64,000 nucleotides of DNA from Cyathus striatus (taxonomy: Eukaryota; Basidiomycota; Agaricomycetes; Agaricales; Nidulariaceae). The stretch spans positions 2,232,001 to 2,296,000 of the forward strand of contig JAOVFP010000002.1 in NCBI GenBank assembly GCA_025738555.1, given 5' to 3'. Below are positions 1-64,000 of this stretch, in pieces (positions within the stretch are counted from its first letter, which is position 1; every line of letters begins with the position of its first letter). The notes beneath the pieces are model-generated. The model saw only the letters and a program-made list of their open reading frames with translations. It searched no databases and was not told the origin of the DNA. The translations under genes were made by a program, and so were the position numbers.

Positions 1-431
1 CTAATAACTATAAATAGGACAAATACCTCTCTCTTCAAGGCTGCATTTATTACTCCAGAGAGTATCAGCACCCTGAATATGTCAATGTCCCTACTATTGA
101 AGCCAAGGATTATTGTAATGCAAGGTTTCCAGTAGTGGAGCAATTGATGGGAGGGAGGTCTGTACAGCAACATATCCATGACTGTGCTGCAACTGTTTTA
201 GATGGCCAGAGAGAGCACCACTTCCTTATCTTCTGTAAAAATCACAAGTACCTTCCAATCAATGACATAGTGACGGGCCAGCATACCATTCCATGGAAAG
301 GTGATATTGTCGTTATGTGTTTGGGGAAGAAGAACCCTTTGGCAGTGGTTAATATGTGGAGTAATGATGCCAATTTAGGAGAACTTGTCAATGAGCCACA
401 TGTTTCAACTGACTATCAGAGAGTCAGTTGA
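1..431 (+). CDS. Hypothetical protein, 3' part only (start outside window)
   Basis: The frame is open from the left edge and ends with TGA at 429-431. It reads through residues such as HPEYVNVPTIEAKDY before the first internal Met at 135, so the true start probably lies outside the window. No domain is recognised. The composition (aromatic, mixed charge, a PWKGDIVVM segment near residue 55 of the Met-started part) looks like a genuine globular protein. The stop falls at the first GAGTCAG repeat, so the native C-terminus may have been replaced by repeat DNA. I infer a truncated member of a basidiomycete-specific family without known function. Confidence is for coding status only. Confidence 0.45.
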
Positions 432-780
432 GAGTCAGTTGATAGTATCAGAGAGTAAATTGATAGTAAGATGAGACTTAGTTGAGACTCAGGTGAGACT
501 CAGGTGAGAGTTTTGAGAGTCAGGTGAGAGTCAGTTGATAGTCAGATTATAATTACATACAAAATAGAGTAATTGCTAGTCTCACCTTACTGTCACCTTA
601 CTATTAGCTTACTCTTATTCAATCTGGTATCAGATAGTAATCTGAGAGTTGATTGATACAATTTCACCTGACTATCATCTGACTATCAATTAAATTTGTA
701 TGAGTTATTAGTGTAAAATAGACTCCATATAGATTCCACCTGATCACTATAGTTTCCCACAGTCATTACACATGTCACAA
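415..780. repeat. GAGTCAGTTGA-type short repeats, left block
   Basis: Irregular repeats of GAGTCAGTTGATAGTCAG and its complement CTGACTATCA. The same motif returns at 1508-1770, so the two blocks bracket the GTGACA minisatellite between them like long degenerate terminal repeats. No gene is visible. Confidence 0.6.
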
Positions 781-1510
781 TGTGTGACATGTGTGACATG
801 TTGAAAAAAGTGGACATTCTGAATGACACACTAGGACAAGTGTGCACAGTCATCACACTTACCTAGACTATAGTTTACTACAGTCCTCACACATGTCACA
901 ATGTGTGACATGTGTGACATGTTGGAAAAGCGTGACATATTCAAAAAAGCGTGATATATCAGAAAACAAGTGTGACATGTTGGAAAGCGTGACATGTATG
1001 ACATGCTGTCACAGTATCATAGCCATCACACTTATCACACTTTTCATGTATTGTCACGCTTGTCACGCTTGTTCCAACATGTCACACTTGTCACACTTTT
1101 TCCAGTATATCACATAGTGACTTGTGTGACACGTTTATTCAACATGTCACACAAGTCACGCTTTTCCAACATGTTACAAGTCACACTTTTCCCAGCATGT
1201 CACGCTTTTGGGAAAAGTGTGACTTGTGTGATACAACTCCATGTGTGACATGTTGGAAAAGTGTGACATATTGAAAAATGTTGGAAAAAGTGTGACATGT
1301 GTGACAAGCGTGGGAAAAGTGTGACATGTTGGAAAAAGTGTGGCAAGTGTGATGGTTATAATATGTGACAGTTTTCCAACATGTCACAGTTTTCCCACGC
1401 TTGTCACACATGTCACACTTTTTCCAACATTTTTCAATATGTCACGCTTTTTCCAACATGTCACACATGTCACGCTTTTTCCAACATTTTCCAACATGTC
1501 ACACATGGAG
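780..1510. repeat. GTGACA minisatellite with inverted halves
   Basis: A tandem array of 18-19-bp units of the type GTGACATGTTGGAAAAAGT, with CpG variants such as GCGTGACA. Unit orientation switches several times (GTGTGACATGTTGG versus CCAACATGTCACAC), so the block can fold back on itself. Open frames across it (for example 842-1117 and 1181-1411) are by-products of the repeat. The motif GTGGGAAAAGYGTGACA is shared with the palindromic element at 40.4-43.5 kb. Confidence 0.75.
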
Positions 1511-1770
1511 TTAGGTGAGAGTCAGGTAAGAGTCAGATAAGAATCCAAGCTAAGCCCAATACTAATTTCAGGTTACAACTGACTCTCAACTGACTCTAAT
1601 GAGACTCTCAGTTGACTCTTGAAACTCAGTTGAGAGTCAAATGACAGTCAGATGAGAGTCTAACCTGACTTCTGAGACTTAGTTGAGAGTCAGATGAGAG
1701 TCAGGTGAGACTATCAATACTTATATGAGAGTCAGTTAATAGTCAGTTGATAGTCAGTTGAGACATGTGT
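1508..1770. repeat. GAGTCAG short repeats, right block
   Basis: Counterpart of the 415-780 block: repeated AGAGTCAGATGAGAGTC and AGTCAGTTGATAGTC. With the left block it suggests that 415-1770 is one non-autonomous repetitive element. I could not define target-site duplications. From 1770 to 2396 I see only AT-rich intergenic sequence. Confidence 0.5.
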
Positions 1771-2396
1771 GGGAGTGACACATACAGCAATTTAGCTGAC
1801 TTCCTTGTTTGCAAGTAAGTCTGTTAGTGCCTTCTTTTCATACTATTTTAGCTAACCTCATTAATCTCTGTAGATTTGTGATGAGAATGCACCAGCATAG
1901 ATCATTCAGATTTCCACAAAATATATTATTTTGATGTCACTAAAGGCCTTGTAATAGTGTACAATTGTTGATTTAGTAGATGACTTCTGGATAATATATA
2001 TGTTTAAAATTGTTGGTGTTATGAAGTTGTGAAATCATGAGTATAAGGGGCATATGAACTGTATCTTATGTGAGTAAAACATAATATGCAAAAATTAGCA
2101 ATGACTGACAATCCATTCAGTATGTGACCTGACAGGATTAATAAAATTAATTGTGTTTAGGTAGCTCCAGTACATCATGTCAAATATACTACTAAAGTTC
2201 AGTTCAACTGCTAAATTTAAATCCCCATTTAGATTTCTCCACTGCATTGTCCTCAATCTCAATGTAGTTGTCATCATTATGTTCATGGTTAATAGGGCCA
2301 AACTGTGTATTACTAATAGGGTCCTTGTGGTCATTCAGAGATGCATGCACCCTACCAACAACATTGCATAGAGCCTATCAGATGAAGTGAGAAGAA

Positions 2397-4155
2397 TTAA
2401 ATATTGGAAGTATAGTCAAAGCTTATCTTGTGCACATAACCCTTCCAAACATCAGCAGTAAGCCAGAAGAGAAAAAGGATAGCCAAGAAGTTCAATGTGT
2501 TCATGAAGCTCAGTATACCAATAGTACTTGTTTTCTTTGATTGATCCTTCTCAGCAGATGGTAAGCAGACTGTAATGATCATTTGCTTCAAAACTCACCT
2601 GTTTTTTCCACACATAAATAGTGGGCTTTTTATCAGAGGAACTGCTTGCAATAAGCTTACAATCCAAGGAAAAAATTGCCTGAAAATGACAGAGCTCAGC
2701 ATTTAGCATTTATCCATATAAAATATTACTTACATCAATGGCCTGAATGTGTGATCTCCAGCCTCCTGGATGTAATATCTGTATCTTTGACAAAGATAAA
2801 GCACAGTACAAGTGTAGCCTCCCATTGTCACTGCTGCACAATGCCAAAGCTCCATCTTCTGCCAAAGCAGCTCCTTTAACATATAGATGCTTATGCTTCA
2901 TGGTGTCAGAAGTAACAAAGAATAGAGAGGGTGATTGAGAGCAAAGAGGAGGATAAGAGTGTAAAGCTCAGATACAAACACAGACACAAACACAAAATGG
3001 GGAGGAAACTTGTTATCAACTACCAAGTTACAGAGTGTATATATACTAAAGCTGTCTACCAAAGTTCCAACCAAGGTCCATGTAAATAAGGTAACAGACA
3101 GCTGTCAATCTGTCAATCACATATCTGTCAATCACAGAATTGTCAAGTATGACAGATGACAAGTGACAGCTGTCAAAGAAGCTGTGCAACTCAGAATATC
3201 TAACACATGGGTACCTTGAAATTTCATCCAGGCAATGCCTTAGAAATCTGGTATAGTTCAAAGCTACCATTCATGTTATCTATTAAAAATGTCTTCGTGC
3301 TTTCACAAATGGCAGCACTTCCACTAACTGATATCAGATCAGTACTTTCATGGATGGTATATGAATAGTACTCACATTGGAGACTTCAGTACTTTGTGCC
3401 AGTCCTCCATTCTGGAATCAGAGAGGCAGCAGTGACTTAAACTAGAGTGAGAACTAATATAACACACAAATAGCTGATACTCACATCTCTCCAGTTTCCA
3501 GGAAAAAGACCAGAATCATTTTGTAGCTGTCATAGAAATGGACCACTTGAGGTATAATGGGCCCAGTTGAATCATTACTAAAATCCTTGATCCACAATGT
3601 TGTTAAAGAGCCTGAAATACATTAATTAAATGATTAAAATATGTAAAAGCTGCTTACCATCCCTATGGATGGAACAGAGCTTCACCTTCCCTGTGTGGCT
3701 TGAAGTGGCTAACCACTGGTGGACTGGATCTATTGAGATGCTTTCCACCAGCTCATTTATGGTGAAAAGTTGAGTGTTAGACAACTCATGGAATGCTGCC
3801 TGATAGATAAAAAATAAGTTATAAAGAATATCACTTAAAAATTGTGTCATACTGTTGCATTTGATTGTTTGTATATGAGGGCCAAACCCCATCCTGTACT
3901 GAAAGCGAGAGTTGTATCACTGCCATCACTACTAACCAGGAACCATTTAATACTTGTAATTTGGCCCCACCAACCACAATGATCTTCTAGAGCTTGTTGG
4001 CATAATTTCTTCCCCACACCCCAGATGCAGAGAGTCTTGTTGTCACCTAAATGGTAACTTAGTATGAAGAATAGAAGAAAACAAAGACTACTGCTGCTTG
4101 CAAGGAGTGTGGCACTGTGACTAAATGCTATGCAATTGACTGGTGTTATATCCAT
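2397..4155 (-). pseudogene. WD40-repeat protein with C-terminal membrane segment, probably decayed
   Basis: A spliced minus-strand gene. Exons with good GT-AG borders are 4155-4092, 4046-3853, 3799-3658, 3611-3485, 3411-3376 and from 3327; 3' exons include 2901-2734, 2679-2599 and a last one ending at 2397. The product starts MDITPVNCIAFSHSATLLAS and contains WD40-like blades (LLASSSSDNKTLCIWGVG, KLIASSSSDKKPTIYVW), so a beta-propeller scaffold is expected. It ends in a hydrophobic stretch (FLAILFLFWLTADVW) that could anchor it in a membrane. Oddities: an in-frame TGA at 3224-3226 and about 350 bp (2900-3250) that I could not splice convincingly. Part of that stretch is duplicated at 32.05-32.3 kb in inverted orientation. 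Either the gene is broken or the middle holds an exon I misread. Confidence 0.5.
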
Positions 4156-4159
4156 GCCC

Positions 4160-5380
4160 AGCTATATTGTGCTAACATTACTGAAGGTTCCCATGTGACC
4201 TTCCAACATACCCAGTCCATTCCCGGAACATACCCACTATGGGTTTACACTTCCTGATGTTTCTGCCTGGGAATGTACCCAGAACCCATCGGGTTTTCTA
4301 TTGGATACTTCAGATACGTAGTGTCTCTTATGATGGCCTCACCACATCATTATACCATTACTCCTCTCTTCCATTCTCACTTGTACATTTCATTATGGTC
4401 AATGTAGTTTAGTTTCTTATTCTTCATTCTGAGTGCATCATTTGCACTGCTACTCCTCTTTGCCCAGTCTTTATTTCACTTGCTTACACTTAGTATTCTG
4501 TCTCTGGATTCATACCTATGTCTTACTAGTACATATAAATAGTCTTCCAAATGTACTAGGTAGTCTTCAGTATTCATATCAACTCTGTACACTTTCTTCC
4601 TACTCTAAGTTCTGAAACCCACTCTGGGTTTTCCTTTGGGTCACTCTCCCACTGCCTAGTGTAGTGGCGAAGCCCCTCGCATACTCTGGAATATTTCCTT
4701 ACATTGGATATTGTCTGTTGTGAAATATGAACCATTCCCTGGGGATATCCAAGCAGCGCAGCACATATGCTGAAGCCATGGTTCACTTCTGCACTCCCAC
4801 TTCCGTTCCTGTACCCGTACTCACTTCGGGTTTCCGTTATAGTTCTCCCATGCCTTCCGGGCGTCTTTGCATTCATTTCCCAGTAGGAAGGGAATCGGTA
4901 CGTAACAACTGGTCCTTTTGAGCCTTGCAGGTGAGCTTCAATTACATAGCTCTGTTAAAAGTCTCATGTCAGTACAGTCTTCAATAAATGACCTAACACA
5001 TACCTCTGTGTTTCTCTTGAGGAAGCTTGGAGTGTACATAGGGTATAGCTTGAGTGGTAGCTATGTGGATGTTGAATGTGTGGATGTTGGATGTTTCATG
5101 AAAGTCAGCCAGCATCATATAAGCAAGGTTACTTATTGTGTTCAGATCTACCTTGATAATAACAATGTTACAATTATCTATTGGCAAGCAAACTATTGTG
5201 TTAACAGCATGATAGATAGGTGCTTTAATAGAGTAAGCATGGCAACCAACAAAAATAGCACAAAGTGAAATCAGCTAACTGAATATGTTACAATGACAGT
5301 ATATTGTCTGTTTCCTCATATTTTGTGCAGATTATCAAATATAAGGAGTGTGATACAAATGAACAGAAGTAACACTCCTT
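4160..5380. other. Intergenic region, nothing identified
   Basis: Moderately complex DNA with scattered CCCGTAC/GGGTTT motifs between 4200 and 4920. The minus-strand frame 4876-4574 and the plus-strand frame 4918-5268 have no recognisable domains or splice context. I see no RNA gene or mobile-element termini. Confidence 0.3.
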
Positions 5381-5383
5381 GTT

Positions 5384-6092
5384 ATGTTCCTCCCCTCAAT
5401 TAAGATCCATCTTCCACTTACAACCAAGCACATTTGGCAGAGTTCACAACCAGTGGTCACAAACTGTATCAATTTTGGACATGGTTTTACCCAAAGACCG
5501 AAACCCACTGTTAGGTTTGATATCTCTCCTGCTCCAGTTGTAGCAAATGGTGAAACCAAGAACCAAGCTATAGATTTCAACAATGATGCTTTGATGTCTT
5601 CTCTAACTGACATCGACTCAGAGTCCAATACCAACAACTCTTTGATTCCAAGCCCAGAAGAGCAAACAATCAAGAAGCCACCAGGGCAAGTCAATAGGCC
5701 TAACTCAGGGGGCTTCAACCTGAAGGATGCATTAAATTGGAAATGAGAAGACTATGAGAAATTTCAGGTAAGTGATGGTCTGCATTTATGCAAGGTTATA
5801 CTCACATACCCCTAGGCTCACATTTACAAATTGGCAAATGTGAAGCTTGACACTATGCAGTGCTTAACACAACAAGAGTTCCAAAAACTAGAAACAGTTT
5901 ATCAAGCAGTAAGCATTTAAGTCATGTAAAGTACTGCTAGTTCTGACATGGCATAGGTTGAGCACAAGTTTAACAAGCTTCATAGCTACAAGGATCACTG
6001 GCTGATCTGTGAGTTGTTAAAATCGCATCTGAAGACTAAATTGGTGGCAGCCCACAATGAAAGTAATAATGGGAGATCTATTGTGAAAAATT
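5384..6092 (+). pseudogene. Hypothetical basidiomycete protein with helical C-terminal domain, degraded
   Basis: Three exons join cleanly: up to 5767, 5816-5908, and 5957 to about 6092, with GTAAGT-type donors and TAG acceptors. The last exons encode a helical region (AHIYKLANVKLDTMQCL, KFNKLHSYKDHWLICELL) that resembles a common uncharacterised family in Agaricomycetes. The first exon is Ser/Thr/Pro-rich and probably disordered. An in-frame TGA at 5744-5746, just before EDYEKFQ, is best explained as a decayed CGA Arg codon. The true start is uncertain; 5384 is only the first Met of the open frame. The 3' end stops at a new donor site where an LTR-like sequence begins (about 6109), so the gene may have been truncated by insertion. 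Confidence 0.45.
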
Positions 6093-6108
6093 TGGTAAGT
6101 AGTATTCT

Positions 6109-6641
6109 GTAAGGTCTCAACCTTGCATCAAGTATCTATGTGCCACGGAGTTCAAATCCACTGGTCATGTGACTGTTTATCTAACATCAACTCCTCTGCA
6201 CTTGCTCCTCCGTTTCATTGGCTCCTGGTTCCATTCACAAACTTGTCCTCCAGCCTAGACTTCATGGTACCATACATTATATCAGTACCTTTCTCCTTTG
6301 ACTCACTATTTCGTTCCCCTTCTTATTTCCATATCTGTACACCTTTTTATCTGACTCAATACTTACAAAACACACACATACATACTTCTCACTGACTCTT
6401 ATCCACTCATTCTGACTTGTTACCTTCTTGTAAATATGTATATAAACCCAGTAAACAGACCCTGTACCTTAGATTTCAATTTTATGAGACCTTAGACATG
6501 CATTCCTGAGTTTCTAAGTCTAAAAGTTCAAACCTCTTCAAACTTTCTCAAGTGTATTTCTGCATTGAAGCTCTAACCCTCTGAGTTTAAATTGGAAATC
6601 CCACATTTTTTGTGTTTCACTTAAACCCTCATAACCAACAT
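6109..6641 (+). repeat. Candidate 5' LTR of plus-strand Gypsy G0
   Basis: Runs from TGTAAGGTCTCAACC to CATAACCAACA, followed by a possible primer-binding region (TCCGGCCTGATCAACC). A TATA-like GTATATAAACCC lies at about 6437-6448. It sits directly upstream of the G0 gag start (6712) with a short intron-like leader ending in AAAAACAG. I found no 3' partner LTR because G0 is truncated at 27371, so this rests on position and end motifs. Confidence 0.35.
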
Positions 6642-6711
6642 CCGGCCTGATCAACCAGGTGAGTATTTCTCTTCAATTTTCTCACTAACAATATTTTTTC
6701 TTTAAAAACAG

Positions 6712-6814
6712 ATGTCTAAATTTCAAAGCAATGTTGTAGTTAGTAGTATAGAAGAGCAGACCTCTGAACACCGAGGTTCAGAGGCAGCTGCCACCAACAA
6801 ATCCTCTATGGTTC
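6712..6814 (+). pseudogene. gag: Ty3/Gypsy G0 gag, N-terminal piece
   Basis: An ATG at 6712 opens a frame (MSKFQSNVVVSSIEEQ) that is cut at 6814 by insertion of G1. The 5 bp GGTTC at 6810-6814 recur at 15642-15646. Skipping everything from 6815 to 15646 continues the frame without a stop into the piece at 15647. The ATG follows an acceptor-like TTTAAAAACAG, so the leader may be spliced. Confidence 0.6.
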
Positions 6815-7347
6815 TGTTATGATTTAGTTGACCGAAGTCTCATAAATTGTACAAGTTCAAAGGTCATGTGATCTAACTGATCCAAAGAACAAGTTAAATC
6901 AGTTTTGAAGTAGTTCTCATTACAAGACAAGAGATCTTAAGTTGAAAACTTAGAGTATCAAAGTCAAGTAAGAATCAAGTAGTATTTCTTTAAGCTGAAG
7001 CTTGGGTTCTACAGCCCAAGTTCCTACTGTTTAAATACAAACTGGTTTGTACTAATAATAGGTAAAGTATAAGTCAAAGAAAGTATGTAAATGCTGCGCA
7101 TTAATAAGGCATGGTAAAGAAGTGTGAAAATAAAGTTAAGTATAGTACAATGACTCAATAAGAGTCATAATGAATTCAAAGTATGAGAAAAGTAAGTATA
7201 AATAAGTAATGACTTACACATAGTCATTATGAGTCAAAAGTATAAATAAAGCTGTGTAAAAGTAAAGATGTTTGGCATCAATGGTTGTGGCAAACATGTC
7301 AAAATAAACTAATTGTAAACAGAAGAAAATAAAGAAAAACCGTAACA
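6815..7347 (-). repeat. G1 3' LTR (left on plus strand)
   Basis: 533 bp, from TGTTATGATTTAG to AACCGTAACA on the plus strand; nearly identical to 13868-14400. Differences include CCGA/CTGA, CATGTGA/CACATGA, GCGCAT/GCACAT and CCGTAAC/CCATAAC, all explained by CpG decay of a common ancestor, plus a few non-CpG changes. Confidence 0.9.
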
Positions 7348-7388
7348 TTACTCCTTCATTAAGGGAAGAGTTCTCCTGAACTCTATTA

Positions 7389-8684
7389 TTAATCATATGT
7401 GAAGTTGTCAGCTGTGTAGTCAAAGTCATCAATCTTTGCATCCTGTTGGTCCTGGAAATGATCCCATGCAAGTTGTCCTGTAGACCCGTCAGGATGTATC
7501 ACTCCCCTGATGTAGTCCTCCTCTGTCTTGATGGTCTTACCCTTTGACCTCTCTGGTCTCTTTGACCATTGTCTAGAGATCCTCATAACCCCGCATCCCC
7601 ATTTCTTGTCCTCCTCTGTCCATTGTCTGGTCTCAGTGTAGCAGTACCTGTGTTCATTGTCATGGCTCATGCAATGTGGTCTACTGCAAGAAGGAGGGTC
7701 TCTTGGTTGATATGTCCATTTCTCCATGTACTTCAAATGGGTGGTTGCTGGATGGAGGGTGGTGGTACTTGAGGTTGATAATACATATGCAGTACCACAT
7801 AGTTGGTGGCAGGAGCATTTGTAATATCCGGGGGAGTATTTGAAACATCCACCACAGAAGTAATTAGGACAATTCTTTCTGGTGTGTCCATTAGTGCCAC
7901 ATTGGTAACATTTACCTGATCTGATTGGCAGGGGTGTGGTGTTAGTGTTCTGAATAGTCCTACTCTTCCAGGGGTCCTCAGAATCGGTGAGTAGATCAGC
8001 AAGGAATGCGACCCAAATGTCAGTTCCCCAGCTGTATTTCTCTCAGATGTTCTGGCAGTTGCCAGGGGTGTCATAGGATTCAAGGGAATCGGATTTTGGA
8101 AGGAGGTAGTAATGGCCTCCCTCAGGAGTGTTCTCAGGACGATTGCAAAGTCTGGCCCAAGATTTACCCAGGTTCTGGGTAGATTCGGTGCAGCCGTTCA
8201 GATAGATTCCTCTGTGGATGAGGGCATGATGGGGAAGAGAAGAAGTGGATTGGGAAGAAGTACCAGGAAGTTCCTCTATTTGCATAGTTCAGGTATAAGT
8301 AGCTAAATCCAAACTAAGCATATTCCTGAGGGATTCATCTTGGGTGCAACAGTTGGCAGCTTCGGCTTCCATGGTGTTTCTAAAAATATTGAAGGCCCTA
8401 ACTAGGGCTTCTCTGTTTTCGAGATCAGCCAGGAAGTGTCAAGTAGAGTCGAGGTGTTTGTTGGCTATGTTCAAGAAGACTTGTCAAAAGTCTTCAACCC
8501 TATTTAAAGGTTTGTCGGGGTGTTCAGAAAGATAACAAGTGTGGCAGTAGTTGACATTTGAAATGATATGAGGAAGGGAGAGGGGTTCGTTGGATTGAGC
8601 AATGAAGGTGCAAGGGTTAGAAGTGGATTCCATGGCAGTGGAAGAAGTGGTGTTGTTGGAAGACATATTGAGAGGGGAATACAA
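7389..8684 (-). pseudogene. G1 extra 3' region: open frames of unclear role
   Basis: Between the chromodomain end and the 3' LTR lie minus-strand frames 8684-8484, 8285-8043, 8083-7733 and 7736-7389. They start with MYSPLNMSSNNTTSSTAMES and contain Cys/His clusters around 7850-7940 (CHYCGNC-like CCHC spacing on the minus strand), suggesting a gag-like or zinc-knuckle protein. A second gag-type open frame downstream of pol is unusual for Gypsy. It could be an accessory gene or the remnant of another element that inserted in the same orientation. I do not recognise it. Confidence 0.35.
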
Positions 8685-8693
8685 CTTTGTTAA

Positions 8694-10297
8694 TCATGGT
8701 TAGATTGTAATAATCTGTCATTTCATGTCATTCCAGTCTTCTTCTTATACTCCTCTAGAAGTTCTTTTGCATTTTCTAAATAGCCTTCATGTACCCATTC
8801 ATCTTTTGCTGATGAATATCCCTTCCATCAGATTCTATACCGAGTTACTGGTTCCGTTTTCTGGTTCTTTCTTTTCTTTGGAGTCCGATGTCTGACAATT
8901 GCTTCAATTTCCCATTCAGGTTCTTCTTCTATAAGGTCTGGTGGTGGTTCTAAGAATTTTTTTCCATGAATGGATGTTTCTTTGTATGGCTTTAGAAGCA
9001 CTGTATTGAAGATGTTATGGATGGTCCATTGTTCTAGAAGTTCTAATTGGTAGATATAGTCTGCTAGTTTTTCTATGATTTTGAAAGGTCCTTCTCTTCT
9101 TGGAGCCATTTTCCTGGATGGATAGGCAATAGAAAGATTCTTTGTGTCCAGCCATACTAGGTTGCTGACTTTGTATTTTGTGAATCTATGTTTCTGAGCT
9201 TCCATTGTTTTCTGTTGAGCTATTCCAATGAGAGCTTGTGCTTCTATTCGTGCTTCTTCCATATCATCTAGTCTGATGTCGATTTCTTTGACGTAAGTGG
9301 TGTCCCTTACTGTCGGAGTTAATACTGGTTTGTATCCATGAATGAGGAAAAAGGGTGAATGTTTCATAACTGAATTCACTTGTGTGTTTCTAGATATCTC
9401 TGCTTCGGGAATATGGTTAGCCCATTCATGTTGTCTGGCACTACAGAAGCATCAAAGATAAGTTTCGATTTCTTGGTTCATTCTTTCTGTTTGTCCATCA
9501 GTTTGGGGGTGATAAGCAGTGGATCCTTTCCATTTAATTTGGTGATGTTTGAGAATAGCTTGGAAAATTTCTGCCATGAACCTTGGATCTCTGTCAGAGA
9601 TGACAGCATTCAGCCAGCTGTATCTTCTGTAGACAGTTTCTCAAATTAATCTTGCCATTCTTTCTGCATTTAGCCCTTTCATGATGCAAGGTTGAAATAT
9701 TACCCCCTTTGTAGAACCTTGGTCAACCATGACCAAAATAGCATCAAAGTCCTCTGATTTAGGTAGGTCAGTGATGAAGTCCATAGAGATCTGTGAAAAT
9801 GGTCATGTTGTTTCTGGGGTTCGGATGGGATTGATCAGAGGTTTTGGTTGTCTGTCATAGTGCATTTGTTGACAAGTTGCACATCCTTCAACATAATTTC
9901 AGATAAAGACTCCCATTCCTGGCCACCAGTATTCCTTTTTGACAAGTTGTTCTGTTCCTCATCAAGTGTGATGTCCTCCTGGTAAAGAATCATAATGTAA
10001 TTCAACAATCCCTTTTCGAAGTTCTTCATTTTCTGGAACATATACCCTGTTTTTGAAGAAAATAATTCCATCTTCTATCTGCCAATCATTCATAGCAGAT
10101 CTGATCGGAGGTAAATCTTTTGCTTCTATGGCCAAAAGAATGTTTTTTGCCAATTTATCCTTATTGGTTTCATCTATGATAAGGTCTTGGAGTTCCATGG
10201 ACATTAAGTTGATTGAAATGTGAGTGTCGAGTCGTTTAATGAACCAGTCATCAGGTAGCATGATTACTCCTTGGTTTTTGAGGACTTTTTCCAGCAT
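8694..10297 (-). pseudogene. pol: G1 integrase and chromodomain
   Basis: Read on the minus strand: an integrase zinc-binding region (YVEGCATCQQMHYD), catalytic-core signatures (HPQTDGQTERMNQE with preceding SDRDPRF) and a C-terminal chromodomain (WKGYSS, DEWVHEGYLENAKELL). Stops interrupt it at the chromodomain start (8828-8830), after the QTDGQTER motif, before ETVYRRY, before NYVEGC and before PFSQISMDF. All are TGA, and several fall where Arg is conserved (for example xRWKGY). The protein would integrate the cDNA, and the chromodomain would bind methylated histone H3. In this state it cannot be translated. Confidence 0.8.
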
Positions 10298-10552
10298 GAA
10301 GTCACATCATCTAGAAATTAAGTCAGCTTCAAGATTCTTCTTTCCTGGAATGTGTCACATTCTGATTTCGTATTGTGATAGAAGGTGCCATCATGCTTGT
10401 TGTTGATTCATTTTCTGTGGTTCCATGTGATATTTCAAATTCTCATGATCTGAGAATAGAACTATTCTGTTTGGGTGTCCTTCTAAAAGATGTCTCCATG
10501 ATTTGAATGTGTGTACAATGGCATAAAGTTCCTTGTCATAAATCTGGTAATT

Positions 10553-11614
10553 CTATTCGGTAGCAGTAAACATGTGTGAAATGTATCCACATGGTTTCCA
10601 GAATCCGTTTTTGTCTTCTTGCTTTAAGACAGCCCCTATTGTGTAATCGGAAGAGTCAACTAATATGACGAAAGGTTTTTCTGGGTTTGGCATTTGAAGG
10701 ATTGGTTCCTGTAAAAAGGCTTGTTTTAGTTCATTGAATGCCTTTTGTTGATCTTCCCCCCAATTCCAGAGTGTTCCATTTCGAGTTAACCAGGTGATTG
10801 GTTTGACCTTTCTGCTATAGTTATCAATAAATTGTTGATAAAAGTTGCAGAATTCCATGAATGATTGTACTTCTTTGGCCTTTTTTGGTGCAGGCCAATC
10901 GGCTATTCCAGCAAGTTGATGTTGATCTTTAATAGTTCCTTGATTGAGGTATTGGTAGTCCTGGCATGGTCGCATATCTTCAGTGTCCTTTTTCCCTATG
11001 AAAAAGAATCCAGTGGTGTTTTTGGCATCCATGGAGTCTGGTAAGACTTCTTCAATATATCCCTTCCAGAGGTTTTCATCAATGAATTTGTTCATTGCCT
11101 TTTCCTCTTTGATACTAAGTGGATATATCCTGCTTTTCCAAGGTTTGAAATCTTTCTTCATTCATATGTGATGGTCCCATGGTCATGAAGGTGGGAATTC
11201 TTCTGAGGTGTCCTTGTCGAATACATCTCTGTAGTCCCTGAGATGTTTTGGTACCATCTGTTTGAAGGTTTTCTTAACCTTCTCAGGTTTGTGAGATAGT
11301 CTTTGTGAAATTGTCTGTTTTACTCTGATCAGAATTCCAAATTCTTTGAATAATGGTTTCTTCATTTCATAAGATGTACCTAGTCCATGTTCTGTAAGAA
11401 GGGGATCTTCGATTCCTGTCAAGAAAGTTCTGAGATGAATGCTTTCGATTGACATGTCCTCCTCATCTTCTTCCTGTTTGTTAAGTTTCATCCAATATAT
11501 TTTGATTGGAATCCAGTTGTCCTGTATGGGTAAGTCCGGGATTTCAATCATCTTCTCATTGGGGATTCTTGTGTCCTTGAGAGAATACCTGTGATCTTGA
11601 GGGAGCATTTCCAT
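10553..11614 (-). pseudogene. pol: G1 reverse transcriptase/RNase H with internal deletion
   Basis: The minus-strand frame covers the RT fingers (SRIYPLSIKEEKAMNKFI, MRPCQDYQYLN) and then passes without a stop into the connection/RNase H region (GIADWPAPKKAKEVQSF, PFVILVDSSDYTIGAVL). The palm with the YxDD active site, normally about 150 residues between these blocks, is missing; the junction is near 10915. Upstream, 11614-11183 is the pre-RT linker. No polymerase activity is possible from this copy. Confidence 0.8.
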
Positions 11615-11887
11615 TTACTCATTCTCTGATTCATCGGGTATTTCTTCTATTGAAGCCGGTTGTCCTGATTGTTTAATTTCCGTGGGTTGTTTTGCCTTGT
11701 TAAGTTCAATCTTCATTTGAGTAATTTTGACAGCTTGGGCGAGTACTCATCCTAATCTTAGTTCTTTGTTGATGTAGATCTGATTAATTTGAAATGTCCC
11801 TTTTTCCCAATCGATTTTGGGGTTGCTTTGTTGGAGAAAAGGGTATCCCATGATGATATCTTCTTTTCCCAATCCAGAAAGATAGAA

Positions 11888-12094
11888 TCAGGTCGGAATT
11901 TTGGCTGTTCTGATATTCATTTGATCTTCAACATAATGGGAAATATAACCTTTCTTGTTCATAGTGCTGTTGGCATTTAGAACAGGAACTAGACTGTCAA
12001 GTTTCTTTGGAGTAAGGTTTAATTTACTCACTGTTGTCCGACTCATGAAGTTCCCTCCTGCCCCAGAGTCAATCAAGGCAGGGACTGTTTCCAC
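11888..12094 (-). pseudogene. pol: G1 retropepsin-like protease
   Basis: Contains ALIDSGAGGNFMSRTTV, the aspartic-protease D-S/T-G active-site motif, at about residues 6-22. It would process the Gag-Pol polyprotein. It is separated from the RT frame by stops and a degenerate stretch at 11620-11880. Confidence 0.75.
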
Positions 12095-12099
12095 TTTGA

Positions 12100-13849
12100 A
12101 AATGAAACTGGTACTTGCATAGTATTTTGTTCTATGTTAGCTACAATTACATTTGAGATAACAAGTGGAGGTCCTACTGCAGAATTTCTAGGCCTCCTCA
12201 CATAAAACCCATTTCTTCAACTTCTTTGTAGGCTTTAATTTTTTTGTCGCCTTTGTCCATGTTTGCGAATACTGCTCAGATGTATTTGCTAGCATCTGAT
12301 CCTTTCATGAATTTCAGGGGTTGATTCAAATTTTGATATCCCCTGTTCTGGTTCATGTTTGAGCCGGAGCTCTGGTTCTTGTTGGAATTTCCCTGTCATT
12401 TCTCTGGGCAATCCCTGGACATGTGTCCCTTGCTTCGGCATCGGAAGCATCACCCTTCTTTCATCAGCTGTGTTCTTTCTTCTAAAGTGAGTTGATTAAT
12501 ATCAACTTCCATTCGATCTATGTCCATTGTGTATGGGTCATGTTGGGGTCATTGTTGGGGTCGACAGAGGATGGTTCTTCTTCCTTCTCTATTTTGGTCA
12601 TAATGTACCCCTTCTCAGTAGTTTTGATCAAATCTTCGTGCATCTTCTTTCCAGCCATCAAGAGTGGTTGGAACTATCTTCTGTCTGTAGACTTGCTTCC
12701 TAAGTGGTTTGTTTAAACCTTGTTTGAAGTAATCTGTGAGGGTGTGGTCATCATTTTGTTCTGAAAGTTCTTTAAGAATCTCAAATTCTGTGATATATTC
12801 ATTGGCAGATCATTTTCCTTGTTCGAGTTTTTGGAGTTTGAACCATGCTTCGTCTTTGGCATCAACTGGGTCGAAGTTTTCCAAAAAAGATTTCTTGAAA
12901 CTTCCCCAGCTTTCTATTTGTGGGGTTCCGGTGTTATTGTTGAAGTATTGATTATACTTCATCTGTTTCCATGCTCCTGCAGTTTCTTCTTCGATGTAGG
13001 AAAGTGCGAATGACACTCTAGCCTTGTCTGTTTTGTATACTCCATCATTGATGTAGAGATAGAGTTTGACACTTCTGATTCAGTCTTTGGATTTTTGTTT
13101 GTTGCCATTAAACTTAAATGGTGGGTTAAGTTTAAGTTCTTTTGTGTTTTCTGCATCATTGGGGTTTGTGTTTTGTCTGAAGTTTCCTGGGTTTCCTCCT
13201 GGTATTCCACCTCCTCCTCCACCAGATCCACTAGGAAATCCAGGTGGTGGTCCATTAAATCCTCCCGGGGGGCCACTTGGTCCTTCTCCAGAGTCTGAGT
13301 TCAATCATTTCTTTCCTTCTATTCTAGCAGCTTTCATGGCTTCTAGAAGTTCTTCTTCGGCAGAGTTTCATGGTGCATATATGTATGACCTAGTTTGATC
13401 TTCCATGACAATGGTTGCCATTTTTTCTGATGCTGTTTCATATATTTCAGTTTTGGTGTTTCCACTACTGGGTGTTTTTCTTGGTAATGAGAGTATTTGT
13501 TTAAATAACTCTTGTGCTGCTGGAGATATTATTTGTTCGGTTAAGGCAGGGTTCATTTGCATTGGTGTTGGTTCTTCTGACGTGATAGTCAATAGGGTGA
13601 TTAATGGTAAAGGTGCTATTGGTCAGTTTAATAGCATCTGTCTTCGTTGTATGTCTGTGATTCTTTGTCTGGTTGGTTGTTCAGTGATGTTTGCAAACAG
13701 GAATAAACTTCCTCCTTCTGGTGGCGATACAACAGTCTGTTGTTCCCTTTGTTCTTCTTTGTCTGTGTCACTGTCAAGCCCTTTGGGGGCTTTCCACCTT
13801 CCGTAAGACATTGTGTGTTTCGGCGTGCTGCACTAGACAGTGCAAGCAT
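12100..13849 (-). pseudogene. gag: G1 gag (capsid/nucleocapsid region)
   Basis: Minus-strand frames at 13016-12810, 13304-13080 and 13592-13368, plus an N-terminal piece beginning MSYGRWKAPKGLDSDTDKEE at 13811. The middle is Gly/Pro-rich (PPGFPSGSGGGGGGIPGG). A capsid-like segment (FNNNTGTPQIESWGSFKKSF) follows, and a CCHC zinc knuckle is recognisable near 12400-12460 in broken frame. It packages element RNA. Frames are fragmented by TGA stops. Confidence 0.65.
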
Positions 13850-13867
13850 TTGGCAAGCTTCAGCTTT

Positions 13868-14400
13868 TGTTATGATTTAGTTGACTGAAGTCTCATAAAT
13901 TGTACAAGTCCAAAGGTCACATGATCTAACTGATCCGGAGAATGAGTTAAATCAGTTTTGAAGTAGTTCTCATTACAAGACAAGAGACTTTAAGTTGAAA
14001 ACTTAGAGTATCAAAGTCAAGTAAGAATCAAGTAGTATTTCTTTAAGCTGAAGCTTGGGTTCTACAGCCCAAGTTCCTACTGTTTAAATACAAACTGGTT
14101 TGTACTAATAATAGGTAAAGTATAAGTCAAAGAAAGTATGTAAATGCTGCACATTAATAAGGCATGGTAAAGAAGTGTGAAAATAAAGTTAAGTATAGTA
14201 CAATGACTCAATAAGAGTCATAATGAATTCAAAGTATGAGAAAAGTAAGTATAAATAAGTAATGACTTACACATAGTCATTATGAGTCAAAAGTATAAAT
14301 AAAGCTGTGTAAAAGTAAAGATGTTTGGCATCAATGGTTGTGGCAAACATGTCAAAATAAACTAATTGTAAATAGAAGAAAATAAAGAAAAACCATAACA
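13868..14400 (-). repeat. G1 5' LTR (right on plus strand)
   Basis: 533 bp, ending AACCATAACA at 14400; same length as the partner at 6815-7347. Its last 6 bp plus the first GG of the flank became the 8-bp target of the next element. Confidence 0.9.
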
Positions 14401-14402
14401 GG

Positions 14403-15635
14403 TAGTGCTGCCAGAATTAGGTTTTGTGAACTTCACACAACCTATTTCACATGGTTAATTAGCCAGCTAATTAGCAGGTGCTCTGAGCAGGCTAGAAATG
14501 ATATGTGAAATAGCACTGATTAGCTAACACAGATATTAAATTATTTCTAAAACTAATGATAGCTGACTACTATTACAACAGTATCTAAGCAATGTTGTTG
14601 ACCAATGAGCAAGCTCCAGTATAGTACATAGTCATTAGTGAGTAGTAAGCAAGCCTGTAGCATCACCATTTGTTGGTTGTTGCATGCATATTGTGTGATA
14701 ATCAGCTCAATATAAGATATTTATCTGCCAATTATCAGATAGTTGGACTCCTTTGGACTCTAGAGCACCTCTTTTTCACCTGTGCTTGCTGTTCAGACAT
14801 CTGCTGTTGAAAATAAAGCTCTATATTCTTGCTATACTGTATTAATTCAAATAGTTTGGCAGTCATATGTCACCAACCCCCTGATGTGCTGAAATTTGGT
14901 GCTTGTCATGTGTCATAAAGGCAACTGATGAAAGGTTTAGCAGCCAGGAATTTAAAAAAATTTCCAACCTGAGATCAATCCAGCGATTTCACAGATTTTT
15001 CCTCTACATTTACGATTCTGAGCATGTTTAGATGCATTTAAAGCTAAGCTATTGAATAATTAACATTTCTTTACTAAAATTCTATGAGATGTAACACACA
15101 CATTGACATATATGCCGAAAATTTTCGTGTGTCACACTGTATGCCCCAGGTTGACACAAGGTCGACTTGGTTGGGCCTGTCATGCACTTTGAGGGATGCC
15201 AAATCATTTGAATTGATACAGTATTCATTAAATACCATAACCACACTTTGAGCATACCCTAAAACACTTCCTCTATCTTTCCCAGTGTTTGATGAAGACT
15301 GCAGTGTTGTTAGACTTTTGAGCTTCAGTATTGACACTAAATGGGCTAATGAAGAAGGTGATGAAGCAGCAGTGAACAGGGAATGACTAATTAATGTCAT
15401 ATATGGTGGGGTACAGACTGGAAGCTAGGAAGAAATTGAGCAGTAGGAGAAAGGCTGGGGGGAGTGAGGAGTGAGTGCAGAGGGAACAAGGATTGAGTAT
15501 ATATGTTGATTAGCATGCGAAATAGCAACAGATTTGCTAATTAGCACTGATTCACTGTGCAAATTAGGCTGAGAAAGGGCCTACCCTTATTCACATATGC
15601 TAACTAGACTGTGAGATCTAATTCAGGCAGCACTA
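14403..15635. mobile_element. Non-autonomous 8-bp-TSD DNA transposon (hAT-like), 1233 bp
   Basis: Terminal inverted repeats TAGTGCTGCCAGAATTAG (left) and, read inward from the right, TAGTGCTGCCTGAATTAG. Flanked by ATAACAGG at 14395-14402 and 15636-15643, a perfect 8-bp duplication. The target straddles the G1 LTR end (ATAACA) and the G0 flank (GG), so this element is younger than G1. I see no transposase; the minus-strand frame 15400-15074 has no recognised domain. An internal AATAAAGCTCTATATTC block near 14810 resembles an LTR or polyadenylation region. Confidence 0.85.
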
Positions 15636-15646
15636 ATAACAGGTTC

Positions 15647-16279
15647 ATCCAGGGGACATTGGTCAACACCAGGGAGGGACAGAGGAAGTCTCTAGCCCGT
15701 TCTCAAAGCCTCCCACCATAACAGTGGTTGAGAAAGATATAATTGCTCCACCTATGTTCAGTGTAGATAACATAAACCTAGCAGTTAAATGGGGTCTCTT
15801 AGATGAGCATGGTCTGAGCTCGAGCTTAGGAACTCGTGTTACAAGGAGTTCACGTTCGAAATCTACAGGTATTATGAGTAACACAGCAAAACTCAAGAAC
15901 ACACTGGTAGCTATTAACCCTGTCTCTTACTCCGACATAACACAAGTACCCAGCCAAGACACCATAGTCATAGTCAGTACAGACACAAGTAACATGCCTG
16001 TAAAAGATATCAATAAAACTAGTCTTGTCGATAAGAATGGCATGGTCAAAATAGAGATAGTTGATGAATATATTGAATCTGCAAAATTCATTAAACCAAA
16101 GAAAACTATCAAAGCATTAAAAATCACTCATAAAAGTGTTGGAAAGTATACCTCGGTACTTCCCACAAGAATTTGGCAATGTCAAAGATGAACAAAAGCT
16201 AAATGAGTTAAATGTTATTGAACAATCCGCAGACTGGATTAAGGAGTTCCTTGGACACTCACCAAACTCCCCCTTTGAC
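15647..16279 (+). pseudogene. gag: Ty3/Gypsy G0 gag, second piece
   Basis: Continues the frame begun at 6712 once 6815-15646 is removed, passing through VEKDIIAPPMFSVDNINLAV. It stays open to about 16160, where a frameshift moves it into a frame reading KDEQKLNELNVIEQS up to the next insertion at 16280. No zinc knuckle is reached before the break. Together with the 19.2-20.35 and 26.8-27.37 kb pieces it is one plus-strand element. Confidence 0.6.
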
Positions 16280-16504
16280 CAGTAATTTACACTCCCCCAA
16301 GAGGTCTGTACAGATCTGTATGGATCCGCACAGATCTATACGGAATCCGCACGGAATCCGAAAATTCCGTACGGATCTGTGCGGATTCCGTGCAGATCTG
16401 TACAGATCTGTACAGACCTGTATAGATACCATACAGAATTTATATAGTGGCTATTATTATTATTAGAGGTGAATATTCTATATGGATTCTATGTGGATTC
16501 ATGC

Positions 16505-17087
16505 ATTGCTGCCTTGTCACAGGTGTCAAGTGTGACACTACATGAAATCTGTGATACACTCAATATATAGTATCATGCTCAATGCATAGTGTCATGCTTA
16601 ATGTATAGTATCACACTCAATGCATAGTGTCACACTCAACACTTAGTGTCACACTCAACACTTAGTGTCACACTCAACACTTAGTATCACACATAACATG
16701 TAGTGTCACACTCAACACTTAGTGTCACACTCAACCCTCAGTGTCACACTCAATGCTTAGTATCACGCTCAACCCTTAGTGTCACGCTTAACCCTTAGTG
16801 TCACACTCAACACTTAGTGTCACACTCAACCCCTAGTGTCACACTCAATACTTATTATCACACTTAACATGTAGTGTCACACTCAACCCTTAGAGTCACA
16901 CTCAACCCATAGTGTCACACTCAATGCTTAGTGTCACACTCAACCCATAGTGTCACACTCAACACTTAGTATCATGCTTAACCCTTAGTGTCACACTTAA
17001 CCCTTAGTATCACACTCAACACTTAATGTCACAATCAATGTATAGTGTCACACTTAACCCTTAGTGTCACGCTTAATGGAGAGTGTC
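16505..17087. repeat. 19-bp minisatellite, array of element X
   Basis: About 30 units of the GTGTCACACTCAACACTTA type (complement of GTGACACTAAGTGTTGAGT), with CACGC/CACAC/CATGC variants. Confidence 0.85.
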
Positions 17088-17575
17088 GAGCTCTTTACAC
17101 TTAGCCAGGTGTTCTGTACAGATTACATGCGGAATCCGTACGGAATTTTCGGAATCTGTGCGGAATCTGTACAAATTTTTTTCTTTTTGGCAGAGGTTTT
17201 TTTGGGTCTGTACAGATTCTGCACAGATTCCGCAGAATTCCGCATTACAGACCTGAAAAATTCTGTACAGAATCTTATTATACATATTTCCTTATAGAAA
17301 ATTAGAATAGAAAATTGTGTGATACTAAGCACTAAGTGTGACACTCTCAGTAATTTACACTCCCCCAAGAGGTCTGTACAGATCTGTATGGATCCGTGCG
17401 GATTCCGCGCAGATCCGTACAGATCCGTACAGACCTGTATAGATACCATACAGAATTTATATAGTGGCTATTATTATTATTAGAGGTGAATATTCTATAT
17501 GGATTCCATACATATTCTGCATGGATTCTGTTTGGATTCATGCATTGCTGCCTTGTCACAGGTGTCAAGTGTGAC

Positions 17576-18905
17576 ACTACATGAAATCTGTGATACATTC
17601 AATATATAGTATCATGCTCAATGCATAGTGTCATGCTTAATGTATAGTATCACACTCAATGCATAGTGTCACACTCAACACTTAGTATCACACTTAATGT
17701 ATAGTTTCATGTTTAATGCATAGTGTCACACTCAACACTTAGTATCACACTTAATGTATAGTGTCATGCTTAATGCAGAGTGTCACACTCAACACTTCAT
17801 GTCACACTCAACACTTTATGTCACACTCAACACTTCGTGTCACACTCAACACTTAGTGTCACACTCAACTCTTAGTGTCACACTTAACCCTTAGTGTCAT
17901 GCTTAATGCTTAGTGTCACGCTTAACCCTTAGTGTCACACTCAACCCTTAGTGTCACACTCAACCCTTAGTGTCACACTCAATCCTTAGTGTCACACTCA
18001 ACCCTTAGTGTCACACTCAACCCTTAGTATCACACTCAACCCTTAGTGTCACGCTTAACCCTTAGTGTCACACTCAACCCTTAGTATCACACTCAACTCA
18101 TAGTGTCACACTCAATCCCTAGTGTCACACTCAGTGCTTAGTGTCACACTCAACCCATAGTGTCACACTCAACCCTCAGTGTCACACTCAACCCATGTGT
18201 CACACTCAATGCTTAGTGTCACACTTAACCCTTAGTGTCACGCTTAATGCAGAGTGTCACACTCAACCCCTAGTGTCACACTCAACCCCTAGTGTCACAC
18301 TTAACCCCTAGTGTCACACTCAGTGCTTAGTGTCACACTCAACCCCTAGTGTCACACTCAACCCCTAGTGTCACACTCAGTGCTTAGTGTCACACTCAAC
18401 ACTTAGTATCACACTTAACATGTAGTGTCACACTCAACCCTCAGTGTCACACTCAACCCTCAGTGTCACACTCAACCCATAGTGTCACACTCAACCCATA
18501 GTGTCACACTCAATGCTTAGTGTCACGCTCAACCCTTATTGTCACGCTTAACCCTTAGTGTCACACTCAACACTTAGTGTCACACTCAACCCCTAGTGTC
18601 ACACTCAGTGCTTAGTGTCACACTCAACACTTAGTATCACACTTAACATGTAGTGTCACACTCAACACTTAGTGTCACACTCAACCCTCAGTGTCACACT
18701 CAACCCATAGTGTCACACTCAATGCTTAGTGTCACGCTCAACCCTTAGTATCACACTTAACATGTAGTGTCACACTCAACCCATAGTGTCACACTCAACA
18801 CTTAGTATCATGCTTAACCCTTAGTGTCACACTTAACCCTTAGTATCACACTCAACACTTAATGTCACAATCAATGTATAGTGTCACACTTAGTGCTTAG
18901 TATCA
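17576..18905. repeat. 19-bp minisatellite, array of element Z
   Basis: About 70 contiguous 19-bp units without spacers. Variants differ at unit positions 10-13 (ACTT, CCTT, CCAT, GCTT, CCCC). It ends in a unique tail TATCACACAATTTTCTATTC before the B terminus. Confidence 0.85.
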
Positions 18906-19191
18906 CACAATTTTCTATTCTAATTTTCTATAAGGAAATAAGTATAATAAAATGCATTACAGACCTGAAAAATTCTGTACAGATTCTGTACAGAATCTGT
19001 ACAGAATTTTTCAGGTCTGTAATGCGGAATTCTGTGCAGAATCTGTGCAGAATCTGTACAGACCCAAAATAACCTCTGCCAAAAAGAAAAAAATCTGTAC
19101 AGATTCCGCCCAGATTCCGAAAATTCCGTATGGATTCCGCACAGATTCCGCGTGGATCTGTACAGAACACCTGGCTAAGTGTAAAGAGCTC

Positions 19192-20350
19192 GGAAAAGGT
19201 GGAGTAAGGCATAGGAGTCCGGAGGTAGGTGACATGGGATATGACAAAGTTATGACAAGCTGTTCACATGATACAGTAACAGGTCTTGGCGCTATGATTT
19301 GATCAATTTTGAACTCCCCTAATAGCAGATCAGCTATCACTTGAGACTGAGAAATTGGCAAAACCTATTACAGTACAACTAGCTGTACATGGTTCTTGAT
19401 CAACAATCAATGTTTCTACATCAGTCAAATTTCAGTATCAAGAAATAAACTGTGATAAAAGATTTGATGTGGATAACCTAGACAACTATGACCTAATATT
19501 GGGGACACCATTCATATTCCAACACAAGGTTGTACTGAGCATGAATCCTACACACATAGTCATTGGATCAAAAGAACCACTAGAAATTAAAGGGGATAAA
19601 GTTAGCACAATAAACTCTGCAGCAGCAGATTTGTTTGCAACAGACCTGGAACAACTTCAGAAGGAACTACAAGCTGAAGCCATAGATCTATGCCCTGATA
19701 CATTGAAAACAGATCTTCCTCCATTCCGGGCTATAAATCACACCATACCTTTGATAGATGAGAACAAAGTCTATAAATATCATCTGGCCAGATGTTCAGA
19801 AGCTCTATAGCCCTTATGGCGAGAAAAGTGCGATGCTTACCTCAAATCAGGGAGGTGGCAGGTAGCAACTGGAGCAGCATCATCACCCATGTTAATTTTG
19901 CCCAAGAAATCGAAGGATGACACAATGCTAAAAATATGGACAGTGTTAGATAAATGTGAACAGAATAAGAACACACATAAACTTGCAGCACTGTTACCAG
20001 ACATAAACTCAATCCTGTGTAACATAGTCAGATATAAGTATTGGACATTGGTAGATCGGAAGGATGCTTATGAACAAATAAGAGTACAGGAGGATCACAT
20101 ACCTTGCACCTTATTCACAACACCTGATGGCACAATGGTAAGCCTTGTGATGCAACAGGGAGACAGCAACACAGGAGCAACATACCAAATGTTGATGAAC
20201 CATATCTTCACTTCATATATTGGAGTATTTTTGGATGTCTATCTTGATGACATTGTCATTTATTCCAACAGTGTAAAAGAACACCTGCAACACGTCAGAA
20301 CTGTGTTCAACATTGTTAGTGACAGACGAGCAAAATACTTGAAGCCAAAC
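19192..20350 (+). pseudogene. pol: Ty3/Gypsy G0 protease and reverse transcriptase, first part
   Basis: Degenerate aspartic-protease remnants (ADQLSLETEKLAKPITVQLA, then NLDNYDLILGTPFIF) are followed by RT fingers and palm: SPMLILPKKSK, WTLVDRKDAYEQIR, and the catalytic VYLDDIVIY (YxDD class, here YLDD) near 20240. A TGA at 19397-19399 occupies an Arg-like position and another stop lies at 19808. The frame reaches 20350, where G2 inserted; the target copy CAAAC is 20346-20350. Removing 20351-26793 continues the frame into the next piece. Confidence 0.75.
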
Positions 20351-20688
20351 TTAAACACTCGAACGTGAGAAAGAAGTGAGTCTTTATTACTAGTCTGGAA
20401 TAAACTAGCACAAGAATAATGACTACTAACTAAGAAAGGCCATATTTATAGAAGATATCCATGAGGGAATCACATGTAAGTAACTTACACTACAACACAT
20501 GTCTACTGTGCTTCTACATTAAAAACTCATGTTATATGTATGGCCAAGCTGTGCAACTGTGCCCACAGTGATGATGAGTAATGTATGTTGATACACATGT
20601 TGTCCGCATTGTAGGTCATGTGACTAATCACATGACATAGATAAGACAAGATTAGATAAAAGATTAGATAAATAATTAAATCCTAACA
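20351..20688 (-). repeat. G2 3' LTR (full length, 338 bp)
   Basis: Shares about 197 bp (20492-20688) with the right LTR. The outer 141 bp (20351-20491, beginning TTAAACACTCG) are absent from the right copy. Confidence 0.8.
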
Positions 20689-20900
20689 TTACCCCCCCTT
20701 TAAGAGTCATGTCTTCATGACATTTCAATAGAATCTTCTGTTTGATGAGGTCATTCGTGAATTCGAAGTATAATTCGAGGAATGTAATGACCGAGTATAA
20801 AAACAGCCATACAGAGAATGAAAATGACAATAACGTAAATCAAAAGAGTAATGTTGTTGGAAAGCATGTTGAATGATTAAAGATAATAATAAGTTCTTGT

Positions 20901-22463
20901 TTATATAGTTGGGCATTCCGGATTTTCCTGATGAAATTTATTTAGTAGACTTTTAGATCTGGTTAGTGACGTAATAGGTTCCCATGTGCAATGATCATAA
21001 GAATAGCCTTTCCACTTGATTTTATATAAAATTTTCTTCTGATTTATTTTCCATGCTAAAATTGTTTCTACTTTGTATTGTTCCTGATCGTCGATTACAA
21101 TAGCTGGTGGTGGTTTTGGCTTTTGTTGTGACTTATACTGTGCAGGTACGTATTTTGTAAGTAGTTGCGTGTTAAACACGGGGTGTTTTTGGTTCCAGGT
21201 TTTCGGTAATTGAATCTCATATGAGGCTAATCCAATCTTTTTTATTACTTTAAAAGGTCCATATCATTTATCATCCAATTTTGCAACTGGTCTGTCAGAT
21301 TTAATATTAATTCCTTCTACGTAAACAAAATCACCAGGTTTATGTTCAGGTGATTCATTTCTATTTCTATTGTATCCTCATTTCATTGCTTCGTTCGATA
21401 GAGTAAGAGCTGCCTTAGTGTTTTCTCTGGCTTTTGTTATTGTAGTGATGAATTCTTCTACACCAACAATTCGAGATGTTCCATTGGGTCTGATTCCTCC
21501 GTAGGGATGATGTCCATACATTAAATAAAAAGGGGTATAACCGGTTGCTCTATGTATAGTGTCATTGTAATTGAATTCTGTTACTGCTAATTTATCAGCC
21601 CAATCATCTTGATCGTAATTCACATAAATCCTAAGATATTGTTCTATCTCTTGATTTACACATTCTACTTGTCCGTTTGTCTGTGGTCTATATGCAGTCG
21701 ATAGGTTCATTTTAACACCTAATCATTTTGTGAATTCTTTTGTGAAATGAGATGCAAATTGTGATCCTCTGTCACTAATGATTCATTGAGGCATTCCAAA
21801 GTTTTTAAATACTTTTTCTAAATATAGTTCAGCAACTCCTGGACTATCGATTTCCTTATTGCATGGAATGAAGGCCGCCATTTTAGTGAATCAATCTACT
21901 ACTACCATCAGGAAGTCAAATCCTCAGGAATATGGAAGTGGTCCGACAAAGTCAATTGATATGGTATGCCAAGGTCCTTTGGGGATACTTTTAGGGTTTA
22001 GTAATCCAATTGGTTTTGATCGATAAATATTTGTCCTTTGACATGCTTCACATCCAGATATGTATTTGATTATGTCTGATCGTATTCTAGGCCACCAATA
22101 ATTTCTCGTGATCAATTCCTGAGTTTTGTATTCCCCATGATGTCCTGATATTGCTGAATCATGGCATAGTCTAATTATATATTCCCTTAATTTAGCATTT
22201 TTGGGAATATAAACTCGATCCTTCCATGTAATTATTCCTTCTGGAGATTCAACTCAATCTTTCGATTTTAGGTTAAGCATCTTAATAACCTCTTTATCTC
22301 GATTCCTTCTAGATTTTCGAACTTGTTCCATGATATCTTTGTCTTCACTGTGAACTTCATAAGTTTGTCTGAAATGTTCCAGTTTAAGAAGAATAATATC
22401 TTCATTATCATGTTCTCCTTGTTCATGTCCTGCTCTTCGGGATAATAAATCTGCCTTGGTCAT
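20901..22463 (-). pseudogene. pol: G2 integrase with C-terminal chromodomain
   Basis: Zinc-binding and core blocks WWPRIRSDIIKYISGCEACQ, ISIDFVGPLPYS, ISDRGSQF and YRPQTNGQVECVNQEIEQYL (complete catalytic-core layout), then a GPF/Y-like module (YGPFKVIKKIG) and a chromodomain (LYKIKWKGYSYDHCTWEP). In-frame stops are TGA at the residue before GFDFLMVVV, between VVD and FTKMA, before IISDRGS, before LGVKMN, before GYNRNR and before YGPF. Most are positions where Arg is conserved. The chromodomain suggests targeting to heterochromatin. Confidence 0.85.
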
Positions 22464-22640
22464 CTGATTTCTGGGTTTGTGATGTAACGTGTAGTGAAAC
22501 TCTGATAATTCAGTTGACCACCTTGCTTGTCTATGATTTAATTTCTGTGGTTTCCTAAAATATTGGAGATTCTTATGATCTGTCCAGATTTCGAATATTT
22601 GTCTAGCTCCTAAAAGGTATTGTCTCCACGTGTCTAATGC

Positions 22641-23978
22641 TCACATTATAGCAAGCATTTCTTTATCGTAGATTTCATAATTCCTCTCAGTTGGACTTAA
22701 GGCATGTGATAAGAATGCAATCGGTTTCCACTTTCCATCAGTTTGTTCTTGGGATAGAATAGCTCTGTTTGCGAAATCAGAAGAGTCAGCTTCAACACAA
22801 TATTTTCCGTCATCGTTTGGCATTGCAAGAATTGGGGCCAAAATGATTTTGTCCTTTAATTCAGAAAATGCTAGGGCTTGATTGAGTTCCCATTTCCATT
22901 TGTTCTTCCCAGTTAATTCATGAAGAGGTTTTGCTATTTTAGCAAATTCTTGAATAAACCTTCAATAGAAATTAATGAATCCTAGAAATTGTTGAAGTTC
23001 CCTCTTATTATTCGGGACTGGCCAGTTGACTATGGCTTTTACTTTCCCAGAATCCATTTGTACAGAATTCTTAGATATGATAAGTCCGAGATATTCAACT
23101 TCCGCTTTTTCGAAAAAACATTTTTCAGGTTTAAGGTATAATTCTTGTTGTTCTAATTTTCTCAGAACTCGTTTAACCATTTTCCTATGTTCTTCCAATG
23201 TTTCAGTAAATATGAGAATATCATCCATATAGATAATAACTGTTCCTTCATTAATTTCTGTCCTAAAGATATCATTCATCATTGTCTGGAAGGTTGCCAG
23301 TGAATTGGTAAGACCAAAGAACATAACTAAGAGTTCGAATAATCCTTGATTTGTTCTGAATGCAGCATACTGTTCGTCACCTTCTTTGATTCGGACATTA
23401 TTATAACCCCATCAGATATCTAGCTTAGTGAAGTATCGTGTCTTTTTAAGCTTATCTACTAGTTCTTGAATTAATGGTAATGGGTATCTATTTTTAACTG
23501 TCATTTCATTTAGTTTTTGATAATCCTGAATTGGTCGTAAAGATCCATCTTTCTTTTTAATAAAAAAGAATGGTGAAGCCCAGGGTGATTTTGAAGGTCT
23601 GATGTGTCCTGAGTTAAGATTCTCATCGAGGAATTCATCTAATTGTTTCTGTTCATCCAGATTTAGTGGATAAATTTTACAATCGAACAATGTAGCTCTG
23701 GGCAATAGTTCTATAGCATGATCCCATGGTCGTCGAGGTGGCAGTTTATCGAATGATTCCTTCGCAAATACTCTTTCGAATTCATGGTAATACATTGGGA
23801 CTGTTTCTTTCCAATGCTTCTTTGGTTTTTGCTGATTTTGAGCTTCAGCAATTTTTGAAGTGGTAGTTTGAAATGCCCTAAGTTCTATTTGTTTGAAAAT
23901 GTTTACGGCAATAATGTGATCATCTGACTCTAGATTTATCTGTTCGTCTAAATCAGATTCATCTTCTTCAGGGTCCAT
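22641..23978 (-). pseudogene. pol: G2 reverse transcriptase and RNase H
   Basis: Contains the RT fingers (DGSLRPIQDYQKLNEMTVK), the palm with intact YMDD (IIYMDDILIF, near 23225), the thumb/connection (VNWPVPNNKRELQQFLGF) and RNase H (YCVEADSSDFANRAILS). The catalytic residues are all there, unlike G1; the reading frame is broken at about 23410 and 22960. The pre-RT acidic linker (PEEDESDLDEQINLESDD) opens the 23978 frame. Confidence 0.85.
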
Positions 23979-24062
23979 AGTATTAATTATTGGAGTACAT
24001 TCAATTGGGCATCATGTGAATTTAATAGTTTCATTCTTCCAATCTATTTCTGGATTGTGAGT

Positions 24063-24476
24063 TCAAAGCCAATCATGTCCTATGAACATGGAAGCTTTTC
24101 CTAAATTAATAACAGCGAGTTGTAATATTTCCACATGTTGTCCAAGTCGTACTCTTAGTTCAACATAATCTGTAATAGATCCATTGCTGTTAAGGGTTCC
24201 ATCTGTGTTATAGACTGGTGTTGGTCTTGGATACTTTTTTGTCATAATTCGATTATCTTCAATGAATCTTCGACTAATACAGGTTCCGGTACTTCCACTG
24301 TCCAATAATGCTTTTAATTCATATGTCCTTTGAGTATCAAGAGTAGTAACCATTAAATCAAGATCTATTTGATTTCCATTTGTTCCTTGGATAAATCTTT
24401 TAGGTCTTTTTAATTCCTCTAGTGCAGGAATTACGTCTGTTGGAATACAAGAGACAACTGTATTCAAATGTCTCAA
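24063..24476 (-). pseudogene. pol: G2 retropepsin protease
   Basis: DSGSTGTCISRRFI carries the D-S-G active site; LDLMVTTLDTQ and VINLGKASMFIGHDWL are the flanking strands typical of Ty3 proteases. The downstream IGHDWL motif is also seen in related elements. It ends with a TGA at its 3' border. Confidence 0.8.
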
Positions 24477-24933
24477 TGATCCCCACTTGCACCACTATAT
24501 GTTTCATGTATGTCTTCCATTTTATTCCATGCCGCCTACCTATGCCTTTTATGTACTACATATTTTGTATTTAAATTTGTACATTACATCGTTTACTGTG
24601 TGCGTTTACCCCCACAATATACGCCGTCATCCGATTTTATTAGAGCCTTCAACAACATCTTGGTCCGAAAGATTATTTAATTCTGTGATTGTTTTCTGAG
24701 TCACTTCAGGTCTTCTTTTGGGATGTGTCCAAATACTTAATGTGGCAAGGGCAAGTTCTGATGTTTGGTCTTTTAATCTCCGTGTGACCCAATACACATT
24801 TCCAGGTTTTACTTCCTGATTAGGGAAGGCACATTTAGTTCTTTCTTTTGTAATGATACATATTTCGATTCCAGATCTACTGTAGGTACAGTTACATTAG
24901 AAGGTACATAAAAAGAGGCTGGTGAGTTTGTGC

Positions 24934-26602
24934 TCACTGCTGGCCTTGGGGAAAACCCAATTGAGCAATGAGAAGAGCACGTTGCTCTTCTGATAATTTA
25001 GTTACATCCAGTATTTCTACTATTCCACTAGTGGAAGCTACAGGTATCGAAGAGTCCGTGTTTACATTATATTGTACATATGGTCTGTGAGGTTTCTTTG
25101 TGCATGTGTTGGACATATGTCCTTTTTCCTTACAATAAAAACAATGACCTTCTTTCTTAAGTTGGTCGAGATCCATTCGGTTTCCACCTTGGGATACAGT
25201 AAGATTCGATCGGTTCGGCAGAGTTTGTTGTGCAGGTTGTCCTGATGGGTTCGTGTTAGGCGTGTTAGTGGGTCATCCATTATTTTGATTCTGAGGCCTT
25301 TGGTTTTGTGTGATGCATCCAAAATTAGCCTCTTGACGGTTCCTTTCATATTCTGCGGCTTTATCTACCCAATCAATAAGTTTATTGGTGACTTTAAGTC
25401 CACTGACTTCCACAAGTCTTCTAGCTAAAAGAGGGTGCATTCTGCGTCAATATTTGTCTACTAAGGCCGTGTTATCGAATCCGGTTAAATTCATCCATTG
25501 TATGAAATCGATTGTATAGTCTTCGACCAGTCGACTTCCCTGTATGACTTTATTAATCTGTTTGATCGCATTATTCTGTGTTTCTGTTGATATGAAAAAG
25601 AATTGAAGTCTTTTGACAAACGTGTTCCAGTCAGTGAATGGACAGGCTGTTTTGAATGCCTCATGAATAATAGCTGGAGAGTTTTCCATTGCTGCAATGT
25701 TAACCCTTTGGGTGTCTTGTAGAGTGGGTTCCTTTCCGTCGTGTAATAATTTCCATTGAGCTCGTTCTTCATTGAACAAGATCAAATCTCCTAAAAATGT
25801 GTCCGCCCACCGTTGGGCTCAATTGTCTTTTCCCTTTTTAACTTTTGGTAAGGTGATCATAATCTTTTTCCAATCGTTTGTGATATTCTTTTCCTGAAAG
25901 TATAGCATCATTCATCAGATCCAATTATTAACTGTATGAGGGTCTCCCTCATAATCTTCTGGTATCTCGACCTTTTCCTTAGGTTCCGGTCGGTCTTCTT
26001 TGATTCCATCTCTGATTTCTTTAATGACTCCTTGTGTCATTGCAGAAACACTCTCTGTGACTAACTGCTTATTGGCAGGAGTCATATTCGTCCATCTGGT
26101 TACTATTTCGTCTCTCATGAAAACCATCACTATGGCTGTGATGAAGCCAATAATGATTTCGGCGGAGATCATTATAGATCTGGGTTATCGGGATATTTAG
26201 GGAAAGGGAGTTCTTTTCCATCGTTACAGACAGTATTGATGAGAGTTTCATATCCTAATGGGGAATAGAAATCTCATTCGAATGGAGATATGTAACATGT
26301 TGGGGTGCTGAATCTTAGACTGTTGTCATGTCCGGGTTTGGTGACAATAGTAAGGGTTTGGGGAATAGGTTGTTCAGGAGGAGAGGGATGGTGAGGTAAT
26401 GGGATGTAATCGGGGATTTGGTGAAGAGAAGGATATGTGTTGGGATCAAAATCCGAGTCGTCAGAGTCCACTGACATGGCTCTTGGAGATTGAGGATGGG
26501 TGTAGGGTGTAGGGCGAGATTGACAGATATAGATTGGTGTGGATGAGGAAGGGATGTGATAGGATTGAGAACAGAGTGATCGAAGGGTTTACTACAATGC
26601 AT
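24934..26602 (-). pseudogene. gag: G2 gag with CCHC zinc knuckle
   Basis: Capsid region at 25785-25447 (LVEDYTIDFIQWMNLTGF) and nucleocapsid knuckle CFYCKEKGHMSNTC at about 25120-25160. N-terminal frames (26477-26274, 26172-25915) include a hydrophobic segment near the start (IIIGFITAIVMVFM) and Pro-rich sequence. Interrupted frames prevent one continuous product. The 5' leader between the right LTR and gag is very short. Confidence 0.7.
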
Positions 26603-26788
26603 GTCTACTGTGCTTCTACATTAAAAACTCATGTTATACGTATGGCCGAGCTGTGCAACTGTGCCCACAGTGATGATGAGTAATGTATGTTGATATGCAT
26701 GTTGTCCGCATTGTAGGTCATGTGACTAATCACATGACATAGATAAGACAAGATTAGATAAAAGATTAGATAAATAATTAAATCCTAA
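26592..26788 (-). repeat. G2 5' LTR, truncated to about 197 bp
   Basis: Aligns with 20492-20688. I see four difference clusters and all resolve to a CpG ancestor: AACACATG/AATGCATG, TATGTA/TACGTA, CCAAG/CCGAG and TACACATG/TATGCATG. It lacks the 141 bp at the U5 end found in the left copy, and the primer-binding site is not recognisable. Confidence 0.8.
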
Positions 26789-26793
26789 CAAAC

Positions 26794-27371
26794 ATACTAA
26801 GAAGGGAAAAATTATACTTATTGCCAGATAAGATGCAATTCTTTGCAACTGAACTCAAAATCCTAGGGCATGTCATTGATGACAAAGGAATCAAGATGGA
26901 CCCACACAAAGTCGACTCCATTGCAAATTGGAAATCTCCATCTACTAAAGAACTGCTTGCAAGTTTTTTAGGTGCAGTAGGATATCTTGCTGATAATTGT
27001 GAAGGTATCCAAGTACCAATGGGAGTGCTAGCATCATTAGCAGGATCCATGCACAACTGGAGATGGTCCCACACTGAACAACAAGCTTTTGAGCAAATTA
27101 AAGACTGTTCAAAAACATTGAGACTCACATCAGATAGCTGCTAACTACTCCACAACTGCTGAGTGGTTAAATCTGGTCACAGATGCATCATTTACAGGTG
27201 CAAGCAGTTATATCAGCCAAGGGAATGATATCCAGACAGCAAAAGTAATCACCTTTTGGTCAGGAAAATTCAACCCAGTGCAACAAAATTACCCCATTCA
27301 TGAACAAGAACTTCTTGCTATCATTGAATCATTAAAACGATTTCATGGTATTCTCCATGGTGCAAAATTTC
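26794..27371 (+). pseudogene. pol: Ty3/Gypsy G0 RT thumb and RNase H, last piece
   Basis: Resumes in frame after G2 (LLPDKMQFFATELKILGHVI), then RNase H (NLVTDASFTGASSYISQG, NYPIHEQELLAIIESLKRF). A frameshift sits near 27140. The RNase H domain is cut at 27371 by the next KDZ-type element and does not resume on the other side, so the rest of G0 (RNase H end, integrase, 3' LTR) is lost. Confidence 0.75.
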
Positions 27372-29721
27372 GAGCTCTTTACACTTAGCCATGTGTTCTG
27401 TACGGATCCGCGCGGAATCCGTGCGGAATCCGTGCGGAATCCGTACGGAATTTTCGGAGTCCGTGCGGAATCTGCACAGATTTTTTTCATTTTGGCAGAG
27501 GTTTTTTTGGGTCTGTACAGATTCCGCACAGATTCCGAAAATTCCGTACGGATTACGCAGAATTCCTCGGAATTCCGCATTACAGACCTGAAAATTCTGT
27601 ACAGATTCTGTACAGAATCTGTACAGAATTTTATTATACTTGTTTCCTTGCATGTGACACTCTGCATTAAGCATGTCACTAGGTGTTGAGTGTGATACTA
27701 GGTGTTGAGTGTGACACTATACATTAAATGTGACACTATAAGCGTGACACCAGGTGTTGAGTGTGACACTATACATTAAATGTGACACTATAAATGTGAC
27801 ACTAGGTGTTGAGTGTGATACTATACATTAAATGTGACACTATAAGTGTGACACTAGGTGTTGAGTGTGACACTAGATGTTGAGTGTGATACTAGGTGTT
27901 GAGTGTGATACTATACATTAAATGTGACACTATAAGTGTGACACTAGGTGTTGAGTGTGATACTATAGATTAAATGTAACATGATAAACGTGACACTAGG
28001 TGTTGAGTGTGATACTAGGCGTTGAGTGTGATACTATACATTAAATGTGACACTATAAGCGTGACACTAGGTGTTGAGTGTGACACTATATGTTAAATGT
28101 GACACTATAAGCGTGACACTAGGTGTTGAGTGTGATACTAGGTGTTGAGTGTGACACTAAGCATTGAGTGTGACACTAAGTGTTAAGTGTGACACTAAGC
28201 ATTGAGTGTGACACTAAGCATTGAGTGTGACACTAAGTGTTGAGTGTGACACTAAGCGTTGAGTGTGACACTAAGTGTTGAGTGTGACACTAAGCGTTGA
28301 GTGTGACACTAAGCATTGAGTGTGACACTAAGTGTTGAGTGTGACACTCTGCATTAAGCGTGACACTCTGCATTAAGCGTGACACTAAGGGTTGAGTGTG
28401 ACACTAAGGGTTGAGTGTGACACTCTGCATTAAGCGTGACACTCTGCATTAAGCGTGACACTCTGCATTAAGCGTGACACTCTGCATTAAGCGTGACACT
28501 AAGGGTTGAGTGTGACACTAAGGGTTGAGTGTGACACTAAGGGTTGAGTGTGACACTAAGCATTGAGTGTGACACTCTGCATTAAGCGTGACACTAAGGG
28601 TTGAGTGTGACACTAAGCATTGAGTGTGACACTAAGTGTTGAGTGTGACACTAAGCATTGAGTGTGACACTCTGCATTAAGCGTGACACTAAGCATTGAG
28701 TGTGACACTAAGCATTGGGTGTGACACTAAGCGTTGAGTGTGACACTAAGTGTTGAGTGTGACACTCTGCATTAAGCGTGACACTAAGGGTTGAGTGTGA
28801 CACTAAGGGTTGAGTGTGACACTCTGCATTAAGCGTGACACTCTGCATTAAGCGTGACACTCTGCATTAAGCGTGACACTAAGGGTTGAGTGTGACACTA
28901 AGGGTTGAGTGTGACACTAAGCATTGAGTGTGACACTCTGCATTAAGCGTGACACTAAGGGTTGAGTGTGACACTAAGCATTGAGTGTGACACTAAGCAT
29001 TGAGTGTGACACTAAGTGTTGAGTGTGACACTAAGCATTGAGTGTGACACTCTGCATTAAGCGTGACACTAAGCATTGAGTGTGACACTAAGCATTGGGT
29101 GTGACACTAAGCGTTGAGTGTGACACTAAGTGTTGAGTGTGACACTCTGCATTAAGCGTGACACTAAGGGTTGAGTGTGACACTAAGCATTGAGTGTGAC
29201 ACTAAGCGTTGAGTGTCACACTATACATTAAACATAACACTATACATTAAGCATGACACTAAGTATTGAGTGTGACACTATGCATTAAGCATAACACTAA
29301 GTGATGAGTGTGACACTCTGCATTAAGTGTGACACTAAGTGTTGAGTGTGATACTATACATTAAGCATAACACTATGCATTAAGTGTGATACTATGCATT
29401 GAGAATGATACTATATATTGAGTGTATCATGGATTTTGTATAGTGTGACACTTTTCACCTAGAGTTACACTTGACATGTGTGACAAGGCAGCAATGCATA
29501 AATCCACACAGAATCCATGCAGAATATGTATGGAATCCATATAGAATAATCACCTCTAATAATAATAATAGCTACTATATAAATTCTGTATGGTATCTAT
29601 ACAGGTCTGTACGGGTCTGTACGGATCCGTACGGAATTTTCGGATTCCGTGCGGATTCCGTACGGATCCGTGCGGATCCGTACAGATCCGTACAGACCTC
29701 TTGGGGGAGTGTAAATTACTG
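27372..29721. mobile_element. KDZ non-autonomous element, copy 3 (2350 bp)
   Basis: The B terminus GAGCTCTTTACACTTAGCC (27372) is on the left and the A terminus GGGGGAGTGTAAATTACTG (to 29721) on the right. Flanking 8-mers differ (AAAATTTC and GATTACAG). The left flank is Gypsy G0 and the right flank is a KDZ transposase gene starting mid-domain, so this copy sits at a rearrangement junction. Its termini are rich in CCGTACGG and CCGTGCGG palindromes. No coding capacity. Confidence 0.85.
27656..29440. repeat. 19-bp minisatellite of copy 3 (about 94 units)
   Basis: The longest array. Many units retain GCGTGACAC, the CpG form, while others read GTGTGACAC or GCATGACAC. Higher-order blocks repeat, for example pairs of AAGGGTTGAGT then CTGCATTAAGC units at 28380-28560 and again at 28780-28920, indicating segmental duplication within the array. 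Confidence 0.85.
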
Positions 29722-31590
29722 GATTACAGCTCTTACTAGAGTTCTAAAAAGGGATCTAGGTGGTAAAATTAATAATTTGTTTACTGAAGATGAAGTTTCA
29801 AATGCTGAGGATATAACTGATGTGCAGAGAATTAATGCATTGGGCTCAAAACTTGATTCATTTGCAACATTTTTAAAACTTGATCCAATTAAAAAAGGAC
29901 ACCCTTTAAACTCTGTAAGAACCACAGAAGTTGAACCTGTTTTTACTGTTTGTCCAAGTCGTTACACTTGCTCTACACCATCTTGTAAAGAGACTCCACT
30001 TCACCAAGAAGTTTGTAAGAGAGATGTTTCATGTATAACTCTTATAAAAGGAATGCATCCCCACACTGGTGCTTATGTGCTTAAAGGAAAATGTGGCATT
30101 TGTAACTCATTTTATTATGCTGATCACAAAAGTGTGAAGCATGCAAATGGTACACATATCAGAGGATTGTCAAACTCAGCAAAATATTTAAAGCTTGGAC
30201 AGCAAGTCTGGGCAGATAGATCTTACACCAATGCAGTTCTGCATGGAATTTATCATTTTCATGCATCTACAGCTGCATTCACAGAATTTTGGAATGAATC
30301 CTTTAGAGAGTCATCATTCAAGTTGTCTCACAGATAAACTTGGCAGGCATTCATTTCTGAAAGTGTAAGACAGGTAGCTACATACAATAATAAATCACTT
30401 ATAATAACATCAGGTGAACGTGAGATTCAAGAATTAACTAGAAAAGCATTTGAAATACTTGGTCAAGAAGGTATTATTGAATGTGCTAAAGATCATTCAT
30501 GTAGTGAATGTACACATGAGTACAAAAGTACTGCAGACAGAATAACTGATGACACTCCTGCTGCAGTAATTGGAATTGATGAAAATCAATCAGTTCCCAT
30601 GCTACAGGGGGAAGATGCAGAACAAGCTATGAGAGAGGAAATAGAAGCTAGAGCAAGTGCTCGGCAACACATTAGTAGTACCACCAATGATATGGATATT
30701 GACAATGAGTCATCAAGTGAATCATCCAGTGATTCATCTAATAAAACAACCAATACTGATCAACCAACTCAGGCTGAAAGAAAGCCAATAGTAAATATGG
30801 TTGTTATGGATGGCATAATTATGGGTCCAAGACATTGTGCATACCAGGATTGTGATGGTAATTTAGAAAATGAAAGAACTGGAGTATTTTGCATAATTCA
30901 TCAAGCTATGCGTGGTCATTTATGTCATATAAAATTATGTAACAACCCAAGAGAAAATAACTCAAAGACATGTGTTAATCATCAGTCATGGTGGCGCCAT
31001 CATTTAGTAAGATTTGGTAGACAAACACTTTTAGGAATAAGAAGAATTATTCGCAGAAGTGAAGAGGAACAGGTGGATTGGCTTCCTCGTATAAATCAGC
31101 AGGTAATACCTCATGATGATGCTCCTGCACCACATGAGGAGTGAAACCATTACTTCACTGCTCCACAGTTTTACTGTGTTGAAACCTTATGTGCACCATG
31201 TGGAGCAGTTATTGCATGGACAAAGTTTACAAAATCTGAGGGACCTGGAAATATCATGAGATTTTTAGATCATGTTTATCCAACTCTTGAATCTCGTCCA
31301 AGCTATGTCTGTATTGACAAAGCATGTGTAGTGCTGAAAAATGCTGTGCTAAATGGTGCATGGAGGATCTGGAGTTTAACAACAAGATTTATTGTTGATT
31401 CTTATCACTACATTAATCACAGAACAACTGATTATACTTGTTGTAAATGGTGCAATCCAGCACCATTAAATGGATCTGCACCCAACTTGGTTGTAGTAGA
31501 AAATGATATACATGGAAGACCACATTATAAAAGAGCATTTAATACCCAAGTAAGTAATAAATTAACATGTATATAGAACTTCATCTAAAG
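29722..31590 (+). pseudogene. KDZ transposase (CxC5/CxC6 type), truncated copy
   Basis: The frame starts inside the protein directly at the end of copy 3 (ITALTRVLKRDLGGKINNLF). A Cys cluster of CxC5 type follows (CPSRYTCSTPSC, CGICNSFYYADH), then an acidic linker, a CxC6-type cluster (MGPRHCAYQDCDGN, CHIKLCNNPRENNSKTC) and KDZ-core motifs (YVCIDKACVVLK, FIVDSYHYINHR, CCKWCNPAPLNGSAPN). It ends at the exon border AFNTQ with a GTAAGTAA donor; the terminal exon present in the 52-kb copy is missing. Stops: TAA at 30335-30337 and TGA at 31142-31144. The apparent start at 29471 lies in the neighbouring element and is not native. KDZ proteins are cut-and-paste transposases with an RNase H-like fold. 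Confidence 0.85.
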
Positions 31591-31599
31591 TTTTGATAC

Positions 31600-31932
31600 A
31601 GGCTTGTGTACTTACCTTGTTTTCACACTTCTTTTACTGCACCTTAGTAATGCACAGCACTTTCATATTCCTTTTGACTCATACTATATCTATTATTAGT
31701 ATGAACCAGTTTGTATTTAAACAGTAGGAAGTTGGGCTGTAGAGCTCAAGCTTCAGCTTAAAGAATACTACTGCATTCATACTCAACTTACACTTAAGTT
31801 TGTTTGACTTAAGTCCCTTAGTTTTGTATTGAGACTTCTTCAATACTGACTTAACTTGTTCTTTGAACTTGCTAGTCATGTGACTTTGGACTTGTATAAT
31901 TTATGAATCTTCAGATTAACTAAATCATAACA
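31600..31932 (+). repeat. G1-family LTR fragment, opposite orientation to G1
   Basis: Read on the minus strand it matches the G1 LTR from TGTTATGATTTAG onward through CCTACTGTTTAAATACAAACTGG and beyond; the far end is missing. It abuts the truncated KDZ gene on the left and Gypsy pol debris on the right. Divergence from the 6815/13868 LTRs is greater than theirs from each other, so it is an older insertion. Confidence 0.75.
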
Positions 31933-32010
31933 TCTGGGATTTCAATCATCTTCTCATTGGGGATTCTTGTATCCTTGAGAGAATACCTGTAATCTTGAGG
32001 GAGAGTTGTT
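31933..32010 (-). pseudogene. Gypsy (G1-related) protease-RT linker fragment
   Basis: Near-identical to 11540-11615 of G1 (GGGATTTCAATCATCTTCTC, TCTTGAGGGAGA). It ends at 32010, where unrelated DNA begins. Confidence 0.7.
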
Positions 32011-32314
32011 AGATATTCTGGGTTGCACAGCTTCTGGTTCAGACCTTGGTAGGACTTTGGTACCCTTGGTAGGACTTAGGTACTCTTGGTAGAACTTAGG
32101 TACTCTTGGTAGGACTTAGGTAGAACCTTGGTTGGACTTTGGTTGGACTTTGGAAGACAACTACAGTATGTAAACACTCTGTAACTTGGTAGTTGTTAAC
32201 AAGTTTCCTCCCCATCTGTGTCTGTGTCTGTGTTAGTGTCTGAGTCTTTACCTCTCTTATTATTCTCTTTGCTCTCAATCACTCCCTTTCTCTTTTTTGC
32301 TTCTGACAAGAGTT
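32011..32314. repeat. Segment duplicated from the WD40 locus region
   Basis: 32170-32306 matches the reverse complement of about 2905-3040 (ACTCTGTAACTTGGTAGTTG, CAAGTTTCCTCCCCAT, TTTGCTCTCAATCAC). Before it lies a short tandem repeat (TTGGTAGGACTTAGGTA, 32040-32150). Last 8 bp CAAGAGTT (32307-32314) are the target-site copy of the next element. Confidence 0.65.
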
Positions 32315-34185
32315 GAGCTCTTTACACTTAGCCAGGTGTTCTGTACGGATCCGTGCGGAATCCGTACGGAATTTTCGGAATCTGTGCGGAATCTGCACAG
32401 ATTTTTTTCTTTTTGGCAGAGGTTTTTTTGGGTCTGTACAGATTCTGCACAGATTCCGCACAGAATCAAAAATTCCGTGCGGATTCCGCAGAATTCCGCA
32501 TTACAGACCTGAAAAATTCTACTTATTTCCTTATGGAAAATTAGAATAGAAAATAGTGTGATACTAAGCACTAAGTGTGACACTCTGCATTAAGTGTGAC
32601 ACTAAGGTTTAAGCATGATACTGAGGGTTAAGCATGACACTAAGGTTTAAGCATGACACTATACATTGATTGTGACACTAAGTGTTGAGTGTGATACTAA
32701 GGGTTAAGTGTGACACTATGTATTGAGTGTGACACTAAAGGTTGAGTGTGACACTAAGGGTTAAGCATGACACTAAGTGTTGAGTGTGACACTAAGCATT
32801 GAGTGTGACACTCTGCAGTAAGCGTGACACTAAGGGTTGAGTGTGACACTAAGGGTTAAGCATGATACTAAGGGTTGAGCGTGACACTAAGCATTGAGTG
32901 TGACACTATGAGTTGAGCGCGACACTGAGGGTTGAGTGTGACACTAAGTGTTGAGTGTGACACTAAGCATTGAGTGTGACACTAAGCATTGAGTGTGACA
33001 CTAAGCATTGAGTGTGACACTAAGGGTTAAGCATGATACTAAGTGTTGAGTGTAACACTCTGCAGTAAGTGTGACACTAAGGGTTAAGCATGATACTAAG
33101 GGTTGAGCGTGACACTAAGTGTTGAGTGTGACGCTATGCATTGAGTGTGACACTATGGGTTGAGTGTGACACTATGAGTTGAGTGTGACACTATGAGTTG
33201 AGTGTGACACTATGGGTTGAGTGTGACACTATGAGTTGAGTGTGACACTATGAGTTGAGTGTGACACTATGAGTTGAGTGTGACACTGAGGGTTGAGTGT
33301 GACACTATGAGTTGAGTGTGACACTGAGGGTTGAGTGTGACACTGAGGGTTGAGTGTGACACTAAGTGTTGAGTGTGACACTAAGTGTTGAGTGTGACAC
33401 TAAGTGTTGAGTGTGACACTAAGTGTTGAGTGTGACACTAAGTGTTGAGTGTGACACTAAGTGTTGAGTGTGACACTAAGTGTTGAGTGTGACACTAAGT
33501 GTTGAGTGTGACACTAAGTATTGAGTGTGACACTAAGTGTTGAGTGTGACACTAAGTGTTGAGTGTGACACTAAGTGTTGAGTGTGACACTAAGTGTTGA
33601 GTGTGACACTAAGTGTTGAGTGTGACACTCTGCATTAAGCATGACACTATGCATTGAGTGTGACACTATGCATTAAGCATGACACTATACATTAAGTGTG
33701 ATACTAAGTGTTGAGTGTGACACTATACATTAAGTGTGATACTAAGTGTTGAGTGTGACACTATGCATTAAGCATGAAACTATACATTAAGTGTGATACT
33801 AAGTGTTGAGTGTGACACTATACATTAAGCATGACACTATGCATTGAGTGTGATACTATACATTAAGCATGGCACTATGCATTGAGCATGATACTATATA
33901 TTGAGTGTATCACAGATTTTGTGTAGTGTCACACTTGACACCTGTGACAAGGCAGCAATGCATGAATCCACACAGAATCCATGCAGAATATGTATGGAAT
34001 CCATATAGAATAATCACCTCTAATAATAATAATAACCACTATATAAATTCTGTATGGTATCTATACAGGTCTGTACGGGTCTGTACGGATCTGCACGGAA
34101 TCCGCACGGATCCGTACGGAATTTTCGGATTCCGTGCGGATCCGTACAGATCTGTACAGACCTCTTGGGGGAGTGTAAATTACTG
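32315..34185. mobile_element. KDZ non-autonomous element, copy 4 (1871 bp)
   Basis: From GAGCTCTTTACACTTAGCC to GGGGGAGTGTAAATTACTG, flanked by perfect 8-bp duplications CAAGAGTT (32307-32314 and 34186-34193). It contains B and A terminal domains and a 19-bp array but no gene. The array has more GCATGACAC and fewer GCGTGACAC units than copy 3, which fits greater age. Confidence 0.95.
32560..33940. repeat. 19-bp minisatellite of copy 4 (about 73 units)
   Basis: Between about 33355 and 33630 roughly 14 consecutive units read GTGACACTAAGTGTTGAGT almost without change, a sign of recent homogenisation or slippage. Confidence 0.85.
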
Positions 34186-34193
34186 CAAGAGTT

Positions 34194-34680
34194 TCCATTC
34201 TCTTGTTCTCTGATTCATTGGATATTTCTTCTAGAGAAGCTGATAGTCCTGATTTTTTAACTTCCATGATGGGTTTTGCCATTTTTATCTGAGTGATTGC
34301 AATTGATTTTGCAAACCTTTGCTTGAATTGTCTATCTAGTTGCATCTGGTCAATTTTGAGGGTTCCTTCTTTCCAGTTTATTTGAGGATTAGTTTGTTCC
34401 AGGAAAGGGCAACCCATGATGATTCATTCATTCCCAAGCTCAGAAAGGTAGAATTGGATTGGAATAGTGGCTGTTCCAACTTTTACTTTGTCATTGACAT
34501 AGTGTGAAATATATCCTTTCTTATTGAGAGTTCCATCTGTATTGTAGACCAGTGTTTTTCCAAAGGTTGCAGAGCAAGTTTAAACTTCTTTGCAGTTGCT
34601 CAACTCATGAAGTTTCTTCCAGCTTGTCATATCTGTGACAATCCCTGAACCATTGGAGTCAACTCCAGGTTTACTCCGCT
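34194..34680 (-). pseudogene. Gypsy fragment related to G1 linker/protease
   Basis: On the minus strand GCPFLEQTNPQINWKEGT and KPIMEVKKSGLSASLEEI align with G1 sequence at 11620-11880, but diverged. From 34680 to 36540 I see AT-rich DNA with no convincing gene. Around 35220-35300 a repeat of the 34620-34680 sequence occurs (CTGAACCATTGGAGTCAACTCC). Confidence 0.55.
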
Positions 34681-36540
34681 TTTGTGCATTTCCTCTGGAC
34701 TATGTATACTTATTATATATTGAACTCTTCCTTACTAATGTTTACTTGTAACTGTTTACATGTTCCTTCCCTTTAATATTACTACCTGGTTCTCCAGCTG
34801 CAGCCATTTCACCTATGACTATAATCTAGAGGTGTACTACTAGTTTACCATGGTCTACATTTCATGGAGTTTACTTACCCCTAGGATGCCACATACCCAT
34901 GGGCATTACTCCATACACATTTGGACAAAGTAGTTTACTATATAAACTACTCCTGTAATGTAAATAGACTTCAGTTTCAAATCAACTATGTTCACACCCT
35001 TCTCCCACTTGAGCCTTGAGCCAACTCCACTATTTTGCCACTTACTCCACTTTGTTCTAAATATGGAACTGGAAGTCCAAGGGGTGCAACACACAAGTTG
35101 AAGCCAATGTTCCACTACTCCCATACTTGTTCACTATCTCCATGCACCCTACTAACATGTACAAGTTACTCTGCTACTTAGACTATCTCCTTCAGGGTTC
35201 TTGTCCTTAGTGGAAAAGAATGGGATGTGACACAGCTCCTGAGTCAATTAGAGCTGATGCCATATCCATGACAATACCTGAACCATTGGAGTCAACTCCA
35301 GATTTACTCCACTTTATGTACATTGAAAAGGGGTACTTGTATTCTAGTAGTGAAATTGGCTCTGTGTTTGCAACTTATTTCACTATAAAATTCACAAGAC
35401 TCTTTAAGTGCAAGTTGTGGGAAAGGTGGGTGTTCCTTCTTATTGTCTTATGCAAGTTTAAATCATTTGAAAAGCCTTTGAATCGAAATGCAATAGAATT
35501 TTATTGTAGAATTCAAGTAATACACCTTTGTACTACTTCAAACTTTGTAGAAGTGACTTAACAACCCTTTGCTAGTACAACTTCTTAGAAATCTGAAAAA
35601 AGAGCAACCCTTTACTCTTTATGAACCACTTTATTGAAACAACTAAGTCCTAGGCCCTCTCTGAAGTCTCAGAACTTCAATTCTTTCCAAAATGCGAACC
35701 AAAACACCTATATTCTTTGAAACAAATAAGACCTAAACCACTACCCAATACCTATTGTACCTGGGGAAGAAAGGTGCGAATCTGCTTACCTTTCTACCCT
35801 CTATAGTACCTACTTAAATATACAAAGCCAAGAACTATTATTATGATTTTCCCAGACATTGTATACTACATATATCTACCTGAAACACTTCCCCTGTCCT
35901 TATTTGTGTCTTTATTTAGCTATCATTTGACTATGAGTCACTCCGAGGCATTAGAATCCTCTAGAATGTTCAATTCCCATGATTTTCAGATGCTACAGTG
36001 TCTCATCATTGATCATTTTGGGTAGATCATCATAAAATTGTCATCTTTGATCTAATGTTTTGTTCTTATCTAGACCGGTGCCTCGGTGAGACCATGACCT
36101 ATCATACTAGAATAGGGTGTGCTAAATTCTAGCTTCCAATCAAGACCAAGATCATCCTGATTGATGAAGAATTGACTATTCTACATCACTTTGAAATATT
36201 CTTTAATTCATATTTATGTCATTGACTATTTGTTAGACTTCAATCCTGATGCCAAACAAACAACTTAGCGGTATCAAAGTGAAATTAAAACATATACAAG
36301 TCATGTGACTGGCAGAAAAGCGGTACCTTCAATATTTAATATCTTTTCCTACACACCAGGCTAATGGTAGGTTGGACATAGAAGCACTTGTACTATATTT
36401 TATGATATGAACTGTTGAATATTAACCCAATTAAAAGGCCAATAAGTACAAGGCTTGCTATTTTGTAGCAGTCCATAGATCTTTATTTATTATCTGGGGT
36501 TCATTAATGTGTACAGATTTAAGACTGTAAATGGTAGAAA
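34681..36540. other. Intergenic or decayed repeat DNA
   Basis: AT-rich with short frames (35220-35561 and 35843-36025) lacking domains. No LTR of the Copia element could be found here; if the 5' LTR and gag start existed they are deleted or too diverged. Confidence 0.3.
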
Positions 36541-36560
36541 TGTGCAATTTTTATGGCTAA

Positions 36561-37040
36561 ATGCACAGGTGGCATCACACTGCTAACTCAGACCCAAAAC
36601 AGTCAGATCACAGGTCAAATGGGAGACCTAATAGACAAGCAGGAGGATCTACATTAGCTGCAATGTTAGATGAGGTAGCGGGTGCCTGGACAGTGTTTTA
36701 CACTGATGAGGTTTTCAAGGATGATGAATGGGAGAGACTCATGAGGGGAGACACACCCACAGAGGAAACTAGTACCACCTTTTCCATCCTTGAGGATGAA
36801 GAATTACCTCCACTTGTCGAGCTATCAGATGATGAAGACATGGCGCCTGCAGAGATTCACAGTTTTGTGAGTGGACTGTGTAGCACAGAGGCAGACTCAC
36901 CTTGCAATGGCAAACATGGTGAGGATAATGATGAGGCTGAACCAACATGGGCTGTTGTGGATAGGATTTTGGACCTGGAGTGTGTTGCCATGTCTCCAGG
37001 AGTGGCTGAGTTGGTATCAGCTGCTGCTGCAGCAGGCTGA
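36561..37040 (+). pseudogene. Copia gag C-terminus/protease leader
   Basis: Opens near HRWHHTANSDPKQSDHR, with acidic stretches (SDDEDMAPAEIHSF) and a TGA after AAAAAG at 37038-37040. It continues in the same frame into CDLYNLGASHHMSPF, the D-x-G-A/S protease region. A zinc-knuckle-like Cys pair precedes it at about 36530-36570. The 5' part of the element is missing. Confidence 0.6.
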
Positions 37041-38240
37041 GGGATTGAGCCATGTGACTTGTACAATTTGGGTGCCTCTCATCACATGTCTCCTTTCCAT
37101 GAGAACTTCATTACATTCACAGAAATGACACCCTGCAACATTTCAGCTGCTAATCAAGTGTCTTTCAAAGTGGAAGGAGTTGGAGATGTCATTATTTCAG
37201 TACCCAATGGCTCCAATAAAGTCAAAATTTGACTCAAAAATGTCTTGTACACCCCAGCATTGGGATTTAACCTTGTATTGATTGGCCAGATTGATGATGC
37301 TGGGTATTACACCCTCTTCAGGGGAGGGAAGGTCGAATTTCATAGAGCCCAAAGTGAGGAGCCATTTGCGTCCATCAAGGGGGCACATGGGTTGTACTAT
37401 GTTCCGAGGGAAGGACAAGCGGCAACAGCTGTGGGAGAAAAGCTGTTGAAAATGACTGTGATGGAGCTTCACCATCAGATGGGCCATATTGCCCCATGTG
37501 CAGTCCAGGAGCTAATATCTAAAGGCTTGGTTTCGGGAATCAAACTCATGAATGGAGATGAGCCTCTTCAATGTGAAGCCTGTATCTGTGCTAAGACTTC
37601 TCGAAAGCCTATACCTAAGGTTCATGAAGGACTTCATGCTACTTCTTTTGGTGAAGAAGTACATTCTGACCTGTGGGGCCCAGTGGATGTTGAGACTATA
37701 GGACACTGAAAATACTTCATGAGTATAACTGACAATTACACTTGCTGGACCACTGTGTACTTACTTCATAATAAAGATGAGGCCTTTGCATCCTTCAAAA
37801 GTTTTCATGCATGGGTCAACATTCATTTGAAGGCTAACATTGCCTGTCTGAGGTCTGACAGAGGAGGTGAATACATGAGTAATGATTTCCACAACTATTT
37901 GGAGGAGCATGGCATTCAGCAAAAGCTTACTGTACATGATACACCAGAAGAGAATGGTGTATCTGAGTGCCTGAACAGAACCCTACTTGAGAAGGTGCAT
38001 ACTATGTTGTTGACTGCTAACCTTCTATCCTTCCTGTGGGGTGAGGCGCTGCTGCATGCCATATTCCTGAAAAACAGAATGTCAACCAAAGCCTTAAATG
38101 GACTGACGCCTTACCAAGCCCTGAATAATGAAGCTCCTAATCTTGCTGATCTTCCTTTGTGGGGATGTTGGGTTTGAGTTCATGATGCAGATGGTGGTAA
38201 GATTCGTACATGGGCACACCTCAGGTGCTAGGTGGGGTTT
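37041..38240 (+). pseudogene. pol: Copia protease-integrase
   Basis: Protease (LYNLGASHHMSPFHE), a connecting strand (LKNVLYTPALGFNLVLIGQI), the integrase HHCC finger (ELHHQMGHI ... CEACICAK), and the core (SDLWGPVDVETIGH, CLRSDRGGEYMSNDF, HDTPEENGVSECLNRTLLEK: D, D and E residues visible). TGA stops lie at 37230-37232, 37707-37709 and 38175-38177. A frameshift occurs at about 38235, before VGFDLHSKGHH. This is the Tramer-like Copia type common in mushrooms. Confidence 0.85.
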
Positions 38241-40320
38241 GACCTACACAGCAAAGGCCACCACATCTATTGGCCAGACAAGAAAACAATTGGGATTGAA
38301 CACACAGTTTATTTCACAGAAGACCAGGTACCAGCAGACAGTAAGCAATTTGAGCTTGTGGGGGAGGATTCTGGGGTCAATGACAAGCCCAACATTGAGG
38401 GGGAGTCTATAACAGCAGATGAGTCAGGGGGAGGCAAAGTATCATCTAATCATAACATACTTTTTAACTCATCACTCCCCAATATAGACACTTGTCCAAT
38501 GCATAACCAAAAGCCCTCCCAATATGTGTGCAACATCCAGGCTGGCATAGGAATGACCATGATATGAAAATCATCCCACACATCTCAACTACCCAAGGGG
38601 ATGAGAGTCCCAGGAGCATTTGGAGAAGAAACTATTGAGGAAGAGCGACAGATAGAGGACAAGGAGGCTGTTGAGAAGCAGCTTCAATTGGAGGAAGAGA
38701 TTAATGGTGTGGCAATGGTGGCAGCTATGGCTGAAGCTCATGAACTTGAACCCCAGTCCTATGCTGAAGCCAAGTGTAGCCCAGACTGGCCAATGTGGGA
38801 AGAAGTGATGCTGGAAGAGAAGAATGTGCTCAAGACACATGGTACATGGGTACTGGAGGAGCTGCCAAAAGGGACGAATGTCATCAGATGCCAGTGGGTA
38901 TATGCTGTAAAGCGTGATAGTGGTGGTGCTATCAAGCACTACCATGCTAGACTGGTGGCCCAAGGGTTCTCCCAAATTCCTGGTGTAGATTTCTTCAATA
39001 CATATGCACCTGTAGCCAAGATGGTGTCCATTCAAACTATCTTGGCATTTGCAACTTGCCTTGACCTTGAAATTCACCAGGTTGATGTGAAAAGCACATA
39101 TCTAAATGGGGAGTTTGAAGAAAATGAGGTCATATACATGAAGCAACCACCAGGCCTATATCTTACCTCAGACCCCAAGAAGGTACTACAACTTCTCTGC
39201 CCCATCTATGGCCTTCGACAGAGTGGAAGACACTGGTATTGCAAGCTCCTACATATCCTGAAGACTAACTTGAAGATGTTGCAGTATGAGGTGGACCAGG
39301 CAGTTTTCTTTCATGCTGACAAGAAAGGGATTGTCATCATAGCCATGCATGTTGACGACTTAACCATCACAACGTCTTCTATGGCCTTAGTTGATGAAGT
39401 GAATGGCGCACTGCAGAAAGATGTGGAGATATCTGACATGGGGGAAATCCACTGGATCTTAGGCTTTGTGGTCCACAGAAACAGGGAGGAATGTACCCTT
39501 TCGCTATCACAGAAAGCATATATTGAGTCCATCCTGGAACAGTATGGCTTCAAGGACTTGAAGCCACACGCAATGCCCATGAGCCCAGCAACAAAGTTAT
39601 CAAAATCCCAGGAGCCCCAAACTGCCAAGGAGTTTGCTGCCATGCAAAATAAGCCATATTACAAGGCTGTGGGATCTTTACAGTATCTATCCCTTGGTAC
39701 TTGCCCAGATATCACTTTCACAGTGGGACAGCTGGCCTCATATAACAAAAACCCCAGTATGGCTCACTGGAAAGCTCTTGAGTGGGTATATGTATACCTT
39801 AGCAGGACTCAAGACTATGAGCTGACCTTTGGACATAAGTCTTTGGACTTGGAGGGGTACAGCGACACTAACGGGATGAACTTGGAGCACTGACAGGCGA
39901 TTTCTGGCTATGCATTTCTTATAGATGGGGGAGCAGTATCATGGAGCAGCAAGAAACAAGATCTTGTAGCTCTCTCAACCACAGAAGCCGAGTACATGGC
40001 TGCTACCCACACTGCCAAAGAAGCCCTGTGGCTGCATTCCCTAATAGGCCAGGTGTTTGGGAATATTGAAGGGCCTGTCACCCTATTCAGTGATAACCAG
40101 TCAGCTATTGCACTTACCAAGGATCAGCAACATCATGCACACACAAAGCACATTGACATTAGATTCCATTTCATTTGTTGGATTATTGAGGAAGGGAAGG
40201 TGAAGTTGAAATACTGTCCAACTGACAATATGGTGGTGGACATGTTGACCAAGGCATTGCCCAGTACCAAGGTAAAGCATTTTGCACACAAGCTGGAATT
40301 GAGGGCACACACAGATTGAG
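38241..40320 (+). pseudogene. pol: Copia reverse transcriptase-RNase H
   Basis: The long frame 38601-39893 holds RT motifs: WVYAVKRDSGGAIKHYHARL, VAQGFSQIPGVDFFNTYAPV, QVDVKSTYLNGEF, YMKQPPGLY and MHVDDLTITTSS (the xVDD active site). RNase H follows with SGYAFLIDGGAVSWSSKKQ and the ALSTTEAEYMA block. TGA at 39891-39893 replaces a residue before QAISGYAF where Arg is usual; another TGA is at 38565-38567. RNase H ends at 40318, directly before a purine tract (GAGGGGGAG) and the 3' LTR. Only these few lesions interrupt it, so it is the best preserved pol in the window. Confidence 0.9.
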
Positions 40321-40326
40321 GGGGAG

Positions 40327-43300
40327 TGTTGGAGCATGCGATTGCTAAAGGCAATCAGTGCACTTTTGATGTGCTGAGAAGTCGGCTGGCAGGATGCCAG
40401 TACCATGATTCATATCCTTCATCCATAAGTGTCAGCTAACTACAATCATATAATGGCAGGGTTACATGATTGTACAATCAAATAAGCTAGGTGTTATATG
40501 ATTGTCTTTTATTGTATATGTACTAGTAATACTACTTACTTCAGGCAATCATAAACAATCATTGATTTGTTCTATTTTAATTGCACTACTATAATAATAT
40601 TATAGACAACCATAAACAATCATTGATTCAATCTATTTGAATAGTACTATTAAGAATACTATAGGCAATCATAAACAATCATTTATTAAATTTATTTGAA
40701 TAGTACTACTAGGAATACTATAGGCAATCATAAACAATCATTGATTACTATGACAGTAACTGGATATTACTATTGTATGAATTTGTCACATTCTCTGGTG
40801 TGTCACAGCTGTCACGAATGTCACATGCATCATAAAATTCATGCGCTCCACAGATTTACCATGCCTTGTGTACTTCTTGAGCCCAACAATTTCTCATGTG
40901 TTACATTTGTTACATATTTTGTGTGCATCACAAATGTCATGTTTTTCTCATGGGTCACAACTGTCACATATATTCTCGTGCTTCACATGTTTCCTGTGCA
41001 TCATATCTGTCACATTCTTCCTGCATGTCACATTTGTTACACATATTCCCATATGTTATATATGTCACGCATATACCCACGCTTCATAATTGTCACGCTT
41101 TTCCCACGCGTCACATTTGTCACATTCTTCTTGTGCTTCATATATGTCACACATTTCCCAGTCACAATTGTCACACATTTCCCAGTCACAATTGTCACAC
41201 ATTTTTCCGTGTGTCACAATTGTCACGCATATTCCTACATATCACATTTGTCACGCTTTTCCCACGCGTTACATATGTCACATTTTTCTCGCGCTTCATA
41301 TGTCACACATTTTCCTGTGTGTCACAAATGTCACACTTTTCACCCTTTTACTCATTTTCTCACACTTCACATATGTCATGCATGTCACACACATCAAACT
41401 TTTCACACTCATCACACATGTCACATTACATTTGTCTCATTTTTCATGCTTATTACATGTCATATCTTTGATGTTCATGTTACATTTGTCACAATTTTCA
41501 CAGCTTAGTAATGTAATTCAGCCTTTGACATTGAAAACATATTTAGATTTGAAAACTATGTTAAAAGAAGGATGCTCAGCAATAGCATATGCATGGACCA
41601 CTTTCTGATGCTATTTGAGTAGTTACCTGTTTGATCCTGTCAGTAGTCATATGCTTGTCTCAAAGATTAAGGCATGCATGTCTTGAGTATAAATAACATA
41701 CTATACCATTATGATCTCAAATTTAGGCTCACAAGCAAAGTAAGCAGTTGCAAATTTTGACCATGCTTGTTGTACCTCTCTGTTCAGGCCTAACTGTAAT
41801 GTGTAATGAATCCAGGATCTGTTCAAGTTCACAGTGCCATGTAATGAGTGACTGAACAGTTGGTTGTAATAGTACAGTATATCAGAGGTGTAAACACATA
41901 TGGCAGTGTAAAAGTGAAATTGATTGTGACAAAATATCAATAAGAGTGGAGATGATTTTCATTACTTCTCCGTATCAATAAAGCAAACAGTCATGTAGTC
42001 ACATACAGGAAGCATATATGTGACTCATTAACATATGTTGAAGATATTAGTATATACTATAACCAATGGTTGATGCAAGAATCATTATTATCTAATGACT
42101 GAGATGTGTAAGTTTGATGTGTGATCAAATGTAAGATGCAAAAATAAGTACTTATATGTACAGTTGTCATATCTTGCATCAGATAAGTAAAACTTGAAAA
42201 ATTCTACATATTACATTAAGTCCAAGAAATCATGTGTTGCAGGTGTAATATGTGACAAGTTGGAGAACACTTGTACCATGTCAAAAATGTGGCAAATGTA
42301 ATCCAATTTGAGAATATAACAAACTTGACATGTGACATGTAACAAAGACATGATACACATGAAAACTGTGATGGGCAGATAGAGTATAACAAGTGACATG
42401 CTTGAAAATTATGTGGATTGACACTCATCAAAGGCATGATGCATGCAAAGTGTGACAAATGTAACATGCACATCAAAGATATGATATGGAAGCATAAAAG
42501 TGAGATAAATGTGACATATGAAATACATGACAAATGTAACAATGTGACACACGTGACGAGCGAGAAAGTGTGACATGTGTGACATATGTGCGGCGCGGGA
42601 AAATGTGTGACATATGAAGCGCGAGAAGAATGTGACATATGTAACGCGTGGGAAAAGCGTGACAAATGTGATATGTAGGAATATGCGTGACAATTGTGAC
42701 ACACGGAAAAATGTGTGACAATTGTGACTGGGAAATGTGTGACATATATGAAGCACAAGAAGAATGTGACAAATGTGACGCGTGGGAAAAGCGTGACAAT
42801 TATGAAGCGTGGGTATATGCGTGACATATATAACATATGGGAATATGTGTAACAAATGTGACATGCAGGAAGAATGTGACAGATATGATGCACAGGAAAC
42901 ATGTGAAGCACGAGAATATATGTGACAGTTGTGACCCATGAGAAAAACATGACATTTGTGATGCACACAAAATATGTAACAAATGTGACACATGAGAAAT
43001 TGTTGGGCTCAAGAAGTACACAAGGCATGGGAAATCTGTGGAGCACGTGAATTTTATGATGCATGTGACATTCGTGACAGCTGTGACACACCAGAGAATG
43101 TGACAAATTCATACAATAGTAATATCCAGTTACTGTCATAGTAATCAATGATTGTTTATGATTGCCTATAGTATTCCTAGTAGTACTATTCAAATAAATT
43201 TAATAAATGATTGTTTATGATTGCCTATAGTATTCTTAATAGTACTATTCAAATAGATTGAATCAATGATTGTTTATGATTGTCTATAATATTATTACAG

Positions 43301-43670
43301 CAGTGCAGTTAAAATAAAACAAATTAGTGATGTTTATGATTGCCTGAAGTAAGTAGTATTACTAGTACATATACAATAAAAGACAATCATATAACACCTA
43401 GCTTACTTGATTGTACAATCATATAACACCTGGCTTATTCGATTGTACAATCATGTAACCCTGCTATTATATGATCAAATTAGCTGACATGCCTCCTTCA
43501 TCTGCTTCCATCTTTGTAAATGTTCCTTTATATAAGTAGATTAGAAAGCATGACAGCTCTCCTCAGACTTGCTACTCATGTGAGACCTGAGGTGAGCTGT
43601 ATGTGTTGATATCTTTCTTACCTTATGCTTACATTACCTATTGTAGTACTTATATCATTCAATAGGTAAT
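40327..43670 (+). repeat. Copia 3' LTR, split by a 3-kb insertion
   Basis: First part 40327-40422 (TGTTGGAGCATGCGATTGC...), second part from 43502 to roughly 43670 (TATATAAGTAGATTAGAAAGC, CTCTCCTCAGACTTGC). The split halves correspond to the related solo LTR at 47532 (TGTTGGAATGCAAAGAG ... GTTGATTAGAAAGC ... CTCTCCTCAG). The exact 3' end is uncertain; a short duplication of TACTTATATCATTCAATAG follows. Confidence 0.65.
40423..43493. mobile_element. Palindromic non-autonomous element with ~1.07-kb inverted arms
   Basis: Arms 40423-41500 and 42400-43493 are reverse complements of each other (GTCAGCTAA ... ATCATATAAT.GCAGGGTTACATG at the outer ends). A central spacer of about 900 bp holds no gene I recognise. 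The 8 bp TCCTTCAT occur immediately outside both ends (40415-40422 and 43494-43501), consistent with an 8-bp target-site duplication. The arms are full of TGTCACA motifs at 15-30-bp spacing. The long frames in the arms (270 and 325 residues, Cys/His/Ser-rich) simply translate the repeat. Confidence 0.8.
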
Positions 43671-44785
43671 ACATAGACTTGCTACTCATGCGAGACCTGA
43701 GTACTTATATCATTCAATAGAATCTCACTACTCTTACATGGAAGAGGTTGGTAAAGTAGGGCATGGTCAAAGGAATAATAATAAAAATACATTATATTCT
43801 TCAATGACTTATGAAGAACACTAAATGATACATAGTAGTTGCACAGTATTAGTAGTACTATCTTTAACTAAAATTATTGCAAGTCATGACAATTTTTTTG
43901 ATTTTCAGCTGTTCTCAAATTTCCTCATACCTCTGTTCATGGAGCAGTGTGACACATTATGAAATGTATATCTGCTCATGTTCATGGCATTGTGTGATGT
44001 GTTACTGAACAGTTGGTCAAAATGGTGCAGTACTATTACCAGATTGTCACAGTACATTGTTGGTCTTGAGTGCAGAAAACCATTGGAAGCTGGGAATGGC
44101 TATCATCAAAATAAAGCGAGTGAAATGAGAGCTATGGTTGAGAAGTACTATCATGATGCATAAGCCCCTAACTGGATCAATTTTGAGTGGAACAACTGGA
44201 ATGCTGGAGGTACTATGAAGACTTATAGTTTTAGTTTTAATAGAACAATAATGTCTTATAATTTATGATGAATTCACTCTCTTCAGTTTTAACTGCATGC
44301 TTTGTTAGTTCATTGTTAGTGCTCAAACTACACTATTGGAGCTAAAGTACCTAGTTTAGCACAACATAGTGTAAATGTAAATAGTAATAATAAAACTCAC
44401 ACCACATACACTCACTAAGAAAGTGCTCAGTGGGTAAGACTTGGATGCAAGGTGCTTCTGGGCGAAGTAAAGTAATGAAGAGTTGTTGAAGACCAATGTT
44501 CAAGACGAAATGTGAGCTTAGTGAACACTTTGATGTGTGTTTTGATGCATATTCCTTAATCTCAGACTTAACATGGGCTTATGACTTCTCACTTTCATTG
44601 CACTCAGAATCTTGTTGCTCACACAAATATGAATGCAAACTGCTAGGTGGTATTTCTCAGGGCACAGGAGACTGCCCTCATACTACTCTACTCTACCTAT
44701 TAAATATTATACAGAACTACAGCTAGAGAAACTATATAGTTGATACAAATACAGTAATTTACACATTAGGTAAGCAGTAAGGTAG
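43671..44785. other. Intergenic, short unassigned frames
   Basis: Contains a possible decayed coding exon at 43978-44163 (MFMALCDVLLNSWSKWCSTI, ending at TAA) and a second frame 44496-44726. Similar wording appears on the minus strand at 41701-41940 (FSHSLHGTVNLNRSWIHY), suggesting a low-copy repeat. No function is assigned. Confidence 0.3.
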
Positions 44786-44793
44786 ACATTTAG

Positions 44794-46495
44794 CAGTAAT
44801 TTACACTCCCCCAAGAGGTCTGTACAGATCTGTATGGATCCGCACAGATCCGTACGGAATCCGCACGGAATCCGAAAATTCCGTACGGATCCGTACAGAC
44901 CTGTATAGATACCATACAGAATTTATATAGTGGTTATTATTATTATTAGAGGTGAATATTCTATATGAATTCCATACATATTCTGCATGGATTCTGTGTG
45001 GATTCATGCATTGCTACCTTGTCACAGGTGTCAAGTGTGACACTACATGAAATCTGTGATACACTCAATATATAGTATCATGCTCAATGCATAGTGTCAT
45101 GCTTAATGTATAGTATCACACTCAATGCATAGTGTCACACTCAACACTTAGTGTCATGCTTAATGTGTAGTGTCACACTCAACACTTAGTGTCACACTCA
45201 ACACTTAGTGTCACACTCAACACTTAGTGTCACACTCAACACTTAGTGTCACACTCAACACTTAGTGTCACACTCAACACTTAGTGTCACACTCAACCCT
45301 TAGTGTCATGCTTAACCCTTAGTGTCATACATAATGCAGAGTGTCACACTCAACACTTAGTGTCATGCTTAACCCTTAGTGTCACACTCAACCCTTAGTA
45401 TCACACTCAACCCTTAGTATCACACTCAACCCTTAGTATCACACTCAACCCTCAGTGTCACACTCAACCCTTAGTATCACACTCAACCCTTAGTATCACA
45501 CTCAACTCATAGTGTCACACTCAACCCTTAGTATCACACTCAACACTTAGTGTTACACTCAATGCTTAGTGTCACACTCAACCCATAGTGTCACACTCAA
45601 CCCTCAGTGTCACACTCAACCCATAGTGTCACACTCAACCCTCAGTGTCACACTCAACACTTAGTGTCACACTCAACCCCTAGTGTCACACTCAGTGCTT
45701 AGTGTCACACTCAACACTTAGTGTCACACTCAACCCTCAGTGTCACACTCAATGCTTAGTGTCACACTCAACCTCTAGTGTCACACTCAATGCTTAGTGT
45801 CACACTCAACCCATAGTGTCACACTCAATGCTTAGTGTCACACTCAACCCATAGTGTCACACTCAATGCTTAGTGTCACACTCAACCCCTAGTGTCACAC
45901 TCAGTGCTTAGTGTCACACTCAACCCTCAGTGTCACACTCAATACTTAGTGTCACACTCAACCCCTAGTGTCACACTCAGTGCTTAGTGTCACACTCAAC
46001 CCTCAGTGTCACACTCAATGCTTAGTGTCACACTCAATCCCTAGTGTCACGCTTAACCCTTAGTGTCACACTCAATGCATAGTGTCACACTTAACCCTTA
46101 GTATCACACTCAACACTCAATGTCACAATTAATGTATAGTGTCACGCTTAAACCTTAGTGTCACGCTTAATGGAGAGTGTCACACTTAGTGCTTAGTATT
46201 ACACAATTTTCTATTCTAATTTTCTATAAGGAAATAAGTATAATAAGATTCTGTACAGATTCTGTACAGAATCTGTACAGAATTTTTCAGGTCTGTAATG
46301 CGGAATTCTGCGGAATCCGCACGGAATTTTTGATTCTGTGCGGAATCTGTGCAGAATCTGTACAGACCCAAAAAAACCTCTGCCAAAAAAAAAAAAATCT
46401 GTGCAGATTCCACACAGATTCCGAAAATTCCGTACGGAATCCGCACGGATTCCGCGCGGATCTGTACAGAACACCTGGCTAAGTGTAAAGAGCTC
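44794..46495. mobile_element. KDZ non-autonomous element, copy 5 (1702 bp)
   Basis: From CAGTAATTTACACTCCCCC to GGCTAAGTGTAAAGAGCTC, flanked by perfect ACATTTAG duplications (44786-44793 and 46496-46503). A-domain about 44794-45025, array 45030-46205, B-domain 46206-46495. It is the cleanest single member for defining the family. Confidence 0.95.
45030..46205. repeat. 19-bp minisatellite of copy 5 (about 62 units)
   Basis: Complementary orientation (GTGTCACACTCAACACTTA). The first seven units after 45170 are nearly identical, the rest mixed. The tail TATTACACAATTTTCTATTC matches the tails of other copies. Confidence 0.85.
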
Positions 46496-46503
46496 ACATT
46501 TAG

Positions 46504-47531
46504 ACTGGATACCGGCATCTTGGATGGACCAGAGTAAATCACAGATAGACAAACATACAAGTGCCAAGAATGCATCCATATGGGAAGATAGCGAAGGACA
46601 ATAATTCATCCTGCAGGAAGAACACTCCATATGGAGGCATGATGCCACACGCTTTGATGCATGGAAATGGGAACTGCTGAATCAGCCCACCAGGAATGCC
46701 AGGTCTCAGACCTAGCCAGGTGCCTATGACATGCTGATGCACAGCACTGGTACAGGGTGGTTAGATAGCGGCACTTGCCATGAGTCTGGTCCTCAGGCCT
46801 TTTCCTATGACACAATAACATTGCTTCAATAATCTATTATTAGAATAGACATGCACTTAGCTTGATTTCTGGCCTTACTAGTAATTATCTCTCACTGATG
46901 TCAAGAATAAGCTCTGACCTCAATGTTTCTATTCTTAGACACTTTCCTACTTAGGCTAGTAATGTCCCTTATTAGCATGAATCATTCCCACACTAGCTAA
47001 TGGTCTGGGACCTCTACCTTAGCTACTAAATACAACCCATATTATTATACCATTTGTAAGTAGCATGTAGAATATAGAGATAATGTTTTTATAGTAGGTA
47101 GAAGTATGCTAGGCATATTAGAGCTATTCTACTACTTCATGTTAATACTCTGAGTCCTGCTTAATATTGAACACCTTATAGCTTTATTATAACTCCTCAT
47201 ATATTGTGTTTACTTTCTGCCTACCATACCTGCTTTCTTTTGAGGATTTTTGTGTCATTTCTATACCCTCCAGGAGTCCCTATTAAGTAGTAGTTCAACT
47301 ATTAACATCAGCAAATTCCCCAGGCACTAAATTAGTGTAATTAGTTCAATAAGGGGTACCCATCACCTAATTACATCTAATCTTTACTTATTCAGGGCTT
47401 ATATTCATAAGTAAGTGTTAATAAGTAAAGATAAGCCACCACCAGTAACTAATTGCAACCTAGTAATCACCAAATGCTATTTGTTTCATTACATATAATG
47501 TACTTATTTGATACTTAAATATACTTACCCA
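46504..47531. other. Intergenic region
   Basis: No gene recognised. Minus-strand frames at 46742-46539 and 46821-46606 lack domains. AT-rich with scattered ACTAATTA motifs to 47500. Confidence 0.3.
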
Positions 47532-47815
47532 TGTTGGAATGCAAAGAGTTGCTTATGCAATCCATGTGCTATTGATGTGCTGTATCATTATAGGCCAGCA
47601 CAATGTCACCTTCAAGGCCATTGACTTCATTTGTTTCTGTATTAGAAATTTTCATTTGTATTTAAGTTGATTAGAAAGCTTTTCTGCTCTCCTCAGTCAT
47701 CACCACTCTCTGTGAGAACTGAGGTGGGCATACTCTACTTAGATTTACTTATACACTTACTTACTTGTATTACCTCCTGTAGTATTCATATTATTCTATC
47801 ATTCAAACTATGCAA
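47532..47815 (+). repeat. Copia-type solo LTR
   Basis: Begins TGTTGGAATGCAAAGAGTTGC and contains TATTTAAGTTGATTAGAAAGC and CTCTCCTCAGTCATC, matching the organisation of the Copia 3' LTR in this window. No internal element sequence is adjacent. The end is set only approximately, at AACTATGCA. Confidence 0.5.
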
Positions 47816-48149
47816 TAAATAAAAGTGCTTATAAAGCTATAATAAGCATTTATTATTGTATGAGCTGAGCTTGTGATGTGCAATGAAATTGAGAAGTCCT
47901 AAGCTGGATTACCATACTTAAGTAAGGCTATGGTAACTTGGCTGTAACTTGATGCAATGGCTCTGTCATTGGTTGAGCTGAAGTATGTCCAGCCAAAGAG
48001 TTGTCAGCCAATCAAATTATTGGAAGAATGACGTGTTTCATGTGACTAATTCCACATCACAAACTCATTCAACTCATTCAGCTCATTTGACTTTCCCCTT
48101 GCTTTTCCCCTCTCTCTTCTTTCATTCCTTCACACTCTTACACTCTCAG

Positions 48150-48700
48150 TCATGCACTCTCGCTCCCTTAAACACACACTCTCACCCTCTTGGACATGCA
48201 CTCTTGCTCTCTTGGACATGCACTCTTGCTCTCTTGGACACACACTCTCACCCTCTCAGATACATACTCTTGCCCCCCTGGACATGCTCTATCAGTCTCT
48301 TGGACATGCCCTCTCACCCTCAGATACACACTCTCATCCTTGGACACACACTCTTGCCCTCTCAGACACATACTCTCACCCTCTCATTCTCTTGGACACA
48401 TACTCTTGCACTCTCAGACACACTCTCTTGGACACACTCATTCTTGAAATTTTAGATATACACCCTCTTGCTCTCTCAGACATGCCCTATCAAACACCAA
48501 ATCTTACTCTCTTGGACAAGCTCTCTCAGACATGCTCTCTCTAATGTTCTTTCTCGAACGTGCTCTCCTGAACACACTCTCAAACACACTCTCTCAGATA
48601 TTAATTCTCACTCTTTTTGACATGTGCTCTTATGCTTTCGCCCTCCTCTTGCAATCTCACTCTCACTCTTGCTCTTTTATGCTCTTTTGCTCTAGCTACT
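48150..48700. repeat. CTCTTGGACATGCACTCT-type tandem repeat
   Basis: Degenerate 22-30-bp units alternating CTCTTGGACA and CACACTCTCACC. Pyrimidine-rich frames through it (up to 156 residues) are not genes. From 48700 to 49450 I see only intergenic DNA. Confidence 0.7.
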
Positions 48701-49451
48701 GTCTCTTCATTCACTCCTGGTGCTGTTTACCTCTACTGCTTCCTCTTGAGTTTTGTAATTGATGGCTGAGTGTATAGTATAGTGATAGTTACTACCTAGA
48801 CTATACTATGTTTATGTATTGTATGTGTTTAATAGAATGCTTCTACCCTCTATCCTATGACTGAAATAATGCAAGCATATTGTGAGCAGTATTATGAGCT
48901 AATAGAGAACTAATGAGTGAAACTGAATCACTAATTTGAATCAAAACTTACCTATAACATCCTAATTGTGAGCTAATGTCTGCCTAATTTTTCGGAATAA
49001 GTAGGGGACCTCAGCTAATTCGCCTAAAATGCCTTATAAGACTTATTTAGACTAAACTATCCATAAATCGGCTTATCTTACTCTTAATTTCAGCTAAATT
49101 GGCTAAATTTGTGATGTGGGAATTTGCTGATGAAAGCTATGTCTACTTAAATTATATATAGGTAGTGGGCTTTGCTGCTTGCCGGCCCTACTTCTTGATA
49201 TTCTAAATTTGAACAGTGCAACTTATTTTGCAACTCACTTTGCAACTGTACCTGGAGTATCTAATACCATCAGTTGGCTTTACATCACCCTGGTAAAAGC
49301 AGTACTTTCCATGCGTGGACATTTGGTATGAGACTAGGAACACATCACCATATTTGACAGGCCATTACCAACAAAAAGTAAACTACCAGTCCAAAGTCCA
49401 AGAAACAAGTGACAATTAACATTCAAAGAAAATGCACTTTATCTCAATGAA

Positions 49452-51197
49452 TTATTGTGGGGCAGGCGTAGCTCCAGCAAAAGGTGGCTCAAACCTTACC
49501 CTCTCAAATCCTTTCCCATTCTCCCTACACGTGTTAGCAGGGAACACGGAAACGGTAGGCAATGCATGGCAGTTTGACAAGGGTGTGGCTGGGTGCACAG
49601 AGGGTGTTGGTGAGATGCCTTGGTGCCATGTACTGGTGCCGTATACATCCATAGGGAGGCTGTTGACACATTAGTATAACGAATGAAGGGAAAGGGGAGG
49701 GGGGAGAATGCACTCATCATCCCCATCACAATTCTTGAATACACCTGTGTCGTAGTTAGCTGGCATGTTCTATCAAGTCAAAGAGATCAGTCAATGTTTT
49801 TATAAACTTAAAGGAAAAGACATACCCAGAAACACCCCATCTCGTCGAAAATATGGTTGCACAGGCTCGTAGCCTTAGGCTCAACACAAGCACAGAAACA
49901 GAACTCAGTATTGGAGATAAAGCTCATCCATTCATGGTACTGCTGTGCATTGCCGAACAAATTTCCAAATACCAAACCACCAACTACACTCTGATCAGTA
50001 CACCCTCATCTTATTAGAAGTAGAAAACGTACTAGGATTTCCCTTGCCTACACATGCACAAATACACTCATCAGCTCTTTTCCCATTCATACAATTACAA
50101 CAAAAATGCACCATCAGCACCACGATTATCCAACTCCCCACCCTCATCCCCCTTGGGGATATTAATCTTAGTAAAGTCACCTATGCCCGTAACCTGTACA
50201 TAATCGGGTGTTTTGACGAAATGCACGCCTTTGAGTGTGCCGTTGGGGATGGTGCACGCCCTGCATCTGGATTTAGTGCACCATGCTACTTCTTCGCGCT
50301 CTGTGTTGCCTATTGTTCCAGGGGATGCTGCAGCCGTACCACGTGTTAGGATCTGAAATGTAGACTGTCAACTGATGAGAAGGAAGGACACACGTGGTGC
50401 CCAGAGACAGAAATCATCTGCCGAGCTGTATACCATATCAGTCACATTTAAAGTTAAGAGGAAGGAGGACGGACTTGATCCAAGCAGTTTGACAGTTTGA
50501 CGACGAGCTACTCCCACTTCCGCATGCATTCATACCGAATTGCTCTGTCTGCGATGTACCGGGGAGTTGAGAGGCCATATATCCCGTGTTCCAGATCTGG
50601 TTGGGATTATCCCCCGAGCAAGTCCACATTTGTACCTACACCAACCATCATTAACACACCATCAACCACCAAAAAGCACATATATAATATACACACCCGA
50701 TTCCCATCACTCAAATTCCCATTCGTCAAATCCAAACACTTGCCATGGTTCATCCATGCAAGATGATTATCCCCCATATAATAAAACTGCTGATTCATAT
50801 TCCCACTTGCACATTGCCAAATTTGTAACTTTACGCCATTGACATTTTGTCCATTTACAATGTCGAGGCACATGGACCCACTGAAGAGGGTTAGGCATCT
50901 GCCTGAGAATGTGAATTTTTGGGAGGAGGCGCCAGTGCATGTTTGGATTGTAATGGGGGAGCCATTGGAGTTTGTGCTTGTTGTTAGGCATTTTCCTGGG
51001 GTGGTGGGTTAGTATGGAGAGGAGGAAGAGGGGAGGGTGAGTACCATTGCTTAGGATGGGTTGGATGAGTAGTTCGCCTATGAATCTGTATATGCATAAG
51101 TACAAAAGGAAGAGGGGAGAGGGGCAGAGACATACAGAGGCATCTGAGCGGCCACATATGCCACTAGAATAACAATAGACAGAATATTCCTCATCAT
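49452..51197 (-). CDS. Secreted ricin-B-type (CBM13) lectin with conserved basidiomycete C-terminal domain
   Basis: Ten exons give 1248 nt (415 residues plus TAA): 51197-51136, 51085-51045, 50995-50697, 50635-50475, 50425-50394, 50327-50112, 50047-50033, 49983-49826, 49769-49714, 49659-49452. All introns are GT-AG and the total is a multiple of three with no internal stop. The protein opens MMRNILSIVILVAYVAAQ, a signal peptide. Next comes a beta-trefoil sugar-binding region with repeated Q-x-W-type blocks (LQIWQCASGNMNQQFYY, CLDLTNG, MWTCSGDNPNQIWN). A Cys-rich extracellular domain follows (FCLWAP, GNTEREEVAWCTKS, FVKTPDYVQVTGIGDFTKI, EWMSFISNTEFCFCACV, CDGDDD), then a Ser/Pro tail with TWHQG. 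It is probably a cell-surface or secreted carbohydrate-binding protein; this is a lectin fold only, with no toxin catalytic chain. The start could also be the next Met at 51194. Confidence 0.85.
50033..50047 (-). other. 15-nt microexon of the lectin gene
   Basis: Five codons' worth of sequence, bounded by TGTAG and GTACG. It is needed to keep the GKGNP-IGGLVFG motif and the frame; without it exons 6 and 8 are out of phase. Confidence 0.65.
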
Positions 51198-51327
51198 CTT
51201 CAAGTGTCTTGTTATCAAAAGAGTGTGTGTTAAGTTTTGCGAAACTTCAAAAACCCAAGCAAGGCAAAGAAAGGAGAGAAAAATCTGTCTTGAGGAATAG
51301 AGCAGATAGGAAGAACCTCCAATCTCC

Positions 51328-51335
51328 ACTCATCA
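51328..51335. other. 8-bp target-site duplication, left copy
   Basis: ACTCATCA, repeated at 60415-60422; defines the ends of the 9.08-kb KDZ element. Confidence 0.95.
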
Positions 51336-51920
51336 CAGTAATTTACACTCCCCCGGGAGGTCTGTACAGATCCGCACAGATCCGTGAGGATACCATACAG
51401 AATTTATATAGTGGCTATTATTATTATTAGGGGTGATGATTCTGCACAGATTCCATACATATTCTGCATGGATCCTGTGTGGATTTATGCAGAATCTGTA
51501 AGATGTGTTTAATACCTTAATTTTCCAGTAATTTACACTCCCCCTGGGAGTCTGTGCAGATTCCATGCAGAATCAGTTTTGGTCTGTACAGATGCAAATT
51601 TCTGTGTGGATTCTGCACAGATTCTGCACAGAATCAGTATTGATCTGTACAGATGTAAAAATTCTGTATGGATTCCACACAGATTCTGCATGTATCCATA
51701 CAGAATCCACATAGTTTTAAGTAGTAATAATATTTCACAGATTCTGTGCAGATTCTATGAAGACTTTTAATTTATAGAACTTATAGTGCAATCACCTACA
51801 TATTTTAGTTGTTTAAAGTAACTCCTGCTCTCAAAGCTATTTAAAATAGTGTGGTAATTGTTAATTCATAATCATTTCTACATATACTTGGCTAATATAT
51901 AAAAACATGACTTTATTTAT

Positions 51921-54212
51921 TTAGAGGACTATATCTTCAGCTGGAAAGTCATCATCCTCCTCTGCTACATTTTCTTCCACTTCCAACCCATTAGCTTCCT
52001 GTTTTCTTCTTCTTTCTTGTCTATCTATAACATGTTTACTGTAATAAAACAACATGGTATGCAAAAACCAATCAAAATTGCTTGGAGTCATTTTTTTTAG
52101 ACTAGATTCAAAGCCACCAAGCCAAGCATTGAGCTGTTCACATGCCTATGACAAGTAGTAGTTTATGAATATTTTTAAATAATTATAATATGAATCTCAC
52201 CTGTGTATTAAAAGCCCTCTTCAAATATGGATTTCCATTATTGTCAAAATCAGTTATAACTAGATTTGGAGCAGATCCATCTAGTGGTGCTGGATTGCAA
52301 AATATTCTGCAGAGAAAGTCTTTAACTCTGTGATTTGTATAATGATAGCTATCTACACTAAGTCTTGTAGTTTTTTTCCAGGTTTCCCATTGCTCTCTTC
52401 TTGCATCATTAAGAAGATATCTTAGTACCAAACATGCCTTATCAATGCATACATAGTCTGGCCTGGATTCTTCAGTAGGATATACTTCCTCCAAAAATTT
52501 CATAATATTGTATGGTGATTCTGCCCCTCAAATTTTGTCCAGGCAATAACAACACCACAAGGTGCACATATTGTTTCCACACAGTAGAATTTACCTGGAG
52601 TAAAGTAATTCTTTGTTTTATTATTAGTTGACTGTTGTTGATCATCATGTGGCTGAACATTTCTTGGTCTAACTGTATTCCATGGGAGTTGTTCTCCTGG
52701 ACGCTGAAGCATTCTTCTTACACCTGCATGATGAGAAGTGTTGCGAGTGGATTGAAACCTCCTCCACTCTTCTTGGTGATTATTGCAAGCTTGGGTACCC
52801 TGCTTTTTCATGTTAGTGCACCCTTGAACACGACAACATGCACCATAAAAGGTTTCATGTACTTCACAGAAAATTCCTCCACGTGCATTATGTAACTCAC
52901 TTGTACACTCTTCAAATGCACAATGTGTTGGACCCATCATGATACCATCCAATACAACCATTTTGACAGGGGCATATTCATTCTCATTTGTTGCTGTATT
53001 GTCACTTTCAATATCTGCTACTGCTCTTTGTACATTTACAGAATTCATATCCTCCTGTGTACTTTCAGATTGTACAAGATCAGGAACTGCTCCATTTTCA
53101 TCAACTCCTACCACACCAGCAGAGTCAATATCTGATATTGCATTAGATCTACTTCTATAAGCATGTGTGCACTCAGAACATGTATGCTTATCAGCAGATC
53201 AAATAATTACATTATCACCAAGTAAAGAAAATGCTTCACATGTAAGATTATCAATTGAAAGACCATCTTCAACTTCCAAATTTATATCTCTTGAAGAGGC
53301 CAAAGCTCTAACAGTTTCTTGAATATATGCTTGCCAAACATGTCTGCAGGTGATGCTGTGTTCATCAGAAAAGCTATTGTTCCAAAACTCTGTATAAGCA
53401 GCAGCTGATGCATGAAAGCTATAAATTGCATTTACAGCTGCATTGGAAAATGTTCTGTCTACCCAAACTGACTGTCCTACTTTAATGTACTTTGCAGAAT
53501 TGAGGTACACTCAAGTACTCTTTCAATTTGGAATTGAAACTTTTTCTCTGTCAGCTGAGTATTGTGTTTTGCATCTTTTGCATACTCCTGTGAGTACTTG
53601 AACATTTTTTATAGTTTCAGTACCCCGAATTAAAGTAACATGAGGTATGTCCTGTGCATCTGTTGATAAGTGTAATGCCAATGAGGGGCATGTATTTGTT
53701 ACACATATAGAAGTTACAGGGCAAATAACAAATGCTGGTGAAATCTCTTTATGAGATACTACTTTTAAATTTCCTTTAAATCTTCCAGATGATGCAATTG
53801 GATTAAGCTTTAGAGTCTTCATCAAGTTATCTAAGCTCAATGCCAAAATTGTATCCCTTTCATCATTAGGCTCATCTTTAAATAATTTGTTACATCTCTC
53901 TCCAAGATGAACTTGCAATGCTCTAGATAAAGTGAGCATCCAAGCAGTCATTTGTACATTATTCTTCTCTGGATATCTAGGATTGAATTGCCTTGCATGA
54001 AGACTTAATAGATCACTGTTGTGTGTAACTGTAAATAGTATTACCAATGCTGTTGATAGGGAAATTTCTGAGCTATAATTACTACTGATAAATTTGCTGA
54101 AAGTTTTAAATGAAATGTCAGGGAAGGGCTGCATGTTTGCTGAAACTCCTGGCAATATCATTAAAATAACTGTGGTTATACTTCCATATTGTATCCAATT
54201 ATTAAGTCTCAA
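51921..54212 (-). pseudogene. KDZ-family transposase with CxC5 and CxC6 cysteine clusters
   Basis: Start ATG at 54212; terminal exon 52145-51921, joined over intron 52146-52200 (GTGAGATTC ... TTGTCATAG) after AFNTQ. N-terminal helical region; CxC5-like block (VICPVTSICVTNTCPSL, LTGVCKRCKTQYSADREK); WVDRTFSNAAVNAIYSF; linker; CxC6-like block (GPTHCAFEECTSEL, CRVQGCTNMKKQGTQAC); transposase core (FYCVETICAPCGVVIAW, YVCIDKACLVLR, SVDSYHYTNHR, CNPAPLDGSAPN, CEQLNAWLGGFES). It catalyses cut-and-paste transposition. Lesions: TGA at 53523-53525, 53511-53513 and 53199-53201, and a frameshift near 52535. It shares its layout with the 29.7-kb copy but is much more complete. Confidence 0.9.
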
Positions 54213-54402
54213 AAGTGTGGTGGATGAGAGTGAATTCCATTAGCATGGAACATCCAGTTACAAGATTATACAGAACACATTTTTTATGGAGGAAAAAATG
54301 TACAAGGATTTGACATATGAAATAGAGTACAGAGATTTCAAATTTTATACTACATTGAAAGATTGGAGACATCAAAAAAGAGAAATTAAAACCAAAATCA
54401 AC

Positions 54403-56612
54403 TTACTCTTTGGCCCCCTTTTTAGTTGTCTTCTTAACTTCCAAAACTTTTCCTTTTCCTTTACTTTTACCCTTACCCTTACCCTTCTCATTCTCTTTCT
54501 GTTTTCCTTTCCCCTTCTCCTTTGTTTTATCACTCTTCTTCTTTCTCATCATCATTTCCTTCTCTTCCTCATTATCAGTATCATCCTCCTCATCACTCTC
54601 CTCACTCTCCTCACTACTCTCACTATCTTCTTTATCTTCCACTTTCTTCTTAATTTTATCTTTTCCCTTTCCCTTAACTTTCTTCCTTACTGCTTGGTCT
54701 GGATCAAGTGTCCCTCCATTGTTATAAAACATCTTAAGATCTTCAAATGTATATTTTTGAGTCTTTTCATACCCCCATGCTTCCAAATCAGATGGAGCAT
54801 TATCCCCTCCCTGCATCCATTTCATCAACAAAGGATAATCAGAAAGTTTTGGAAAGAGTTTTGTATGGTTGGACTGAAAGTATGAATAGGACAAGAAAAT
54901 GTCAACAATTGCCTTCTTATTTGGATGTTTTCCTTCCCATTGGTTGTTCATTACCATTGAGTTATAAATATCTAAATATTTGAGAGTGACCAAGTATTTC
55001 TGATATTGACCTCTGACTCCATCCTTATAGGTGCAATTAACCTCATCTGAACAAATACCAAGTCGAGCAGTAATTGTTTGGGACTCAGCATTTAGTTCGT
55101 TACAACAGGTGGAGCTATAGAAACAGATCTATGGCTTGTAGAAAGTGACGCAGAGCAAGATGGACCTGTAACTGCTAGTGAACCTTGTTGAGCTGAAGGA
55201 CGAAATGAAGACTATTTATATAGTTGAGTTTGAGACTACAAATATGAATAAAATACACTTACACATAATACATGTAAAACATAATTTTCTGTCTGAATCC
55301 ATATAAAATCCTCATTGTCATCAATAGCACACTCATAGCTACCTAAAAGGCACCAATGTGGACTGTCATTGTCAACAATAAAGAACCATTGCTCAGATTC
55401 CATGATAGGACTATATTTCTTAGCTAATCCTTTCAGAACAGGCTGCATTGAATTTACTGACACTGGAACTTTAATAAATGTCATTGATTTCATATTTGAA
55501 ATGTAAAGGTATACAATTCCTTTTACATGTTCCAAATAGCCTGACTCCTTCTCAATGTCCTCAAAGTCAGCAATATTATATGCATTTCCCTGGGCATGAT
55601 GATGCATGAATCCACCTTGATATCATGTTATTATTTTATTATCTATATAAGAAAAATACTTACCAGTTACACGAGAAGATCCTTGTAAATTATAGATGTC
55701 TTTTTTTGGTGGAGATTCCATGTGAATATCACCTGCATGGTCACCTTTACTTTTCATAGAAATCTGAATCTCACTGTTCTCACTGTTCTTTTTGCTTATA
55801 GCCCCTTTCTTTGGTGGGGATGTCATATAAACATCCACATTATCACCTGTTCTCCCACCAGAAGGTTGATCCACCTCAGAATGGATGTTCTCTCCACTCT
55901 GGTTATGGATATTCTCACTGCTCTGTATGTGAACTTCTTTTCCACTTTTTTGGTGAGTGCTCTCACTGCCCTTGTTGTGAATGTTATCTTCTCTGTTCTT
56001 ATTGAGAGTGCTCTCTCCACTCTTATTCTCTCCACTATAGCTGTGAGTGTTCTCACTGCTCTGGTTGTGATTATCCTCTTTACTTTGGTTGACAGTATCT
56101 TCTTCTTCAAACTTATTGTCACTGTCATTATTGGAGGAATTGACACTGCTCTTATTTGGAGTATTCTCTTTGCTTTGATTGGTAGTATCTTCTTCCGCAA
56201 ATTCATTCTCACTTTCAGTAGATTTATCTTTTTCTCCAGACTTGTCCTTGCTTTCAGTAGATTTATCTTCTTCTCCAGACTCATCCTCACTTTCAGCAGA
56301 TTTATCTTCTTCTCTAGACTCATCCTCTCTTTCAGAAGATTTATCTTCTCCAGACTCATCCTCACTTTCAACAGATTTATCTTCTTCTCCAGACTCATCC
56401 TCACTTTCAGTAGATTCAGTTTCTTGTATCTCAGAGTGACGAATACAGCCACTAGTAGCACCCAGAGTCTGGGTAGCAGGAACTATGCTGATAGCAGCAT
56501 TACGGATTCGCTTAGGAGGTGCAACAGATGTTCCATCATCAATGATGTTCTGTTCAGCATTGGTTAATTTCACTGGTGGAGCAGCCTGAGAGTCTTCAGC
56601 AATACATTGCAT
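54403..56612 (-). CDS. Second gene of the KDZ element: acidic-repeat / lysine-rich protein
   Basis: A spliced minus-strand gene. N-terminal exon down to 55664 (GTAAGTATT donor), middle exon 55615-55263, C-terminal exon from about 55190 to the stop at 54403. The N-terminus is low complexity: about seven copies of an ESEDESGEEDKS-type repeat, then Asn/Ser repeats and a PPKKG motif twice. The middle exon looks folded (GYLEHVKGIVYLYISNMKS, WFFIVDNDSPHWCLLGSYEC). The C-terminus has a helical region (QYQKYLVTLKYLDIYNSM, DYPLLMKWMQG) and a Ser/Glu then Lys/Gly tail. Acidic plus basic low complexity suggests a chromatin or nucleic-acid partner, but function is inferred only from sitting beside the transposase. 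Start taken at MQCIAED (56612); an upstream exon is possible. Confidence 0.6.
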
Positions 56613-56699
56613 TGCAGATTTACTTAGAAATAAAAAATGAATAAAAAATAATTTTACAAGTGAGTTATTACACACCGTCCTTTTCCTCTGTCACGAAAA

Positions 56700-57745
56700 T
56701 ACAATTTGCATTGTAAGGCCTTAAGCCTTTATTCCCACCAAAATAAATTGTGAGATGATTTTAAGGCAGTAGCGAAGACCTTACAATGTGCTTACAAGCC
56801 ATTTTAAGAACCAGACCGGCACCCAAGGCCTTATGTGAAATGTGGGTGCGATGTGATTGATTGTAGAGTGCTCTAAATATTAAGCATGAATTTCAAGGCA
56901 GCCTCAATATTGTGCAATTATTATAGGATCTTGCAACAGGTACAAAAATTAACTTCTAATATAGGTACATTTAATGTATACTATACACCATCTGTGCTGT
57001 AGCGCACTCAAAGAACATGATTTGCAATTAATATACCAAATATAAGAAAATTTATACATCCCATTAAATAAATTAGTGACAAGATCGGAACAAGTTCCAG
57101 GTTGTAAGAGGTGACAGGTGGAAGTGTGGGCGAAATGTGGGCCTGTCCAGCTTAGTCCGGGTGAGGCCACGCTCAGTTCCGAAACTTAGGGGTAGTCTGT
57201 GCCGAGACTGCGCAAGACCCGGTACAGGCTGACTAAACTATGCTTCTAAAAGGTATAAAAACGCTGCGCCATTGCTTGTTTGTGCGGCTTCAAGCCTTGA
57301 GGTAAGGAGTAAGTAGAGTTAGATAAGGTAAGTCAAACGTCTTGGTAAGTCATAGTAATAATCATACTGCTAACTAATTGACCCAGTTGCATTCTGCGTG
57401 AGCGTTTATAATATAGACTGCTTGTTAACATTAGTATACACTGTAGATACAGATACATATGATAATATCATTTCATTGTAGAAATCAACGAATATTCTTT
57501 CATTTGGATGTATTCAGTAACAGTTTGCTTATTTTTCTGAATCATCTATTATGCTCCATTATAAGCAATGTGATGGTGTGCTTTTCTTGTAAGACTGCAC
57601 AGTAACTCTTACATGTCCTTTACATACCCGGGCTGCCTATATTGCATTATAAGGCTCTCAGCCATACCTTATAACACATCCTATAATTATGTGTTCAACA
57701 ATTTGCCTTGTAGGTCGGCCTCTGCCTTAAGCCCTTAAGATGCCT
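56700..57745. other. Non-coding interior of KDZ element with promoter-like segment
   Basis: GC-richer stretch at 57080-57300 includes TATAAAAACGCTGCG (57253-57267) followed by GAGGTAAGGAGTAAG, which reads like a TATA box and a spliced leader on the plus strand, although no plus-strand gene follows. CTTAAG-rich segments occur near 56715 and 57730. Confidence 0.3.
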
Positions 57746-57746
57746 C

Positions 57747-57990
57747 TTAATCCATTGCATGGCAAACTAAACTTTTGTGACATCCTTTTCCCTTTTTCCC
57801 TTTCTTCTTCTGAGTATCATTCCCCTGAGTATCATTCCCCCCCTGTCCTTCATCCACATTACCCCCCTTTCTACCCTTCTTTTTGGCAGGATGTGTGGCA
57901 GGATCAGTGGATGAAATAGTATGCTTGCGAGCATTTGTTTTATTAGCATTGTCCTTGGTGGATTGGTTGCGAGCAGATCTGCAAGGTGGC
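57747..57990 (-). CDS. Short Lys/Gly-rich frame, possible first exon of the second KDZ gene
   Basis: Starts MPPCRSARNQSTKDNANKTN and ends in repeated KKGKKGKG; basic, hydrophilic, nuclear-looking. Either a small protein or the 5' exon of the gene at 54.4-56.6 kb across a long intron; I cannot identify the donor with confidence. Confidence 0.35.
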
Positions 57991-58109
57991 ATGGTATGTA
58001 GTGGTGACAAATGTTAAGTGTTGGTATGGGTGGATGTGTAGGGATGTGTAACTGATGGTGGTTCAGATAAGAAAGGGGCATGAGGCATGCACAGACCTAA
58101 AGGCAAGAT

Positions 58110-58420
58110 TCACACTGTTTATTTTTAATCCTGTCTGTGTGACTTCACAGCTTATCTATAAAAGTAAGTGAATGTTCACATCATCTATTTTTAATCCTGT
58201 CTGTGTGACAATCACAATGTTTATAATTTAAGGAAAGGGTATGAGAGAATAGTGTAAGCGATCACAAGGAACTTAATGTGAGATCACCTCATTGCACCAA
58301 TCTATTCTCATCTCATTGCATCAATCAATTCTTGCCCCATTGAACCAATAAATTCTCACTCCATTACATCAATCAATTCTCGCCTCCCTGCATCAATCAA
58401 TTCTCACCTCATTGCTAACA
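58110..58420. repeat. Direct repeats in KDZ element
   Basis: TTTTTAATCCTGTCTGTGTG occurs at about 58120 and 58188. Then about five units of a 27-bp repeat (CATCAATCAATTCTCRCCTC) between 58283 and 58412. Confidence 0.6.
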
Positions 58421-58629
58421 CTTTTTTGTGTTCTTACTTTGGAATGGATTTTATGTTCAGAAAATTATATATTTGTTTATCTAAAATGTACATGTGTGCT
58501 GTATTCTAATATATACTATAATACACTAAGCACTTCTCCCTTATCTTCTTAACCCACTCTTCCTACCCCCCTCACTCATATTGCCACCCATCACTCATCA
58601 CCCTATTCTTAACCATTCCCTCCTATCCC

Positions 58630-59930
58630 ATCATTGTGTACATTGGCAGTATCAACACACACGAGTCGATGGTACACCTATGCATAAGGTGTGGCCCTGG
58701 CGTGCAGAAGGAGGAGTGGGAGGGGGAGAGTGATGGTGAAGCAAGGCGATGGTGGAGGGGGTGGGGAAGCCATGGTGCATATGCCATGTCAATGCATGTA
58801 TGTCGATGCTGCACCTATATGTAGGCGTGGCCTTGGCTTGCAGAAGGCGGAGGGGGAGGGGGAGAGCAGAGGCAAGGCAAGGCAAGGGTGGAAGTAGTGA
58901 TGCCACGTCAATGCACGCATATAGGCACACGTTATGCGTAGGGCATGGCCTGGGCTTGCAGAAGGAGGAGCGAAGAGGGAGGGGTGAAGGTGGGAGTGGA
59001 GGGGGCTCGGATGCCATGTCGACAGGCCTATGTGCCTGTGCTTGCAAGGGGGGGGGGGCGAGGGGGCGAGGGTGGAAGAGGTGCAGATGCCATGTCAATG
59101 CACACACATAAGCATACGTCAATGATATGCCTATGTGTAGGGGGGGTGGTGTAGCACGGGGAGGGAGGAGAGAGGAAGGGCTGGACAACACGACGCCATT
59201 CATGCCAGCGGTGTCGCCATCTTCTGACGCTGCAGCACAGTCAGTTAGCAAACCCCACCACAGATGAAAGGGGGGGAAACGGGGGGAGGAGAGAAGACAG
59301 GAGGGGGGGCTGAGTGATGTGGGCAATGGTGGTGTCGACACTGTCCTTGCCATGGTGCCGCCATCCCCATGATGCAGGGAGAAGGGGCTGGAGGGGTCTG
59401 GAGGACATGGCGTCACTGCCACCATGCTGCAGGGGGGGGAGGTGGGAGGAGGGAGGGGTGTGCGGCGGTCGCAATGCAGGGGAGGTGGGTGGTGGGACAA
59501 TGTGGTGTTGCACATTGAGGCCAGGGAAATGTTGAGGTGGGAAGAGCTTGCATCGTTGTTTTGACGCAGCAGCATGAAGGGGCAGCTGCATGGGTGGTGG
59601 TTGAGATGAGAGAGCCTGGTGATGGCCGTCGAGCGAGAGCTAGGGCATCTACAAGACCATAGACGACACTGTGGGAAGGTCAGATAGCAGGGGATGGCGA
59701 AGTGAGTGGAGGAAGGGGCGTACCTGGTGACAGGCGACGTGGCATCAGTCTTGAGGGTGACACTGAGGCAGGGGACACATTGAGGCAAGGGACACGTTGA
59801 GGCAAGGGAAACATTGAGGTGGGGGAAATGTTGAGGTGGGGGAAATGTTGAGGTGGGAAGAGTGAAGAGGAGGGGAAGAGCAAAGAGGAGGGGAAGAGCA
59901 AAGAGGAGGGGGAGTGTTGACAGTGGGAAT
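58630..59930. repeat. GC-rich, G-strand-biased repeat block inside KDZ element
   Basis: Tandem units of roughly 105-120 bp with common parts GGCCTTGGCTTGCAGAAGG and CATGTCAATGCA, about five between 58660 and 59160. It is strongly G-rich on the plus strand (runs of 6-9 G) and CpG-containing. 59750-59930 has shorter repeats (GAGGTGGGGGAAATGTT, GGGAAGAGCAAAGAGGAG). The 435-residue minus frame through it is Pro/Leu/Ser low complexity and not a credible gene. Confidence 0.6.
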
Positions 59931-60037
59931 GAAGAGCGATGACAGTGGTGATGTGTCACCAGTTATCAGTTACCGACAACCGGTGACAGAGAAGACAACG
60001 AGCATTACATTGTTGGCGGCTATGTTATGGCATCAAT

Positions 60038-60120
60038 GACACACTGGCTCAGTTGGTTAAGCACACCATATATTTGATGACTAAGCCATAGCATAGACTT
60101 GGGTTCAAAACATATCCAAT
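60038..60120 (+). other. tRNA-like segment with pol III A and B boxes
   Basis: TGGCTCAGTTGG at 60045-60056 fits the A box and GGTTCAAAAC at 60102-60111 fits the B box. The acceptor and T stems do not pair well, so this looks like a decayed tRNA or a tRNA-derived SINE head rather than a working tRNA. Confidence 0.35.
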
Positions 60121-60427
60121 GCAATTTGTTTTATTAATATTACAATAAATGTATAATAAATACTAATAAAAGTCTGCACAGATTCCAAGGAAGTCTTTGT
60201 TACAGAATTCCACGTAATCTGCATGGAATTTTCCATTCCATATAAATCTGTGCAGAATCCGTAAGAATTCCATATGGAATATTTCCTTCATTATAGTGAT
60301 ACCTCAGCCAATTCTTGACCTCCCATATTCCGTACAGATTCTGCATAATCCACATGGATCTGTACGGATTCCATATGGATCTGTACAGAACACCCAGGTA
60401 AGCGTAAAGAGCTCACTCATCAAGGCT

Positions 60428-60665
60428 TTATAACTCCCAACAAGATTTCAAGTAACGCCCCGCATCAAGATCAAGCCGCTATAACACAACACATAGTCAA
60501 ATTGAATATAAAAATTTGTTGGAAGGTAAGGAATAAGGTACCGGAAGCGAGGGTCGTGTCGGAGCTTGTCTGCATGGAAAACGAAGCGCATGAAGCCCTG
60601 GGATATTTTTAGATTTGGGAGGCGCGTGATGCTGTGAGGGTGGTGCAGATGTCGATGTGATGTGT
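60428..60665 (-). CDS. 3' end of an unidentified conserved-looking gene
   Basis: Minus-strand sequence ISQGFMRFVFHADKLRHDPR (about 60630-60545), then an intron (GTACCTTATTCC ... GTTATAG), then LDLDAGRYLKSCWEL and TAA at 60428-60430. Phase across the intron is not fully resolved. CpG content is normal, unlike the mobile elements. The KDZ element inserted about 5 bp past this stop, that is between this gene's end and the lectin gene's start. Upstream exons should lie between 60.7 and 61.5 kb. Confidence 0.35.
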
Positions 60666-61232
60666 AGATGATTGGTGGGGGTTGAGAATGATGATGGGTT
60701 GAGGTGTGGTGAGGTGTGGTTCGTTGAGTGTTAGGAGATGGTGTGTGCTTTGGCCTTGAGTAGTTGGTAGGCTGGGTTAATCATAAATGAAAACTGCATT
60801 TCGAACGCGACATGAAAAAACCTACGTGATGCATCCGAATCAGTTCCACAGAAGGTGATTCATCCCTGTAGGAGGCAGATCAGCATCATCGTCAAGTTGA
60901 AAGTAAAATGTCAATTGATTATGCCCTTGTGTCCTTGTTGAATCGCATGGAAGGAAGGAAGAAGTGAGCTAAGATGGAATCATCAGAAATCATAGAACAG
61001 AACGGAAGTGACAGCCAGTGAGTGAGGGAAAAGTTCAACTTCGGCCCTTCCCATCGAGGTTGTTTCGTATAGAAAGGCATCTACATCGATAGCCTAGACG
61101 CAGTGTTCCCATAGCTTGAGGAAGGATCAGATTGGTGTAAGTAATGTATATGTATGTGGTCTAGGGTGTAGAAGGAAGAATTGCGGTTGCATGGAGATGG
61201 CCCTATGGCTTTTCAAGCGCCATCACTAGAAT

Positions 61233-61475
61233 TTAGAAAGATGCAGACATGTCGGAATGCGGCACGACACGATACTGATTATCCAACGCACGACATTCAA
61301 AATCAATCGTGGTTGGCACGTTTGGGAACCCGGAGTTGAGGTTATTAGGAGAACCCTGAGCATGTCTGACAGTGATGTTTACTGCGACTTCTTCAGTTGA
61401 GAGCTGGACGTCAGACGGTAGAACAAGTAGAACACCGAATCGGATACATCCTATAGAGGCGGGAAAATATCCCAT
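61233..61475 (-). CDS. Unassigned frame with normal codon use
   Basis: MGYFPASIGCIRFGVLLVLP, then mixed sequence (STEEVAVNITVRHAQG, TTIDFECRALDNQYRVV). It looks like beta-strand-rich protein and may be an exon of a minus-strand gene; no family recognised. Confidence 0.3.
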   Translation of the reverse strand: MGYFPASIGCIRFGVLLVLPSDVQLSTEEVAVNITVRHAQGSPNNLNSGFPNVPTTIDFECRALDNQYRVVPHSDMSASF

Positions 61476-61985
61476 CTGGTGATCCAGTGGGTCACTTGAC
61501 CTGCATAGCCTTTACTGTGTAATGCGAGAATTCTTGAGGAAAGTGGCCCAAAGGGTACTTAGATTCGCAAGGTGAGGTAAACGACATGTATAGACTGGAC
61601 GCTTGTACGTGTTTAGATGGTGTAGAGGGTGGGATAAAGAGGATGGATTTGATTTAGTCTGAAGGCGGTGTGGAAGAAAGGAATGGGGAACAAACAAGTC
61701 CATACAGATTGTTCACTGTCAACGACGACGACGACGACCCGGTGTAGAATACCCTCGGACTCGGAGGTAATTCGCCTGGTGATCCGAAGTAGGACTGCAG
61801 TCCAGGCTCAAGTCTGCGTGTCACCCAGCTCGCGCTCTGTCCCGTCCCCACACGCCTGCTCTTTACTGACATACGACACGAGAAAACACCAGATATTGAT
61901 CTGTACAGCATCCATCGTACGACCCACTCCATTGTCCTCTCTCTTCCTACCACTCACACTGACACAACCCAGAACACTATTAACA

Positions 61986-64000
61986 ATGCCAGCCAAATAC
62001 TCGCACGTAAAAAAACGAACAGCCTCGGGTCTCCTCAGAAAATCTGGGTCCCAATTAACCATCACCAAAGACCCCTCGCATGTACCCCACTCCTACCACC
62101 ACTCCCACCACCACCAACATAACAACTCCCACCCACCCAAGCTGAACCCGCACATCGACCGCGCCTTAAGTGCAGTATCCCAACTCGAGCGTGCAATAGC
62201 CAAGATCCTCCTCATCCGCTATGAGCAGGACATCGCCAGGTTGTTCAGTACGAGGCTATACAGCATCTGCCTCGTGCATCTTCCTACTTTCGTCATGCGC
62301 TGCAGTGCCCTAGGTGGACCTGGCTGGCTCGCGTGGAATTATGACAGCGAGGAGGTGAAGGATTTTATGCGGGGCGCTATTGCGATGGATATGCGCCAGG
62401 CCGGGGAGAGAGTCGCCACCAAGAGTGTGTTATGGAGTTATACTGCCTTGAGGCATTTCGTATGTTCCCTTCCCTTTGTGTTTCTTGCTCGTTATTCTAA
62501 TATCGAACTGTAGGCCCTCTCGAATAATGTCACGATATGCCACAAACGCGGCCTGCACTCCCTCCGTCTTCTCCCGCATTACCCGCTCCTCAAAGCACAC
62601 ATGGAATCCCTCGAATCAATGCCCCCTGCAACATTCAGCAAGCCCCCGCATTTAGGCTCCTTAAGGGAGGGATTAGACGCGTTAGACGAAGCGTGTCGCA
62701 CTTTCGAAATTCGTTCCTCCTCTTCTTCTAGTTCAAACTCGTCCTCATCGCCTTCACGTTCATCTTCATCTTCATCCTCCTCCTCTGCCTCCGCCTCTTC
62801 AGGCCCCGATTTAACAAAAGAAACTCAAGAAGACCCACCAACACTCCACCAAAAACTAACCTACGGCTACGAAAAAGCCGCCCAAACGCTCTGGAGCGTC
62901 GCGCGCGAATTCGATGTGAGAGGGTACGGTACTGTTCTGCGCGAAAAGCTCACTAACAAGTGGTGCGATTGTGGATGCTCTACGGATCATCTTGGCGAGG
63001 TGTGTGAGCGCACTGTTAGGGAGGAAGAGGGCGAGTGTGTGCATCATTCGCATTCTGGGAAGAAGGGGAAGAATTCGAATGGGAGTGCGAATGTGAATGG
63101 GGGGAAGGGAGAGAAAGGGAAGTATAGAGAGTGGGATGGGCGCGGGAGTGGTGTTTTTGGATGGGAGACCGGGGAGGAGGAGGATGTGTGGGAGGTTGAG
63201 CTTGATTTTGGGGGGGAGGGGGAGGATGTTGGAGGGGATGAGGAGGGGGATGAGGATGGGGGGAGGGGAGATATGACCATTGGGGAGATGATGGATTGGA
63301 GGTATTTTAGAGCTGAGAGGGAGAAAGAGGAGGTTTGTGTTTCACTTTCGCTTTCCCTTGTACTCTTACTTTCCGACTTCCCCCTACTTCACTTTCACGT
63401 TTATATTCCAATCCTCCTTCTTTCTCTTCACCTTCACCTTTGCCCCTCCCGTCCTCTCACCTCTCTTCAGACAATGCTAACACCTCCATCAGGGCAACAA
63501 ATCCTTCCGAAAAGGCAACTTCCAACAAGCAGTAATGCACTACGAGGCAGCACATTCTATCGAGCCCGAGCTGCCGCACTATCAGTTGAATTTGGCAGCG
63601 GCGTATTTAAAGCTTAACAAGTGCATTTTTTCCTTCCTCCCTCCCATACGCAACAACTAACACACACATCTCAGCTGGATTGAAGCCGAACAAGCATGCA
63701 CCAAAGCAATCACACAGCACCGGAGTGAGAAGGGGTATTTCCGCCGAGCGAAGGCGAGGAAGATGTTAGGCAGGACGGGGGAAGCTGTTGATGGTTCGTC
63801 TTTGCCTTCCTTCTTTGTAAAGTGGAGATGTTGATAAAGAATGGATAGATCTTAGGAATGTGTTAAGGTTGCAGCCGGTGAATAAGGAGGCGTTGGCCGA
63901 GTTGGGGATGTTACTCCCCCCTCCTGTTCCTGCTGCTCCTGCGATGTCGGAGGATAGAGCGGATTCATCGTCGCGCGATTCGAGCTCCAGTTCAAATTCA
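61986..64000 (+). CDS. TPR-repeat protein (3' end beyond window)
   Basis: Start ATG 61986 in context AACAATGCC; exons 61986-62459, 62514-63332, 63493-63620, 63675-63793 and 63849 onward, all GT-AG with consistent phases. N-terminus basic with a His-rich loop (SYHHSHHHQHNN). A helical domain (LERAIAKILLIRYEQDIARL) comes next, then a Ser-rich linker, a Cys pair (KWCDCGCSTDH) and an acidic Gly/Asp/Glu region. Then come classical TPR units: GNKSFRKGNFQQAVMHYEAA, PELPHYQLNLAAAYLKL, EAEQACTKAI and KARKMLGRTGEAVDDLRNVL. TPRs are docking surfaces; the last block resembles Hsp70/Hsp90 co-chaperone or RPAP3-like arrangements, but I cannot assign an orthologue. It ends in Ser-rich sequence at the window edge. 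Confidence 0.8.

Follow-up and report, generated by a model that had tools for sequence, protein, structure and literature searches.

Gene-less elements filled with a 19-bp minisatellite share their ends with a CxC5/CxC6 gene-bearing transposon family in Cyathus striatus

INTRODUCTION

Tandem repeats within non-autonomous DNA transposons have been described in Tetris (PMC4079207), in MITEs of Xenopus (PMC9659126) and in BrickBuilt (PMC4596501). Tetris, a foldback element of Drosophila virilis, is reported as non-autonomous and modular, with internal tandem repeats and with end portions in common with DAIBAM; its units of ∼220 bp lie within terminal inverted repeats and seed longer satellite arrays (PMC4079207). 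Galileo, also from Drosophila, combines internal tandem repeats with chromosomal inversions attributed to its copies (PMC3688188, PMC4168063), and belongs to the P superfamily, with long inverted repeats that contain transposase sites (PMC3688188). In Xenopus, the Xmix and miDNA4 MITEs likewise carry tandem repeats, according to a review that places them in other transposon groups, Tc1-mariner in the case of miDNA4, and in animal hosts (PMC9659126). The BrickBuilt MITE of the bacterium Porphyromonas gingivalis, with 19 copies in one strain, has a minisatellite of 23-bp units between a fixed leader and tail, and small inverted ends (PMC4596501).

A CxC5/CxC6 frame of 739 aa is also described from an insert in poMSH4 of a sporeless Pleurotus ostreatus, a mobile-looking 6.8-kb unit for which the authors report many genomic copies and no KDZ transposon as near as expected (PMC7641404). 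That study describes direct repeats of 46 bp and a cluster of microsatellites in the insert, which it links to Copia, a placement that differs from the one reached below; nowhere does its text use the terms ‘target site’, ‘terminal inverted’ or ‘tandem repeat’ (PMC7641404). Among the KDZ transposons, Zisupton and Dileera are described as producing 8-bp target duplications and Kyakuja 7-bp ones (PMC12730594).

Here, we analyse a 64,000-nucleotide stretch of the Cyathus striatus genome (contig JAOVFP010000002.1, positions 2,232,001 to 2,296,000; hereafter the window). Unlike Tetris, the elements found in it have a single 19-bp array between two unlike arms, and among the array matches listed no cluster lies away from an element end; unlike the transposase sites in the Galileo repeats, the array shows no sign of being a binding site. 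The initial annotation of this DNA knew of no such arrangement for KDZ transposons. Indeed, we found no description of minisatellite-filled KDZ or CxC5/CxC6 elements in the literature searched, but the novelty does not extend to the general arrangement, which is known in other transposon groups.

RESULTS

In the window, arrays of the 19-bp unit sit between two end motifs, A and B, which have a TTTACACT core in common. Exact copies of the A motif, CAGTAATTTACACTCCCC, occur at 16280, 17348 and 44794 on the forward strand and at 34185 and 29721 on the reverse strand, as well as at 51336 and 51526 (both forward) in a 9-kb gene-bearing element. The B motif, GAGCTCTTTACACTTAGCC, is found exactly at 17088, 27372 and 32315 (forward) and at 46495 and 19191 (reverse), while the B end of the 9-kb element, at 60414 on the reverse strand, differs from it by 3 mismatches. 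Together these ends delimit four complete gene-less A..B passengers of 1.7–2.35 kb and one nested, inverted and rearranged remnant at 16280–17347.

Two of the complete passengers are flanked by perfect 8-bp target duplications, exactly as the initial annotation had read them: CAAGAGTT (32307–32314 and 34186–34193) surrounds the element at 32315–34185 (reverse strand, 1871 bp, ∼73 units), and ACATTTAG (44786–44793 and 46496–46503) the one at 44794–46495 (forward strand, 1702 bp, ∼62 units). The largest, at 27372–29721 (reverse strand, 2350 bp, ∼95 units), has no target duplication (CTGTAATC / GAAATTTT) and its A end at 29721 adjoins a CxC5/CxC6 gene (29722–31573, forward strand) that is broken and belongs to a related copy; it therefore marks a rearrangement. 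The fourth, at 17348–19191 (forward strand, 1844 bp, ∼70 units), has mismatched flanking 8-mers, GACACTCT and GGAAAAGG.

This last passenger forms part of a complex that had been counted as two independent intact elements, X and Z, a reading that we reject. An outer passenger is represented by its A-side half (16280–17087, forward strand), comprising the A end, the subterminal arm and ∼24 array units, and stops at the target duplication of an inner insertion, AGAGTGTC (17080–17087). What follows (17088–17347, forward strand) is a B end with its arm reading inward, the end of the nested inverted copy, and then an inverted remnant of the outer array that closes with GACACTCT, the reverse complement of AGAGTGTC, at 17340–17347. 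The presence of AGAGTGTC before the B end at 17088 and of its reverse complement before the A end at 17348 is what would be expected if a B-arm/B-arm inversion followed the insertion, so that one copy inserted into the array of another and was later split. The five elements originally proposed thus become four complete ones and a nested fifth. As the outermost flanks of the complex at 16280–19191, CCTTTGAC and GGAAAAGG, are also mismatched, nested insertion and inversion leave a part of it unexplained.

Genome-wide (107 Mb), with at most one mismatch allowed, 737 matches to the A 18-mer and 514 to the B 19-mer were counted. A 30-base array pattern has 1393 occurrences. Since reversed controls for all three patterns gave no match in the same 107 Mb, these counts are far beyond chance. 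The first 100 places of A and of B were listed, and 77 of the 100 with an exact A motif could be paired with an exact B motif within 20 kb. Omitting one 11.5-kb pair and three A ends separated from their B by a further A left a set of 73 elements, 69 from contigs C1–C3 and four from the window, which favours intact copies because both motifs had to be exact. An 8-bp target duplication is perfect in 51 of the 73 and has one mismatch at most in 61, leaving 12 with more than one; a 9-bp match was found in none of the 73. A duplication of fixed length is a trait of non-autonomous, MITE-like DNA transposons, and the elements, of 0.49–2.68 kb, have no transposase gene between their ends as judged by length and layout (arms plus array in 71 of 73). 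Long terminal inverted repeats, as in foldback elements, were not found: BLAST inverted matches span only ∼30–110 bp and come from clusters of short palindromic repeats and the TTTACACT core at the ends.

The array motif is present in 71 of the 73 elements, in the same orientation relative to the ends in all 71, and spans 5–113 units (median 55). A periodicity test called an array in 72; the shortest of these, at 5.7 units, belongs to L026, which is periodic without any 19-mer motif, and hence the count was taken as 71. The two array-less exceptions are L032, consisting of arms only, and L026, with a different, GC-rich interior. The array-pattern matches listed (the first 100 of 1393) fall into 15 clusters on contig C1, every one of them at an A end or a B end: 13 are enclosed by exact A..B pairs, and two adjoin an exact B or an exact A. 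Arrays lying mostly outside such elements, which the initial annotation had held to speak against its reading, were therefore not encountered in this sample. Since the 73 elements contain 311 of the 1393 matches, a few hundred elements would suffice for the whole number, and gene-less array-carrying elements probably number in the hundreds in this genome.

Comparison of 14 chosen close or swapped pairs indicated that arrays can move as a block. At aligned positions, the passenger at 44794–46495 is 99.88% identical to L045 (C2:2107156), which occupies another target site 170 kb away; their arrays differ by indels of exactly 10, 1, 5 and 1 units, and their A arms by a single indel of 31 bp. Likewise, L059 and L062, also in different target sites, share 99.77% identity, with differences of 2 units in the array and of 51 bp in the A arm. 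It is the common unit order and the whole-unit array differences of these two pairs that point to en-bloc movement. An alternative is that the transposon spreads only short seeds, from which the arrays grow independently at each site after insertion. Short or array-less forms do exist, such as L015 (∼8 units) and L032; in 31 pairs whose arms are <1% diverged, array length differs by a median of 17 units; and L058 and L069 have identical arms, yet their overall similarity is 94.3%, the gaps are odd-sized and the arrays are not cleanly collinear. As a general account, seed growth is nevertheless very improbable, being contradicted by both clear pairs, in which 99.8–99.9% identity goes with a fully conserved unit order and array indels of whole units only. 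It could still apply to other elements, or operate in addition to en-bloc copying. Over 190–260 bp, L032 and L015 still match the A side of several gene-bearing elements at 88–92%, and they could be either ancestral forms or the products of losses.

The 9-kb element (51336–60414, forward strand, 9079 bp) has A and B ends and a perfect target duplication, ACTCATCA, at 51328–51335 and 60415–60422. Its gene, in several open pieces on the reverse strand (52186–54239), encodes a CxC5/CxC6 protein with matches to PF18718 and PF18721 and is the candidate DDE transposase of the element. The internal second A motif, at 51526–51543 (forward strand), has counterparts in L070, L083, L085 and L087. In one set of 10 gene-bearing copies, five had both ends within the stretches taken. 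In all, nine gene-bearing copies have both ends, and the 8-bp duplication is perfect in seven; L083 is included among these through its outer A, which has 1 mismatch to the motif and an 8-mer equal to that on the B side, the flanks being 3 mismatches apart if its internal A is used. No 19-bp array was found in the gene-bearing copies examined, the 9-kb element among them.

The passengers thus have their ends in common with a gene-bearing family, as MITE-like elements do, and the original proposal of gene-less passengers with both ends of a gene-bearing transposon family and a minisatellite as cargo holds. A different autonomous element with better-matching ends had been named as a counter-case. 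Gene-bearing copies such as L073 do match the ends of 44794–46495 better than the 9-kb element, but they belong to the same family, and the 9-kb copy has the nearer A arm in the case of passengers such as L002 and L044. The passengers have the appearance of derivatives that arose by internal deletion within the CxC5/CxC6 family.

A palindromic motif of the CYGYRCRG type (10–11 bp) reaches 26.8 and 32.9 per kb in the two arms, against 0.26 in the flanks, and is absent from the arrays. It clusters at both ends of the 9-kb element, L070, L073 and L078, and is sparse in L075 and L079. This distribution bears on the suggestion that the array is functional cargo, its 19-mers serving as extra transposase-binding sites that raise passenger mobility, as proposed for Galileo. 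The fixed orientation of the array relative to the ends and its presence in 71 of 73 elements would agree with such a role, for which the tandem repeats in Galileo ends offer a precedent (PMC3688188). However, shuffled units resembled the termini as well as the 19-mer did in 150 of 2000 cases for B and in 747 of 2000 for A, the subterminal motif is missing from the arrays, and the gene-bearing copies examined manage without an array. We consider a binding function of the 19-mer improbable, and this part of the initial annotation found no support.

In close pairs (18 non-redundant of 207, array comparisons below 94% identity being left out), C-to-T or G-to-A changes in the arms affect 63 of 1640 CpG positions versus 17 of 4077 other C or G, and in the arrays 77 of 530 versus 164 of 7848. 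Such a bias towards TpG/CpA fits methylation of the elements.

Among the 73 elements, the A-side 8-mer of one equals the B-side 8-mer of another in four of 5256 ordered pairs, and all four cross-matches join neighbours in inverted orientation that lie no more than 110 kb apart; 70 ordered pairs are of this kind, the distance limit having been set after seeing the pairs. Two of the elements involved, L027 and L028, show a reciprocal swap of duplications and split a single CxC5 exon between them (residues 228–277 and 276–326 of P0002), the halves meeting at the duplicated bases. L046 and L047, ∼100 kb apart and flanking the window on either side, have one of two 8-mers in common, as do L060 and L061, which can also be read as having decayed duplications. 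Decay or misassembly might explain all mismatched duplications, given that a single assembly was available, that arrays are hard to assemble, and that L046/L047 match in just one of two 8-mers while L060/L061 are readable as decay. Against this stand the confinement of every cross-match to inverted neighbours, with the post hoc distance limit mentioned, and the reciprocal swap with its divided exon, and we regard decay or misassembly as a very unlikely general cause. The swapped duplications and the split exon indicate inversions between inverted copies, and the passengers appear to have caused local chromosome inversions.

DISCUSSION

The CxC5/CxC6 protein is most likely the DDE transposase of the family, to judge from a structure model of its homologue P0036, which resembles DDE integrases and transposases and contains an RNase H-type core with D, D and E. 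The initial annotation had called the partner element KDZ. The gene-bearing family might indeed be an ordinary, Zisupton-like KDZ transposon whose core has diverged too far for Pfam: CxC5 and CxC6 are KDZ-associated cysteine clusters by their Pfam names, the 8-bp duplications are those of Zisupton and Dileera, and the D..D-x-[AG]-C..H..H..CE spacing is similar by eye. Nonetheless, the KDZ transposase core, PF18758, had no Pfam match in the CxC5/CxC6 genes, and hhalign of the protein against a KDZ-core profile (one frame of this genome plus 26 of 120 listed homologues) gave a probability of 0.3%, and nothing when the protein was cut to its C-terminal part. PF18758 loci are numerous in the genome, and for the eight listed on contig C1 no exact A end occurs within 10 kb. 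In the Pleurotus study, CxC5/CxC6 frames were similarly reported apart from KDZ genes (PMC7641404). For these reasons KDZ membership is unsupported, and a diverged KDZ origin strikes us as a serious but somewhat doubtful option.

No hAT family appeared among the Pfam matches of the genes. The 8-bp duplications and the CAG start, as found here, resemble those of hAT transposons. Taken together, we would tentatively propose, at only slightly short of even chances, that CxC5/CxC6 genes encode DDE transposases of a separate superfamily (CAGTA../GAGCTC termini, 8-bp duplications), with the minisatellite-filled passengers as a dispersed, inversion-making repeat system across the mushroom genome.

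How the passengers arose can be stated with more assurance: very probably they are non-autonomous derivatives of CxC5/CxC6 DNA transposons that carry arrays as cargo, are mobilised in trans and later gave rise to inversions. Internal deletion of gene-bearing elements would have produced them, with the recognition ends retained, that is, an A arm of ∼220–300 bp and a B arm, of which ∼60–90 bp are clearly common, both with clusters of the CYGYRCRG-type motif, a putative transposase-binding site. The interior array would grow and shrink by whole units, probably via slippage or unequal exchange, and a transposase supplied in trans would move ends and array as one piece, generating the 8-bp target duplication. 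The elements may be methylated, and inverted copies would recombine through arms or arrays, inverting the DNA between them.

CxC5/CxC6 genes are common in mushrooms and their role has so far been unclear; these data tie them to a concrete transposon structure and to a putative transposase, and bear on the unexplained CxC5/CxC6 insert of the sporeless oyster mushroom. Moreover, as naturally occurring insertions in known target sites that range from array-less to ∼100 units, the passengers offer a graded set in which the birth, spread and lengthening of a minisatellite can be measured, and likewise how dispersed arrays drive inversions.

The passenger at L077:201–2312, a genomic copy bounded by both the A and B ends, carries few array motifs, and inside it lies what looks like a nested element whose ends (CAGTACTTTACACTCCCC..) are related but different. 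Another copy fetched from the genome, L026, is a 2.65-kb A..B element with a perfect 8-bp duplication, the interior of which is GC-rich in place of the 19-bp array.

Within the window, a foldback-like element of ∼3 kb occupies positions 40441–43447, and its inverted repeats, ∼1 kb each and 90% identical, in turn carry tandem repeats of 59 bp and 28 bp in which TGTCACA is abundant. At 905–1504, TGTCACACTTTTTCCAACATG-type units build an inverted repeat. Direct repeats were found at 6812–7347 and 13865–14400, sharing 97.4% identity at a spacing of ∼7 kb, and are likely LTRs; a related copy (81%) at 31609–31932 adjoins the broken CxC5/CxC6 gene. The 200-bp direct repeats at 20489–20688 and 26591–26790 (97% identity, ∼6 kb apart) are also likely to represent LTRs.

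On a larger scale, the window is flanked by two inverted passengers, L046 and L047, one on each side (C2:2218607–2322440). Since both have the 8-mer AATATTTG in common, this arrangement suggests that the window sits inside a rearranged block.
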